This document shows positions 1 to 64,000 of a DNA stretch of 64,000 nucleotides, piece by piece. Below the pieces are notes generated by a model that was not told the DNA's origin, ran no database searches, and worked only from the letters and a program-made list of their open reading frames with translations. The position numbers and the translations under genes are program-made. This stretch comes from Amphibalanus amphitrite (taxonomy: Eukaryota; Arthropoda; Thecostraca; Balanomorpha; Balanidae), in NCBI RefSeq assembly GCF_019059575.1, contig NW_024881564.1, forward strand, positions 62,001-126,000, written 5' to 3'. Numbering within the stretch: position 1 is the stretch's first letter; the number at the start of each line of letters is the position of its first letter.

Positions 1-476
1 TCCTAACGAAAAACCTAATGGTATTGCCGCCCACCCCCCTTTCAGATGCCCCTGGATCCGCCTTTGCCCCGAACTTTATTCCCCCTCTCAACTTTTCCTG
101 TAAAAGTAACCCTGATCCTAAGTCATCTAGGTCAATGACTTCGACGTGACCTTGACACCCAACATAATGCATGGGACAAACATTTCACACGTTGGAATGT
201 TTACAACCACAAGAAGACTGGAAACGACGCGCGGAAAATGTGTGCTGACATAGGTACATACGCCGAATCGTGATTCCGGCCTGACATGGTCTCGGAAAAT
301 AGGTCACAGGTCAAAGTTCATTTGGGTCATGGTCATGAAATTTTCAGGATAAGTGTACAATTAATCAGTTTAAAGGTACTGACTGTTTCGTCGCCATCAG
401 CCGCTTTTTGCCTTAGTTATTCTCCCCAAAACGAGGGTGGTGTCCGTTCGCCCCCCCCCCTTTGAGTGCGAGGGTT
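1..476. repeat. AGGTCA-rich repeat fragment, probable end of a TTAA-type element
   Basis: Non-coding sequence with several GGTCA/TGACC half-sites, a poly-C run and a right edge reading GTGCGAGGGTTA near 466-476. That edge resembles the right end of the complete element at 4885-5826 (GTGCGAGGGTTAA). It is probably the right part of a related copy whose left part lies outside the window. The family assignment is inferred from terminal similarity only. Confidence 0.45.
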
Positions 477-479
477 AGC

Positions 480-1150
480 CCGGGTTTGATCAAACCTTCG
501 GTCGAACACCACTGACTGGGGGAGGTCATTTAATGCCCCCCCCCGTATTATCTTCGAAACCGTTCAAAAACTCAGTGGATCGCTTCTAAAACCTGTCTGA
601 AATTCGAGTTTTGAGGTCAAGCGGCAGGTCAAGGTCAGATCAAGGGTCAAAATTAAACGTATTCACGTTTGGGACAAATTGAGCAAGCGAGGCAGAAAAG
701 CTGTCAATGGACTCCGAAAGACCTGTCGAATCGAATGATATGCAACATTATTTCATCCGATCAATTTTGTGACCTGAGTAGCTTTGAGCTGACTTTAACC
801 TGAGCTCAACACCCTGAGTGGAATAAATCCAAACAAAAAGTGTCCTTCGAGGCGCTAGACTATGCAATGGCGAGCACGATGGTGCCAAAATCGCGGGTCT
901 GCCACCAATTGTGGCGAAGCAATTCACCAAAAACAAAGCCCCTACCTTGGGACACTTTACCTAACCTCAAAGGTCACCGGTTGTCAAGTGACATTAAAAT
1001 CAGATACTATACCTACCAGCCGCTGTATTAGGTCGGGCGCACACACTCGTATTTTCCGCGAGGATCTAGCTCAATTTAGGAGCGAAACGGCTTGTGCGAG
1101 TCTAATCACTTTTATCCGCCCTCCCCCGTTTGTGCCATGCTCGCGAACAG
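480..1150 (+). repeat. Diverged copy of the 53.5-54.6 kb TTAA-type element
   Basis: This stretch aligns by eye with 54100-54600 in the same orientation. Shared landmarks in order are AATGGACTC, an AATTT(T/C)GTGACCTG block, GATGGT(G/A)CCAAAATCGCGG, ACCTCAAAGGT(C/T)ACCGGT, a GCGCACACACTCG-like block and a C-rich end. No intact terminal repeat is visible, so this is an old truncated copy. Small open frames here have no recognisable protein similarity. Confidence 0.55.
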
Positions 1151-3068
1151 TTCATGCACGCTCGCGAACTTTTCGCTGTTTGTTCATTAAAATTCGGCAA
1201 ATGACGTAAATTGTTGATCATCGACATCGGTACATTTTGTCAGCTCATGAACGGCGCTTTGCATGGTTTTCTTCAATTATTGATCGAATAGCTAATGCCA
1301 AAACTGACATCATCTTAGTGTTCGTAACGTCCCCGTACCACCAGATCCAAGCGAAATCATGAACGGGGATTCAAACAAACCTTCGATCTTAACGCCCCTT
1401 ATCCATGAGACCACATCACAGGCACAGATAAGCACGCACCACACAACATGATAAAAGTCTCTCAAAACTCAATGACAACTCACCGGGCCGGCTCGATCCA
1501 TGATGGGTTCCTGGCTCGCCCCGACACCACTCGCGCTCACTGCCACTGGAAACCCGTTCGCCAGCACATAGTACTTATAACCTCGGCTGGGCTCGGCCCG
1601 GGCGGTCGAAAAACCCGCCCCCTCTGCGGCCACCGCCGTTGCACCGCAGCAGACCCCCCGCAGAAAAAGCGGTGGGCATTACCGTAAGAGACGACTTTTT
1701 GTCACCATCAGGAGAGGTGCCCGATAGAAAGTGACATTTCCGCCGGTGTTGAAAGGAAAAGCGAGACATATTGCAAAAATCAATGCAATATTTACTAGAC
1801 CGGCTCGGTCGGTTTGACACAAAACACTGATAATTTGATCAGATTATTAGGCATAATCGCGTGCCCCGCAAACCTAAACGGAATTCCAGAGCAACATGCG
1901 TAATCAATAATGTCAGCGGACCACATTTATGATCATTAATTGCGCCTGGTCCATTAGAACACAACCGATTCTAGTTCACATCCCTGATCACACCAACAAA
2001 AAGTCTGTCAATATGCAGAGCCTACCCAATGCGAGCGTTTGTCAACAAGCGATTAGCAGCACCCACCAACGTCACCACTCAAAATAATAACACAAAAAAC
2101 TCATGATATTGCGTGGTAGAAGATCACCTTTTGGAGGGATCAGTTTGATAGAAGGAATGCTTATGCATCAGCAGGATACAATCAAAAATTGATGATCGAA
2201 TAAAAAAAGCAAACGAATGAGAGAGTTCTGGCCGGTATGTATTCAAATACCATAATCATACGCAACAACAAGAACGGTCATATAACAACGACGGTCGTGA
2301 ATAACAGCGCAACATAATGACAATGTCTGACTGGATGAGGGACGAAATTGGATTGAATGATGACATGATTGACATGTGAATAAATAAAAATACATTTCTA
2401 GCACTCGAAAACCTCATTCGACTTTACAGACAGACATTTATAGCTTCTGATGACTTTTGAAAGACGAACATGTTTAGAGATACAGGCAACTATGAACTAT
2501 GGAATGAGAGACCAAATGAAACGGCAACAGAAACATCACTAATCGGTACAAATAATGCACCGACAGCGTCCAGAAACATTGCACCGATATATGATGTTGC
2601 ACGAACCTCTGAGAATATAAAATGATAGAGATCAGAATAAACTTAAGTTGACGATGAAACATGATCATGGATTACTGGCAACAGCTATGATTACAAGAGG
2701 AAGCGAATTAAATGAAAACGCCGGCACAAATATGTTGTATGCCGGTGATTCTTAACAAGCATAGATCCCTCACAAACTTCAGTTTTACCTTTCCAATGAG
2801 CGCGACTTCTCTGAACACAATTCGTTGACAGTATATGACAGATCGACACAGTTATCAAACATTTCATCTGATCGGTAGTAAGACAGCAGCTCACACGTCC
2901 TAACAATCGACGTAGAACCAAAGCCATGCTTAGTGCTCAACTAGCCTCGAATTCACACTCCTGCGTCTTGCCTGGTCTTCTTTGGCACTGCAGAATTCAA
3001 CCCACATCACGAACAACGTCACAGCCTAGTCTGAGACAGTGAGCGTGGCCTTCGACAAGCCTCTCTGG
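1151..3068. other. AT-rich intergenic sequence, no gene seen
   Basis: Downstream (3' side) of the minus-strand SPO11 gene. Only short open frames without recognisable content are present. No repeats with clear ends, RNA gene signals or convincing exons were found. Part of it may be SPO11 3' UTR; no unambiguous minus-strand AATAAA was located close to the stop. Confidence 0.5.
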
Positions 3069-6000
3069 TTACTCGACAGCGGCCAGAGCCTGAACTGACT
3101 CACACGGCTCAGTGAGGTTCTGGGGAACGGCATCCTGTCCATTCGAGTCCCCCAAACCGCCCGCCAGACACTCCTGGATCTTGCTCGGCAGGTAGAGATC
3201 CGTCAGGAAGGTGGGGTGGATCGCGCTCAGACACTGGATCTCTGCCTTCCGACCCGAAGCCAGGATCTCGCGGATCTGGGGAGCGAGACGGTGCCCAGGG
3301 GCCGCCGATAATCCGCTGCTCTCGGGTGTGTAATTTAAAACCGACTGAATAAAGTTATACCGATTATACTAGATACATATGACGGGTGACGACATTTGAC
3401 TGTCTGACGGCTTCTGACTAAGTCAGTCGCGCGTATGGGTAGATGTAACTAGCATACGCTTTATTTTTATTGTATTTTAAAGCAAAGGGACGAAAAAAAA
3501 AAGAATTACCCCCTCTCCCAAAAAAAACTGCAGTCCAGCTCTTAAATCGAGCAATAAAAATGTGATTTACCGTGGAAATGGGAGATATATGAGTTATATA
3601 CTGTCATCCTTTCAATCGGGGCAAAATGAGCAATTGTGTTCCAATCCGTTCCAGAACATCAGCGACCTTGTATGCCAGCCCGCTCCACAACAGTGACCTT
3701 TGAGGGTCGTATGCCCCAAGGGGTCAGCGACCTTTTCGTGCCACCGCAAACCTAGGCAGCGACCTACTCGTGTCACCCAAAACCTGGCGAGCCAGCGACT
3801 CCTGACTCGCTATAGCCAATACCCCGGCGCCGAGCGCGGCCGCGGACTGACCTGTCGCTGCCAGAAGCGGTTGTGTTTCACGTACGGCCGGGAGAGGAGA
3901 CACCGGGCCTTGCTGCTGTCGGCGGCAGTCAGAGGCAGAAGAGCTGGGGAAAAGGACGGAACGGTCACATAGGAGACACGCGATAGCACAATAGAAGGGA
4001 GCAATGGCGGTATGGACTAAAGCACCATAAGCATCTGTTAACAGAAGCGTTGTCGCAAAGCGGTCTTTCAAGAGAGAAAGCTTTTACTGGATGTCGCTTC
4101 TCCGCAGGAAATAAGAGAAAGGGAATTTAGACGTTTCATATTGCACGTCAATACGGGACATTGCATGTCGTACATCTGAACATCTGACGTAAATTTAGTG
4201 AATGCATATTGCATATTGCATAAATGCCCATGCGACCTCGTATACTACTCAGATTATTAACACATGATTACCAACAGCTCCATCAAAACTGTCCGCTTTG
4301 TAAAAAGTCTCATATCATTTTTAGTTCTGCCATAACTCAGACTCACAATTATCATATAAAGTGAGCCCACCCTACCCTAACTTTATGCAAATGACCCATG
4401 CTTAGCCAATCCGATCGAATACCCAGTCCAGCCGGCTACAAAAGAGGGCACCCACCGCGACGCAGTCGTACGCCCAGGTATGACCGACATGATCTCGGCC
4501 ACTTTTTACGCCGGCGTCGTAGACATTGCGAGCATTCTCCCTGTCGGAGATCAAGCCGATGCGGGGCTGGGGTTCGATCGGTGCAATAGATAGGCTGGAC
4601 TTTGTTGGTATTTCGCCGATACTATCACATGATTTTCAATTGGCATCCAAATCCAATCTCGGATAATTGATGAAAAAAAAAACATTATTTTGGGTGAAGT
4701 TCTACACTTTTGCCAGTAAAAGATGCCGACGAAACTGATCCAGTGTCCTAGGATTGATTTTGGGCCAGAGTGCGGAGTGGAAAAATAAAAGTGAAATTCA
4801 CTGAAAGAGTGGGAAATACAACTTGTATGAACGAGTGAGGAGGAAATTCACTGAAAATGTCTCACAATTGTTGGCAAAATTTAACCCTAGAACGCCTAGG
4901 GGGGGGGGTTGTATCACCCCCCCCCCCTGAGGTTTTTTCGAAGTGCACGCTAAACGGCTTGTCGTAGCGGGCTGAAATTTTCAATACCCTCTGGGGCAGC
5001 CTTTGCGCATCTTTTGCCGAAAAAAATTGATCGGGTCAGGTCAGGTCACGGAGTTATGACGTCATAAGAGGTACAGCCTCCGGCCGACAGTTACCAAACG
5101 TGTGCGCCGAATCCCTAGGTTTTCTGCCGGTGATACCCACATTGTTTGATGGATCATGATGAAACTTCCCATGCATGTTGGGGCAAGCATTGGCTATCGT
5201 GTGGTGCAAGAAAATTGACCGGGTCAGGTCAGGTCACGGAGCTATGACGTCACAAGAGGAACAGCGTCCGGTACTATTTTTGAAAAGCGCCCGAACCACT
5301 ATTTTGCTAATTCTTGTCACCTCAATGGGAATATGCAGCAATATTAGCTTCTATAGGGAGCAAATGGACCTCCCAAATCCAAAAATACAATCAGATATCA
5401 AAAATTTAAATTTTGATTTTTCGAATTTCTGCCGCCGACTGTGACCTTGCCGACTTCCGGCGCTCCCAACGCGCCATTTTTAAAGCTAGGGAAACGAGAT
5501 ACATACCAAACGATAGAGAATTGATCAAGGAACACGATAGTGAAGGTTTCAAGTCGATATCTCCCACCGTTTTGCCGCAATCGCCGCGGAAAGTTGAAAA
5601 AGTTTGATTTTTTTCGGAAAATTTGACCTTTGACCGGTCATAAGTAGGTCAAATGTTGACCTAGGACCAAAAAATACCACCAATCGCGAGATCTCGTTGA
5701 GAGCAATCCGTTGGTTTTTTCCGCTAAGCTCTACGACCTTCCGTTTCGAAACGCCAGGGGGGGTCGTAACAACCCCCCCCCCCCCTGGTCGTTCGTGTTA
5801 TGAGAAATGGCCTGGTCGTGCGAGGGTTAACAATCTGTCACTTTATTAGAACGTTACTGGTTTCGCTGAACACGAAAGAGTGAAAAATATCTGTATTTTT
5901 CCTCAAAAGGAGTGGAAAATTATTATGGTTAGGGTGTCAAGTTTCACCCAAACTTTCAGATCCTAGGACACTGAACTGATCTGAGTTCAGGCTTTAATTT

Positions 6001-9000
6001 ATGGCAATTTGACTTAAGCCGATTAACAACAAGATAGTTTGATCTTTCGTGATGCGTGATTAGGCAGGCAAACTATTCAATATCTCAGACAGAACTCAGT
6101 GCGGGCTCGATCGGGCCGCTGTGATAAAAAACCCGCCACCAGGTATCGCTGAGCATCTGATGTAATAACCTGTTCCCAGTCACCTAATGCATGACTAAAG
6201 AACCGCCGTGACACCACACTGTGAACGTGAACACCTCGTAAATCACGCACGCACAGCGGTACCGAGCGAGCGTCAAAAGCAAGCTATCGGTTACCATTTA
6301 GTAGAGAAATTACCGCCCCCCCCCCCCCCCCGTGTCGAAGTGGAGCCTTAGTATAGCTTGAATTCAACGCATGGAGTTTATTAAACCTTTTGCAGGGGGC
6401 AGGAAACATACAAGGACACAATGAGGCCGTCAGTTCTAAGAATACAAGAAAACAGACAGCGCCTGGAACGAGCGTGAACGTGACGGAGGGGAATGTGAGG
6501 CGGCACCCACTTCCTTCTAATCTCTGTCCGCTGTCGACACCAAAATTTCAGCTATGGCGCCATTCAACAACCTTCCGGAGTTGCATAGCACAGACACACC
6601 AATCACAGCCCTGTCCGGCTCACCACCCAGCGCAGTGTCCCTCCCTGGCACTCCTCGCCTCACCTGAACGGGGTATATCTAGGTGCAGTACCTCTGTGGG
6701 CCGGACTCCGAGCCAGATCAGGCCCGGTGTGGTGAGTCGGTCCGACTCCCGCGCCCGAGCCTGCCCACACACGGAAAGACAATGAGCGACTGAGGTTGGG
6801 GCAGCTATGAACAGAATGCTGCATCGGAAAGGTATAAAAACGTATGGGGAACAGTATAGAAGAAATAGCACGATTTGTAGCAACATAAAGTAAATGATCA
6901 AGAACACGACTGACATACCTGAAAAATTAACCAGTACTTATTTAAAGCGACCGAATCATAATGAAATATCGAACATCGAGACCCAATCGTGATAAAAATA
7001 TAGAGCACGGCTGGACGAAACAAACGCATAACGCGAACTTACAAAAGGTATACCGGTTAAGCGCCTTACCAGTGAGCCGTACTTGTAGACGAAGAAGATC
7101 TCGAGGCCGTGAGGGTCAGCGTCCAGGAGCGCCATGGCCGGCACGGCCAGCCGGGAGGTCAGCATGCGCAGCAGCAAGCGCGTGTTCAGGTCCGGGAAAC
7201 CCTTGCCCTGCAGAACGGAGACACCGTGATGAATAGAGACGGTACACAATCAACTTTGGGTAGCGACAGATGGCCGTACCAATAATTTTCATTTATATTG
7301 ATACTTGATAGCTACATTTCAACTTTGAAAGCTTTGAAACTCTCCGCCGTAACTGACCGTGATGACGATCCCAGGCGGCAGGTGGTCCATCACACCGCTG
7401 TCCAGGATCTTCTGGAACGTGGCGTCCTTCTCCACCACCAGGATGAAGCGCGCCGAGGAGCTCACCAGCTGCACGTGTGGCACGCTCTCCGGCACCAGCA
7501 GCCCTGGAGAGAAATAAACATGGGCATTACACCAAACCAATTATCAATATCCAATGTATGGTCAAGCTCGCACATATCAACACTCGTCTCCCACGCAAAC
7601 CTACAACACATGGCCCAGCTCGCGCCTCTAAACACGCCTTTCCCAGGCAAACCCACCGTGTTTGGCCGCCGAGCAGTCCATGAGCACGTCTCCACAGCGC
7701 AGCACCAGCTGGCCGGCTACCAGGCCCTTGGAAGTGGCGCGCACGTGCGAGCTCTCGCGCGGAATGGCCAACAGGTCGGTGACGTCATCCAGGAGGGCGT
7801 CCACGGCGCGTTGGCTGCCGAACAGCGACACCTCCTGGTAGTAGATGTCCCTGTCGAATGAGGAACGGCGATTAGTTATTGGGTCATAACCAGTGTTAAG
7901 CTGTTTTGTATGACATATAACCGAGAATCTTGAGAGACACGATGAAACGAGGTGCTGATGATTGTGATAACTATCGTTTTTAGGAGCAAAACACAGTGGT
8001 TGGGTCTCTTTAATTGTGCCCATTGTATAGTAAACAAAACGTTTTTACATTGCATAATGGGAAATAGCATTTTGAATCGTAATTTAGAAAAATACCACGG
8101 CATTCCCTATCGCCTGGCGTTACGCACGTTCTTTTAGCGGAGAATCAGCGCATCCATTACACCGATACCGACCTCTTGGTTGAGTGAGTGTTGGTGGAGA
8201 CGAGGTGTCTGATCTTCTGCAGCAGGAGCACCATCATGTTGAGCCGGCTCTCGCTGCGGACCCGCACCTCGGCGCGGGGCGTCTCATCGGTCACCACGAG
8301 GTGACCGGCACTGGCGGAAAGAGGGCAAGGGTAGCTCAGGGAAGTGTTTGGGTAGACGGTGTGATGGAACTACGCCCAAGTAGGAAAAGATGTTACTCGA
8401 TAAGACGAACTTCAGATATATGCATAGATAAGACAGAAGCCGTAAAACCCAATTCGACGGATGCCGGCTGCAACATCTAAATGCCTCAAATTAGAAGCAC
8501 CGACAGTATCGCATATCACAAATTGGGCACATGAGCGATTCTCACAATTTACGCAAAGCACTTACTCGGTGCAGAGTTGAAGGTCCCGCCATCTGGTCTT
8601 AGCAGGCAGCAGCAGCTCGGGAGTTTCGCCGCGTTCCCGACAGGTGGCGACTGCGGCGAGCAGCGCGTCAATCCGCGCCAGAACCGTCTCCATCTGGACG
8701 GGTCGGCGCGGGTCACGGCTCCTGGCGGCAAGACGAGCAGCCCGGGTCTTACGCGGTGGTTTGGCGGCTGATGTGCTGGCCGCAGAGGCTGCAGGTGGGC
8801 TGTTTTCAGAGACGCCTTTTGAGACGTGTGCTTGAGTGTTGTCCTCGGTAGGCGGCGTAGATGTTTCTGAGCCGGTACACTTGTGCTGACTACAGCTCAC
8901 TGGCATTCCAGCTGATGTTTGAGAACTGGTTTCCAGGGGTTGAACTGGTGCAGCAGCATCAACTTGCATAGGTAGAAGATACGAAGATTCGGTAGTTACG

Positions 9001-10631
9001 GCCCGCAACAACGGCGGAGACGTAGGTAGCTGGGACGGTCCCTTCTCCTTGGACCGTTGCAGTGGGAGAGACGTCCACCTGACAGGAGACTGGGGGGTGT
9101 CTAACAGAAGTGGTGACTGCTGAGATGTAGGTCGTGACGTATCTTTGGGATACGATGTATCGTGTTTGCCAGATGCTGGAGTGTCCTGACTCACGGCTTC
9201 AGTGCCAACGTTCGCTTCGCATGAGATCGATCTGGCAGTTAATTCATCGATACAGCGAGGGTTTGCGGTTGGAGTGTTCACTTCCGACTCGTTGCCTGAA
9301 ACATCAGCTATCGGGAGACCAGCATGCTCTTCAACTCCTCTAATGGATACTGCGGCAGTCTTTGGCGCAGCATCAGCATGACGTAGGCCTTCGGCAGCTG
9401 ATACTGCTGGCATAGACGATTGACTGGCGACAGTAGGAGACGAAGTCCGTGTAACTTTGCCTTGCACAGTTTCAACAGAGCGTTTTCCTGTTTCTAGACG
9501 GCCTACAGTTGGTTGGCATTCCCGTCGATGCCTCTTTGCGGTGTTCTGCGTTTCAGCGTCATGTGTCCCTTGCATTCGGTGTTCGCTTTCTTCGAAACAC
9601 AAGCGCTTGGCGACATCTCCTTGGGAGGTAGAGGGAGTTTTACTGCCTTGCGCTGCATGGAGTGAAGGTTGGGTACCTTGACGAACTAAGGAGTGACGGC
9701 TAATGTCATCAGTGAAAGAAGCTGTAGACTCTCGACTAAAACGGCATGTTGTTTCTGCGCCTTCGTGTACGGAACCATGACTTTGCAGCATGAGGTCGCT
9801 AACTTCTGATATGAGTTCATCGACCAGCACCTCATCCAGGTCATCATAAAGATGGTCGAGTTTGCTACCGGTGCCCCTCTGATGTGACGCATGATCATCG
9901 ACATCGGGATCCGCTAAGTCGTCGCGTAGCTCTACGCGAGAGCTTCTCTCATTTTGGCGAGCACGGCAAGGTGATGCAGCGGGCTCCTCCAGGTCATCAA
10001 AAAGGGCATTATTGTGCTCCACTGTTTCCGGTAGAGGGCGAGGAGCTGGTTCATCCAGATCATCTCGCAAGTCATGCACAGATGCCACAGGCGCAGGGAG
10101 CGGCAGATCTGCAGGCTCATGGAGATCGTCGCGACATTCCGTTGCAAACGCCCGTGCGTATTCCTCAGGTTCATCAAGATCATCCACCATTTGGAGCCGA
10201 GTCCTTTGCCAAGATGACTGAACCACCGGCTCGTCGAGGTCATCTCGTACCCGAAAACCATGGCGCCTCTCGGTATACGGCTCGACCAGATCATCAAGAT
10301 CATCTTCTAAAGTTTCATGAGCATGGCCATCTTCCAATTTTATTGGTACCGTGACAGGCAATCCATACAGTAAGGATATGCTCTCAGGTGAAGGCTGCTG
10401 TGGTTGTGGCTTTCCCACGCTTTGTTCTCTACACCGGTCTCCACTTATGTTAAAACTCGTCGCAAACGTGGTTAATCTCGGTTGGAAGAACGAGCCGGTG
10501 CTGACAGTAGGCGCAGCGTGTATGGGAGAACCTCGGGCATAACCAGTCCTTTCATGTCCGTTGAAGCATCCCACATGGAACGTTTTAGATTCAAACTCAT
10601 CCGCCGGCTCGTCAAGGTCGTCATACTCCAT
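3069..10631 (-). CDS. SPO11: Meiotic recombination protein SPO11 with a long N-terminal extension
   Basis: SPO11 is the topoisomerase VI A-like enzyme that makes meiotic double-strand breaks. Exons on the minus strand, in coding order: 10631-8566, 8310-8173, 7850-7657, 7503-7358, 7207-7070, 6760-6664 and a last exon from about 3335 to the stop at 3069. The first six join in phase at GT-AG sites. Landmarks in the model: KRDIYY with the catalytic Tyr at about residue 739 by analogy with yeast; LFGSQ; TSKGLVAG; the Toprim Glu in VVEKDATFQ (about E824); GKGFPDLNTR; DADPHG (about D877/D879); YKYGS; WLGV; and the C-terminal GRKAEIQCLS and YLPSKI. Phase between exons 6 and 7 does not match, and roughly 14 conserved residues are missing, so one short exon between 3335 and 6663 is probably unresolved. 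The first exon encodes 688 residues and the conserved region starts only at about 636 (METVLARIDALL), so the protein would be about 1000 residues against roughly 350-400 usually. A shorter product from an internal Met is possible. Confidence 0.9.
3660..3810. repeat. Degenerate minisatellite, about 35-bp unit
   Basis: About five imperfect copies of a unit beginning CAGCGACCT and containing CGTGCCACC- or CGTATGCCCC-like segments lie head to tail in the SPO11 intron. The copies are diverged in length and sequence. Confidence 0.55.
4885..5826. mobile_element. Non-autonomous TTAA-target DNA transposon (piggyBac- or Kolobok-like), 942 bp
   Basis: The element is flanked by TTAA at 4881-4884 and 5827-5830. 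Its left end reads CCCTAGAACGCC and its right end, reverse-complemented, reads CCCTCGCACGACC, followed on both sides by G/C homopolymer runs. TTAA duplication and a CCCTAGAA start fit the piggyBac superfamily, though Kolobok also uses TTAA. Inside are two tandem units of about 186 bp, each containing GGGTCAGGTCAGGTCACGGA followed by TATGACGTCA (near 5034 and 5220). No transposase frame is present. It lies within the SPO11 intron. Confidence 0.75.
9828..10622 (-). other. DDLDEP motif array in the SPO11 N-terminal extension
   Basis: Within the first SPO11 exon, residues 4-268 contain about nine related acidic motifs: DDLDEP at 4, a DDLDDLVEP form at 110, DDLDEP at 130, 150 and 190, DDLHEP at 168, DDLEEP at 212, DDLADP at 237 and DDLDEV at 263. 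From residue 130 onward they recur every 18-26 residues, and the intervening sequence is variable and low in hydrophobic residues. This pattern suggests a disordered region with a repeated short linear motif. I do not recognise the motif from SPO11 of other animals. Confidence 0.8.
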
Positions 10632-11152
10632 TCGCAGGCATCAAGTAAAAAATGAGCAAGAAGTCACTTCTATTCAGTCTCACGAACACGAGATTCAGAA
10701 GTCAGAAGCTGCGCTGAAGCTGAAGATGTTGAGCGCTCTGCACTATAGGAGCTTATCAATTATTAACCCGCGCATGACTGGGGGGGAGGCTCTCGTTTTC
10801 CTGCGATCTCCAAAACGCTTTCTGTATCGAGCATCGAGTTCGACACGAAACTTTCAGTACCTTTGGCTGGTCTGGTCTGGATAAGTTAAAAGTTTAACAC
10901 CTTTTATAAAAAAAATTCTGAAGACAGTTATTTGTATTCGGGGTCATTGAACGCTTTTCAAATTGAAAATCGGGTCCGACGTAAGACGGCCGTTATTTAG
11001 AGGTATCTTGAGACGGCCCTCGCCCTCCCGCCGCCACTCACGTCAACGGACAACGTCGCGTTATGGAACAATATACCCTAGTCCCTAGTTCAGGTTATGC
11101 TATGCGCAGGCCAATAACTTTTGGACGGCTCAGGCTGTTACCACGCCCAAAA
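10632..11152. other. Intergenic sequence between SPO11 and the hAT-like element
   Basis: This is presumably SPO11 upstream sequence. A TTAACCCGCGC start followed by a G run at 10763-10790 resembles the left terminus of the TTAA-type elements, but no matching right end was found, so it may be a truncated copy. No gene is seen. Confidence 0.4.
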
Positions 11153-11160
11153 ATCGCAAA

Positions 11161-12628
11161 CAGGCGCGTAACCACGAGTCTGAAGTTACTGGGGACCACA
11201 TGGAGGGCCGCGAAGACCAAATATGATATTTCAGGATCAGCCTTCGCCGGAGTGTGTGTGTGTGTGGGGGGGAGAGTGTGTGTGGTGTTTTTGGCCACAC
11301 CTGCCAGCTTATTTTACGCGTGTAAAGAAAACCGAGGCGCGCACCGCCGTGAAACTTGGTATAGCTTATGATACCTCAATTTCGCATCGTGTGTCAAAAT
11401 TTTGACCCCAGGTCACCTAAGGTCAGGTCACCAGGACAAGTAAAGTAACCATGCCTCTAAAAACTTTGTGACTGTCATTCCTATAGCCTACATCCCAGAA
11501 GTTTGAAACTCGAGCTTTTACTTGAGGAAATCAGCATGAAAATTTCGTATACCTATCCCAAAGTTTTTACATCGGTGACCTAATGTCAAGTCATAGATAA
11601 CATGAATGATTCATGTTATCTATGGTCAAGTCAATTTTATGACCTCTCCATTACCTATAGGTTATTTAGAGAAAATTGAAATGCTCTTCTTCTGGCCGAA
11701 AACACATTCAAACACCGTGACACGGGTAAACATGACACACTGAACCGGAAAATTGCACCTTTGACCCCTTTATGCCCCTCAGCTCATCTCAGGTCATGAA
11801 ACATCTCCAACAGTTTTTTCCCCACAACTTTATGTAGTAACATGCTAGAGCGCTGAAACAGTATGAATGTGTTCAGCTCAACAATGCCAATCAAATGACA
11901 TGCAACATGACCTTTTCCTTGATCTGGAACAGGGGTTAAATTTTGAAGTTGACCTTTTCAGGTCAACTTATAGTTCATTCACGCGTCTCGGTGAGACAAA
12001 CGCGATGCCGGTAAAATCAGCGTCTTACAAGCTTTAAGTCCAAAGCTATGATGCAAAAACCTTTTCCGCAAAAACGTCAGCCTGGAAGCTAAAACGTTGA
12101 TCTTAGGTCAAATCTGAGAGCATTTCTCAGAAAGGCCTTTGAAGGCGCTATCGAATGGGCTTTCCCGCAGCATTGCAGCTCATATTGGTTCCTGACTTAT
12201 GCGCGTATTTGTGAAAAGTTGTCAAAATTGGGAATAAAATTTCGTGAAAATTTTACAATTGGTGACCTGTAGTGACCTCAGCGGACCTGATAAAAAATGA
12301 TGTAGGTAATTCTGAAAGATACTGTAGCGAGTTATCTGTTGCTTTTTAACTCGTCTTTCTAGCTTGCTTACTTTCCGAGATAACCTGGTGTGGCCAAAAA
12401 GCCCACACCATGGCGAAGCTGGCTGAGAGGCCCACCCGGGCGCTGGGTAAACAAAACATCCATAGTTTTGTCTTACGTTGACTACATATTACTCCTCACG
12501 TCGATTTAGAGACAATATTTCGCTATTGTAGCAAATTGAAGTCGTCAGTTTTACTGGGGACGGTCCCCAGTAACCCAAAAGTTACTGGGGACCGGTCCCC
12601 AGTGTCCCCAGTGGTGGTTACGCGCCTG
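11161..12628. mobile_element. Non-autonomous hAT-like DNA transposon, 1468 bp
   Basis: The termini are perfect inverted repeats of CAGGCGCGTAACCAC, and the element is bounded by an 8-bp direct repeat ATCGCAAA at 11153-11160 and 12629-12636. An 8-bp target duplication with a CAGG start is typical of the hAT superfamily. Subterminal GTTACTGGGGACC motifs occur near the left end and repeatedly, in both orientations, near the right end (12551-12600). The interior is non-coding and AGGTCA-rich, with a TG/G microsatellite near 11253-11275. No transposase was recognised, so movement would need an enzyme from elsewhere. The exact target duplication suggests a fairly young insertion. Confidence 0.85.
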
Positions 12629-12636
12629 ATCGCAAA

Positions 12637-13120
12637 ATGTTATAAAATAAATAGCAATCCCAACGAATACCCTGGAATACGCTGAGCGGAAATCGCGGAA
12701 TGTCACACTTGAACAATATCAACAACATGCAACAAATCCAAGCACAAGTCCAAGGTCATCTAAAGACGTCTGCTGTTGAAGCGTAGAATATGCGTAGAAT
12801 GCATTTTGTTTAATTTCTTTATTGCCTTAGATTATCAAACTGAAATATAACTTGCGTTAGTTATAGTCAGCTTCTTTGAAAAATTTAGAACCTTTTCATG
12901 TACAAAATGACAATCATTTCGATTTCGAAATAATAAAAATCCTGGATATATCAGCTGAAAACCTTTGGACTTTTGTATACACTTATAACGCATTTCAGAC
13001 AAAATATCGCGCATTGAAATTTTGCTTGGCTTCGGACCACATTATTTTGAATTTCATTTTCATCGCTATGCTTGTGCCAATATTGCTGGATATAGGCCGA
13101 GACCAAAGATTAAAAAGGAA
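12637..13120. other. PGAP3 upstream region
   Basis: AT-rich sequence between the hAT-like element and the PGAP3 start codon. It presumably includes the PGAP3 promoter and 5' UTR. No defined promoter element was identified. Confidence 0.4.
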
Positions 13121-15658
13121 ATGAACAATCATATATTGCTTGTTATATTCACCTGCACTTCTGTTGCATGGTGTTCTTCTGGTGATAGGTCTGAGTTTTA
13201 TCAAACTTGTGTGGCAAAGTGCTACAAAGAGAAATGTCGAGCACAGCAAGGTTTGTCAGTTTGATTTTTAGCCTAGGCATTGATTGAGGAAGGTCCTTTG
13301 AAATCTGATGGAATTAAATTATAATATCAGGTCTGGTAGTTGTGATCTGGCCAACAGTTGCAAATAATGATAGATATGTATGGCCAATATTTAGTGTTGT
13401 CAGCTTTCTTATCATAAATATTGCACATTACTCTCATTTAATAAAAGAGAAGACCAGCAACTTGACCTAAAGTCAGGATGAAATTCAAGAAGAGGTTTTT
13501 GTGATCAGGCTGTTCAGTTCTTAAATCCTCGGAGCCTGAAGAACTCGGATTGCAAATTATTGACAATTTAGTTAGCGTGTGTTGACTGAAAATAAATAAA
13601 GCTTTCTTTTAAGAAAGGTTTTCTTTATTGCTTATTTCTTTTGATTCTTGTATTTCATAAAATCTTTTCGCATTTCAATTTCCAGGTGATGGCTTCATTT
13701 GGAAATGTCCGGATGAATGCAAGTATGACTGCATGTGGAATACAGTTGATGAATTTGTGCAAAATGGGAGAACCACACCTCAGTTCCATGGCAAGGTGAA
13801 TCATTTTGTGCCTGTTATGTATTCCTATATCAATGTCTCTTTGTCATATTTATCTTACCAGAACATTTGGACAAGTTATTGGATGACTAGGTATTTTTTA
13901 TTTACTTAACAGTTTTTTAGAATGTAGGTATTGAATTTAAATATTGTTTCATTCTGCCATTGTTTATTAGTTCAACAGTCTCCTGCCTTTCATCTTCATC
14001 TGTTTATTTTCAGTGGCCATTTGTGCGCTGTTTGGGAATGCAAGAGCCAGCCAGTGCCATCTTTTCACTCATGAACCTGATGTGTCATGTGGTAATGCTG
14101 AGGCATTTCAGGACACTTGTGCCTCAGCATGCACCACTTTATTGGCTGTGGATCACATATGCACTGGTAAGTCACTTTTTCCCAAAAATAGTTGTGCTAA
14201 CTGCTGATTCACCCACTCAGTCTAATGTCTGACAAAAATGCCTGATGGTTGTAGTTGGTCTGTCAGGCATCCCTCTGAGAAGTTTGTACCTTCTTAGCAA
14301 ACTGGGGTCACTTGTGTGTGCTGTCACAACAGCACAATAGCCTACCCTCTCAAGATGCCGCCGTCGGTGCCGTTTTGACCATGTTTTCACTGCTCCTCAG
14401 GTGTGTATGAATGGCTGGTTCTGGTCCTTTGTGTTCCACACCAAAGACACTGACTCCACAGAGAAGCTGGACTATTTCTCTGCCTTCTCCATGGTTCTCT
14501 TCTCCTTTTATTCGGCCTGCATCAGGTAACTTCTGCAGCGGCATCGGGCATCAGTTCACGATAGAAACGACACTCACGGAACACATAAATTGGGAGTGCA
14601 GTTAAGTCACGTTTTACTCACAATGAAGTTCTTTTTTCCTTGACTATATCAGGCGACTGAGCAGTGAGCAAACTGGGCATACAAGAATCCGTTTTTTTAC
14701 AACGAGCGTGTTTTTATTACAGGCTACTAGGCTCCCAAATGAGCCTTCCTTCGATTGCGGTCTCTCTTCTCTGCATGGGCTTCTTGATATACCACCTGTC
14801 GTACTTGTCTCTGGTCAAGTTTGACTATGGCTACAACATGAAAGCCAACATCTTTGTAGGTGAGTGATTATTCTTCCGTTGCCTAAATTATTTCCCAACA
14901 CAAGCTACCTACGTCAAGTAAAAGTCAACAAAAAGGCAAAATATTTTGTAAAAATGTCATTGGTACCAGGCAGAGTCAGAGAACATTTTACAAGCCACAA
15001 TGCTATCATTTTTGCATTAATCGTAAAGCAGTTCTTACGATAAATTTCATTTAGCTCTTAGCTACAGCGAATGCTTACAGAGTCGGTTTCATTGGTAAAA
15101 TCATTGAATTTGTCACTGGATAATTAGTTTTACAGTCCGGATCGGTTTTTTCACCGCTTATCTCCTCGCTATCGTGAGCTCAGCTCGCTAATAAAACACA
15201 ATCGCGGTTAGCCCGAACACACCAGTTAATATGACCCGTCCGCACACCGACAGGCGCCCTGAACGTGATCACTTGGCTGGTATGGTGCGGTCTGAAGCGG
15301 AGGACGCTGCCCTACGTGTGGAAATGCGCCCTTACCGTGACGCTTGTGTCCGTCTCCATCCTACTAGAGACCGCCGACTTTCCGCCCATAGCGTGGACAC
15401 TAGACGCGCATGCGCTCTGGCATCTGAGCACGTCACCACTGCCTTTGCTCTGGTACAGGTGAGCTTTCTATGAACATTGAAATTAGCGCGAGGAAGTCAT
15501 GTTATGACTTCGGAATCGAGGAGCAGTTGTTTGATGTGTTTAGTGGTCATTCTAGCGCAGGTGAAACACTGACCTAACTGTTCGCCATTGTTTCCAGTTT
15601 CCTCATCGATGACTGCCGACACCAGTTAGGAGTGAAGAAGCTGGAAAAGTCGGTGTGA
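13121..15658 (+). CDS. PGAP3: Post-GPI attachment to proteins factor 3 (PGAP3/Per1)
   Basis: PGAP3 is a Golgi/ER multi-pass membrane protein of the CREST superfamily that takes part in fatty-acid remodelling of GPI anchors. Seven exons join in phase at GT-AG sites: 13121-13250, 13686-13795, 14014-14166, 14401-14525, 14723-14859, 15254-15458 and 15598-15658. The product is 306 residues, close to the usual length of about 320. The order is a signal peptide (MNNHILLVIFTCTSVAWC), a Cys-rich lumenal segment (FYQTCVAKCYKEKC, CPDECKYDCMW), VPQFHGKWPF-like sequence (here PQFHGKWPFVRCLGMQEPAS), then about seven hydrophobic segments. Conserved family motifs include FHTKDTDSTEKLDYF, LSLVKFDYGYN, FPP and DAHALWHLST, which supply the His/Asp residues typical of CREST hydrolases. 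The first ATG sits at the signal peptide. The C-terminus ends with a short basic tail. Nothing looks broken. Confidence 0.95.
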
Positions 15659-16341
15659 TGTGATATCGGAGATAGCTCGTGCCTTGATCGTACACCGCAA
15701 CTGCTAAGGGTTTGGCGCTGTGTGAACAAATTGCAAGCCATCATTTCTGGATTCCTGAAGAGGACGGGACAAATTTCAACATCCGCTAGTCTCTGCATCG
15801 TATTTATAGCTGTTACAGTTATAGCTGCTCCGCTGGCCGTTGCGATGCTTGCATGCCATGTCGTGCCGGTGGTGCCCACTTGTGTTCAGTAGGGAAATGT
15901 ATCAATGATGAGTGATCAGGGACTTCAAAATAAGGTCATGTATAGAGAGCGTCGGATGATTGACTCGCCAATGTTACCCTACGATGTTGATTGTTACATG
16001 ACTGTTGTTGCTCAGCTGACGTAGGTATAGGTGCTAGGTAGTAATTGTATCGTGATTCCATACCCATTATTGTTCGGTGATCAGCACGACTATAAAGGAC
16101 TGCTGGTTTTCCGTGTGAGGCTTTATTATGAATCATTCATATCGAGATATGGCGCTATCATTTGCTATCATTTTGGAGAAAGCCGTAGTCGTACGCATGT
16201 GCTTTCTGCTGTGATAATTTTATTGGTTTCATCGTCGATTGATTTTGTTGTTTGGTCCGACGAGGATGGGACAAATGACCGATGAACTTGTCAGCGAAAT
16301 CTGATGAGTTCTCAGACTGAATATCATACATACTTGTAGGA

Positions 16342-16420
16342 GTACGTACAGTATGTCTAAAAAGTATGTCCCCTGGTTTGGCTCTCCCACAGGAGGCGAA
16401 TCGGTAACTTGGCTGAATCC
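16342..16420 (-). repeat. Interspersed repeat end, inverted copy
   Basis: Read on the minus strand, this stretch runs from GGATTCAGCC through a TTACCG block to TTTAGACATACTGTAC. The same order occurs on the plus strand at 18161-18237, with a near-identical last block. The adjoining GC-rich sequence (to about 16700 on the minus strand) loosely resembles 17960-18160, which suggests two diverged copies of one element. Confidence 0.55.
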
Positions 16421-17179
16421 CAGTTGCGGCACCCGGCCGCCAGGGTCGCTGCCGCGCGAGCGGCCTTGACCGCTCGCATGTCATTGGCAGTTCGGTCCCT
16501 CCCCATCTATACCGAGGTGGGGAGGGGAGAAGAGGGGAAGAGAGGGGAGGGAGCGGCATCCGCTCGGCACTGGGCGATACCTGGCTGACCCCGCGCTCCC
16601 TCGCTGACCTCCGTCCTGCCCTCAGGCGAAGACCGACTTCCTCGGCCCGTAGCGGCCGAGCGGAAAACCGAGCTCGCAGGGCGCGACTCCATTGGCCCAA
16701 TCTTATAAATGGAATGCTGTCGTATTCACGGCATTAGATAATATTAATAGTGATAGCACTAGCAGCAGTGGATGTGGTAAAATAGTCCAAAACAAACGAA
16801 AGCACACGATTGACGCATAATGCGCCCTCCTATTCAAATAAGCCCGCCCACTTCAATAGATGGTGTAGTTTCTTAGGGCGTAAAAGATGCAAAACACTAC
16901 CAAACTTTTTTAGCTCGGCCACTGGGACCGTCAATATACAATTGACTGAAATGCATGAAAACCATTTTGCATTTAATAGCCGTTTTCTGCACCCAAACTT
17001 TGGTCAGTGACGCCCTGTCCATTCTAAAGCGTTTATAAGATTGGTCCCAGCACCCGATTTTGTATGAGGAAGTCGTTTAAGAAGCATCTTATCTCTAACC
17101 AATTTATTTATTATGGCCACTTTTACAGGACGTCTATAGAGCTTTGACATTTCTTCCTCGTTCAGGAGCAACGTTTTAA

Positions 17180-17600
17180 CCCTCACCGGACCTTCAGGTT
17201 TTCTGAATACCGAGTGGGCGTTGGGGGGTTGGAAGATAGGGAACAACCCCCTTCGCCGATTCGCCCCTTATTGAGCTAGACTAGAGCCTCACGAAAGACA
17301 CGATCGTGTGCGTCGTTACGAAATGCAGCGATTGGTCTCCGATTTTAAGGACTAGGATCAGCCGATGACTTCTGAGGTTAGGTCAAGTGGCCCAAGGCAC
17401 ATGTTCGGTTTTTGGTAAATAACTTCGCTAAAAATGATAGCAGATCCGCGATTTTAGCAGCATTGTGTTTGTCTAGCTCAGGCGTGTCGAATGGTATACA
17501 TTTTCTTCGGGTGAGATCAAGTTAAGGTGTTAACCTCGGGGCAAGGTCAGGTCACAGCCCGTCAGGTCATGAAGCTGGTCAAAGCATATAGATCTTATAT
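17180..17600. repeat. TTAA-type AGGTCA-rich repeat fragment
   Basis: It starts after TTAA at 17176-17179 with CCCTCACCGGACC, matching the left end of the 53.5-kb element (CCCTCGCCGG). Further in are G/C runs and GGTCAGGTCACAG near 17547. No right terminus was found, so it is likely truncated. Confidence 0.5.
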
Positions 17601-18160
17601 ACAATTTAATTTAGAATAGTTTAATTCAAGTCGGTATGAATCCGACTTGACAATTTACTAGGTGGGTTTTGCAGCGCCATTACTGCATGTAATTATAAAT
17701 CATTGCTAATTCCGATCCGGATATCGTTATTCAATGCTGGCCTTTGCGTCCTCAGAAAAGTTGTTTATAGTTATGAAGGCTTGCATTGACCCACACTTTC
17801 CATTTTTCAGCACCATTATTCGCCGTAGTTGACCAGGTATTTTCTTCAGCTCTCCCATGAATCATTTGGCTCGGACCCATGGCGTATCACCCGTGCATCG
17901 CAATACGCACCTACCACACACAAGTTCACGATCCCCACGAACCCACATCAGCGTCCGTTCGCTTGGTGTGTGACCCCTTGACCTTTGTCCGCGACAACTG
18001 CCAGCTTGCCGGAGCACCCCTCCCTACACGCGCTGCCCCGCCCGCTCCCTCTCTCCCTCCCCCCCCCCCCCCCGGGGTCATGTCACGAAGGTTCGGGCTT
18101 ACGCTACTACCGGCCGCTGCGCAGCTGTCACCTGGCGCTTGGGAATGTGTGGTCTGGTGC

Positions 18161-18237
18161 GGATTCAGCCAACTACCGGCTCGCGACACCAGCGCCACGT
18201 AGTGGCGACGGTACATTCTTTTTAGACATACTGTACC
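18161..18237 (+). repeat. Interspersed repeat end, direct copy
   Basis: Partner of the minus-strand copy at 16342-16420. It shares GGATTCAGCCAA, TACCG and TTTTTAGACATACTGTAC in the same order and about the same spacing. The family is not identified. Confidence 0.55.
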
Positions 18238-18344
18238 TATGCTTCTACAGTCTGCAGCGTCAAACACCGGCTTTCTGAATCCGCCAAAGCTTACGACCAC
18301 GGGACCAAATTACAAATGAGCATGAGACGATTTCACGTACTTAA

Positions 18345-18812
18345 AGGGACCCTCCCACCTTAACATTAGATTTGAGCTGAGATAGCCAAAATGGGGTCTC
18401 TGGCTCACAATTACCGGTTTCGGCACTCACAACATCGAGAAATGCCTTAAATCGGAAATATTGAATTTCAAAATTGCAGCATTTTGATTCAGAGGGGCTA
18501 ATGCATAGGAATACCCCTCTGAATGTGTGACGTCAGCGCAGATATCTAACGATTTTTAAATGTTTGACTAAAACGTTTTGTAGCACGCGGTGGTATATGC
18601 TGCTTTGCGCGCAACAAATGCCGCACTTTCAAATAAAGTCGCTGGGAACAGCGGAGATCCCAAAAAGTAAACAAAATCAAAAGTCTAATATCTTGAAAAC
18701 CGGTGAATATTTTTCGATGAAATTTGGTAGATATTCGTTTTTGCTCTTTCTGAACCGAGCCACATCACTTTCATGCCAATGCATTAACTTTTTTGAAGGT
18801 GGGAGGGTCCCT
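18345..18812. mobile_element. TTAA-flanked MITE, 468 bp
   Basis: The inverted terminal repeats AGGGACCCTCCCACCTT are perfect at both ends, and TTAA lies immediately outside at 18341-18344 and 18813-18816. The interior is non-coding. Length, terminal repeats and target site fit a non-autonomous TTAA-type MITE (Kolobok- or piggyBac-like). Its termini differ from the larger TTAA elements in this window, so it is a separate family. Confidence 0.8.
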
Positions 18813-19010
18813 TTAATGCTTTTTTTTTTCAAGCTCTTAGTGGTTTACAAGATTGGTGATTGTTTTAACGTTCGTGGTTTGGTGTTTCCCTAAATGTAAG
18901 CATGCATCCTGTTTCATTCCTCAATCCTTTCTCGTCGCTGATAGCGAGTGGTTTTGTTACAAGCAATAAATAAAATAACCAAACTATTTTAATGTTTTGC
19001 ACGGCGGCAG

Positions 19011-19110
19011 GTGAAGCTGGCTGAAGCATTGATTCAATTATCACAGAAAACCGCTCATGGAAAGCCTGAGAACGCATTCATTGTTTCCATTTTACTGTTA
19101 TCGGATCCAG
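19011..19110 (+). CDS. Candidate upstream coding exon of the PP2C phosphatase gene
   Basis: A 100-nt open stretch bounded by CAG before it and GTGAGG after it. It reads VKLAEALIQLSQKT and continues with hydrophobic residues to LLLSDP. It ends with one spare base, which joins the TG at 20881-20882 to make a Val codon and then the in-frame MEPEENI segment. The phase match and helical composition support an internal exon. If it is real, the Met at 20883 is not the start, the 24-nt exon at 20881-20904 is a micro-exon, and the true N-terminus lies further upstream, unresolved. PPM1E/F-type proteins usually carry an N-terminal region ahead of the catalytic domain. Confidence 0.5.
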
Positions 19111-20882
19111 GTGAGGGAACTAGCGCTGAATTGCATTTGACTTTTTTATAATTTTTCCTGCCTTCTTTGCATACTCCCTGAGCGCCCTGAGCAATGTATT
19201 GACGTGTTTGAGTGGCGAATAAAAACGAGGCGTTTTTCTCTTGTCTCTTTCTACGAGTTTTTGGAACTCGAAGAACCTTGTGGGATTCGCAGCAATCCTT
19301 ATCACATTTCTGGATGCCTTTGTGTCTTCAGACTGCATGCCACCACACCACAATGGCCAATGATAACATTTTGCAGAAAATAAGGTAGCGCAATATCAAT
19401 GCAAAATTGAGCATAATCTTCTTCGTGTGTAAATCGTTTATCATGTGTTTGCTTGATAGCAGTTACAGACACTTCCTGGCTTTTTCGGCAGCACCAAATT
19501 CTATAAGCACTGCAAAGAAACTGCAAGTAGGTAAAAGCGGTAAAAGGTATAAACGGTAATCTTGGTCGAAGTAGATGAGTAATGGGAATAGTTATAATTT
19601 AATGGTTGCTTCTCTTTAAGTCCTGACGTAATAAACTTCGCTTACGTTCGCTGCTGTGATATTCCAAGAACATGATTTTCAATTCGGAACACAAGTTTGT
19701 GGCGGCGATGACGGATAGGGGCGGGTCTCCCTATCTTATCTATTGCAAAGTGACTCTTATCGTATTTCCTTCGTTATCGACTTCGTCGCCACGCTTGAGC
19801 AAGGGGTGAGTGGACGGTGGCGTTATCTTTTATTTAAATTAGTTGTGAGTTTACATCTTGGATTTGTTCGATTAGTCATTACTGTGCTTTTTATACACGT
19901 AGTTGGAAGTTTTGAATCATTTTGAGTTCGGCTGAAAGGTTTGTTTTTATTTTCTCCCGGTGAATAAGTTTTGCCATGGATTGGTAATCCATGGCTCCTA
20001 GCATCCAAGCTCCTACTACCAAACGCTGGGGCTGCGAGCATGCTGCTACTTCTTGGCTCCTCGCTGATCATATTCAAGTGCTCTATTCGTTAGACCAATG
20101 AGAGGCCAAGAAGCACCAGCAATAACTTCCTTATAATATGGGGAAAACCCACAGCACGCTGATATAAAAATAGTGACTGAACACAGTGCCCTGGATTCAA
20201 CCAATTTGACATTGGCTGGGCAATGGGCATGGTGCTATGATAGGGTCTACTACACTGCTCTGCTCCATGCTAAATCAGCACATTTATTTGTCTGCACCAC
20301 ATGGTTTGCTGGCCAAGTGTCTGAGCTGGCAGCACCCAGCCCCCCACTCAGACTGCAGCATGTGGCAACAAGGTCAATAGATCACACCATCCAGGGTGAC
20401 AAATCTGCATCAGCTCAAGTCAATCAGTCTGAAAATTGGTTTGGCACCATTCAGGTAACTTACAGAACCAACTTGGGTAACTTTGGTGGGCAAATGTGCG
20501 AACCACATATTGTCTCTCATAATTTTCTTGGACAGTGATGCACCAGCAATCAGCATAGCAGCACAGTACAATACCATACCACAGGCCCACACCCCACACT
20601 CCACTACTCAAAATCTGCACCACACCATGGTAAATTGGCATCACACCGCAAACTGGCTGAGTGCCTCTGCAAGCACAAGACCTTGTCACAGTTGCCATGT
20701 CTTTGCAGTTTGGGCTTGGTCTCCAACCAAATATAGTTACAATTATAAGGATTTGCAATCTAGGATTATTAATGTCATCATGTCATCGTCAGTCTTGTTT
20801 GTAAATATCATCATGGCTGAGTCTGACATGGCATGACCCTCAGGGCCTGTTCTCTGTTTCAGGTTAACTTCAGATTTCAGTG

Positions 20883-23800
20883 ATGGAGCCAGAAGAGAAC
20901 ATTGGTAAGATTTTTATATGTTATTATTTGCAGTAAGCAGTGGAAAAGTGAAACCATTCTAAGCCATTCAGGATTATATATCAAATAGAAGACATGTTTG
21001 CCATGATGTTTTCATCATTCACTCTATGTTTTTTGTTGAAATTCTGCATGAGTGATTCATGTCAGTTTCATTTATTGTTATTTAGATACAAGCTAAGCTG
21101 ACATTTAGATTGAATGAATATAGCCTGTGCCAAGTAGAGCTTCTTGCATAATGAGTGGGCCCAACCTCTGGCAGTTGCCGCGGGGGGCAGTTGCCGGGTG
21201 GAAATTTTTTACCAACTGAGCTCAGGGACAGATTATTATATCAGTGCTCTCTACCCTTATTTTCAGCAATGGCCACTCCGGTGCTGGCCATCAGCAACAA
21301 GGCGGTGAAGAACAAGAGAAGGAAGATGGAGGACCGAACGGTGCTGGTCCACGACCTCAGAGGGGTAACGGACAAAAAGGTAAGGCTGCTCGCTTAAAAT
21401 TCCGACATTAATAGTTTGAATTTGTAGGAAATCATGCATGGCTATACCTAGCGGCATAGCCTCTTATTAACACAGTTGATTCAAAATATTCATTCAACTG
21501 TTTTCTGCGACTTTATTTCAGCTTCCGGACCATTACGGCTTTTACGGCGTCTTCGACGGCCATATCGGCTACGACGCAGCTGCGTACTGCACCCAGCACA
21601 TGGCTCGCAATCTGGCCGAATCGCCGCAGTTCCCCGACAAGCCGCACCTGGCCTTTATCGACGCGTTCTCCACCACCGACAAGGGCTTCAACGCGACGGT
21701 ACGTGGGCGACGCGCGAGCGTGAGCTGAATTGGGAAATGCTTCAGCGGTATGATTTATAGAGTGCCTATTTGCTCATCTGATTTTAATGCTGATACATGG
21801 CATTTGATATTTGAAATCAGCTTTTGGTGATATCACTGGTCATGGATTTTGCGCTTCGAACGGTTATGGGTCGAGGTCATTTAGCATATCCAGTGCCGAG
21901 TTTGCAGGCTAGTTTGTAAGACGATACGTAAAGTCACGGTGGCACGGGTCCCGGGGTCATGGCCTGCGTGGGCCGGTGTCGGTCCCTGACCATGAGTCAT
22001 CAGTGGGTGCGGGCCAGGGCCGCGCCACACCGGCTCTTCTGGCCAGCGGCGGTCAGAGATGCAAATCGCTCCGCCTTCGGGGAGCGGCCGGCACCCCTGC
22101 TGTCTGGCCAGGAGTGGCTCACGGAGTCATGGCGCCTACCTGTCATTTGGCCCCTCCCGGCGGTGACTAAGAGGGGTGTAGCGAGGGGAGGGGCAGGTCA
22201 GCCATGCGAGGTGTTACATGACCGGAAAGTGTTATGGGAAGGTATTACATGACATCATGTTTGTTACTGGGGGCAGAATATCTGGGTCATGTAGAGTAGG
22301 TAGCGTGATTGTTTCGTTATGTGATCACAAAGGAGTTTTGAAACTTAGTTTTTATAATGCTAACGGATATTAAAGCTTGACCGGTGTTTTTCGCGCATCT
22401 TGCCTCAAATGCGCCACTGTTGTTTCTTAGTCGCCTCACACGCCGTTTCCGAGTTCATTTCCCATCAGCTCCAACTACCCTCTGCCTCTTATTGCACCTC
22501 ATGTCCGTTGAACCCAGCACCTGCAGCATTCCCACCGCTGGTGACTGACCGCTACGACCGTCCACCCCGCGCGGCCGCTCCCGTGACCTCGTGGGACCCC
22601 TCCCGTGTCCCGGTGTGACCCCATGTGACCCCCATGTGACGCTGTGTGCCGGCCTGCAGGGCAGTAACGCGGGAGCGGCGGTTGTGGCCGCGCTCATCTC
22701 CAGTACACACCTGCACGTGGCATGGATCGGTGACTGCCAGGCGGTACTGAGCAGGGCCGGTCTGCCCGTGCGCGTCGTCAACCCGCACAAACCCGAGCGG
22801 CCGGTGAGTGGGATGGGCCGGGAGTAGGGCTGGAGCTGGGGGATGCCGGCAGACGTGTGTTCACTAAGAAGTCTCGTAGGTATCACTGATTGGCTTCATT
22901 CTCATGCTAGGCCGTTCTTTTTGCGTCTTTTTTAATTGTGAAAGCAGTTTTTTCTTTGCTAGGATTTTTTATTGCATGTATTTGAATTTTTGACTTTGTT
23001 CTTGTTTGCACTTTGATCAGTTACAGGTAATTTTCCACCCATGCATTCCCCGTTTTTGACAGTGTATCTATCTATAACTTTTCCGTTTTCAGGACGAAAA
23101 GGCGCGCATTGAGCAGCTGGGCGGCTTTGTCAATTTTTACGGTTCCTATCGGGTCAACGGCGTTCTGTCGGTGTCACGAGCGCTCGGTGAGTTTAACTTC
23201 TGTAATTCATGTCGGTAGTCGACGCCTTGCTACTAAAGAGGTATAGCCGTATGTATCTGACATAATATAACATATCGTAATTGATACGCAACATTTCGGC
23301 TTTATGTGTTGGTTGCTTCCTTCATTTTTCTCATATGTGTATTATTATTCTAGCCCAATGTTGTATCCGGTAATGATTCGTTTAGGTATAGCTAATATTG
23401 GCTTACTTGGGCGAATTATTATATAAATTGGTTCGTTATATTACATTTCCCGATTGTAACGGTTTTATATTGCGATGTGGCGCTTAACTCTTACGGTTGC
23501 TATGTATTGTGACACATGCTCAGACTAAGTCTTGTGTGACGGTGAAGAATATGCGCTGCACCATTGGGGACAGCCTGCAGTAACGAGTTACATGCATTTT
23601 TTACGTCCCTTTATGTTGATTTTTCCTCTGCTTCCGTTTCCATTTTACTGTAATAGCGAACACCACAGCATGGTTACCGCATAACTTACGAATGCAATTT
23701 GGAGCATACGTCCCATATCAGAACGAATGCCTCGTTTGAGTGTTGCCGACACAAAGGGTGGTGACCGGCGTCGGTGGAAGCGGCGCCGAAGGCTGCACGG

Positions 23801-26800
23801 CTCCCGTGGCCACGCTGGCAGTCCTCCGTGAAGTGGGCGAGTGAATCACGCCGGAAAATCAACTGAGCGTGGCATTACGTAATTTACGGCTTGGGACACG
23901 TCTGTGAGGTAGTAGAAATGAACTGTTTGCTGATGTAAACCAGTGCTGAAATTTTAGTAAGCGGTGGTTTTGGCCATGACTCCGCGGCTGCTGTCCACCA
24001 AACAGCCATGTCGGGAGGTTTCGCTTTGTAGTTTTCTGGATTAGGTCGGATGTCACATATTTGACGGTTCATTGATAGAGGGATGACCGATCTGCTACCC
24101 AATTCTTAACCAAGGGTGGGAGGGGGAGTAAACATTCCTTCTCCTCATGCACACCGCGGATAGTACAGCCCCTAACGATTATATTCATCAATCTTCTTCC
24201 AAGGTCCTTTCAACAGCCACACGGCCTCACCACCATGCCACATCATCCATTGACTCCAGCCTCAGCTCATGACTGGCACGGTATTCGCCGCCTTTGCGGC
24301 CGGCCGAGTTGCAATCATCCCCGTCAGCACACATGAGTTCAGTGGCGAATAGCTGCGGCGGCCGCGCCGGCATTAGTAGGCGTTTTGTTTGTTTATATGT
24401 GGCCACCGGGCGGCTGCTACCGCCTCTGTCTGTCGCCGGAGACCCGGCTCACGGGTGCCAGACGTGACGGATAGGAATGCGATGTGGCGGCGTGTTGGGG
24501 GGTGTCAAAAACATGCCATTATCGATTGACGTTTGGTGATTAAAAAGTGATTTGAGCGGCATGTACTTTACGTGCGGACCTTTTTGTTGGGCGGTTAATC
24601 CTTCCTCCTGCCTTGCGACCAACCTAATGTTATAAATACGTTCCGTTCATTGTTTTTTCATCAGTGGAAATAATTTCGTCTCTTCCAACTTGTTTTGTCT
24701 CTTTTTCTCACTTCATCTCCCGCTCCTTCTGCCTCTCCATTTTTCTCTCCCCCTTCCGTTTTTTCTCCCTCCCTTTCCTTTCTTTTCCGGCTATCTTGTT
24801 CCTTTTCCTTTTCTCTTTCTCAGCTGCCTCCATTATATCGCCGCTCCATCCCGTCCCTGCTATTCGTTTCTCACATGTCGTTTCTCACCTGCCGTTCGAC
24901 ATCGGATTCAGGGCTCGACATCTTCGTAACGCGTCTCTTCTATCCATCGCCAGGTGACGAAAACTTTCGTCCGTTCGTGAGCGACCGGCCGGACGTGACC
25001 ACTGTGGAGCTGGATGGCACCGAGGACTTCCTATTGCTGGCCTGCGACGGCTTCTTTGACGTGATCAATGCTGAACAGACGGTGCGGATGGTCATGAACG
25101 ACATGGAAGAGAACCCAAGTACGAAGGGGAGAGGAGGGGAGAAAGAGAGGGATGGATGGATGGGGGAGGGAGGGTGAGGGTGACGTTGAGGTTGAGATTG
25201 AGGTTGAGGTTGAGGTTGAGGGTGAGGAAGAGGGAGAATGAGAGGGATTGGGGGAAGGAAGGAAAGGGCGCGGACGTAGTGGGGTGAGGTGTAAGGTTAG
25301 GGTTGGAGAAGAATTGAGTGCATGTGATGAGAACATAACGAGAAGAACATTATTACGTTTCACCACTTTCTCGGATGGCTAATGGCGCAATCAGCTGAGT
25401 AACAGAAGTTTAACTTAGGAGTCATCTTCACACCACACCACACTCATCACCTTACACTTATTGTGGCACCAAATAAAGCACCCACCAAATCGCCTGCTCA
25501 GTTAGATGCACCGTAATTCTCTGACCGCCTTGCTCTCTCCCCCGGTAGACGATTTCGCCGGTCTGGCCGAGCGTCTGGTGCGCGCGGCCGTCGACCTGCG
25601 CTCCTCCGACAACATCTCTGTGGTAGTGCTGCGTCTGGGAGGTCCTGTCGACACCACAGACGCGGCGGCGGCCACCCCCAGCGGCCGCGCGCCGGGCTCC
25701 ATCCGCAGCACGGACCCGTCCATCGCGGCCGGCGGCGGCTGCGCCAGTGCCAGCGCCTCGCTGCTCGTGGACGAGAGCCTGGGAGGAGACGTGCCGCGGG
25801 TGGACTTTGACAGTCCGAGTCAGGGTCAGATCACGCCGGATATGTTCAACGTCTCGGCGGCGTCTGGAGGCGCCGTCGAGCCGTCGGACTCCGGGTTCGA
25901 CATTGAGCGAGAGGTGAACCGGATGCTGACGGGAGGAGGACGCGTGGAGAGAGACACGCCGTCGCCGACGACGCAGACATGTGAGTACAGACGCTGCATG
26001 TGGAGAGGGGCGTGGGCTGGTGGTGGAGGTGATGGGTGGGGCCGACGGGGACCCACATTAGGGGAGTGAGGTCCAGTGTCTGTGCTTCTACTGTGTGGGT
26101 TACATGAACAGACCATGCATACTGTTATCGGGACTTCATAAAGTCCTTTTTGGGAAGGATACTTACTATTCATTTAGAAAAAGTCCTAAGTATGAATAAC
26201 GGCTGTGGTGATAACATTTCATCAAATATGGAAAGTACACTCTGAGTGTAACTAACAAGCGCCGTGGTCTATGGCGTGCTCTTCAGCGAACACTGAGTCG
26301 CCCCACGTGGCGCCTGGAGGCTCAGGCGAGCCCGCGGAAGCTCCTCAAAATGGTGAGCGACTTCTCGGTCTTGTACTAGCAATGCTTCCCATAGTTGTCG
26401 CCTCAGATGGTACTGAGAAGCTGCTTTCCCTGACTGGGCTACGGTAGAAGACTTATTGCATGTGGTTGGTGACTCAAGTCATTGGCAGTCGATGGGAACC
26501 ATTGATCGGTTAATAGATAAAACTCTTGGTTACGTTTATAACCACTCCTTTCATTTTGGAAGAGCTAGCAAATTAGTTGTCCGGCTGTCCTACCTAGTTG
26601 TCAGCGTATGTTGATCTACTACTATCTGCTACAAGCAAAGTGCCCGTCATAGACATTTTGACGGCGCTTTGGTCGCTGCGTCGCTTGCTCAAGAGTATTT
26701 CTATTCCACAATCCCACTCGTCAGGGAAGATGACAGGTGTATCGTTGTTTGGTTTGTTGCATTATTTTTCGCCGGGTCGCTGTCACAGCTAAATGCGCCT

Positions 26801-29800
26801 TGGCCTAGCAAATTTCAGGCCAGCTTGCACTCGGCGCAACTGTCTGAACCACCGAGTAAAGGTCTTAGATTGTATAGCTTTCTTTGTAGTGGCATATTTC
26901 AGAACAGCTTATGTGCTTTTTTGTAGCCATTAGATGATAACGAACTGCGGATGGCTGGTTTTTACAGCTGGGAGCCTGCCAGTCCAACTAATTTTACATC
27001 CAACATCCAACTAATTTTTACTTCTCCTAATTGATTTATGGGACAAATCGACATTTGGGAACAGTTTCGTTCTAATTGTAATTCGGATGGCACTGTCTCA
27101 CTCATTTGGACGTAACGCTAAATAGCTTTGCCTGTATACTGCCGGGATTTCCTCATAATATCGTTGCTGTTGGCACAGTTGCTCTTATATTCTCCATTTA
27201 TGCCTCGCAGACAATGAATGTTAGACAGTTATTGCGCTGTTTGCCAGGGTCTCCTCTCCTCCAGTCTCCTCCATGTCCAGGCCACGCCAACACCAGAGCC
27301 TGTGTTGTCCGGTGCTGTCCGGGTGCTGCATGATGATGTAGCGACCCTCCAACACAGCGCGTTTGTTTTGGCCCGTGATAGTTTCAATCTAGATATAAAC
27401 ACTCAGCACTGCCAGATATCCCGCCCACGTGTTCTGATGACGTGATTAGAGAACATGTCCTTAGTGATGTGTGGGATGCTGTTGCCCCGTACTTTTAACC
27501 AGGGGTTTATATCGTTTCTTCCCGAGAGTATTCAGTTTGTTTTGTTTTGTTGGGTTAGGCCCTTTCGGTCGACAAGACCATTGCAGAGCCGGAAGGATGA
27601 TAGGAATTAGGGGGAGACATTGGTCTGGGCAGGCACCCTAGTGAGTCGCCGGGGCTGAGCCCGTCCAGAGGACAGGCCACCCAGCCCCAAGGCACTCACT
27701 GCACCCGGCTACGGGGTGCGCTCCCTCAGGAGCAGCGGTGCCGCTCCAAGGGAGCAGCCCGCATGAGATAAAGTTGCCTGTCCAGCCCGGAGGGGGGTTG
27801 CGGCGTGGAGGAGAAGGATTTCAGTATCCTGAGGATAGAAGCACGGATAGGTGAGTATTCAGTTTAGAGGCTTTCACCCGTACTAACAATGGTCGGTCTA
27901 TGATGTCATGCTTGGCCAGCGACTGCGCCGGCCGCCCTCTGGTGGCCTAAGCTGGTGACCTGGCATCCCCGCGGGCGTCTGGCCTCCGGTCAGCCGGGCC
28001 CGTCGGGTCAGATGCCTGTCAGCTGCTGATTCACCAGATCGATACGGTGTCTCGGCTCTGTATTGAACCGTTGGTGACCATAGCCTATTTCAGCTCGGTA
28101 TTGAGCGGTCAGAGGCAATAAAGCGTATCTCAGCTCGGTAGGTATTGAGCGGTCGGTGGCCATACCAACGGGAGATGCGTCTCCGAACTTGCCGATAAAA
28201 GTTTGACAAGGCTCTGCCGGCGCCGGCCAGGCGTCTGAGACTATGCTGGTGTTAGATACGCTTCGGTAGGGTGGTGTCGCGGGGCCAGTGAGAGTGAGAA
28301 ATTAAACATACCGGATAAATCCTCTCCCTGTCGTTGATTTACATGAACCTTTTACATTGGGTGTTCTGTTATTCGCAGTTTTTGGCGTTACATAGCCATT
28401 ATTTCTGTACGCCGTTGACATATCTTACTTGGAATGTTCCACTTGTCACCTTCCCTAGACGTGACATACCTATTCCCCTGTCGTGGCGCCGAATAGACCA
28501 TCAGCCTCCTAACAATACAAACGATTGGGGTTCAAGGCCAGAGCCATTCCAGCTACAAGTTATGTGCGGCGCCATGCTGAAGTATTGTGTTTGTTCGTGT
28601 TAAAAGCTCACAGAGGCTCGCCCCTTGCACCCTCCGTTGTGTGGTGCAGCCGAGTCACCACCCCCTTGGTTACTGCCGGACACAGCACTGCGTCATCTTG
28701 TTGCTATGGTAACCCAGACGGGGGCGCACTCAGGCGCACTACCTTAGCCTGGAGGACTGCGGCAGTGGTGACGAAGCGAGCCGGTGTTCTGTTGTTACTT
28801 GGTTTACCATACCATTTGTCATATCCCAACCGGTAAGCGATTACAATGTTTGGATTTGGGCTTCAAAAACAGCGCATAATGGGTGTCTCGCATGTTTGAC
28901 AAAACTTGAGCGAACTGCGTCGAAAGTCCCGTTCCATTCATGCGACCTCTTCACCACTCATATTTTGAAAGTCATCATTATCTTTTCAAACAACCTATTC
29001 CTCGCCATTCTTGACGGTCTCTATAGGACTTACCACGACGCTGTGCTGGCTCCCTCCCTTCCCCTTACTGTCTAAACTAGCGCCGTCTGGCCATTACCTT
29101 CTCAACTAGCCCTGTCTGTCCAGCAGCCCTGCTCATTTAAGTGATACTCAGGCTGGACAGCCCCGGTCGTGTGGTGTGACTTGCAGACGCTGTCCTTCTC
29201 AATCATTGACGAGGCCAGCTGCGGAGGCGACTGCATTTCAGCCTGCTGTTATGGCGGCGGCTGTCGGCATGCCGGAGTAGAAGCTGGGCCTCGAGGCTTT
29301 GGTCAGGCTAACTGTGGTTGACATGGCTGTCCAGCCGCATTGGTCTCCTAGAGCTTATGTGCTGAATTCCAGACAGTGGGCGTTGCAGGACACAGGTGGA
29401 CACTGCTTGCTGACATTTCGCTTGGCTTTCTTCTGTTGACGGCTCAGTGTATATTTAGATTTGCTTGTTATGTGCTGTTCGCACAGACGTTCAAATATTA
29501 AATGCCAATATTTGCCTTAATCACATGACAGAGCCGCCATAGGTCATTTGATACATCGTTGATGTCTCCCGACAGCTGATTGATTTCCTGTCGATCAATA
29601 AAGGCTCGTTTGTGATAACGGAGACTGATAGCTGGTGACCGCCCACTGATACCGTCCAGTGATGGGTGTGAGATGTCTGAGGTGCTAAATCACCCGCCCA
29701 CACCCCCGTTTTTGGCAACACTGACCCACATGTCGGTCGAGTCACCCTATCCTCTCCGCCTCTCTCTCTCTCTCTCTCTCCCTCTCCCTCTCCCTCTCCC

Positions 29801-29951
29801 TCTCCCTCTCCCTCTCCCTCTCCCTCTCCCTCTCCCTCTCCCTCTCCCTCTCCCTCTCCCTCTCCCTCTCCCTCTCCCTCTCCCTCTCCCTCTCCCTCTC
29901 CCTCTCCCTCTCCCTCTCCCTCTCCCTCTCCCTCTCCCTCTCCCTCTCCCT

Positions 29952-30002
<51 letters not shown>

Positions 30003-33000
30003 TTCCTCATCACTCCCTCTCTCTCCTCCCTCTCTCTCCTCCCTCTCTCTCCTCCCTCTCTCTCCTCCCTCTCTCTCCTCCCTCTCTCTCCTCCCTCTCT
30101 CTCTCTTTCTCTCTCACTCTCTCTCTCTCACTCTCTCTCTCTCACACTCTCTCTCACTCTCTCACTCTCTCTCTCACTCTCTCTCCTCTCTCTCCTCTCC
30201 CTCTCCCTCTCCCTCTCCCTCTTGTCATGCTGCTCCCGCCCACACCTCATCCCGCGGCTGGTCGGAGTTTACGGTGTCTCTGTCTCTTCTCCGGTCTCTT
30301 CCTTAGTCTCTCAGTCACCCGCCCACGCTCCTCCGCATGTCTACACGGCGCTAAACACCCACGCCACACACCACCCGGTGTTGGGCTACATGGCTATGGG
30401 CAGGGTTTGCTGATATGGGTTTCACAAAGCGGCCGCACCGTCGCTTGACCATGCGGCTGTGTCTGCTTGGTGTTGCTAGGGAAGTCGGTAGTGGTCGGGA
30501 GGAGGTAGGCTTGTCTGTGTGAATGATCTCTCCGCTTGAGTGCTTGCGACGTGTGGTTGTTGTGATTAATGGTTATACGGTGGGTGCTTGCTTGCAGGCT
30601 CGTGTCCATTTCGAGACGCCGCTTTTTTATTAGATGCTTTTGGACACTATGGTAGTTACTATGACTGATTTGAAAAATCGTCTTGAGGTTCCTCGCACAG
30701 CGTCACACTACCTAAAATAGCATAAATTTGTATCATATATGTAGGTATTTAAAGCTTGCCACATTATGCGGGCCATAACGTATTTAGACACTTGGACAGG
30801 CGCCTAGCCCATCGGCCGCATGCCACGTCTTCGTGTGGAGGTCTGTGCGCTGTGGTCACTGAATATTTCAGGGTACACGCCCCGTCGGCTCATGCAGCTA
30901 ATGCATGCAACCCGGTCCCAGCTCGCATAGATTATCCCACGGCCGTGAGAAAGGCGGTCTTTATTGACTAACCACACCCTAATCAGCCCTGTAATAGCAG
31001 TGTATCTGTTGTCTGCCTGCAGACGGGTGGCGGGACGTCTTCATAGACGCGGTATTTTTCATACCCGAGGTGACGGCTTAGGGTGAGGCCGATTTGATAG
31101 TCATGGCTGATTGGCCTCTGGCGCTAGGGAGCTTGCTTTGCCTTCTGCAACCTGTATTGTCCAGCTTTATGCTTGCACTCATGTTCTAAGCAAAACAACA
31201 CTTGACCAAAGCGGCGGACCAGGTGACGCCCGCACGTGTCACGCTTTCTGACCGTAACGCGTTCGTGACTGTCCACGTCACCGCTTCTCCTCCGTGACGG
31301 TTCGTGACTCTGTCGTCACGCGCCGGGATCGTGACGGCCGTGACCTTCAGCTTCACTCGCCGTGTTTTTGAATGATGCAAGGGAGTGAGGAGTTCCAACT
31401 CTTCACCGGAAATGGCTGCCTTATTCCTAGTGGACGGCGTCACCGTCTGGAACGGGCAGTCTTTTGATGGGTCTCGGTCGTGCTGGTGTGGTTAGCTGGC
31501 AGTAGGGACATCTCTTTCGCCCACTTTTGTTGAATGCATCGCATGGCTCGCAGGCATACCTATAGACAGCTATGCAGACTGATGGCACTGTGCAGTGTGC
31601 TCATTGACAGCTTGGGCTCGTTAGGCATAAAGGAAGCGGCGGGCATTGCTGTTCTTGTAAGGTCTGCAAAGGACTTGTTTCCGCATGCGATAAGGCAAAT
31701 TGACAACTGACGAGCAAACATTGTCCTTCACCCACGCATAGTTGTGGCTTGATCTCGTCCATGTTGATACGTATTGGTGTGTTTCTAGCTCTAGAACCAC
31801 GTCCTTCATATTGATTGTATGAATAAGATAATTGTAGATAGTACAGGGTGTCTCACAAAAAGTGTACACATTTAAAATGAAGAAATTTCAGCATATAAGC
31901 ACGCGCTCACGTCAAATTCAGGCTTAAATTGAAGCTTAGCTCGTGCAAATTTATTTGACATACAATTTGTTAGTGAGAGTCATGAGACAGTTAAGTGAAG
32001 AGGAAAGGAAAATAATCGTGAAATTTTACCTTCAAACCGGTTCCCTGGTATTGACTCAGAGGAAATTTAGGGCTCATTTCCCTACAATAAGAGAGAAACC
32101 GTCGGCAAACACAATAAAACGGCTTACTGAACATTTCTTGGCTCACGGAACAGTCGGAAATCAAAACACTGGAAACAGCGGCCGCAAGATAACTGCCCGA
32201 ACACCTTTGAAAATCGGACAAGTCATTCGGCGAGTTGAGGAAAAGCCTGGAGTGTCCGTGCGGCACCTTGCGCAACAAGTTGGACTCAGCCGCTGTTCCA
32301 CGCATCGGATTCTTAGGAAGGACCTGAAGCTTAAGGCATACAGGTTATCAACATCTCAAGAGCTTTCCAAGTCTGATTGCCTACAACGGTTGGAGTTTTG
32401 CCGTTGCGTTTTTAGGAAAGTGCTCGTCTTGCCCCAGTTTCATCGGCAACATTTGGTGGTCCGACGAGGCACACTTTTACCTTCACGGCTTACCTAATCG
32501 TCAAAACCACAGACACTGGGGCAAACACCGGCCAGAGAAGACTTTGGAAGTCCCATTACATTCTCCAAAAGTGACGGTCTGGTGCGCGCTTAGCGCCCAG
32601 GGCATAATCGGACCGATCTTCTTTGAAGACGGTGACGGAGAACCAGTGACGGTGACTTCAGACCGTTATCTGGCAGTGTTGAAGCGCTTTTGGCGGTCTC
32701 TCAACAGCAAGTGCGCGGACACCATTTGCCTGCAATGGTTCCAGCAGGACGGCGCTCCAGCGCACACGTCAAGAGCCACGCTGGCCTGGCTGACCGAGCG
32801 CCTGGGAAGCCGGCTGATCTCCAGGCGGGCCCCCCACAGCTGGCCACCCCACTCACCCGACCTCACCCCCATGGATTTCTATCTATGGGGGTATCTGAAG
32901 GATGTCGTGTACGTGAAGGCGCCGCACACGCTAGACGAGCTCAAAAAGGCCATCAGAGGAGCCATACGCGGGATAACCATGGAGACATGCGCCCGTGTAG

Positions 33001-36000
33001 CTCAGGAGACCATGAGGCGCGCCACCACGTGCGCTGAGCGCAAAGGCTGTCATTTTGAGCATCTAAAAAAATGAGCGCATAGCTAGAGTATGGGAAACTG
33101 ATTCGGTATGTGAATATAAAGACGTGCAAATGATATGCGAATAAATTTGCAAGCTTTGTGCTTTCCAACGATATTTGTGTTTTTTACGTATGTTTTTAAC
33201 TTACGGAGCTATTTACAAAACAAATATGTACACTTTTTGTGAGACACCCTGTATTCACTCATTCTATTATAAGCTCCCTGTTGTTGTCCTCTCTGCAGAC
33301 GATGACGCGAAGTTGAACTTGGCTCCCCTCCAACAGTCCTACGCTCTGCGACGGAGGGTGTCCTGGCGACACTGAGTCGTCGATAGGGCGACTGCCACGG
33401 GCGGTTATCAGGTTAGGAACGCCGATCGAGCTGCTATAAACGTCAGCTTTATCGTGTCAGAAGCTCCAGTCCTATTATCTTGGATCTGATGGATGGGAGG
33501 ACTATCTGTTTCCAAGGATGTTGCCAATTCTGATTGCTGATTGGTCGCCATAGGTCACCGCCTCCGTTTTTAAAGCCTACTGTGTTTTCACTGGCCCGGC
33601 CATGGATGATTCCTTTAAAGACTCATTAGTGAGAAAGTTTTGGTTTAATTATTCGGTTGATTTGGTTTAAGTGCTCCTATCCGACCCTAAGGAGTATCTG
33701 TTCCATCTCCAGAAACATCATAACTATTTATGTGTCCACCACGGACGCTGCTCACCTACCGTTTACCTCGTTCCCATCGACCCATATTCCGTTTCCATGG
33801 ACGCAAATCCTGGTTCCAGGATCACCCATTCCGTTTCCAGGGACACTGATCCCGCCTCCGGGGCTCACCGGAAGCGGCGGCCGGCCTGTCAGCGGTCGTG
33901 CCCGAGGCCGGTAATCGGACGTCAGGTGCAGATCGTACCCGGGGGAGCGGAGGGAGGGGGAGGGGCGCTGAGGAGCGGAAATCGGCGCCCGTGCGCTCGG
34001 GCGGCTGCTCACTGCAGCGAAACGTAAACACAACACCACCGGCGACGGCCGAGACGCGTGCACGGCCGGCCTGGGGCGATGGGGACCGCCGGACGCGAAT
34101 CGGGCGGAGGAGATGTGATTTGAGACGAAAGTGGTGCTTTATTGAGATGCACCGACATTGGGGAAATAGTCTGAAACAGGAACTCGGGTTGCCTTGTGCA
34201 TGGTGAAAACAGTCTCAAACATCAGCTCTGGTTACCTTGTGCATGGTGAATTCGAATCAGTCTTGGTTGCCATATGTCCTTGTCAGGAAAGTGAGCTCCA
34301 GCCTCCAGGTGTGGTGTTTACTATCAGTGTTTATTCGCGTTTCACAATAAGCAAGGCTTATGGCTGGTCCTGGACAGAATGATCGAAGCCAGGACTAGAA
34401 AGTGAGCGGACGGCAGAGGCTGGATAAAAACTCTCGGAAGCGCTGGGAACCCAGGATGCTATCAATATCAAGCTCCTCCACCTCCCGTCGAAGAATTATC
34501 GCCCATTCAACCGTCAGCCTATCGGCCCCACAAAACACGATACAGAAACGTGTGTGCATTCTCCGCAAAACATGTGATCCACACGCCCTTCAGCCAGCGG
34601 TACCGAGACATGATTGACGGCCCGCCTTCATAGCTGAGTTGGTAACCGGCTGGTTAACGATAGTGGTAACTGGTGAGCTACCACTATGGTAAGCTACCAG
34701 GCTGAGTCCCAAATTGAGCTCTTGTGACGGAAGTAGCTCTTATCTGAGAAATATCTCGGAGAAGCTAACTTTACGCACTAACTGCTTGCGAGTGCTAAAT
34801 GCTAGCGCAAGCGCACTGTCAATCAGAGAGAACCCGACGAAGTTAGTGATGAATGGTTTCGAGTAGTGTTTGCTCTTGCTGCTCGGCGATTTTTTTTAAA
34901 AGGAAATTTGCACTCTGCTACCTAACTAATTGACATCTGTGCTGTGCACGCTGGTGGTCATTCTATACGCGCTCGCGTTCATGGAGTCACATTTCCATTC
35001 CACAAGAGCGGCATGCTTAGATCGAGATATCAGTGGGGCGCATTGAGGTCGCGCATGCCGCCCCGATTTCGCCCGATCGAGGGCCATTCAACTTGTTTTG
35101 AATCGATTTGTCTCTGTCATCGATCCCCCGGAAGTCCAGCTGTGCCATCTCTGCCCAGGCAATCATCGAAACGTAAACGGAGAACAATGACGCAAGAGTT
35201 ACCCATCCCACTTCGCATGGCGTCCTTGTAAACGCCGAGTCCTCACGCTCCTATCTGTTCTCAGGATGTCGGAAAGCCCGCCGAGGACCATTCCCTCGCC
35301 CCAGGTTTCCTGATCTCTCCGGTTCAGTCTGCCCAGCCGAGGTCCTCCCGTGCCGCTCTGCCGGGCGCGGCTCGTGCTGCCCCTGGCGGCCACCAGGGCG
35401 GCGCTGGCGTCGGCCGCGCCCAGTCAGCTGTCCGTGCGCCAGCTGACGGCACCGGCCGGTCGCTCGCTGCCGGTGCGTCGCGACTGGCGAGCGCCGCCCA
35501 TCGCGCCACGCCGCGGCGGCGCGCGCCAGTGTTGCGAGGGATCGGCGCGCGACGGTGTGTGTTCGACCGCGCTGGTGCCGGAGGTCTCCAGACCCGGGGG
35601 TCGGACAGGGACGGCCGGCCGGAGGACGCGGTGCGCTGAGCCCTGAGGTCGGCGAGAGGAGACTCGAGCGGAGTGACTGCCGTAAGGAGACTAAGGTAGG
35701 CTCAGAGGGCGGTGGATGCGAAGCAGGGGTAGGAGGGGGTCCTACAGAAAGGATAGGTCACGGCGGTTGAGGGAAAGTTGACGGGTGTGCGATTTCTGCC
35801 TAGCAACACGGTGATTATGAAAATATTATGGGTAACGACGAGTAAGGGATGCCTGGACAGAGGGATGTTTGGAGCGGCAGGGAGGAGAGAGGGCTGTCTG
35901 TGGGTGGATCAGGGAGGATAAAGGTATCTGGAGGCGCCTGGAAGGACAGAGTGGTATCTGGGGCGGTTGGGAGGACAGAGTGGTGTCTATGGGCGGCTTG

Positions 36001-39000
36001 AGGAGAGAGGGAAGTTTTAGAGGTGGCGGAGGACAGAGGGGTGCCGTGGGAGTGGGCGGGAGGACAGATAGGGGTGCGGCCGGCGAGGGAGAGCGCCCCG
36101 GCCGGTGAGGGAGAGCGTCGGGAAGCTCTGATAGGAGGCTGTACCGGTCTCCCGACTGGTCTGGGGCTGCGGTATGCTAATGAGAAGCACCGGACAGTAT
36201 CGCTCAGTGTTGGTCACTGAAATGTGACTGAACCATTCGCGCGAGTGTGAAGAACTTGCGTCTAGTTGTGGAGGGATTTATAAACCGCACACACCTGAGC
36301 GGAGGACTGGACTCGTGCATGTCTCAATGCTGGTGATTTCTTATTCGTCGATCCTGGACCCTGTCTTTGAAACTGCGCGTCTTTGAAACGAGTGGAACGA
36401 GTCTTATGCTGGCAGCATATTCCTTCTCTGTTTCTTAGCTCTTCGTACCCTTCGGGGTCATGGCTAAGGTCGTTTTCAGCCACGGTTGGTGCCCCGCAGT
36501 TCCGGCACCAACCGGCACTGTACCGCTGCCCGTGACCGGGGCATTGTTCAGTGACAAACAGTCGGCGACTTTGCGGTACCCGCTCACCCCGCCGGCTGCC
36601 CATTTGCATCGTTGCATTAATTCAGCCCGTTCGCTGGCGCTGCAGCGAACCGTTGTTGACAAACGGGCTTTGTTGGTGACTCTTGGAAGGGCGCTTTGCG
36701 CAGGCGAGATAATACTCCGTGACGTGACGTACGGGGCCCCGCTTCTCGTCTGTCGGAACTAGCACTATAGTGCCACACATGCCCCAACCGGTTCAGTTGC
36801 AGTTATGAACAGCTCAGGAGTTTGGCGGTGGGGATTCATGCAAAATCCCCATGGATGTAAAGCTTCAAGCTCCGATTAACTGATGAAGGCACGCCCAGGG
36901 AAGCGTCTGGGGCAATGGAGCACCAAGATGAGAGCAGAGCGGACTGTGGCCAGCGGTTGGCGGTGTTATTGTAGCTCTCCGCCCCGGGGCGTTGTTTCGG
37001 TCGGTTTCTAGGAGCGCCTACCGCGCGGTACGTGAGGCAGGCCGATCTGTCGATAGTAATGGGTTGTTTGTTACCCGTGGTCACTGGTATACGGGAGCTC
37101 TTAGCGACGCCCCGCTGCTGTCCGCCATCACCAGGTGTTCAGGGAAGTGTGGGGCTTCTGATGCGGCTGGGCCCCTAGTTTGAAGGTCACTCGGAAGCCC
37201 GTTTTCGTCGTATTAGAGCAATTAAGCCTGAAGGGGATTGCCGCCTTAGCTATTCCAGGTGTTAAAACATTGGAGCCTCTTCAACTAATAGTTTGATGAC
37301 TTTTGATAATCATTTTATGGGCCATGAAACTCGCCCGTTATCACCGTGTCCCTAGACGGGCGGGTCCGGAACTCGGGTCATCAGTGGCGGGTCAGCCCGG
37401 CCACGCCCGGCGGCGGTTCGGCCGCCACGCCCGGCCGGTCGCCGTGCGCGGGCGTGGCGTCCCCGGCCGTATCGAGCGGCCGCTTTAGCCGGGCCGTGGG
37501 ACGCGGCACTGGGCGGTTTTTGCGCCCGTTGGCCGGGCGACACTGCACGCCATTGTGTTGGGGCGGCGTCGGTCCGGCGGTGAAGGAATGTGCTCGTCGG
37601 CGGCGAATTACTTGGTATGTCGGTGGCGACGGCGTTGGTCTGTCAATTGTCGGTGGCGACGGTGTCAGGTCGGTGCCGTCGACGGTCCTGTGTCCCTCGG
37701 CTGACTGCTGCGCCGACTTAGTGTGACAGTGCCCGGTGATTTTTGGGTTGCGCTCGATTAAATTCCAGCTAGCAAGTTGAAATGAAATGTAGCGCAATTT
37801 GGTTTACTCTGACATTTCAGACGAATATCACTCCGGTCTAGTAGATTTGCTATATTGTTTCCGATATCTTTGGTAAAGTCACAATGTATTACCAGTAATA
37901 GTCCTACGATTATAGGCATTGCAGCCCAACTGCCCCCACCTTCGGTCCCCTCTTCCCTTCCCACTCCCCTCCTTCGCTCTCCGTTCACCTTTTCCTCCGC
38001 CATTAGGGAGAGGGGGCGGGGTCGCACATCACGCGCGCGAGCGTGTCCGGTTATCCGCCACCTGGCCCTCTGTCCTGACCTGGCCACCTGGTCCCTAGTC
38101 CGCCCCGCACTATGTCCTGAGTTGTCTGGGCTCTCTTGCTGTAATGGGACGCCCTAGGGGCTGGTCTACACGGCTTTCCGTCACGCTGAGTAGGGCGTGT
38201 ACCGTGTGGTGTGGTCTGCCCTCCCCGTCCCGTCTCCAGATCGGACGCCTGATACGACCACCCCATGCGACAGGCCACACGACGTGTTATGCATGTCAGA
38301 GGAGTGGGTGTGAGCTAGATGGATTAGCTGCGACTCGTATGGGCCTGGCGGGGTTCGCGGTTGTGTGGTCCGAATTCAATGCAGTTGGTATTGATCGGGC
38401 TGTTTTGCGAGTGGTGTTGGATTAAAGTGTTGTTTTTGTATAACGCACCCTTTACTTTGGCGTTCCGGCTTTGAAGCTACCGAAAAATGCCGACGCATGC
38501 CCTTCAACTCCCCAACTTTTTGAAGCGGCTTCTGTTTTTACGGTGGATCAGATCTAACAAAAACGGGACTGGGGCGTTGTTAGTTGATTGAACGGGGCGG
38601 GGCGGGAGGAGCGTCTCGTTCCGTCTTTGAAAGGCCTCCTCTCCACCAGAGTGGAACACTTCCTCGGCTATCTGATCCGTCTCCACCCGAACTCGCATAA
38701 TCCAGCGGAAGGCGCACGTGCCTCCAGACACGCTCCACAAAGCAGCATGGAAATTAATGCCGTTAAGCCGCTCCTTAACCGCCTTGATGTCTCGCATCGC
38801 TGCTACTCCCCTTCCGGGGAAGTTCTGCATTGATTTATGGTTACGACTCCCTCAGGGTATGGTGATTCAATCAGATCTTGCCTCAGGCGTCGATTCTCGC
38901 TAACGCCGAACGACTGGGCTGCTGAGTGTATCAGGAGCGGCTGCCTGTGGTGCCCGCCAGTCAGCGAATTATGACTGCCCGGCCGAGCTCCACACCCAAT

Positions 39001-42000
39001 TTAAAATGGTCGTAAAGCACCGCGCCCCGCCGCTAGCGGTGACGTCATTTGTGCTGGCTGCCGGGCTGTCTGCCCTCCGCTGGAAATGTTTGAGAGCAGA
39101 CAGGGAGGGGTAGGCGCACGTGCAGTTGGCTGTTGCTGTGGAGAGCTAGCGGCTGACACGCGCCGCATGGAGCTGTAATGTTTCACGTCACCCCTAGTGT
39201 ACGTTTTACCAGCGCTGGCGTAGACTCGCTCTAGCACTGGCTGCAGCTGAGCTTAGGTCAGGAGACAGCTCACTTATCTTACTTGTTAGATTGAATGCCA
39301 GGTGACGTGATGTCCCGAGTCTCTGGCTTGACGTCAGGTCCGGATGACGGTGGAGTCGTAGACAGCCGCCTGACGTGACCTGGGGAGGGAGATGGAACTT
39401 GTGGAGAGGAGTGGACCCTTGTGATTATCTCCGTCTTTCAACGGACATCCGATCAACGTTTATAGTATTGGTGTTTGTAACAAAAATGCATGGTGCAAGT
39501 ATTGGGTTCCTAGTTCCTACGGTTTGTGACGGTTTTAAAATGCAATGACTTTCTATGGCTGTGAGTCGAGAAACATTTCCTCTCATAGCACAAAACGTTT
39601 CTAGGTATTCTCAACCAAATAATCTTCTCCGTATCTGCACTGATTATCGAGCCCACACCAGGCTGCGTCTCGTACTGGGTTGAGGGATAATTCTGCCGTG
39701 CCGAGCTACCCCTGGTTACCAGAGGGTGTGGCGGCGAGAGAGGGAGCATTCGGACGGTCAGATCCATTGGCCGAACTGTAAGATGGGCGGCTGAAGTTGT
39801 CCGCGGAAGTGATTTATGGCCCCGCCGAGGCCGCGTTCGGTAGAACTGGATGGTGGTCAATCCGCTCTGGTGGGCTGAGAGGATCTGTCCGGTCTCGCTG
39901 TTATGTTTGCACGCTTGGTATGTGTGGAGAAGGGAGATAATTGACGTAAGTAGTAGGAATGCTGCTGCTGAAGTGGCTTAAACGGGTCTCAGTAAAACAG
40001 TTCCATGCCAGCCTTGTCCGCACGAGTCCGCTTGCAAATGGATTCGTCGTTTCCACATTCGCGTGGCTCTCAACCCGCTTGCATCATCAACAGCATTGCG
40101 CTGTGTTTTAATACGGACTGCATGCACGCTATCGATTGTAGTAGCTGAAGCTCGTGGATATGTCGGTTTTGCAGTAACCATGCTATAGCATGGTTCAGAA
40201 ATTAGGCGCGTGGTCTGTTGGACGTATTTCGAAATGTGTTTTTACCACGGCGTGCGCTGTGACGTTATTGTTAAATTCTGTTGTTTCTGGTTGGCTCGCA
40301 CTGGGGAGTAATGCTAAATCACCCATCTTGTTCGGTATGCTTTCCGTTTGCTCGAGTTTCGGATATTTGACGTAGCTCACTGTCGTGATTTCGTGCTGTT
40401 CCGTTTCGTGAGGATTCGTCCGCTCGTGCATGTCTTCTTTATCACGCTATCTGTCCACCTCGTTCTCACGCAACACAATCCAGAGCTGGTGTAGTCACGG
40501 CCGGTGAATCCATACCGGGATATCGTGCCCGTCCATCCATCTCAACACGGCGTCTTCACCTTTCCATCTCCTGTCCATCCATCTCAATACCGGCAACCTT
40601 CACCTTTTTGCCTATACCCAGCGGGAGGTATTGTGGATCTGCCGGACGACTGCACTGGATTGACTGATACCCGCCCGGGTGACTGATGACTGCCGAACCG
40701 GAACTGACAGCCGGCTTAATTAGATGGGTTGGGCTGTGATTTGTCCGACACGGGCTGGGGTCACACGGCTCTGTGGTGGGGGTCGGAATTAATTAACCGA
40801 CCGGGATACGGCTTAATTATCTACCCTGTGTGGCCGATCATGCGGAACACGACATGTGTTCTTGTTCCCTTGAGTGAGTCTGATACCGGTTCTGGTAGGT
40901 ATCTATGTTACGTCAAACACATCCTCACGGACCTACTGACCGCTTACTTTCTTCCCGTGCACCGTAGGACGCAATGGGGACCGTACATACTCGTACATGT
41001 ACGATAGTAGTTTGACGTATTTGGATGTGTATTGACATGGGATGGACGTATGTGAACTCAATCCGGATGTTATTCCACACTAAAGGATTATGCAGCGTAT
41101 TTGCCATGAGATTATGCCGCTCTGGATTCCGCTCAAACCTGTATATTGTGCCCGACAACTGGGGCGAAAAGGGAAAATTCAGTTTACCATGCGGACAATG
41201 GGGAGGGCCTTACAGGCAGTGTCGGCTCGGCTAATTTTAGTATGTCACGCGAGGGCGAAGGCTGGACTGTAAGCGGCGTCTGCGTGCGGTTCACTGCATC
41301 GAGCGACGTCGGGTGGTCCTCTGTTCACGACTGCCAAGTGTTCCCGCGGCCGCCCCCGCTATCGTTCTCCACCTGTGACCCCTGTTTGCAGGTGGTATTG
41401 TTTGGGCCGCTCAGGTGTAACGCCCACCCGGCCCCTGCTGCTCTCACAATGCGCACCGTCAGGGGGTCTGGCGATCGGACGAGGGTCGTTATATTTGGGA
41501 GCAGCTGTGACCAAAGATCATTGATCCTTTGGTTTGAAGGTCTACACTCCTTGGTGACTGATGAATGGAGAGCAGTTCTGGTGATATGTTTGGTTTGTTT
41601 TGTGGTTCCTCCTAGATCACGAGATAACTGATAAAGTCCGTGAGGATGAGCGTTCCTGACTTCTGCCTGTTTGGCTCTTGGTTAAAGACTTGCTAGTTGA
41701 GTATTGTTTCGAACATACCGTAGCATCGTCCAGCTGCCCTTCTGAATTTGAAATTCGAAGTTCTCTGACCTCCGCAGAGTCGCGTCCGAACGCTCGTCGC
41801 TCTCGCCTAAGCGCCCCCGCCCAAGTGAGCTCCGATGATGGATCGGAAGCCCGCGCTGATGTTCGCTCGGCTGGGGGCGGCGGCGGTGGCGGTCGGCGGT
41901 GGTGGCAGGGCCGGTGGAATGCAGGGAGCTCCCACCCTGACCGCTGCCGTACGCCGTTCGCACGTTTACCTAGACGAAGCTGTGTGAGCGGACTGTTTGC

Positions 42001-45000
42001 CTTCCACGGCTCGCTGAGGTCTGTTTGAGGTTTGCCAGGTTTGAGGAGGAGGGAGAGAGAGACGCGTGGAATTCAGTCACGCAGGAATAAGGCGCCTGTG
42101 CTGTGACCTTACGACACAACAGTTGATTTATCCCAAAGGAAATTCAGCCTCCCTATGCCTCCCAATACTTGCAATGTTTTGCATTGCCATTATGGCCTTA
42201 TGATCTTCAGTGAAGCAAGCGTTTACGTCGGAGTGCTCCCAGCTTACGAGCATCGCGTATGTTGTGAATGAAAAGTGACTGCATCAACTTGACACATGGA
42301 AACTTATATAATAGGCTGTGTCGTCTGCCATGTTGCAGGAGGAATATGATATTTTAAGTTCTAACATTTGTGTGGCCGGTGCCTGTGCTGATCTGATCAT
42401 GACGGGCTGTGCGGATCGGCAAAGCTGTGCATTGCATGGTGGATGTTGATGAAAGGGTTACTGGCTGTGTTTATGATAAGGTAGGAAAGGAAACTGTGCC
42501 TTGGGAAAGAAACAGATGTAATTTTATTGCGTAAATGGACGAAAGTTTCCTGATCTTGGGCGTTGAAGGGTGATCGTTGAAGTAAGTATTGATCGTTTGT
42601 CTATTGGTCGGACAGAGGTGACCACCACATTTTATGCGATATGGGCTTTGAAGTGACTGGAATTGACCGTGTGACTGGTCAGAGGGAAGAAGAGGCTGCC
42701 CTGTCCCGCCGTGCGTTTGGGGCTGACTATGGCTGACCAGACTACAGAAGAAGTCGCTCCGCCGTGTGGGTGGAAGGTCCGACTGGCCGAGAGTAGCCAA
42801 GCTCACCCCGGGCTGCGTTTGGACAGAGTAGGCGAGCCCACCCCGCCGCGTCGCGTGGGTGGAGCGGCCGGCCGGCCGGCTGGTCGGACCGGTCCTGCCC
42901 TGCCCAGGTGACCGGGGTGAGTGACCGGCGGTACGTACCGGGGCGCGGTCTGACTTCACAGCGCAGTGTGTGCCGTACTGGGACAGACCTGCGTCCGGGA
43001 CATCATTTAGGGCCCTGCTTCAGTGCATGCCGCTGCCTATCGCTACCGGTATTGGTGCTCGATGGCGCCGTGCAGTAAAACAGGGCCCAGGATTGTGCGG
43101 CAATTACAGCTGGCATCATATGACTCTGGACTGTAGCACTGCCGGTTGGAATGTCTACTGTCCAGCATGGGTCCGTAATATGCGGCCTATAGCCTGGAAC
43201 GTCGCTTTTGTGATCTTGCATACCATTCTTTGGACGATAATTGCATTCTTTCTGGAATATCGCGTTGGGGAAGCATCACAGGATGTCGGCAGGACACCCG
43301 ATAGCCCGCATTCCACGTGTTAGTCGCGCAAACAGTCTGGGTTATTGCTGTAGGTTCTGGTGACCTGGTGATTCTGGTGTTGACTCTGGTGGTCGGTGGG
43401 ACGCGCTGATGGCACCAGACCGGCCCCGAGCTCCACTGTCCCTGGGCACGGGTTCAGCCACGGTGTTAGTGGCGGACCGATCCATGTCGTACATTGTCCA
43501 ACATGGAATGACGCGTCAGCAGACATTGTGGACACTCGACCGTGTTTCCAGTCCACACCGAGTGAAAAGATTAGTCGCTAATCTTCCTCTATCGGGGTCG
43601 CTCGGTTGTAGATTTTTATTCTATGAAGGAGCTGTCGGATCGAGTTATAGCGGATATTGTCGTGTTATCCTTTCCACGGTAGATTATTCGAGCCCTGCAG
43701 CGGACGATGGCGAAACCATCGGGAAAGTTTGTCGGTGAGGCTCATCGTATTCATATCGAGAGCGTTACTCAGTAAAGCACACTAAAAGGACGCTGTTATG
43801 ACGATCTCACAAATCGCCCTCAGACTCGTCGCAGGCACCCTCTGGGGTCCACTGAACACAGCTTGCTGCAGAAGACATGTCTCTCTCGTTCTCAAGCTCT
43901 ATCGGCCACCATGCGCCGTGATATCAGCGCCAGGAAATCCCAGCCCCCGGCGGGGACCGCCGTTAAAAAGGTGGCCGGTTCTGAGGAAGAGACGCTCGGC
44001 GTTCCTCCAATGGCCGAGGACAAACCTGCGCCGTACCGCTGCCCGACCGTGTCGCGGCGGTCCGCCATTCACGGGCTCCAAGGACACGCACCCAGACGGG
44101 CGACAGACAATGCACTCTTTTCTGCCGCGGCGGCGTGGCGGTGGAGCGCCCCATACCGTCCCCGCCGCGCCTGTGTCGGCCTAGCCCCTCATGAATACCA
44201 TGACCGGCCTGCCGAGACGCTGACCTCTGGTGCCGTCGCGTTGCTGAGCGGACTTTTAAACGCGTGCAGATGCCCGCTACCATCACCATGACCGCTATGA
44301 CGTGGTCCTCGGCGGGTATTCTGTGTCGGCCTGTGACCCGGACGGGTTATCGGTCCGGCCGTGCCTGTGGTGGGCTCGGTCGGGTCAGCTGGGCCGGGTC
44401 GACGGGGTCACGGAACGTCACATGACCCGGGTGACCCCAAGGCGGAGCGGACGTGGCGGGCGCGACGGTGGCGCCGCCACCCTGGCTTTGGCATTCCGTT
44501 TGTTGCTTCCCTAGCGGTATGCGGTTATGGCAAGACGGAATGCACTGTGTCTAAGTGCTTTCTGTTAATTAGTGTTTTACGGATGTAGGGAGTAGTTGTT
44601 GGGCTCCTTGTGTTTTACTGTCGCTGGTGAGATTTTATTCCTCGAGTCTTCTGCTCAAGCGGTGCTGGTACATTCGGATTCGGTACATTCGGCTTCCTTT
44701 GGCGTTCCACCGCTCCACCGCTCGGGTGTGGTGTCGGAACAGCTAGACAGCGAATGGCGTGGGCGGTCTGGCCTCTGTGACTCTCCGCCAAATGTGGCAC
44801 GGGTCACGGATCTGGTCTGGAGGCGGGGTAGAGGTCACAGGTCAGTGTCTGTAGGGGCGAATGAACTGCGAACCGCCAACGGAATGCCGTCTAGACAGGC
44901 GCTCTGTTTTGTTTTGTACGCTCCTCGTCATGCTATGCACGTCAATGCCTGCGTGACAGCGAGCGACATAGTTCCTGTACTGTTTACTGTCTGTTGTCAA

Positions 45001-48000
45001 GGTAACTGTGTTCACCCGGTGTGTACCGCTAGTAAGTTTAGCTCAGCCGCGTGCTGAACCTACTCAGCATTGCTAAACCCCTCTCGGCGTCTTCCAATCC
45101 CCTTCGTTTTTCGGCATGCTCCCGTTATCCTCTCTCTCTCTCTCTCCCCTCCCTCCACTCTCTACACAGCCCAGTCGTGCGCCTTGCGCTGGTTTTGCCC
45201 ACCGCACGTGTCGTTTTTGTCTCGCATTTTGCCGACTGGCGGCGAGGCACGTTAGCAGCACGATGGATGGTTGGATTGTGCTGGGGACAGCCGACGAGCG
45301 AACCCGGCGGCCCGGTGCCCTGTCGGCGTCTCGGCGAGGCTTCCGGCTCACTGGGTAGATGGGTACGAGGCAGGGGAGCAGAGCGGTTGGGGTTTGAATT
45401 ATTGCTGCTCCTGCTGAACTAGAGGAGCGTGTGATCGAACTTGATGAGACGTGAACGGGACTGTACTGAGGGAGTAGGGTCTGCTCTGATCTGAGCTAGG
45501 GCAAAAGGAAGGCGAGTTTGTTCTAAGTAAGTAAAGTCCAAGTCATGTGTAAATGTGTAAATTGATCTTCGCTTCTCGCCTCTGTACTTATTTACATACG
45601 TCAACCCAACCACCATTCGACTTCCGTCTTATCTATGGTCATTATTTTGGCGTTTCTCGACCAAGCCTGATTCTATTTTATGCCTTCGCTTGCCGCCTGC
45701 GCGGCTGCCTTCTATACGTTATTGTGTGGCTGGTAGTGGTCGTGCAGCCCCATCTCTCCTCCGCTCCCCCTCTCTCCCCCTCCCCCCCACGCCCCAGTGC
45801 TGACCACAGGTGAGCCGAGTTGTGAAGGTCACCTCTCCGCCCCCCTCCCCTCCCCCTCCCCGGCGGATGTGGGGTGAATGTCGGTACGTTACCGGCCCGT
45901 CGGCCACCGTTTGATGTCGGAGCTCAGCTAGTGAGGCAGGGCGGAGGCTGACCTCAGAACGGAGATATTTTGACGTGGGAGTAGGGATGATGGTAGGACA
46001 ATGCAGATATGTAGTGAAAGAAGGCTGGGCCGGACCTTTCTCGCTGCTTTTGGTTGATGTGGGGAGGCAAATTTTATCAAAAAGTTGGTGCGCTTGGAGA
46101 GATGAGGGATTCAGGATCCTTTGCGGTTTCGGTCAGGTTTGGGAATCGTGTGGTGAATACATTAATACATGCATGATGCAGTGCTGCGCGGAATATCATT
46201 TGAACTTTGCACAATGCGTCTGTGGAATTATGTATGTAGCAAGTTGGATCAGGTGGAATAACCAGGTGCTGCCATATCGAGCAACAGGCACCAGATCTCA
46301 GCGAGGAGTAGCGTCGCCTTATATCACAAGGCAGGACACTGTCCACTTTTGTCGTCGAGCGTTTATGCCCTGGAAAAGGATCGCCCTCTTCCCTGACGCC
46401 ATCCGCGTTATTCTGTGAACGTTTTTGACGTCTGTATCACGCATGAGCGACCTGATGTGTGTGTCCGCCGCTGATCGTGAACCTTTTTACAAAAAGTCCC
46501 TCGGAACAAGGGGGACTAGAATTTGAATAATAACCCATATTCATCTTCATTAACATCTCACTTCTGTGTGTCATGAAGACCATACGCTGGTCGTGATCTG
46601 CTGAAAAAAAAATACATCCCTGTAGCACCGTTAGCTAAGCCATGTTTTTCGTTTCCATTTCAGTGGATAACGTGCTATCCGAGATCGACGGCCTGCAGGA
46701 GGTGGACAGTGACGTAGTGGAAGACGACGACGACGACTCGAGTAGCGAGGAGGACGCCCAGTGGAGCTACGTCGACGTCAGCCCCAGCGGAGCGGTGACC
46801 AAGGTCAGAGAGGAGGCTGTGGGGACAGGGAGGGTGTGGGATCAGTGAGGGAGGCCGTGGGGTCCAGGAGGGCGGGGGCAGCGTCAGAAATGTCGGCCGT
46901 GGGGTCAGGGAGGGTGTGTGGGCAAGAGGGGACAGTTGTGGGTCAGAGGTGTTCAGTATTTACAAGATAGGTCAGTCAGAGGAAGATGCCAAGTGTAAGT
47001 CGAATGCACATGTCCTACCTACTTAAATGTGCAATAGCTGGCCTACAGCAAAGCATTAAACCTGACCTTAGGGAAGCGCCACGCTTGCCCGCATCTAATT
47101 CTGCCAGTAACCTCTCTACCCCTGAGTCACTCCGTCTCGATAAATCTCCACCCGTTTTGGTGGCCGGTCTGTGGCTTCGCTCCGTTTACGTCTCCGTCCC
47201 TCACATCCCGGCATCACGCTCTCCGTATTCTATCGCGCCGCTCGTCCCGAGAGACGCGCCTTTTTTGGCGCTCGTGCGCCGCATTCGCCACCCCCCGCGG
47301 TGCGCCGCGGCACGGTCAGACATGTCGCTGCTTTGTCCGTGTCTAGCTAGAGCGCGCCCGCCCCCGCTCGGGCCCGGGTGGGGTCGACCCGCTTCTCTCT
47401 GCACCCTGACTGTGAACATAGGAGGGTGGTTTTTGCGGTGGACGGTGTCGCTTTTTTGTGACTGGCCACATATGTTCCGTTGTGTGTGTGAGAGGGGGAG
47501 GGGAGTGGGTGACGGGACTTTTTTTGTAGGGGCGGTGATATGAAGGGTGTGGTGATTTGTGTTTTAGGGTACTGTTGTGTGTGTTGTTATGTGAAGTGTG
47601 AAAATCGAATATCGGCTATTCAAAATAATTATCTTCGCTCGATATTAGTGGCCCAGTGGAACAAAGTTATTGTCAGCTAATCTGATCGTATCAGGTCATT
47701 TACAACTTCGATGTCAATGGCCTTGAGACCACCCAATTTAAATGGTAATCCCCTGTCGAACAGTATCGCCAATCGAGATAGATGTTCCGTTTATCGCTGA
47801 GTCTCAGCGGTGATATATGCTTCTGTGAAGTCCATGATATCGACTGTCATGAAGGCTGATGCGTGTGGCTGACAGAGAAGCATTTAACTATCCGTTCCCG
47901 GCTGACAGCGTGTTTCTCCCTTTCGGTAGACGCATGTGACGATGACCTTAGACCTCTGGAGTCGGTACTGATCCCTGCTTCTCTCTGTCCACAGACGCCC

Positions 48001-51000
48001 GTGTCGGTGACGCCTGTGGCCTCCGGAGCCTGCGCCATGGAGTCCGGAGGAGGTGCCGAGCCCGGCTCGCCTCTGAACCCCGCTGCCGCCGAGTTCACGC
48101 CCGCCGGTCACGACCTGAACCCCGGCGCGGCAGAGTTCGTGCCCGGTCAGCCGCCCGCTGCTGCCGTCCCGGCAGAGGAGTACGAGTACGGCCAGGAGGG
48201 CGTGGCCGAGGCTGGCGGGACGTCGTCGACGGACGAGATCCTGGCGCGTCTGAGCGGTGGGATCTCTGCGTTTGCCGAGCAGCTAGAGGAGAGTATCGCT
48301 GCTGTCGCCGAGAGGTCGGCGGAGAAGATGGCTGAACAGCAGGCTGAGCTTCAGACTGAGGAGTCGTCTCAACCAGCTGCGGGAGAGGCGACGGAGCAAC
48401 CGGCGGAGGGCCAGGGTACTGACTTCTTCTCCCAGCTCGGCGAGGGCGTCTCGTCACTGACGCAGCAAATCCAAAGGGGCATTCAGGAGGGCATTCAGGA
48501 GGGTATGGACCACGCCGCCAATCCGGCTGCCGAACAGCCTTCCGGTGAGACGCAAGACGCGGCGCCGGTGACCAAGCAGACTTCCGAAACCGCCGAGGGG
48601 AAGCAGGACCAGGGCGTGGACCTGCTGTCTCAGTTCAGCGCCGGCGTCACGGACTTTGTTCACCAGGTTCAGGACACGGTCACTGCTGCCTACACGTCTG
48701 ATGAGCCTGAGAAGGCTGGGGACGCTACAACAGACGCAGCGGCGGAGCCTACAAAGGAGCCATCTGCCGGAGAGGGCGGCGACTTTTTCTCACAGCTGTC
48801 TGGCGGTGTGTCTTCTCTGGCGCATCAGATCCAGGAGGGCATTCAGGAGGGCATCCAAGAGGGCATGGGGCGCGTCTCCGCGGCCGAGCCCTCGGCGGAC
48901 GCTGGAGAGGAGAAGGCTGGAGACGCAGCGGCCCAGACGCCGTCCGATCAGCCCGGCTTCCTCTCTCAGCTGAGCGAGGGAGCGTCTGCGCTGGTCCACC
49001 AGATCGAGGACAGTCTGACATCTGCGCAGGAGGCGGCCGCCGCCAAAGCGGCCGAAGCCGACTCGGCAGTGCAGGAAGGCGCAGAGGAGGCGCAGGAGGC
49101 GACAAATGATGCGCTCAATGCGGCTGGCGATGCGGCCAACGCTGGACTGGCGAAGGTGGAGGGTGCGGCAGACTCCGCCGCGCGAGGACTGGAAGAGACG
49201 CTACAGTCAGCCGCTGATGAGGCGGAGCGTTTCACTTCGTCAGCCGCGAACTCTGCGGAGCACTCGGCAGGACAGGCGGAGGACTTCTTGCAGCAGGCGG
49301 CTGGTGAGGCAAACGATACGGTGGAGGAAGCAGCGGGGAAGGCGGAGACCTTCTTGGAACAGGCGGCGGGGCAGGCAAACGATATGGCGGAACAGGCAGC
49401 GGAGTCTGCGGAACAAACCGCAGGGAAGGCGGAGAACTTCTTGGAACAGGCGGCGGGGCAGGCAAACGACATGGTGGAGCAGGCAGCGGAATCTGCGGAA
49501 CAGGGTGCAGGGAAGGCGGATAACTTCTTGGAACAGGCGGCGGGGCAGGCAAACGACATGGTGGAACAGGTAGTGGAGTCTACGGAGCAGGGTGTAGCGA
49601 AGGCGGAGGACTTCTTGGAACAGGCCGCAGGAAAGGCGGAGAACCTGCTGGAACAGTCGTCTGGCCAGGCGGAGGACGTAGCGGAACAGTCGGCGGAGAA
49701 GGCAGAAAAGGTGGCTGAGACGGCAGACACCTTGTCCGAACAAGCGGCGGAGAAGGTTGAAAACGCTGCTGAGGAGGCCGAGAACATGGCTGAGCTGGCG
49801 ACTGGGAAGGCTGAGGATATGGCGGAACAGGCGGTCAAGAAGGCGGAGGAGGCGGCTCAGTCTGGTTCGGAGCAGCTGGAGAGTGCCGCAGAGACGGCAG
49901 CGGAGGAGACGGCCGGTCTGCGCGAGGCAGCGGCCGCCACTGTGGGCGCCGTCCTGGCCTCCGCGGCCGGCGCCGCTGCTGCTGTGGCTGCCACAGTCAC
50001 CGGCTCGACAGCAGACGCTGCGGAGAAGAAACCCGCCGACAAGCCCAAATCTGCCGCCGCTGCCACCAAAACCAAACCCGGTGCCGCCGCCAGCAAGGCC
50101 AAGCCGACTGCGACCAAATCTACCCGGCCGACGACTGGCACGGCGGCGAAACCCGCGTCTCCTGCCACTGCTCGCACCGCCGCTAAGGTGGCAGTGGCCG
50201 CGCGGACCTCTCCTACGAAGACCACAGCGGCGAAGACACCGGCTGCCAAGGCGAGTCCCAAGCCGACGGCGACAACGGCGGCTCGCACCGCCGCTGCGAA
50301 ACCTGCGCCCAAACCGGCTGCTTCGACCGCCGCTCCGCGACCGACCGCGGCCAAGACGACCGCCGCCCGGCCGGCTTTGTCGAAAACGGCCTCTGGCACG
50401 GGGACCAAAACGACCACCGGTGCTGCCGCTAAGCCGGCAGTGGGCGCTGCGAGGGCGACCACCTCTCCTACAAAGACGGCTGCCAGCCGGGTGGGCGCGG
50501 CTCCCTCCGCGGCGCGGACGACGGCCGCCCGTCCTGCCGCCAGCGGCGCTCCCAAGGCCCCCACTGCCCGGTCAGCCTCGGGCACCACCCGTCCCGCTAC
50601 CACCGCCACCACTACACACAAATCCCCCACCAAACCGGCCGCAGCCAAACCCGCCGCGCCGAAACCCACCTCGGCGAGGACCGCTGCACCAAAGCCCGCT
50701 CGCCCAGCGCCGGGAGCGGCCACTAAGACCACCCCGGGACGAGTGGCGCCAACCCCGCGCGCAGCCACTACTAACGGAGCCGGCCCGAAGAAGCCGGCAG
50801 AGGTGAAGATGACTGCGGCGGCCAGCAAGGTGACGGGAACGATGGCGTCCCGCGCGGCGGCCCGGGCGGCTGCGTCTTCGACAGCGGCGCCGGCGAACGG
50901 TGAGTGATACGGCTGGTAGTTTTCGGGGTGAACAGTGTTAGGCTAATGTTTCGTCTTTCTTGTTTCGTTTTTCTTCCATGTCATATCCAAGCATGTATTT

Positions 51001-51594
51001 CCGTGTGTGTGTGTGTGTGTAGTGCGCTAATGCTTCATGTGCATGTCATAGTCACTAGTCAGATTATCAGACACGTATTCTCGAACCTTTTGACATTAAT
51101 GCCTCTCTATGCTCTTGTCAATCGTGGGACATTTCATATGGTTAAAGATAAAAGTATAAGTCATTTTTGTGACGCATTGGTAATGGTATGCTGTATTGCT
51201 GTATATTTGACACTCTAACATCTATGTTTTCGCAGCCACCGGAGCCAAGAAGCCGACCACCACGGCGGCGAAACCGGCCGGCCACCGACTCTCGGTCGGC
51301 CGCACCAAGTCGGGCACCGCCGCCACCAAAACGGGCAAGGCCAAATCACCCACCAAGGAGCCTGCAAAGGCCGCGGAGGCAGAGCTGCCGCCCGTGGCTG
51401 ACTGCGTGTCGGAGTCCGACAAACTGCCGTCCGATGGCGCTGGAGACGCACCGGCCAACGTGAACGGCTCACCGACCGAGAACGGGGCCCCGCACGAGAA
51501 CGGCGACCACGTGGACGAGCCCGCGGCGCACGTGGAAACGGGAGACTTGCTGGGGACTGGCCTCGAGCCTGCGGCGGCCCCCGAGGCCATATGA
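20883..51594 (+). CDS. PPM1E/F: PPM1E/PPM1F-like (POPX) PP2C phosphatase with tandem PAM2 motifs and a long repeat tail
   Basis: PP2C enzymes are metal-dependent Ser/Thr phosphatases; POPX members act on PAK and CaMK substrates. Exons: 20883-20904, 21267-21379, 21522-21698, 22660-22803, 23093-23186, 24954-25118, 25549-25980, 26287-26352, 46664-46803, 47995-50899 and 51236-51594. All phases match, giving 1538 residues from this Met. The catalytic domain (about 14-270) shows [17 protein letters not shown] (canonical DGHGG), [59 protein letters not shown] and SSDNISVV. The metal ligands E29, D57, D215 and D259 are present; I60 and C130 are unusual. After it come an acidic segment ([13 protein letters not shown]), two PAM2-type motifs (L478 and L492), five FxSQLSxGVSxL repeats, a LEA-like helical tract and a Lys/Ala/Pro tail. 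The catalytic part is secure. The link across the 20.3-kb intron rests on phase and codon quality, and exon 47995-50899 could also start independently at Met 48036. Usual family length is about 450-770 residues. Confidence 0.85.
24664..24860. repeat. Pyrimidine-rich tract in a phosphatase-gene intron
   Basis: A CT-rich stretch just upstream of the exon at 24954. The apparent plus-strand reading frames through it are low-complexity Ser/Phe/Leu sequence and not credible as protein. Confidence 0.6.
25118..25262. repeat. GA-rich tract with a GAGGTT hexamer repeat
   Basis: Directly after the donor at 25119 lies a purine-rich tract containing a run of GAGGTT-type hexamers at about 25175-25225. Intronic, no coding value. 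Confidence 0.65.
28051..28165. repeat. Three-copy degenerate tandem repeat, about 40 bp
   Basis: Copies share CTCGG(C/T)..GTATTGA(A/G)C(C/G)G(T/G)T and a following GTGACCATA- or GTGGCCATA-like block. Intronic. Confidence 0.5.
29758..30222. repeat. Long CT-rich microsatellite (CTCTCC hexamer, CT dimer and CCTCCCTCTCTCT arrays)
   Basis: An uninterrupted CCCTCT hexamer array of about 190 bp (roughly 29777-29965) is followed by a CT dinucleotide run, then about seven copies of a 13-bp unit, then CT/CA variants. The 246-codon plus-strand frame through it is a pure Leu/Pro/Ser artefact. Confidence 0.95.
31844..33251 (+). mobile_element. Tc1/mariner-superfamily DNA transposon, 1408 bp, nearly intact
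   Basis: The inverted terminal repeats CAGGGTGTCTCACAAAAAG are perfect, with the TA target duplication at 31842-31843 and 33252-33253. It carries a transposase in plus orientation (separate entry). It sits inside the large phosphatase-gene intron, in the same orientation as the gene, 47 bp upstream of a candidate terminal exon. Perfect termini and a single visible coding lesion suggest a recent insertion. Confidence 0.93.
31982..33074 (+). pseudogene. Tc1/mariner transposase with one frameshift
   Basis: Transposases of this superfamily cut and paste the element by recognising the terminal repeats. The likely start is Met 31982 ([10 protein letters not shown]), opening a DUF4817-like helix-turn-helix region ([15 protein letters not shown]). 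A second helix-turn-helix follows ([20 protein letters not shown]). The first catalytic Asp is in WWSDEAHF, the second in [10 protein letters not shown] and the third in [13 protein letters not shown], giving a D-41-D spacing between the last two. The reading frame changes near a T run at about 32409-32415, so residues from WWSDEAHF onward are in another frame. No other break was seen up to the stop at 33074. A sequencing or assembly error at the T run is possible. Confidence 0.88.
33299..33375 (+). CDS. Candidate alternative terminal exon of the phosphatase gene
   Basis: It follows a good acceptor (pyrimidine tract then CTGCAG) 47 bp after the mariner element. It needs two bases to complete a codon, matching the single spare base left by the exon ending at 26352. 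It reads [19 protein letters not shown] and five more residues before a stop. Use of this exon would end the protein after the catalytic domain and omit the PAM2 and repeat regions, giving a protein of conventional POPX length. Support is splice-site quality and phase only. Confidence 0.4.
34160..34250. repeat. Two-copy tandem repeat, about 45 bp
   Basis: Both copies end in GGTT(G/A)CCTTGTGCATGGTGAA and share CAGTCTCAAACA- or TAGTCTGAAACA-like starts. Intronic. Confidence 0.6.
34620..34710 (+). repeat. Possible tRNA-derived SINE relic
   Basis: TAGCTGAGTTGG at about 34632 fits a pol III A box, and GGCTGAGTCCC about 60 bp downstream loosely resembles a B box. No cloverleaf, tail or target duplication could be drawn. 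This is weak evidence, listed for checking. Confidence 0.2.
35265..35639 (+). CDS. Candidate coding exon or chance open frame in the phosphatase intron
   Basis: Directly after a strong acceptor (a pyrimidine-rich run ending TTCTCAG) one frame stays open for 124 codons to a stop at 35637-35639. It begins [19 protein letters not shown] and continues as Arg/Ala/Gly/Pro-rich sequence. It is in phase 0, which does not match the exon ending at 26352 unless an intermediate exon is used. GC-rich DNA gives long open frames by chance, so this is tentative. Confidence 0.3.
   Translation, partial: DVGKPAEDHSLAPGFLISPVQSAQPRSSRAALPGAARAAPGGHQGGAGVGRAQSAVRAPADGTGRSLAAGASRLASAAHRATPRRRAPVLRGIGARRCVFDRAGAGGLQTRGSDRDGRPEDAVR
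35850..36075. repeat. G-rich degenerate minisatellite
   Basis: About six or seven imperfect copies of a unit of roughly 30-38 bp containing GGAGGACAGAGTGGT and GGGCGG. Intronic. Confidence 0.6.
46804..47994. other. Phosphatase-gene intron
   Basis: It starts with G-rich sequence containing a loosely repeated GGCCGTGGGGTC unit (46820-46930). The rest is mixed, with a frame open from 47863 into the next exon that precedes the acceptor at 47991-47994. No other gene is seen. Confidence 0.5.
48070..48150 (+). other. Tandem PAM2-type (PABP MLLE-binding) motifs
   Basis: Two copies lie back to back: [13 protein letters not shown] and [13 protein letters not shown]. Both fit the PAM2 pattern LNxxAxEFxP, in which the Leu and the aromatic Phe insert into the MLLE domain of cytoplasmic poly(A)-binding protein (established for PAIP1/2, TOB, GW182 and others). 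The Leu residues are 14 positions apart. Binding is inferred from the motif alone. Confidence 0.75.
48238..49017 (+). repeat. Five-copy FxSQLSxGVSxLxHQIQ protein repeat
   Basis: Within the large exon the segments [38 protein letters not shown] (48421), [18 protein letters not shown] (48619), [18 protein letters not shown] (48781) and [18 protein letters not shown] (48955) recur every 54-66 residues. Two copies are followed by [10 protein letters not shown]. The units look like amphipathic helices separated by Pro/Ala/Glu-rich linkers. I do not recognise the family. Confidence 0.75.
49030..49860 (+). repeat. LEA/apolipoprotein-like Ala-Glu-Gln helical repeats with an 87-bp tandem core
   Basis: About 275 residues of nearly pure Ala/Glu/Gln/Lys helix-forming sequence in short repeats ([27 protein letters not shown]). 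Four copies of an 87-bp (29-residue) unit start at 49357, 49444, 49531 and 49618, nearly identical at DNA level in the first three. The composition resembles group-3 LEA proteins or lipid-surface amphipathic helices. That likeness may be convergent and does not fix a function. Confidence 0.8.
50025..51594 (+). other. Histone-H1-like Lys/Ala/Pro/Thr-rich C-terminal tail
   Basis: The last roughly 400 residues, across two exons, consist largely of AAKP, SPTK, TPTK and TAAR type motifs, followed by an acidic, Asn/Glu-rich end that stops at 51594. The composition is like linker-histone tails or microtubule-binding Lys/Pro/Ala tails. It is probably disordered and positively charged. SPTK steps could be proline-directed kinase sites. 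Confidence 0.7.
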
Positions 51595-53535
51595 GCTCCC
51601 GAGGAGAGAACACGAACCCTGTTTGGTGCTCGCTGACACCGAATTGGCGCTAGTGACGAACAATGGCCTGCAAGGCGCGTCAACACACAAACGCTTGTGA
51701 TACGTGGTCGCATCGAAGCAGTGAATTGCTGCGAAGAACTGCTGGGCTCGGGCGCTGGCCCTGCACTGTGGTGCGCGTGCGCCCAAGGATGTGTGCGAAT
51801 AGTGCGTGAGTGATTGTGCGATGAGTGCATGAATCGAAGCGTGATTGTGAAAGAATGAATGCGAGTTCCTATGAGTGTTGTGCCTGCGCTGCCGGCCGCT
51901 TCGCGGAGCGCGGAGGCGGCTGTCGGGCAGGTGCGCCGCCTTGGGGCGTTGCCGTTGGAAGCGCGCTATTTTCACATGTGTTGTAAAACGTATTTTACTG
52001 AAGTCTGCTGCATTGTTGGCGTCTGGATGTGTCGGCTTGCGCGCCAGCGGCGAGGCGAAGAAGCTCTAGTTCATGCTGTGCTCGCCAGGTGTGAAAAGCG
52101 TCGGCAGCGTCCGCTGGACCGCCGCACGCCCGTTTTATCGTCACCGGCGCGGTCTTTGCGCGCTCTGGCGCTGTGTGCACGCTACTGTTCGCCGTTTCCG
52201 TCCGGGCGACTCACGTGGGGCTTGTGCCTTCTGTGCCGCGTCCGCACCGTTTTCAACCGCCTCTGCTGGTCACACAGTCTGTCGTGTCGCGTCGGCTCGA
52301 TTTTTCGCTTCGTTCGGTCTTCCATCGGCAAGGAACCGTCCGCAATGAAGGCTGCTCGCGGCCCAACGCCGCCCCACAAATCGTGTTATGTGTTTTACTA
52401 CTATTATATTTCAGCAAAGCCCAATATACAGAACTAGTTTTTGAGCTGTTTTCTGCTGCATTCGAGGAGGGCATCTGTTGTCTGGTGATTCATATTGATA
52501 TTGCATTTTTGACAGGCGTGGCTCCAAGCAAGGTTGCCGATATAGGATGTTCTAACAATGGCGAGTTTTGATATTTGGGCAACATTGATGACGCTTCGGG
52601 GAAAATAGAGGGAATAACTTTTTACCGGGATTAATGATGGATTAGGGACACAAAATAGATAAGACAACCATTTTCAGGATAATATGTTAGAATAAGCAAT
52701 AGAGGTAGCGAAAATATGAGCTAAAACCGATTTACCCTGTATGGTTGGTAAGCTTCTGCCAACTCAAGGGGCGGCAAAATGATCAAAGTTTGTGAAGTTT
52801 TCTGCTTAATTAGAGCTAATGATGAATAATACTACTTCATAAAATACGTTGGTCAATGTCTGAGACGTCACCGTAGAGTTATGACTAAAAGAATGAGTTT
52901 GTTCTTATAAACCGCCCAGGCTCTGAAAGTCGTGACTCGTGGATAGTTCGGTGCTGAGTTGTCATCGTTAATTAATGGGACTCCTTCCGGCATCAGTCAT
53001 GATTATTAATCAGATAATCAGACATCGATTAGTAAATGAGATCCGAGTGACGAAACAGTAAATCAAAATGCGCCAGCGCTGGGTGCAGGCAGACGATCCT
53101 ACAGCGAAGTGGTACAGCTAGCGCCATCTATTGACCAGCAAATAACTATTACTGTCTTGCGGCACAGCATCGTTCAGGCGTTCGTTTGTAGTGACATCTA
53201 GCGAGAGAAATTTAGTTAGAGCTAATGTACGACCGCACCAGGGACACCTTCGGCAAATGCGCTGGCCATCACGTCAGTAAGAGTTATCAGTTAAGATGCA
53301 AATTTTTTGTCACCACCTGCAACTCTTAATGCACTGTCAATGGTGAAAAATGCAGTTATTACGGAGCGAGCGAAGCGAGCGTAACTCGACTTCGGTTAGT
53401 TTATTTTCATGTTCGCAATGCTCGCGATGAATTGTGCCGAGGTAAAATGTTGTATTCACTAATGTAGGTAATAAAGGTTTAATACATTAGAATGTAGGTA
53501 ATTTATGTTATGATACGATCTAATGAACGATCACC
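51595..53535. other. Intergenic region after the phosphatase gene
   Basis: The first roughly 800 bp are GC-rich and probably contain the 3' UTR. From 52400 the sequence is AT-rich. No recognisable gene, RNA or transposon ends were found. GAGCGAGCGAAGCGAGCG near 53363-53380 is a small internal repeat. Confidence 0.5.
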
Positions 53536-53539
53536 TTAA

Positions 53540-54619
53540 CCCTCGCCGGCCGAGGGGGGGGGGGGGGGGTGGCGGATGCCGCCAATCAAATATTTTTTTT
53601 TCGCGATAGTCCGGAACACGCCGGTGATGGAGTTGAAACTTGGCATACCTGACCGTTGCTTCAAGCTGGGCCGAATCCTGTGACACGGCAACTGCATTTT
53701 CCGGTCAGGTCAGGTCACTGACCTAAGGAGTCATAAGTGAACCTCTACACGGTCCTCAGATGCTGCAAAGTGCGGTCCTCAGATGCTGCAAAGTGCAACA
53801 TCGCAACGCTGTCAGTGCCATGGCAGCTTTCACAGGAAGATGAAACTTACAGGATCTAGTATGCTCTAGAGGTCTAGTATGCCCGGATAGGATTTTCCTT
53901 AAAGGTCACATGAGGTCAGGTCGATCACGTGACCTCACCATTATAAGTGAATGGGGAAAACAAAAACTGTTATTTTAGCGCCGGGAACGATCTCAGACTC
54001 AGACTGTCTAAATCACACAAAATCGTGATTCCATGCACTCATTGAAAGGTCATTTGGTTCACTTTTGCATTGTTGACCTTGTGTCACGTCAGTTATGACG
54101 TCACTAGGGTCATGATAGCTTTTCGTCAATAACTCCCGATCAAATTAAGCTAGCGAGTCGGGGAAGTCACTAATGGACTCGGGAAAACCAGCCGAATCAC
54201 ATAATACGCAATATAACCTCCTTTGACCAATTTCGTGACCTGGGGAGCTCTGACCTGTCCTTGACCCGAGGTCAACATCTGTAGTTGACATCAACCGAAG
54301 AAAAAGTATATCATTCGACGCGCTTGAGCGAGGCGAACACGATGGTACCAAAATCGCGGCTCAGCGGCCATTTTCTGCGAATTTATTTATAAGTAGCCGA
54401 GCCCATGCCTAGGGCCACTGGACCTGACCTCAAAGGTTACCGGTAGACCCGAGACCTTAAAACTGGGTACCAGTCGCTGCATCACGTAACGGCACACACG
54501 CTCGTTCTTTCTGCGGGGCTTTAGCTTCATCAGGGGCGAAATGGTGAGGATGGTCGTACCAATCAACCCTCCCCCCTTCGACCGTCGCGTATATAGAAAA
54601 CCAATAGATCTGGCGAGGG
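53540..54619 (+). mobile_element. Non-autonomous TTAA-target DNA transposon, 1080 bp
   Basis: It lies between TTAA at 53536-53539 and 54620-54623. Its left end is CCCTCGCCGG and its right end, reverse-complemented, is CCCTCGCCAG. A long G run follows the left end. The interior holds GGTCAGGTCAGGTCAC (53703) and GTTATGACGTCAC (54089), and at least two diverged units beginning with TGAAACTT. The part from 54100 matches the old copy at 480-1150. No transposase frame was recognised. It is related to the element at 4885-5826. Confidence 0.75.
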
Positions 54620-54623
54620 TTAA

Positions 54624-55412
54624 CATCTTTAGATGACTCTAAACTCTTTAATGCCCTGGTTAACATGCGATGCAGACGGTGATATCCAAGCAATTGAATC
54701 CATTCAACCTTATCACATTCACGACTGCCTGCTCGATCGTCTCAGCTGCACGCTCAGTGCTCACTGAGCTGGTCACTGAAGTTCCGTCGTATTCGGATCA
54801 AGCACTTACATACTAAAAATCAAGGCTTCAACAAAGCACTATCAGAAGACGTGCAAGTCTAATAGGCCACTGTCTTTGATACTCGTTTGTCGCCTTTCTG
54901 AGAATGCATATCATGTCACAGCTGCCACATTTCAGACACATTTAATGCTACGATTATTAAATTCCTTAGTGTTGTTTCAGGGTCTGCTACAACGTCGAGC
55001 ATTGAGTCATGAATGACCTCGTAGTGTCTCACACCCTCCGAGCACAGGCGACCACTATGAATCATGCATGGAGCTGCCGACGACCTGCCCCGTCGGCGAG
55101 CAATTTGGGGTGCCAGGAACCCCAGTGGCAGTCGATGACTCGATAGCAATCGGGTACCCTGGCAACGACATTCCAAAACACAGGCCCGGGGCGGATGTAC
55201 ACTCTCTGAAATCGATACCCGGACCGCCCGATTGAGGTTGATGGGTGGGAAGGCGTGTGCGATACATGTCGGAGGTGGGACCGAATTCCCCCGACTCAAG
55301 ACACGCCCGTAGGAGGTTCATACAAGTCCATGTGTTTGGGCGGACCGCTTCATCAAGAGTGACGGCACGGCCGTGATTTAGCTTTGATCGTACTTTCGCC
55401 CTGCTTGAAAAC
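54624..55412. other. Upstream region of the alpha-tubulin gene
   Basis: Moderately GC-rich at 55000-55390 and probably promoter plus 5' UTR. Minus-strand open frames here have no recognisable content. No TATA box at a convincing distance was identified. Confidence 0.4.
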
Positions 55413-58214
55413 ATGGTAAGTTGCGTAATACGTATGCATAAGGTGCTGCTTTAAATTACTTTTAACTAAGCATTGATGTAAATTACATGCATGATGTAAT
55501 TAGGCATTACAATAGCTTTTTTTACTGTGATAATTAATGCTCATCCACCTATCTAAAAAGTGCGGATTATTTAATTATTGCTTGCTGTTCCAAAATATTA
55601 CCATAACAAGACACAACCGAATACCGATGCCTGATGAGGCTTACGTTTGGTGTTCTTTTGCTCTCCTCGCATTATCCTTTCTGAACGATGAATACGTTGC
55701 AAAGGCTTGAAAATGTTCCGTCTATCCTCATTTCTCTATCGTATGATGCAGCTGCAGCCAGCTGCAATCAGTATGTTGATACAATAAATAGGTCAATAGG
55801 CCAAAAAGCAAATCACCGATTTCTTCTTATGAGACTTCATTCCAGTAGATTCACCCTTATTCAACGGACCATCTGATCGATCACTTCAAACGTCTCTTTC
55901 CAGAGGGAGGTGATCAGTGTGCACGTGGGCCAGGCCGGCGTCCAGATGGGCAACGCCTGCTGGGAGCTCTACTGCCTCGAGCACGGCGTCCAGCCCGACG
56001 GACAGATGCCATCCGACACCAACGCTGCCAATGACGACAGCTTCAACACGTTCTTCTCCGAGACCGGCTCCGGGAAGCACGTGCCGCGAGCTATCTTTGT
56101 CGATCTGGAACCCACTGTTGTTGGTGAGGATACCGTCTGAATCATATGCTGATGAGCCGTGTGAGTTACAGGCAGCTGTTTGCGTAGTTTATGAGTATAC
56201 CTATCGAATTAAATCCGTCTGTATGAGTCAGTAATAGTTACTCACAGCAAGTTCAGCTTTCTGTGGAGCGTCAGGGATTACCATCCGATAGCATGTTGGC
56301 TTTACGAGTAGGTATGTACATACACCAATCACAATATTTCTTTTTTTCGAAATGTTTCCCGAGCTACAATCGTTTCGTTGCGTTTCATAAATGCCGAGAT
56401 GCTAGAGTGATATTGGTTTAACCGATATAGCCGTCTGCAGCTATAATGGGTTCCTTCGAGTGTATCCTCAATCAAAATTGTTATCTTCTTTTCAGACGAA
56501 GTCCGCACGGGAACTTACCGGCAGCTTTTCCATCCATCTCAACTGCTCTCGGGCAAAGAGGATGCTGCCAACAACTACGCGAGGGGGCATTACACTATTG
56601 GTGGGTACATACCTACATACAACTCTTGCAAGCCGTTATATCTAGTCGAACATGCAGAGGAGCTGGATTTTTGTTTTATAGAAACTAAGGCCGTATATAG
56701 GGATAGAAACAAAGTCGCTCATCTATCCGAACACATTGTCTCACTCTGGTTATGTTTACGCCTTGACGAATCTCATTTAAATTGACAATTTTGTAATGCC
56801 TAACTTGGCCTGATTTCCACACAGGTAAGGAGGTTATTGATCAGTCACTGGACCGCATCAGAAAGCTGGCCGACCAGTGTACCGGTCTGCAGGGATTCCT
56901 GATCTTCCACTCGTTCGGCGGCGGCACCGGCTCCGGCTTCACCTCGCTGCTGATGGAGAGACTTTCCATCGACTACGGCAAGAAGTCAAAACTGAGCTTC
57001 TCCATCTACCCTGCACCGGAGGTAACTATTTGGCCGACTTTTTCGAAGGAACATGACAGGTAATTCTGCCAAAGGACGTGCTGAATTAAATATGCTATCG
57101 TCCTATCATCGATCGATTCTTTCGCCATCACTGGCCCTTACCAAGCTTCAACGATACCTGAAACGTCTGTCTTTTTCAGGTTGCCACTGCCGTCGTGGAG
57201 CCTTACAACGCAGACCTGTTTACCCACACCACTCTGGAGCATACTGACGTCGAGTTCATGGTCGACAACCAGGCCATCTACCAGCTCTGCCAGAAGAACC
57301 TGGACATCGAGCGTCCGACCTACACCAACCTGAACCGTCTGATAGGCCAGATCGTCTCCTCCATCACGGCCTCGCTGCGCTTCGAGGGAGCGTTGAATGT
57401 TGACCTGACCGAGTTCCAGACCAACCTGGTGCCGTACCCTCGCATCCACTTCCCGCTGGTCACCTACGCTCCGGTCATCTCGGCCGAAAAGGCGCAGCAC
57501 GAGAGCCTTTCCGTCTCGGAGATCACTCAGGCCTGTTTCGAGCCGTCCAACCAGATGGTCAAGTGTGATCCGCGCGAGGGCAAGTACATGGCCTGCTGCC
57601 TGCTCTACCGCGGTGACGTTGTCCCCAAGGACGTCAACGCCGCCATCGCAGCCATGAAGGCAAAGAGGAGCATCGAGTTCGTGGAATGGTGCCCGACGGG
57701 ATTCAAGGTAAGTGCTTTGACGTTTGCTGCTGACCGTTCTTATTTTCTCGTTGCCATCCACCTTTTTCTGCTAATTAAGCATCGTAAAGGCTCTGTACGT
57801 AAAGGGCTTGCCATCGTTCACCTTCAATCATTCCTTACCTGAAACGCTGTCCAGTGCCAGCATATATATTAGCATAGCATCATATCAGCGGTGTGCTGAC
57901 TTGACCAAACTTTTCTCCAGGTGGGCGTCAACTATCAGCCGCCGACCGTGGTGCCCGGCGGAGACCTGGCCAAGGTGCAGCGCGCCATCTGCATGCTGGC
58001 CAACACGACTGCCATTCGCGCCGCTTGGGCTCGGCTCAACCACAAGTTCGACTTGATGTTCGCCAAGCGCGCCTTCGTGCACTGGTACGTCGGCGAGGGC
58101 ATGGAGGAGGGCGAGTTCGCTGAGGCCCGTGAGGACCTGGCCGCGCTGGAGAAGGATTACGAAGAGGTGGAGGCTGGGGGTGATGAGTATGAGGAGGGAG
58201 ACGATGAATATTAG
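55413..58214 (+). CDS. Alpha-tubulin, divergent isotype
   Basis: Alpha-tubulin pairs with beta-tubulin to build microtubules. Exons join in phase: 55413-55415 (the ATG alone, followed by GTAAGT), 55904-56123, 56496-56600, 56825-57021, 57180-57707 and 57921-58214. The product is 448 residues, against about 450 usually. Family landmarks include [12 protein letters not shown], the GTP-binding [29 protein letters not shown], the catalytic Glu region [44 protein letters not shown] and [15 protein letters not shown]. The tail is Glu/Asp-rich and ends in Tyr (EEGDDEY). Several features differ from major isotypes: the start reads MREV instead of the usual MREC, the K40 acetylation loop reads [13 protein letters not shown] with no Lys and one residue fewer, and the segment after VEPYN ([16 protein letters not shown], then [10 protein letters not shown]) is unusual. 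This points to a specialised, perhaps germline or maternal, isotype; the tissue is inference. Confidence 0.97.
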
Positions 58215-60560
58215 CTGGAGGAAATGACGTCAAAAGCGTCGGCATCATGATGACGGGAAACGGAATGAAATCAACGAACGACGGGTATTAGAAGAGAGGA
58301 TATTTGAAGTCTTCGTCACACAAAGTGCACTCTTAACAAGCCGTATTTCTGAAAGTCTGAGGCATTGCAGCTCTATTTGTACTAGCTGTACAGAAACAGA
58401 TGTCGCTTGTGTTTTCGTATGGTTCATAACGTTGTTTCATTCATTTCATTCGTAATATTCATGGCGTCATTATTTTTGTTGAATATACTATAATCAGTAT
58501 TATACTAGCGATCTCACTTGCATAGCTAATTAGGACAATGCTCCACTTGCCATATCTCAGGTAGGATTTCGTAGATGAGTAGTTTTCTCGAAGGTTTGTG
58601 TGATGCTTTTCTCTGCGATGGCTGACGTATCATCTAATTCTACATGCACCATAATGCAAATGATCGCAAGTTCGACGATTACCTTACCAATCGTCACTAC
58701 GTGTATGCTAAGTGTGGCAGTGACGAATACACATTATGTACCCTGCAGCTGGCCTTTTCTCAGCAATTAGTTAGGTGCTTAGAAACCTACCATCTTAGGA
58801 GCAAGTGATGACTACCTGCTTTCTAACCGTTGTAGAATGTAGATTGCATACTGCACAGACTTCGCTCGATAATGACGCAACTCGGCGGGATTCGGATTGA
58901 ACAATGTGATCATCGGTCAAATCTCCATTCTAGAACGATGGTCCGATCACGACACATATGCTGCGTCTTCTCCCTTTTCTACACGGCTCATGGGCCATGA
59001 AGAGACAAGGGTAGGGGAGGTAGGATGGGTAGTCAAAAATGAAAAAGTCACAAGTGAATGTTTCGGTGTTTTTCGGTAATGCCATCAAAGTTCAGATGTC
59101 ATCAAAGGTCGAAGCTCGACGATCTCAACGTTTTTCGACAAGTTTGTTCCTAATCAGTAAACTGCTACAAAGCTATAAATCAATGAAAACATTCGAATGT
59201 TATCTGCTTTTTTCGCTTATCGGCTGATATCTACTTATATTTGAACCATGTTGAATGCTGTGAAATCGAGATGACAGAAAATAAATTAATTTGTTTCGGG
59301 TAAATTTAAACTTTAATTCACCCAACGCTTGCTTCGACAACAACGCTTTTTTACTTATGCTGCGTTTCTCTCGCCGGACACATTAAATGTACTTTATTAA
59401 AATCTGATCTTAATTGGTCCACTTTGAAAGTTGACCTTAGGTCAGCCCATGACCTGACCAGAGATGATCACGTTGCATTTCAGTCGATTAATTAATAAAT
59501 ACTGTTGAGCTGAACATAAGAAGTCTCTTTTTTAAATCGTTTGAATATGTCCCTGTAGAAGTTGTCAAAACATGAGATTGTGGATACGACATTCAAATTT
59601 ATTTTCAAAAGACCCATTCATTAAATATGCACTGTAGCTATTTTCCAAATCTATTTAGGAGTGTTTCTTACGGTTCCGTCAGAAGACGATGCAGTTTGGC
59701 TATTTCTAGGTGACTTAATAGTTAATATCTAGAGGTCACAAAATCGACCCCAATCACAATTTGAATACCTAAGGCATACTTCTGCTTCTTATAGGTATTC
59801 AAGTAGTCTCTCTTGATATCCCCTTCGTCCCTCCTCGATACCAACATCATCAGCCTTTATCTTTGTCGTTTCGCACCTGGGCCCTGACATTTGCGACGTT
59901 GGCCGCTAGGTGGCAGATACCTTCTACAGAGGACGCTCCGATCACTAATCACAGTTGTGCAATGTGCAATGAATGTGCAACTGCATAGTGCACACCGACC
60001 GACCACACCGATAGCCACACCGACCGACGGCATTATATCGACTATCGAGGAAATGGACGTTTCCTCCAGTTACGGAATGGCTAAAATAGGCAGTAATGGC
60101 ATCGCACGGCAGAAACGTGTTAATTTCGGTTCTGGGAAATGTTCTGAACCGATAGAGAAGGTCTTATTCATCAAAAGGTTAAACTAATTGCTCGTGCAAC
60201 GAAACATTTGTGTGATGTCAGTAGAAAATCATCATTTCTGCAGAACGGATCGGACCCACTTTACCCCCAGACCGAATTCAGACAGCCGTTTATAGGCGCT
60301 GGATAATAACTAGCAGTAAAAACATTGTGTGGATCGAGGAGCAGACAGGCGGTGCCTGCCTTCCCGTCGCTACCGTTGGACAAACAGCAGGTCAAAACAT
60401 TCTTGGAATGTGCGTATTGAACGCCTGTTTTTGATCAGCCATAGTGACACGGGTTGGTAATTAGCCTTAAAGGAATCTGTAAAAGGCAACATCATTTGAT
60501 GATATAAGCTGGTGAGCAAATATTGAACTTATAGGTGGGAATGAATATTTATTCATATTT
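58215..60560. other. Intergenic region, no gene seen
   Basis: AT-rich sequence downstream of tubulin, including its 3' UTR. No recognisable protein, RNA gene or element ends. A short CACACCGACCGAC repeat lies near 59993-60025. Confidence 0.5.
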
Positions 60561-60639
60561 ATTCATACATGAATTCATATACAGATTTACAATGGCCATT
60601 CAACACTACGCTACTCAAGTTTTCTTTCCAATTCTTTAA

Positions 60640-61530
60640 ATACCCCAGCATCGTACCAGTTTGTACCTGCCTACGTTCCCGACCCCTGAACGATAATGTG
60701 ATTGACCCCGGCCTAACGTTCCTCTCCGACCATCTGCCCCTACAGCTGAGCTACACGGCTGGACAGGGTCCGGTCGAAGCCCGCGGGCTTCGATGGCGCG
60801 GGCTTCAGCATGGCACCGCGGTGCCATGCTGCTGGGGGCTGCTGCGGCCTGCGACGGATGGCGGCTGTTGCTTCCGCTCCCTGAGGAGGTGCCGTCCTTG
60901 TGGCGCACAGGGCGGCTACCCACGGTTGCAGCCCGATGGCTTCATTCTCGGGACGCGGCCCGTTGGATGTGCGACGACCGGCACCTTGCGACCGCTGCGG
61001 TGACCGGCAGCGGTGCCCCCTCTCCTGACTTGACAACGGACTACATCTTCGTGCTGCCATGGGGTGGCGCCACTGGTGGGACGAGCGCCACTGGTGGAGC
61101 AGGCGCCACCTCTGTGGCGCTACTGCCGACCTCGGACCGGCGGGATGGCGGCGTCGAACGCCCGATGACTGTGTGCTGGACGGCGATACTGAGTCGCCGC
61201 TCTCCGGGCACCATCCCCATCGACCAAGGCCCGGCTGGTGCTTGGCGCCGGGTGCCGGATGGCCGCTGCGCTCGGCGGCGGTGCTGGGTCGCCGCTCTCT
61301 GGAACGGCCGCTGACTCGTCTTTTTGATCTCGTCTTTGTGTTACCGTCTGGTTAGGCACTGTCAAACTCCCCAATATAACCTTTAACACTAACTGTCCGT
61401 ATTCTAACAAAACTAACATGTGAATCCTTTCCGACCAATCCCGTTTGACAGTGCCATAAATTATGAATTGTTCAATGTGTGATCCCAAATTATAATCAAT
61501 AAACGGAACGGAACGGAACGGAAATGACGT
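60640..61530 (+). mobile_element. Possible truncated LINE or SINE with a CGGAA-repeat tail
   Basis: A plus-strand frame reads DPGLTFLSDHLPLQLSY near 60703-60755, resembling the SDHLP end of the endonuclease domain of non-LTR retrotransposons. GC-rich sequence with repeated GCCACTGGTGG follows. The stretch ends AATCAATAAACGGAACGGAA with further short copies (61496-61523), like the simple-repeat tails of some LINEs and SINEs. No reverse transcriptase is visible. The assignment is tentative. Confidence 0.3.
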
Positions 61531-63839
61531 TGATGAAGAACCGCGGTTATGGTTATATGATTCTTGGCGGGGATGGTTTTCCAACGTGTCTTGAGTTTTC
61601 ACTATTGTCTAAAATGACACGAGAACAATGTCCTGCTGCTTCCGTACATTTTGTTGCACATATGTCCAGGAATATGATATGCAAATGCGAGACCAGGCTC
61701 ACATAATAACTTCGAGTTACATAAGACGGTCGTATGTCAAGACATAATCTAAGCCATCTAAGCATATCATATGGGATTAGGTACTCGTCCATAGCTTTAC
61801 CGATCTCGATTGCTTTGAAACTTTCCGCGAATAGTAGGAGCATATAAAACTATACATATATTAGATATTTGCAGCGGCTAAGCCTACGTTTTAGTCACAT
61901 TTGAAGGGTGAGTTTCCAGTTAGCAAAGGCAATGTTGAATTTATCCGATGCATCAGGGAGCTGGGACGGGCCGCGAACTCTTACTACGACAAGCACAAAT
62001 AACAAAGACGTTTATGGTGTTCTGAACGTGTCGCCTGCATGTACCCACTTAATTAATTTAAATTTACTAACCTCTGCAGCAAGCACACATAACAACCCAC
62101 AAAACCACCACACGCACGCGAGACTGACTCCATCAAAAAGCTCCAGGCCAGCGGCGTTGACACCCCCCCCCCCCCCTACAGAATGACGTGATTCTGTTGG
62201 GAGCGTGTCCATGGCCGCGGCCTGTTCCATGAGACTGACCTCCTCAGCGCCGCTAAAGATCATCGCACAGGGGCAGTGGCCACAGCGAACGCTCGCTTTG
62301 TTCGCTGCTTGTTATGCCGTGCGCTGGGCAACAAGCGGCCACCCGATCGACCCGCAGTGGCAGTGAGGGCTCAGTAACGCCGCCCCAAGCGGGTCACGAC
62401 CTTTACCCCGCGGGCGCACGCAAGGTTAGATGGTATGCATGCTTTTATGTGAAATGGGTGATTGAGAAGGTAGCAAGCGGCGCCAGGCTTATAAACCAAG
62501 CCTCGTTATGCCAAAATAAAACGTATAAAGTAGGTATATACTTTGGGTGAGGAGAATGGGCACACATACGCCTGTATGGCTATGGCTGACATTTGGGCCC
62601 GCTGGGTTGATGGTTGAGACACTTTAATAAGTAGGGTCACTTCTGGACGCCAAAAGGCCCCTTTTAACCAGCTTGGTGTGGTTTCAAACAACGTCAATCA
62701 CCCTACTTCTCAACAGGGTAAGTGAACCTTCAACAAATTGACAACTCAACCCCCATCTCATGTCATTTTGGTCACGAATTGGGCCTTTTGCTGAATAAAA
62801 CGTTCCGTGCAACACCACACCAGCATCCGGGCCATTTGCTTACCATGGGTACCAGAACTGTGGTTGGGACTGAGCTCTCTCAGACTAATATTTACCTTCT
62901 TAGATCTCAGTTTAGCGCATAGGTGGAGAATTGTGACCAGCTGGGGGTGCTCGGGCGCAGCAAATCCGCCGCCGCCTAGCGGTGACCTTGACCCGCGCCG
63001 CCCGGCCGCGGCTCCAAAGCCAAGCCGGCGTGGCCGGCGTGGAATTGGGAGAGCTCGAGCACCCCCAGTCCAGCACAATTCTCCACCCATGGTTTAGCGT
63101 GGAGGCTTCACAGACTATAGCGAGTGGAGACTAGCTTTCGATCCACTTTACTCACGCGCTGGCAATCTACCGAACAGTGGCGAAAATGATAAGAGAAAGT
63201 TTCCAAGCACTGCTCATTTTACGGCGGCGTTTGGTACAAGATAATGTCTCGTTCCTAAAATTGTAGACTCGACAGAACGTGTTGCAAAATCCCCTTTTAC
63301 CGGGTAGCCCTCTTTCTCTTTCTTTTTGGCTTTCGATCTTTCACGATTTTGAAGCATCATTTTGTCACCTTAAGTCAAATTGCTGAGGAAAAAATGCTAA
63401 AAGTTTGGTGATGATGTCTCCATTCAATCAAAAGCATTGAAAGAAAATTATGGGGATTGTGTTGCCGCTAATAATTAGCAGCCACCCCGGAAAAGGCACG
63501 GCACCAGCTGCCGTATCACCCACGCTCAAGCACCTTGCGAACACCGCGCATCCCACGCTAACACCAGTGGTGTCAGAGGCGCACTATTCATCACCAGACA
63601 ATCGGTACCAGCAGACTCATGGCTCGACCATCGCCACCAGACCCTATCGAACTACCAACCCTGCCACCGACACCACCTCCCTCCCCCGCCCTTCGACAGT
63701 ACCAGTCCCGCTCTGTCCATCGAGCTATCAGGGAGGCAGGGGGTCCCGGGGGGCAGACGGGGGGGGGGGGGGGCAGACGGGGGTACCTTCGAAAGGAGGC
63801 CGACGCGGCTACTTACCGACTTACCCCGGGCGGGTCGCT
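61531..63839. other. Intergenic region, no gene proved
   Basis: Mixed sequence with a C run at 62161-62176, a near-palindrome built on ACCAGCTGGGGGTGC and GAGCACCCCCAG (about 62937 and 63056) around a GC-rich core, and a G run at 63758-63772. No recognisable protein. Confidence 0.4.
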
Positions 63840-63955
63840 ATGACGCTGAGTAACAACAGAATTCCAGGGCGGCGCTGGGCGGTCAGCGTGCTGGCTGGAG
63901 CCCTGAGGGTCGGCAGCTTCACACAGAGGTCCGGACAGTTACTGGAGGGGGACAG
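63840..63955 (+). CDS. Candidate first coding exon of a gene running off the right edge
   Basis: An ATG at 63840 opens a frame of 38 codons (MTLSNNRIPGRRWAVSVLAG and following) that ends at a good donor, GACAG followed by GTAAGA, leaving two spare bases. The same frame is open back to 63450, so the start could be earlier, though the upstream part looks low-complexity. No family is recognised. Confidence 0.3.
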
Positions 63956-64000
63956 GTAAGACAAGTGGGATTCAAAGGACCATGGACGTATGTATGTAAT

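Follow-up and report, generated by a model that had tools for sequence, protein, structure and literature searches.

A predicted barnacle PP2C-type phosphatase that may extend into a long tail with tandem PAM2 motifs

Introduction

The proteins PAIP2, ataxin-2, eRF3 and TNRC6 are among the known carriers of PAM2 motifs; in PAIP2 the motif is preceded by an acidic segment on its N-terminal side, and to our knowledge none of the four carries a phosphatase. Two PAM2 motifs can occur in one protein, as in eRF3, where they overlap, share one phenylalanine and bind 1:1, according to PMC2854688. For TNRC6A, PAM2-mediated binding to the poly(A)-binding protein (PABP) was stronger when candidate phosphosites were replaced by alanine, as summarized in PMC7917804, citing Huang 2013. 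Other examples are Upa1 and Upa2 of Ustilago, which possess PAM2 or PAM2-like motifs and help to attach mRNPs to endosomes (PMC12852828).

Phosphatases of the PPM1E/F (POPX/FEM-2) subfamily possess a regulatory region N-terminal to the catalytic domain, and CG10376 is presumably the fly relative of PPM1E/F. This fly protein was included in an alignment of eIF4E-binding motifs (PMC11306785), and in a clock RNAi screen 88-94% of the CG10376 flies were rhythmic, without a strong effect (PMC5144990). According to PMC11306785, PPM1G dephosphorylates eIF4E, to which it binds largely via a YxxxxL motif. As far as titles and the first parts of abstracts in the open-licence full-text literature indicate, no PP2C or PPM1E/F protein with PAM2 motifs has been described, nor any phosphatase for which PAM2 serves as the dock on PABP. 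Such a layout may already be present, unremarked, in arthropod proteomes.

Here, a window of 64,000 nucleotides of the Amphibalanus amphitrite genome is analyzed, for which a sequence-only reading had proposed a phosphatase fused to tandem PAM2 motifs. The exon structure would be explained most economically by a single gene for a PPM1E/F-type Ser/Thr phosphatase of approximately 1,520-1,545 residues that docks on mRNPs via two PAM2 motifs, and to this reading we assign about an even chance of being correct.

Results

Coding exons, all on the plus strand, were positioned by eye from splice signals and homology. Splice sites were scored with a generic matrix, and coding potential with a model of 599 codons derived in part from the PP2C exons and the neighbouring tubulin gene, whose training pieces likely include some intron carry-over. 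As the PP2C exons thus contributed to the training of the codon score, independent tests are provided by the linker and tail exons alone. The exon phases agree throughout the model, as had been claimed from the sequence alone, and the product comprises 1545 residues, or 1523 without a doubtful exon of 22 codons (26287-26352).

A possible but weak first coding exon (20881-20904) contains ATG 20883, encodes MEPEENI and ends in a phase 1 donor; its 7 codons have a codon score of 0.2, its acceptor is in the top 14% of AGs and its donor in the top 2.1% of GTs. Equally possible as a start is ATG 21269, in the exon 21267-21379 that carries the RRKMED motif of the PP2C domain. This exon is followed by those with the metal-site motif FDGH (21522-21719) and the motif WIGDC (22660-22803), by a further PP2C exon (23093-23186), by the exon with the metal-site motif ACDGFFD (24954-25118) and by exon 25549-25980, the top-scoring exon candidate of the PP2C domain region, which contains the end of the domain (SSDNIS), a linker of about 100 residues and a phase 1 donor. 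The third exon has an alternative donor of the same phase after 21698, with a score of 3.5 as compared to -0.4 for the one after 21719, and the frame is kept either way; we prefer the end at 21719, since the additional residues appear to correspond to a position that is presumably occupied in PPM1F.

The PP2C domain is complete within 21267-25980 (plus strand), where Pfam family PF00481 was matched by residues 19-268 with an E value of 5.8e-55 over profile positions 6-255 of 255, so that the catalytic domain proposed earlier is well founded. The motifs RRKMED, FDGH, WIGDC, ACDGFFD and SSDNIS were all located in it. Given the presence of these catalytic motifs, which would include the metal-binding aspartates, the enzyme is probably active. 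In a PDB search, 12 plant PP2C sequences outscored 4jnd, which is annotated as a CaM kinase phosphatase and which we take to be C. elegans FEM-2; this entry was aligned to residues 16-272 with an E value of 3.5e-27, and the N-terminal 115 residues alone matched it weakly (E 0.19). The motifs HVAWxGDxQ, PERxDEKARIE and RVNGxLxVSRAxGD, together with one 11-residue motif, resemble PPM1F. The assignment to PPM1E/F is based on this resemblance and is tentative. No convincing exon for an N-terminal extension was detected upstream of 20881 in the 11-20.9 kb scanned, where the best candidate scored 18.2 and short exons could escape.

The PAM2 motifs are located in a large exon (47995-50899), which also encodes helical modules, a long amphipathic helix and most of a basic tail, and whose splice sites, acceptor as well as donor, rank in the top 0.5%. 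The last coding exon (51236-51594) follows, with an acceptor in the top 1.4%, an acidic C terminus and a TGA stop codon at 51592-51594. Both motifs, at 48073-48102 and 48115-48144 (plus strand), match the consensus; they are 14 residues apart and are situated in a segment without predicted structure. The PAM2 profile PF07145 (cut-off of 20 bits) scored 21 bits on a long piece and 27.2 bits on the first 100 amino acids of the exon, two stretches being matched in each scan, which bears out the tandem LNxxAxEFxP motifs of the sequence-only reading. The sole PDB match of this segment at E values up to 10 was the PAIP2 peptide of 1jgn, whose chain B aligned at the second motif, along the stretch NLNPNAKEFVPGV; the E value of 1.3 is weak because the match is short. 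From composition, 2e-5 exact motif matches are expected in the 1087-residue tail, and in 20,000 shuffles the pattern L[NS]xxAxEFxP occurred at least once in 2 and at least twice in 0. When all six frames of the window were scanned with a related pattern of somewhat lower stringency, only these two motifs came up. On these statistics, a chance origin of the two motifs is excluded.

The point on which the fusion depends is the connection between the two halves, which are separated by an intron of 20.3 kb, whereas the other introns measure approximately 0.14-1.8 kb. This great length counts against one gene and favours two, namely, a short phosphatase that ends at about 26 kb and a separate protein with PAM2 motifs, helices and basic tail that starts at ATG 46642 (unspliced) or ATG 48037; we consider this arrangement, although it is the chief alternative, rather unlikely. 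Both starts have some appeal. ATG 46642 is in frame, 22 bases before a linking exon (46664-46803), with the nearest upstream stop at 46636, and ATG 48037, the internal ATG of the large exon, which had been placed near 48036 in the earlier reading, lies 42 bases past an acceptor. The PAM2 motifs would be retained in either product.

The linking exon itself argues for the connection. It encodes an acidic stretch followed by AQWSYVDV, is entered in phase 1 and left in phase 0, and its acceptor and donor rank among the best 3% of AGs and GTs, respectively. Its entry phase equals the exit phase of the phosphatase exon, and its exit phase equals the entry phase of the PAM2 exon; three matching phases are expected by chance in about 1 in 27 cases. 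Only one of its three frames is open, with a codon score of 29.9 (0.65 per codon), and its third-position GC of 0.85 is near the 0.68-0.84 of the PP2C exons. It ranks first (36.2; next, 28.7) of five candidates listed between 25.9 and 48.1 kb that do not overlap one another. The corresponding segment scores 34.4, as compared to 25.2 for the best other real plus-strand segment of the gap (35374-35589, GC-rich). When the surrounding region was simulated 200 times with a second-order Markov model, the best plus-strand segment of a copy scored 12.5 on average and 20.7 at most. This simulated null is lenient, since the real GC-rich segment also exceeds its maximum. No Pfam family was matched by the linking exon.

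Such a coding signal makes it unlikely that the linking exon is a 5' untranslated region of a separate gene. ATG 46642 is the only in-frame ATG between the nearest stop and the acceptor, but it lies inside the acceptor tract: positions 46642-46663 overlap the pyrimidine-rich stretch, and the codon signal begins at the acceptor. As the linking exon has no ATG in its frame, its start must lie upstream, and no other convincing start exon for it was found in 26.3-46.6 kb. Conversely, the donor after 25980, at the end of the phosphatase exon, is good, and the exon-candidate scan provided neither another convincing coding partner downstream of it nor a convincing terminal phosphatase exon. Joining the two exons would thus supply both the missing start and the missing end. 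Two genes are also disfavoured by the lack of AATAAA or ATTAAA in 26352-28117, but the AATAAA nearest to the tail is likewise about 1.9 kb away.

The span proposed by the sequence-only reading included the exon that ends at 26352, which did not hold up as a certain exon: its codon score is -3.7, two of its three frames are open, its acceptor is only in the top 18% of AGs (its donor is in the top 1.1%), and it is absent among the exon candidates scoring at least 8. It is best regarded as optional, because its length is a multiple of 3 and 25980 joins 46664 in phase as well. This optional exon and the internal ATGs would fit a single gene with alternative products, from which the complete fusion, a short form of the phosphatase and a PAM2 protein with an internal start would all arise; we regard this as quite unlikely.

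Several other features were noted between the two halves. A candidate coding exon at 35265-35630, with a score of 28.7, was rejected since its score per codon is low, it is GC-rich, two overlapping frames score highly and its phases fit neither neighbour. At 31940-33074 (plus strand), two transposase-like frames overlap, of which the second matches DDE_3 below the threshold (24.8 bits; cut-off, 28.6), and about 75 copies of a CTCCCT-type hexamer form an array at 29760-30222. Within the linking exon, the acidic run followed by WSYVDV (46720-46773, plus strand) resembles LIR and PAM1-type motifs. A WxxV core is present after acidic residues, but a reading as an LC3-binding LIR was not adopted since the adjacent residues depart from the extended LIR consensus; a PAM1-like reading, likewise not adopted, is a resemblance only.

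Downstream of the PAM2 motifs, five amphipathic helical modules (48232-49053, plus strand; starting at residues 538, 600, 666, 720 and 778) are followed by a 277-residue amphipathic helix (residues 823-1099; 49087-49917) with periodicities of 11 and 29 residues, in the region of which an 87-bp tandem repeat is found (49336-49625). The hydrophobic moment of this helix is 0.37 at 99 degrees, as compared to a mean of 0.10 and a maximum of 0.17 in 500 shuffles, and its residue identity, 0.14 by chance, rises to 0.36 at a lag of 11 and to 0.44 at a lag of 29. The Kyte-Doolittle windows of the whole protein peak, at 1.79, in an alanine-rich hydrophobic segment (residues 1103-1128; 49927-50004). The remainder is a basic, disordered tail rich in Pro, Ala, Lys and Thr (50020-51372, interrupted by the intron 50900-51235) with four SPTK repeats and, over 339 residues, 62 Lys and Arg against 4 Asp and Glu. 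The pattern [ST]Px[KR] occurs 5 times in it, which is only a mild enrichment (mean of 1.8 in shuffles, with 5 reached in 69 of 2000). A single-sequence AlphaFold model (mean pLDDT of 44.8), used for the layout of helix and disorder only, contains helices of low confidence in the modules and the long helix, and no helix in the PAM2 segment or the last 293 residues of the exon.

Of the roughly 1000 residues of repeats in the sequence-only reading, about 600 are predicted helix, succeeded by the basic tail of about 340 residues. The likeness of this tail to linker histone H1 holds for composition and not for family: at E values up to 1, H1 was not matched by the helical part and tail start, by 50020-50898 or by the last exon, no H15 globular domain was found, and no Pfam family at all was matched by 50020-50898 or the last exon. 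The helical pieces at 48229-50007 (plus strand), scanned alone, exceeded the Pfam cut-offs of CCD (WisP C-terminal region; 26.8 against 25) and MT0933_antitox (30.1 against 27), which are presumably bacterial families; we take these matches to reflect repetitive amphipathic helix composition and not kinship. A search for relatives of the 968-residue exon product gave 135 pattern matches in prokaryote contigs and 62 in viral contigs, of which 0 were confirmed in either set, as expected for an animal protein.

The same region permits a further interpretation, in which phosphatase and tail are indeed fused, yet the PAM2-like motifs have no use and the tail is an anchor for membranes, lipid or microtubules. 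The long amphipathic helix, the hydrophobic segment, the basic tail and an Apolipoprotein match that remains sub-threshold (28 bits, and 33.8 on pieces, for a cut-off of 90) are in line with an anchor. However, two consensus-matching motifs in close succession within a segment of no predicted structure are hard to reconcile with their being unused, and this interpretation is judged improbable.

In the surroundings of the gene, coding segments similar to SPO11/topoisomerase VI-A occupy 7076-8318 (minus strand), of which 7664-7858 matches TP6A_N (4.5e-11); the name SPO11 is our presumption. Just 5' of them, on the same strand, is an open frame of 692 amino acids (8562-10640) in which DDLDEP-type repeats are numerous and which matched no Pfam family at E values up to 1. 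On the other side, a tubulin-like gene of several exons, assumed to be of the alpha type, is located at 55889-58214 (plus strand), and 57162-57842 matches Tubulin_C (3.3e-39).

Discussion

The catalytic domain, the PAM2 motifs, the compatibility of the exons and the helix periodicity are seen directly in the sequence, and from these we infer a single transcript that would span phosphatase and tail. For the fusion proposed by the sequence-only reading, this means that domain, motifs and phases stand, and that the single transcript is a prediction.

If the one-gene reading is correct, the C-terminal PAM2 motifs would bind the MLLE domain of the cytoplasmic PABP and thereby dock the enzyme on mRNPs, a targeting suggested by analogy with the role of PAM2 in known proteins. 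As both motifs are complete, a single chain might in principle engage two MLLE domains. Proteins of the mRNP in the vicinity would be the substrates of the docked enzyme, among them further PAM2 carriers, whose attachment to PABP is reportedly weakened when they are phosphorylated. The amphipathic helices and the basic tail would serve as its anchor or scaffold at surfaces of membrane, lipid or polymer; binding, substrates and anchoring are likewise inferred. UBR5 carries an MLLE domain as well (PMC12852828) and could be the partner instead of PABP. Our tentative proposal is that a PPM enzyme acquired two PAM2 motifs and a scaffold that binds membranes or surfaces, and that on mRNPs, perhaps those at vesicles or lipid droplets, it restores the phosphorylation state of the partners of PABP. 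Should the join be real, dephosphorylation could take place directly at the poly(A) tail by way of this protein, and as a test protein it should allow catalysis to be separated from targeting by removal of the two short motifs.

Links emerge between this proposal and the systems described above. Since TNRC6A with alanine at candidate phosphosites is reported to bind PABP more strongly (PMC7917804, citing Huang 2013), a docked phosphatase could favour such binding. As a PPM phosphatase that acts on the translation machinery, PPM1G (PMC11306785) sets a precedent for the role proposed in the barnacle. The YxxxxL motif is absent from the full predicted barnacle sequence, which rules out an eIF4E-binding motif as in PPM1G, and docking by PAM2 would thus bring the enzyme to a comparable site in another way. 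With Upa1 and Upa2 of Ustilago the barnacle protein has PAM2 or PAM2-like motifs in common; Upa1 has a FYVE domain where the barnacle protein has a phosphatase, and membrane attachment of the latter would depend on its predicted helices and tail. The eRF3 motifs overlap and share a phenylalanine (PMC2854688), whereas each barnacle motif is complete and separate from the other.

Another likeness is the placement of LNxxAxEFxP in a disordered stretch, which PAIP2, ataxin-2, eRF3 and TNRC6 have in common with the barnacle tail, and an acidic segment precedes PAM2 in the barnacle protein as it does in PAIP2. Finally, the PP2C catalytic domain is shared with PPM1E, PPM1F (POPX1/2) and FEM-2. In the 4jnd chain, 167 residues precede the matched part, whereas no N-terminal region was found in the barnacle protein. 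Unlike in PPM1E, PPM1F and FEM-2, the predicted barnacle catalytic domain would be followed by a tail of approximately 1,150-1,250 residues with PAM2 motifs.
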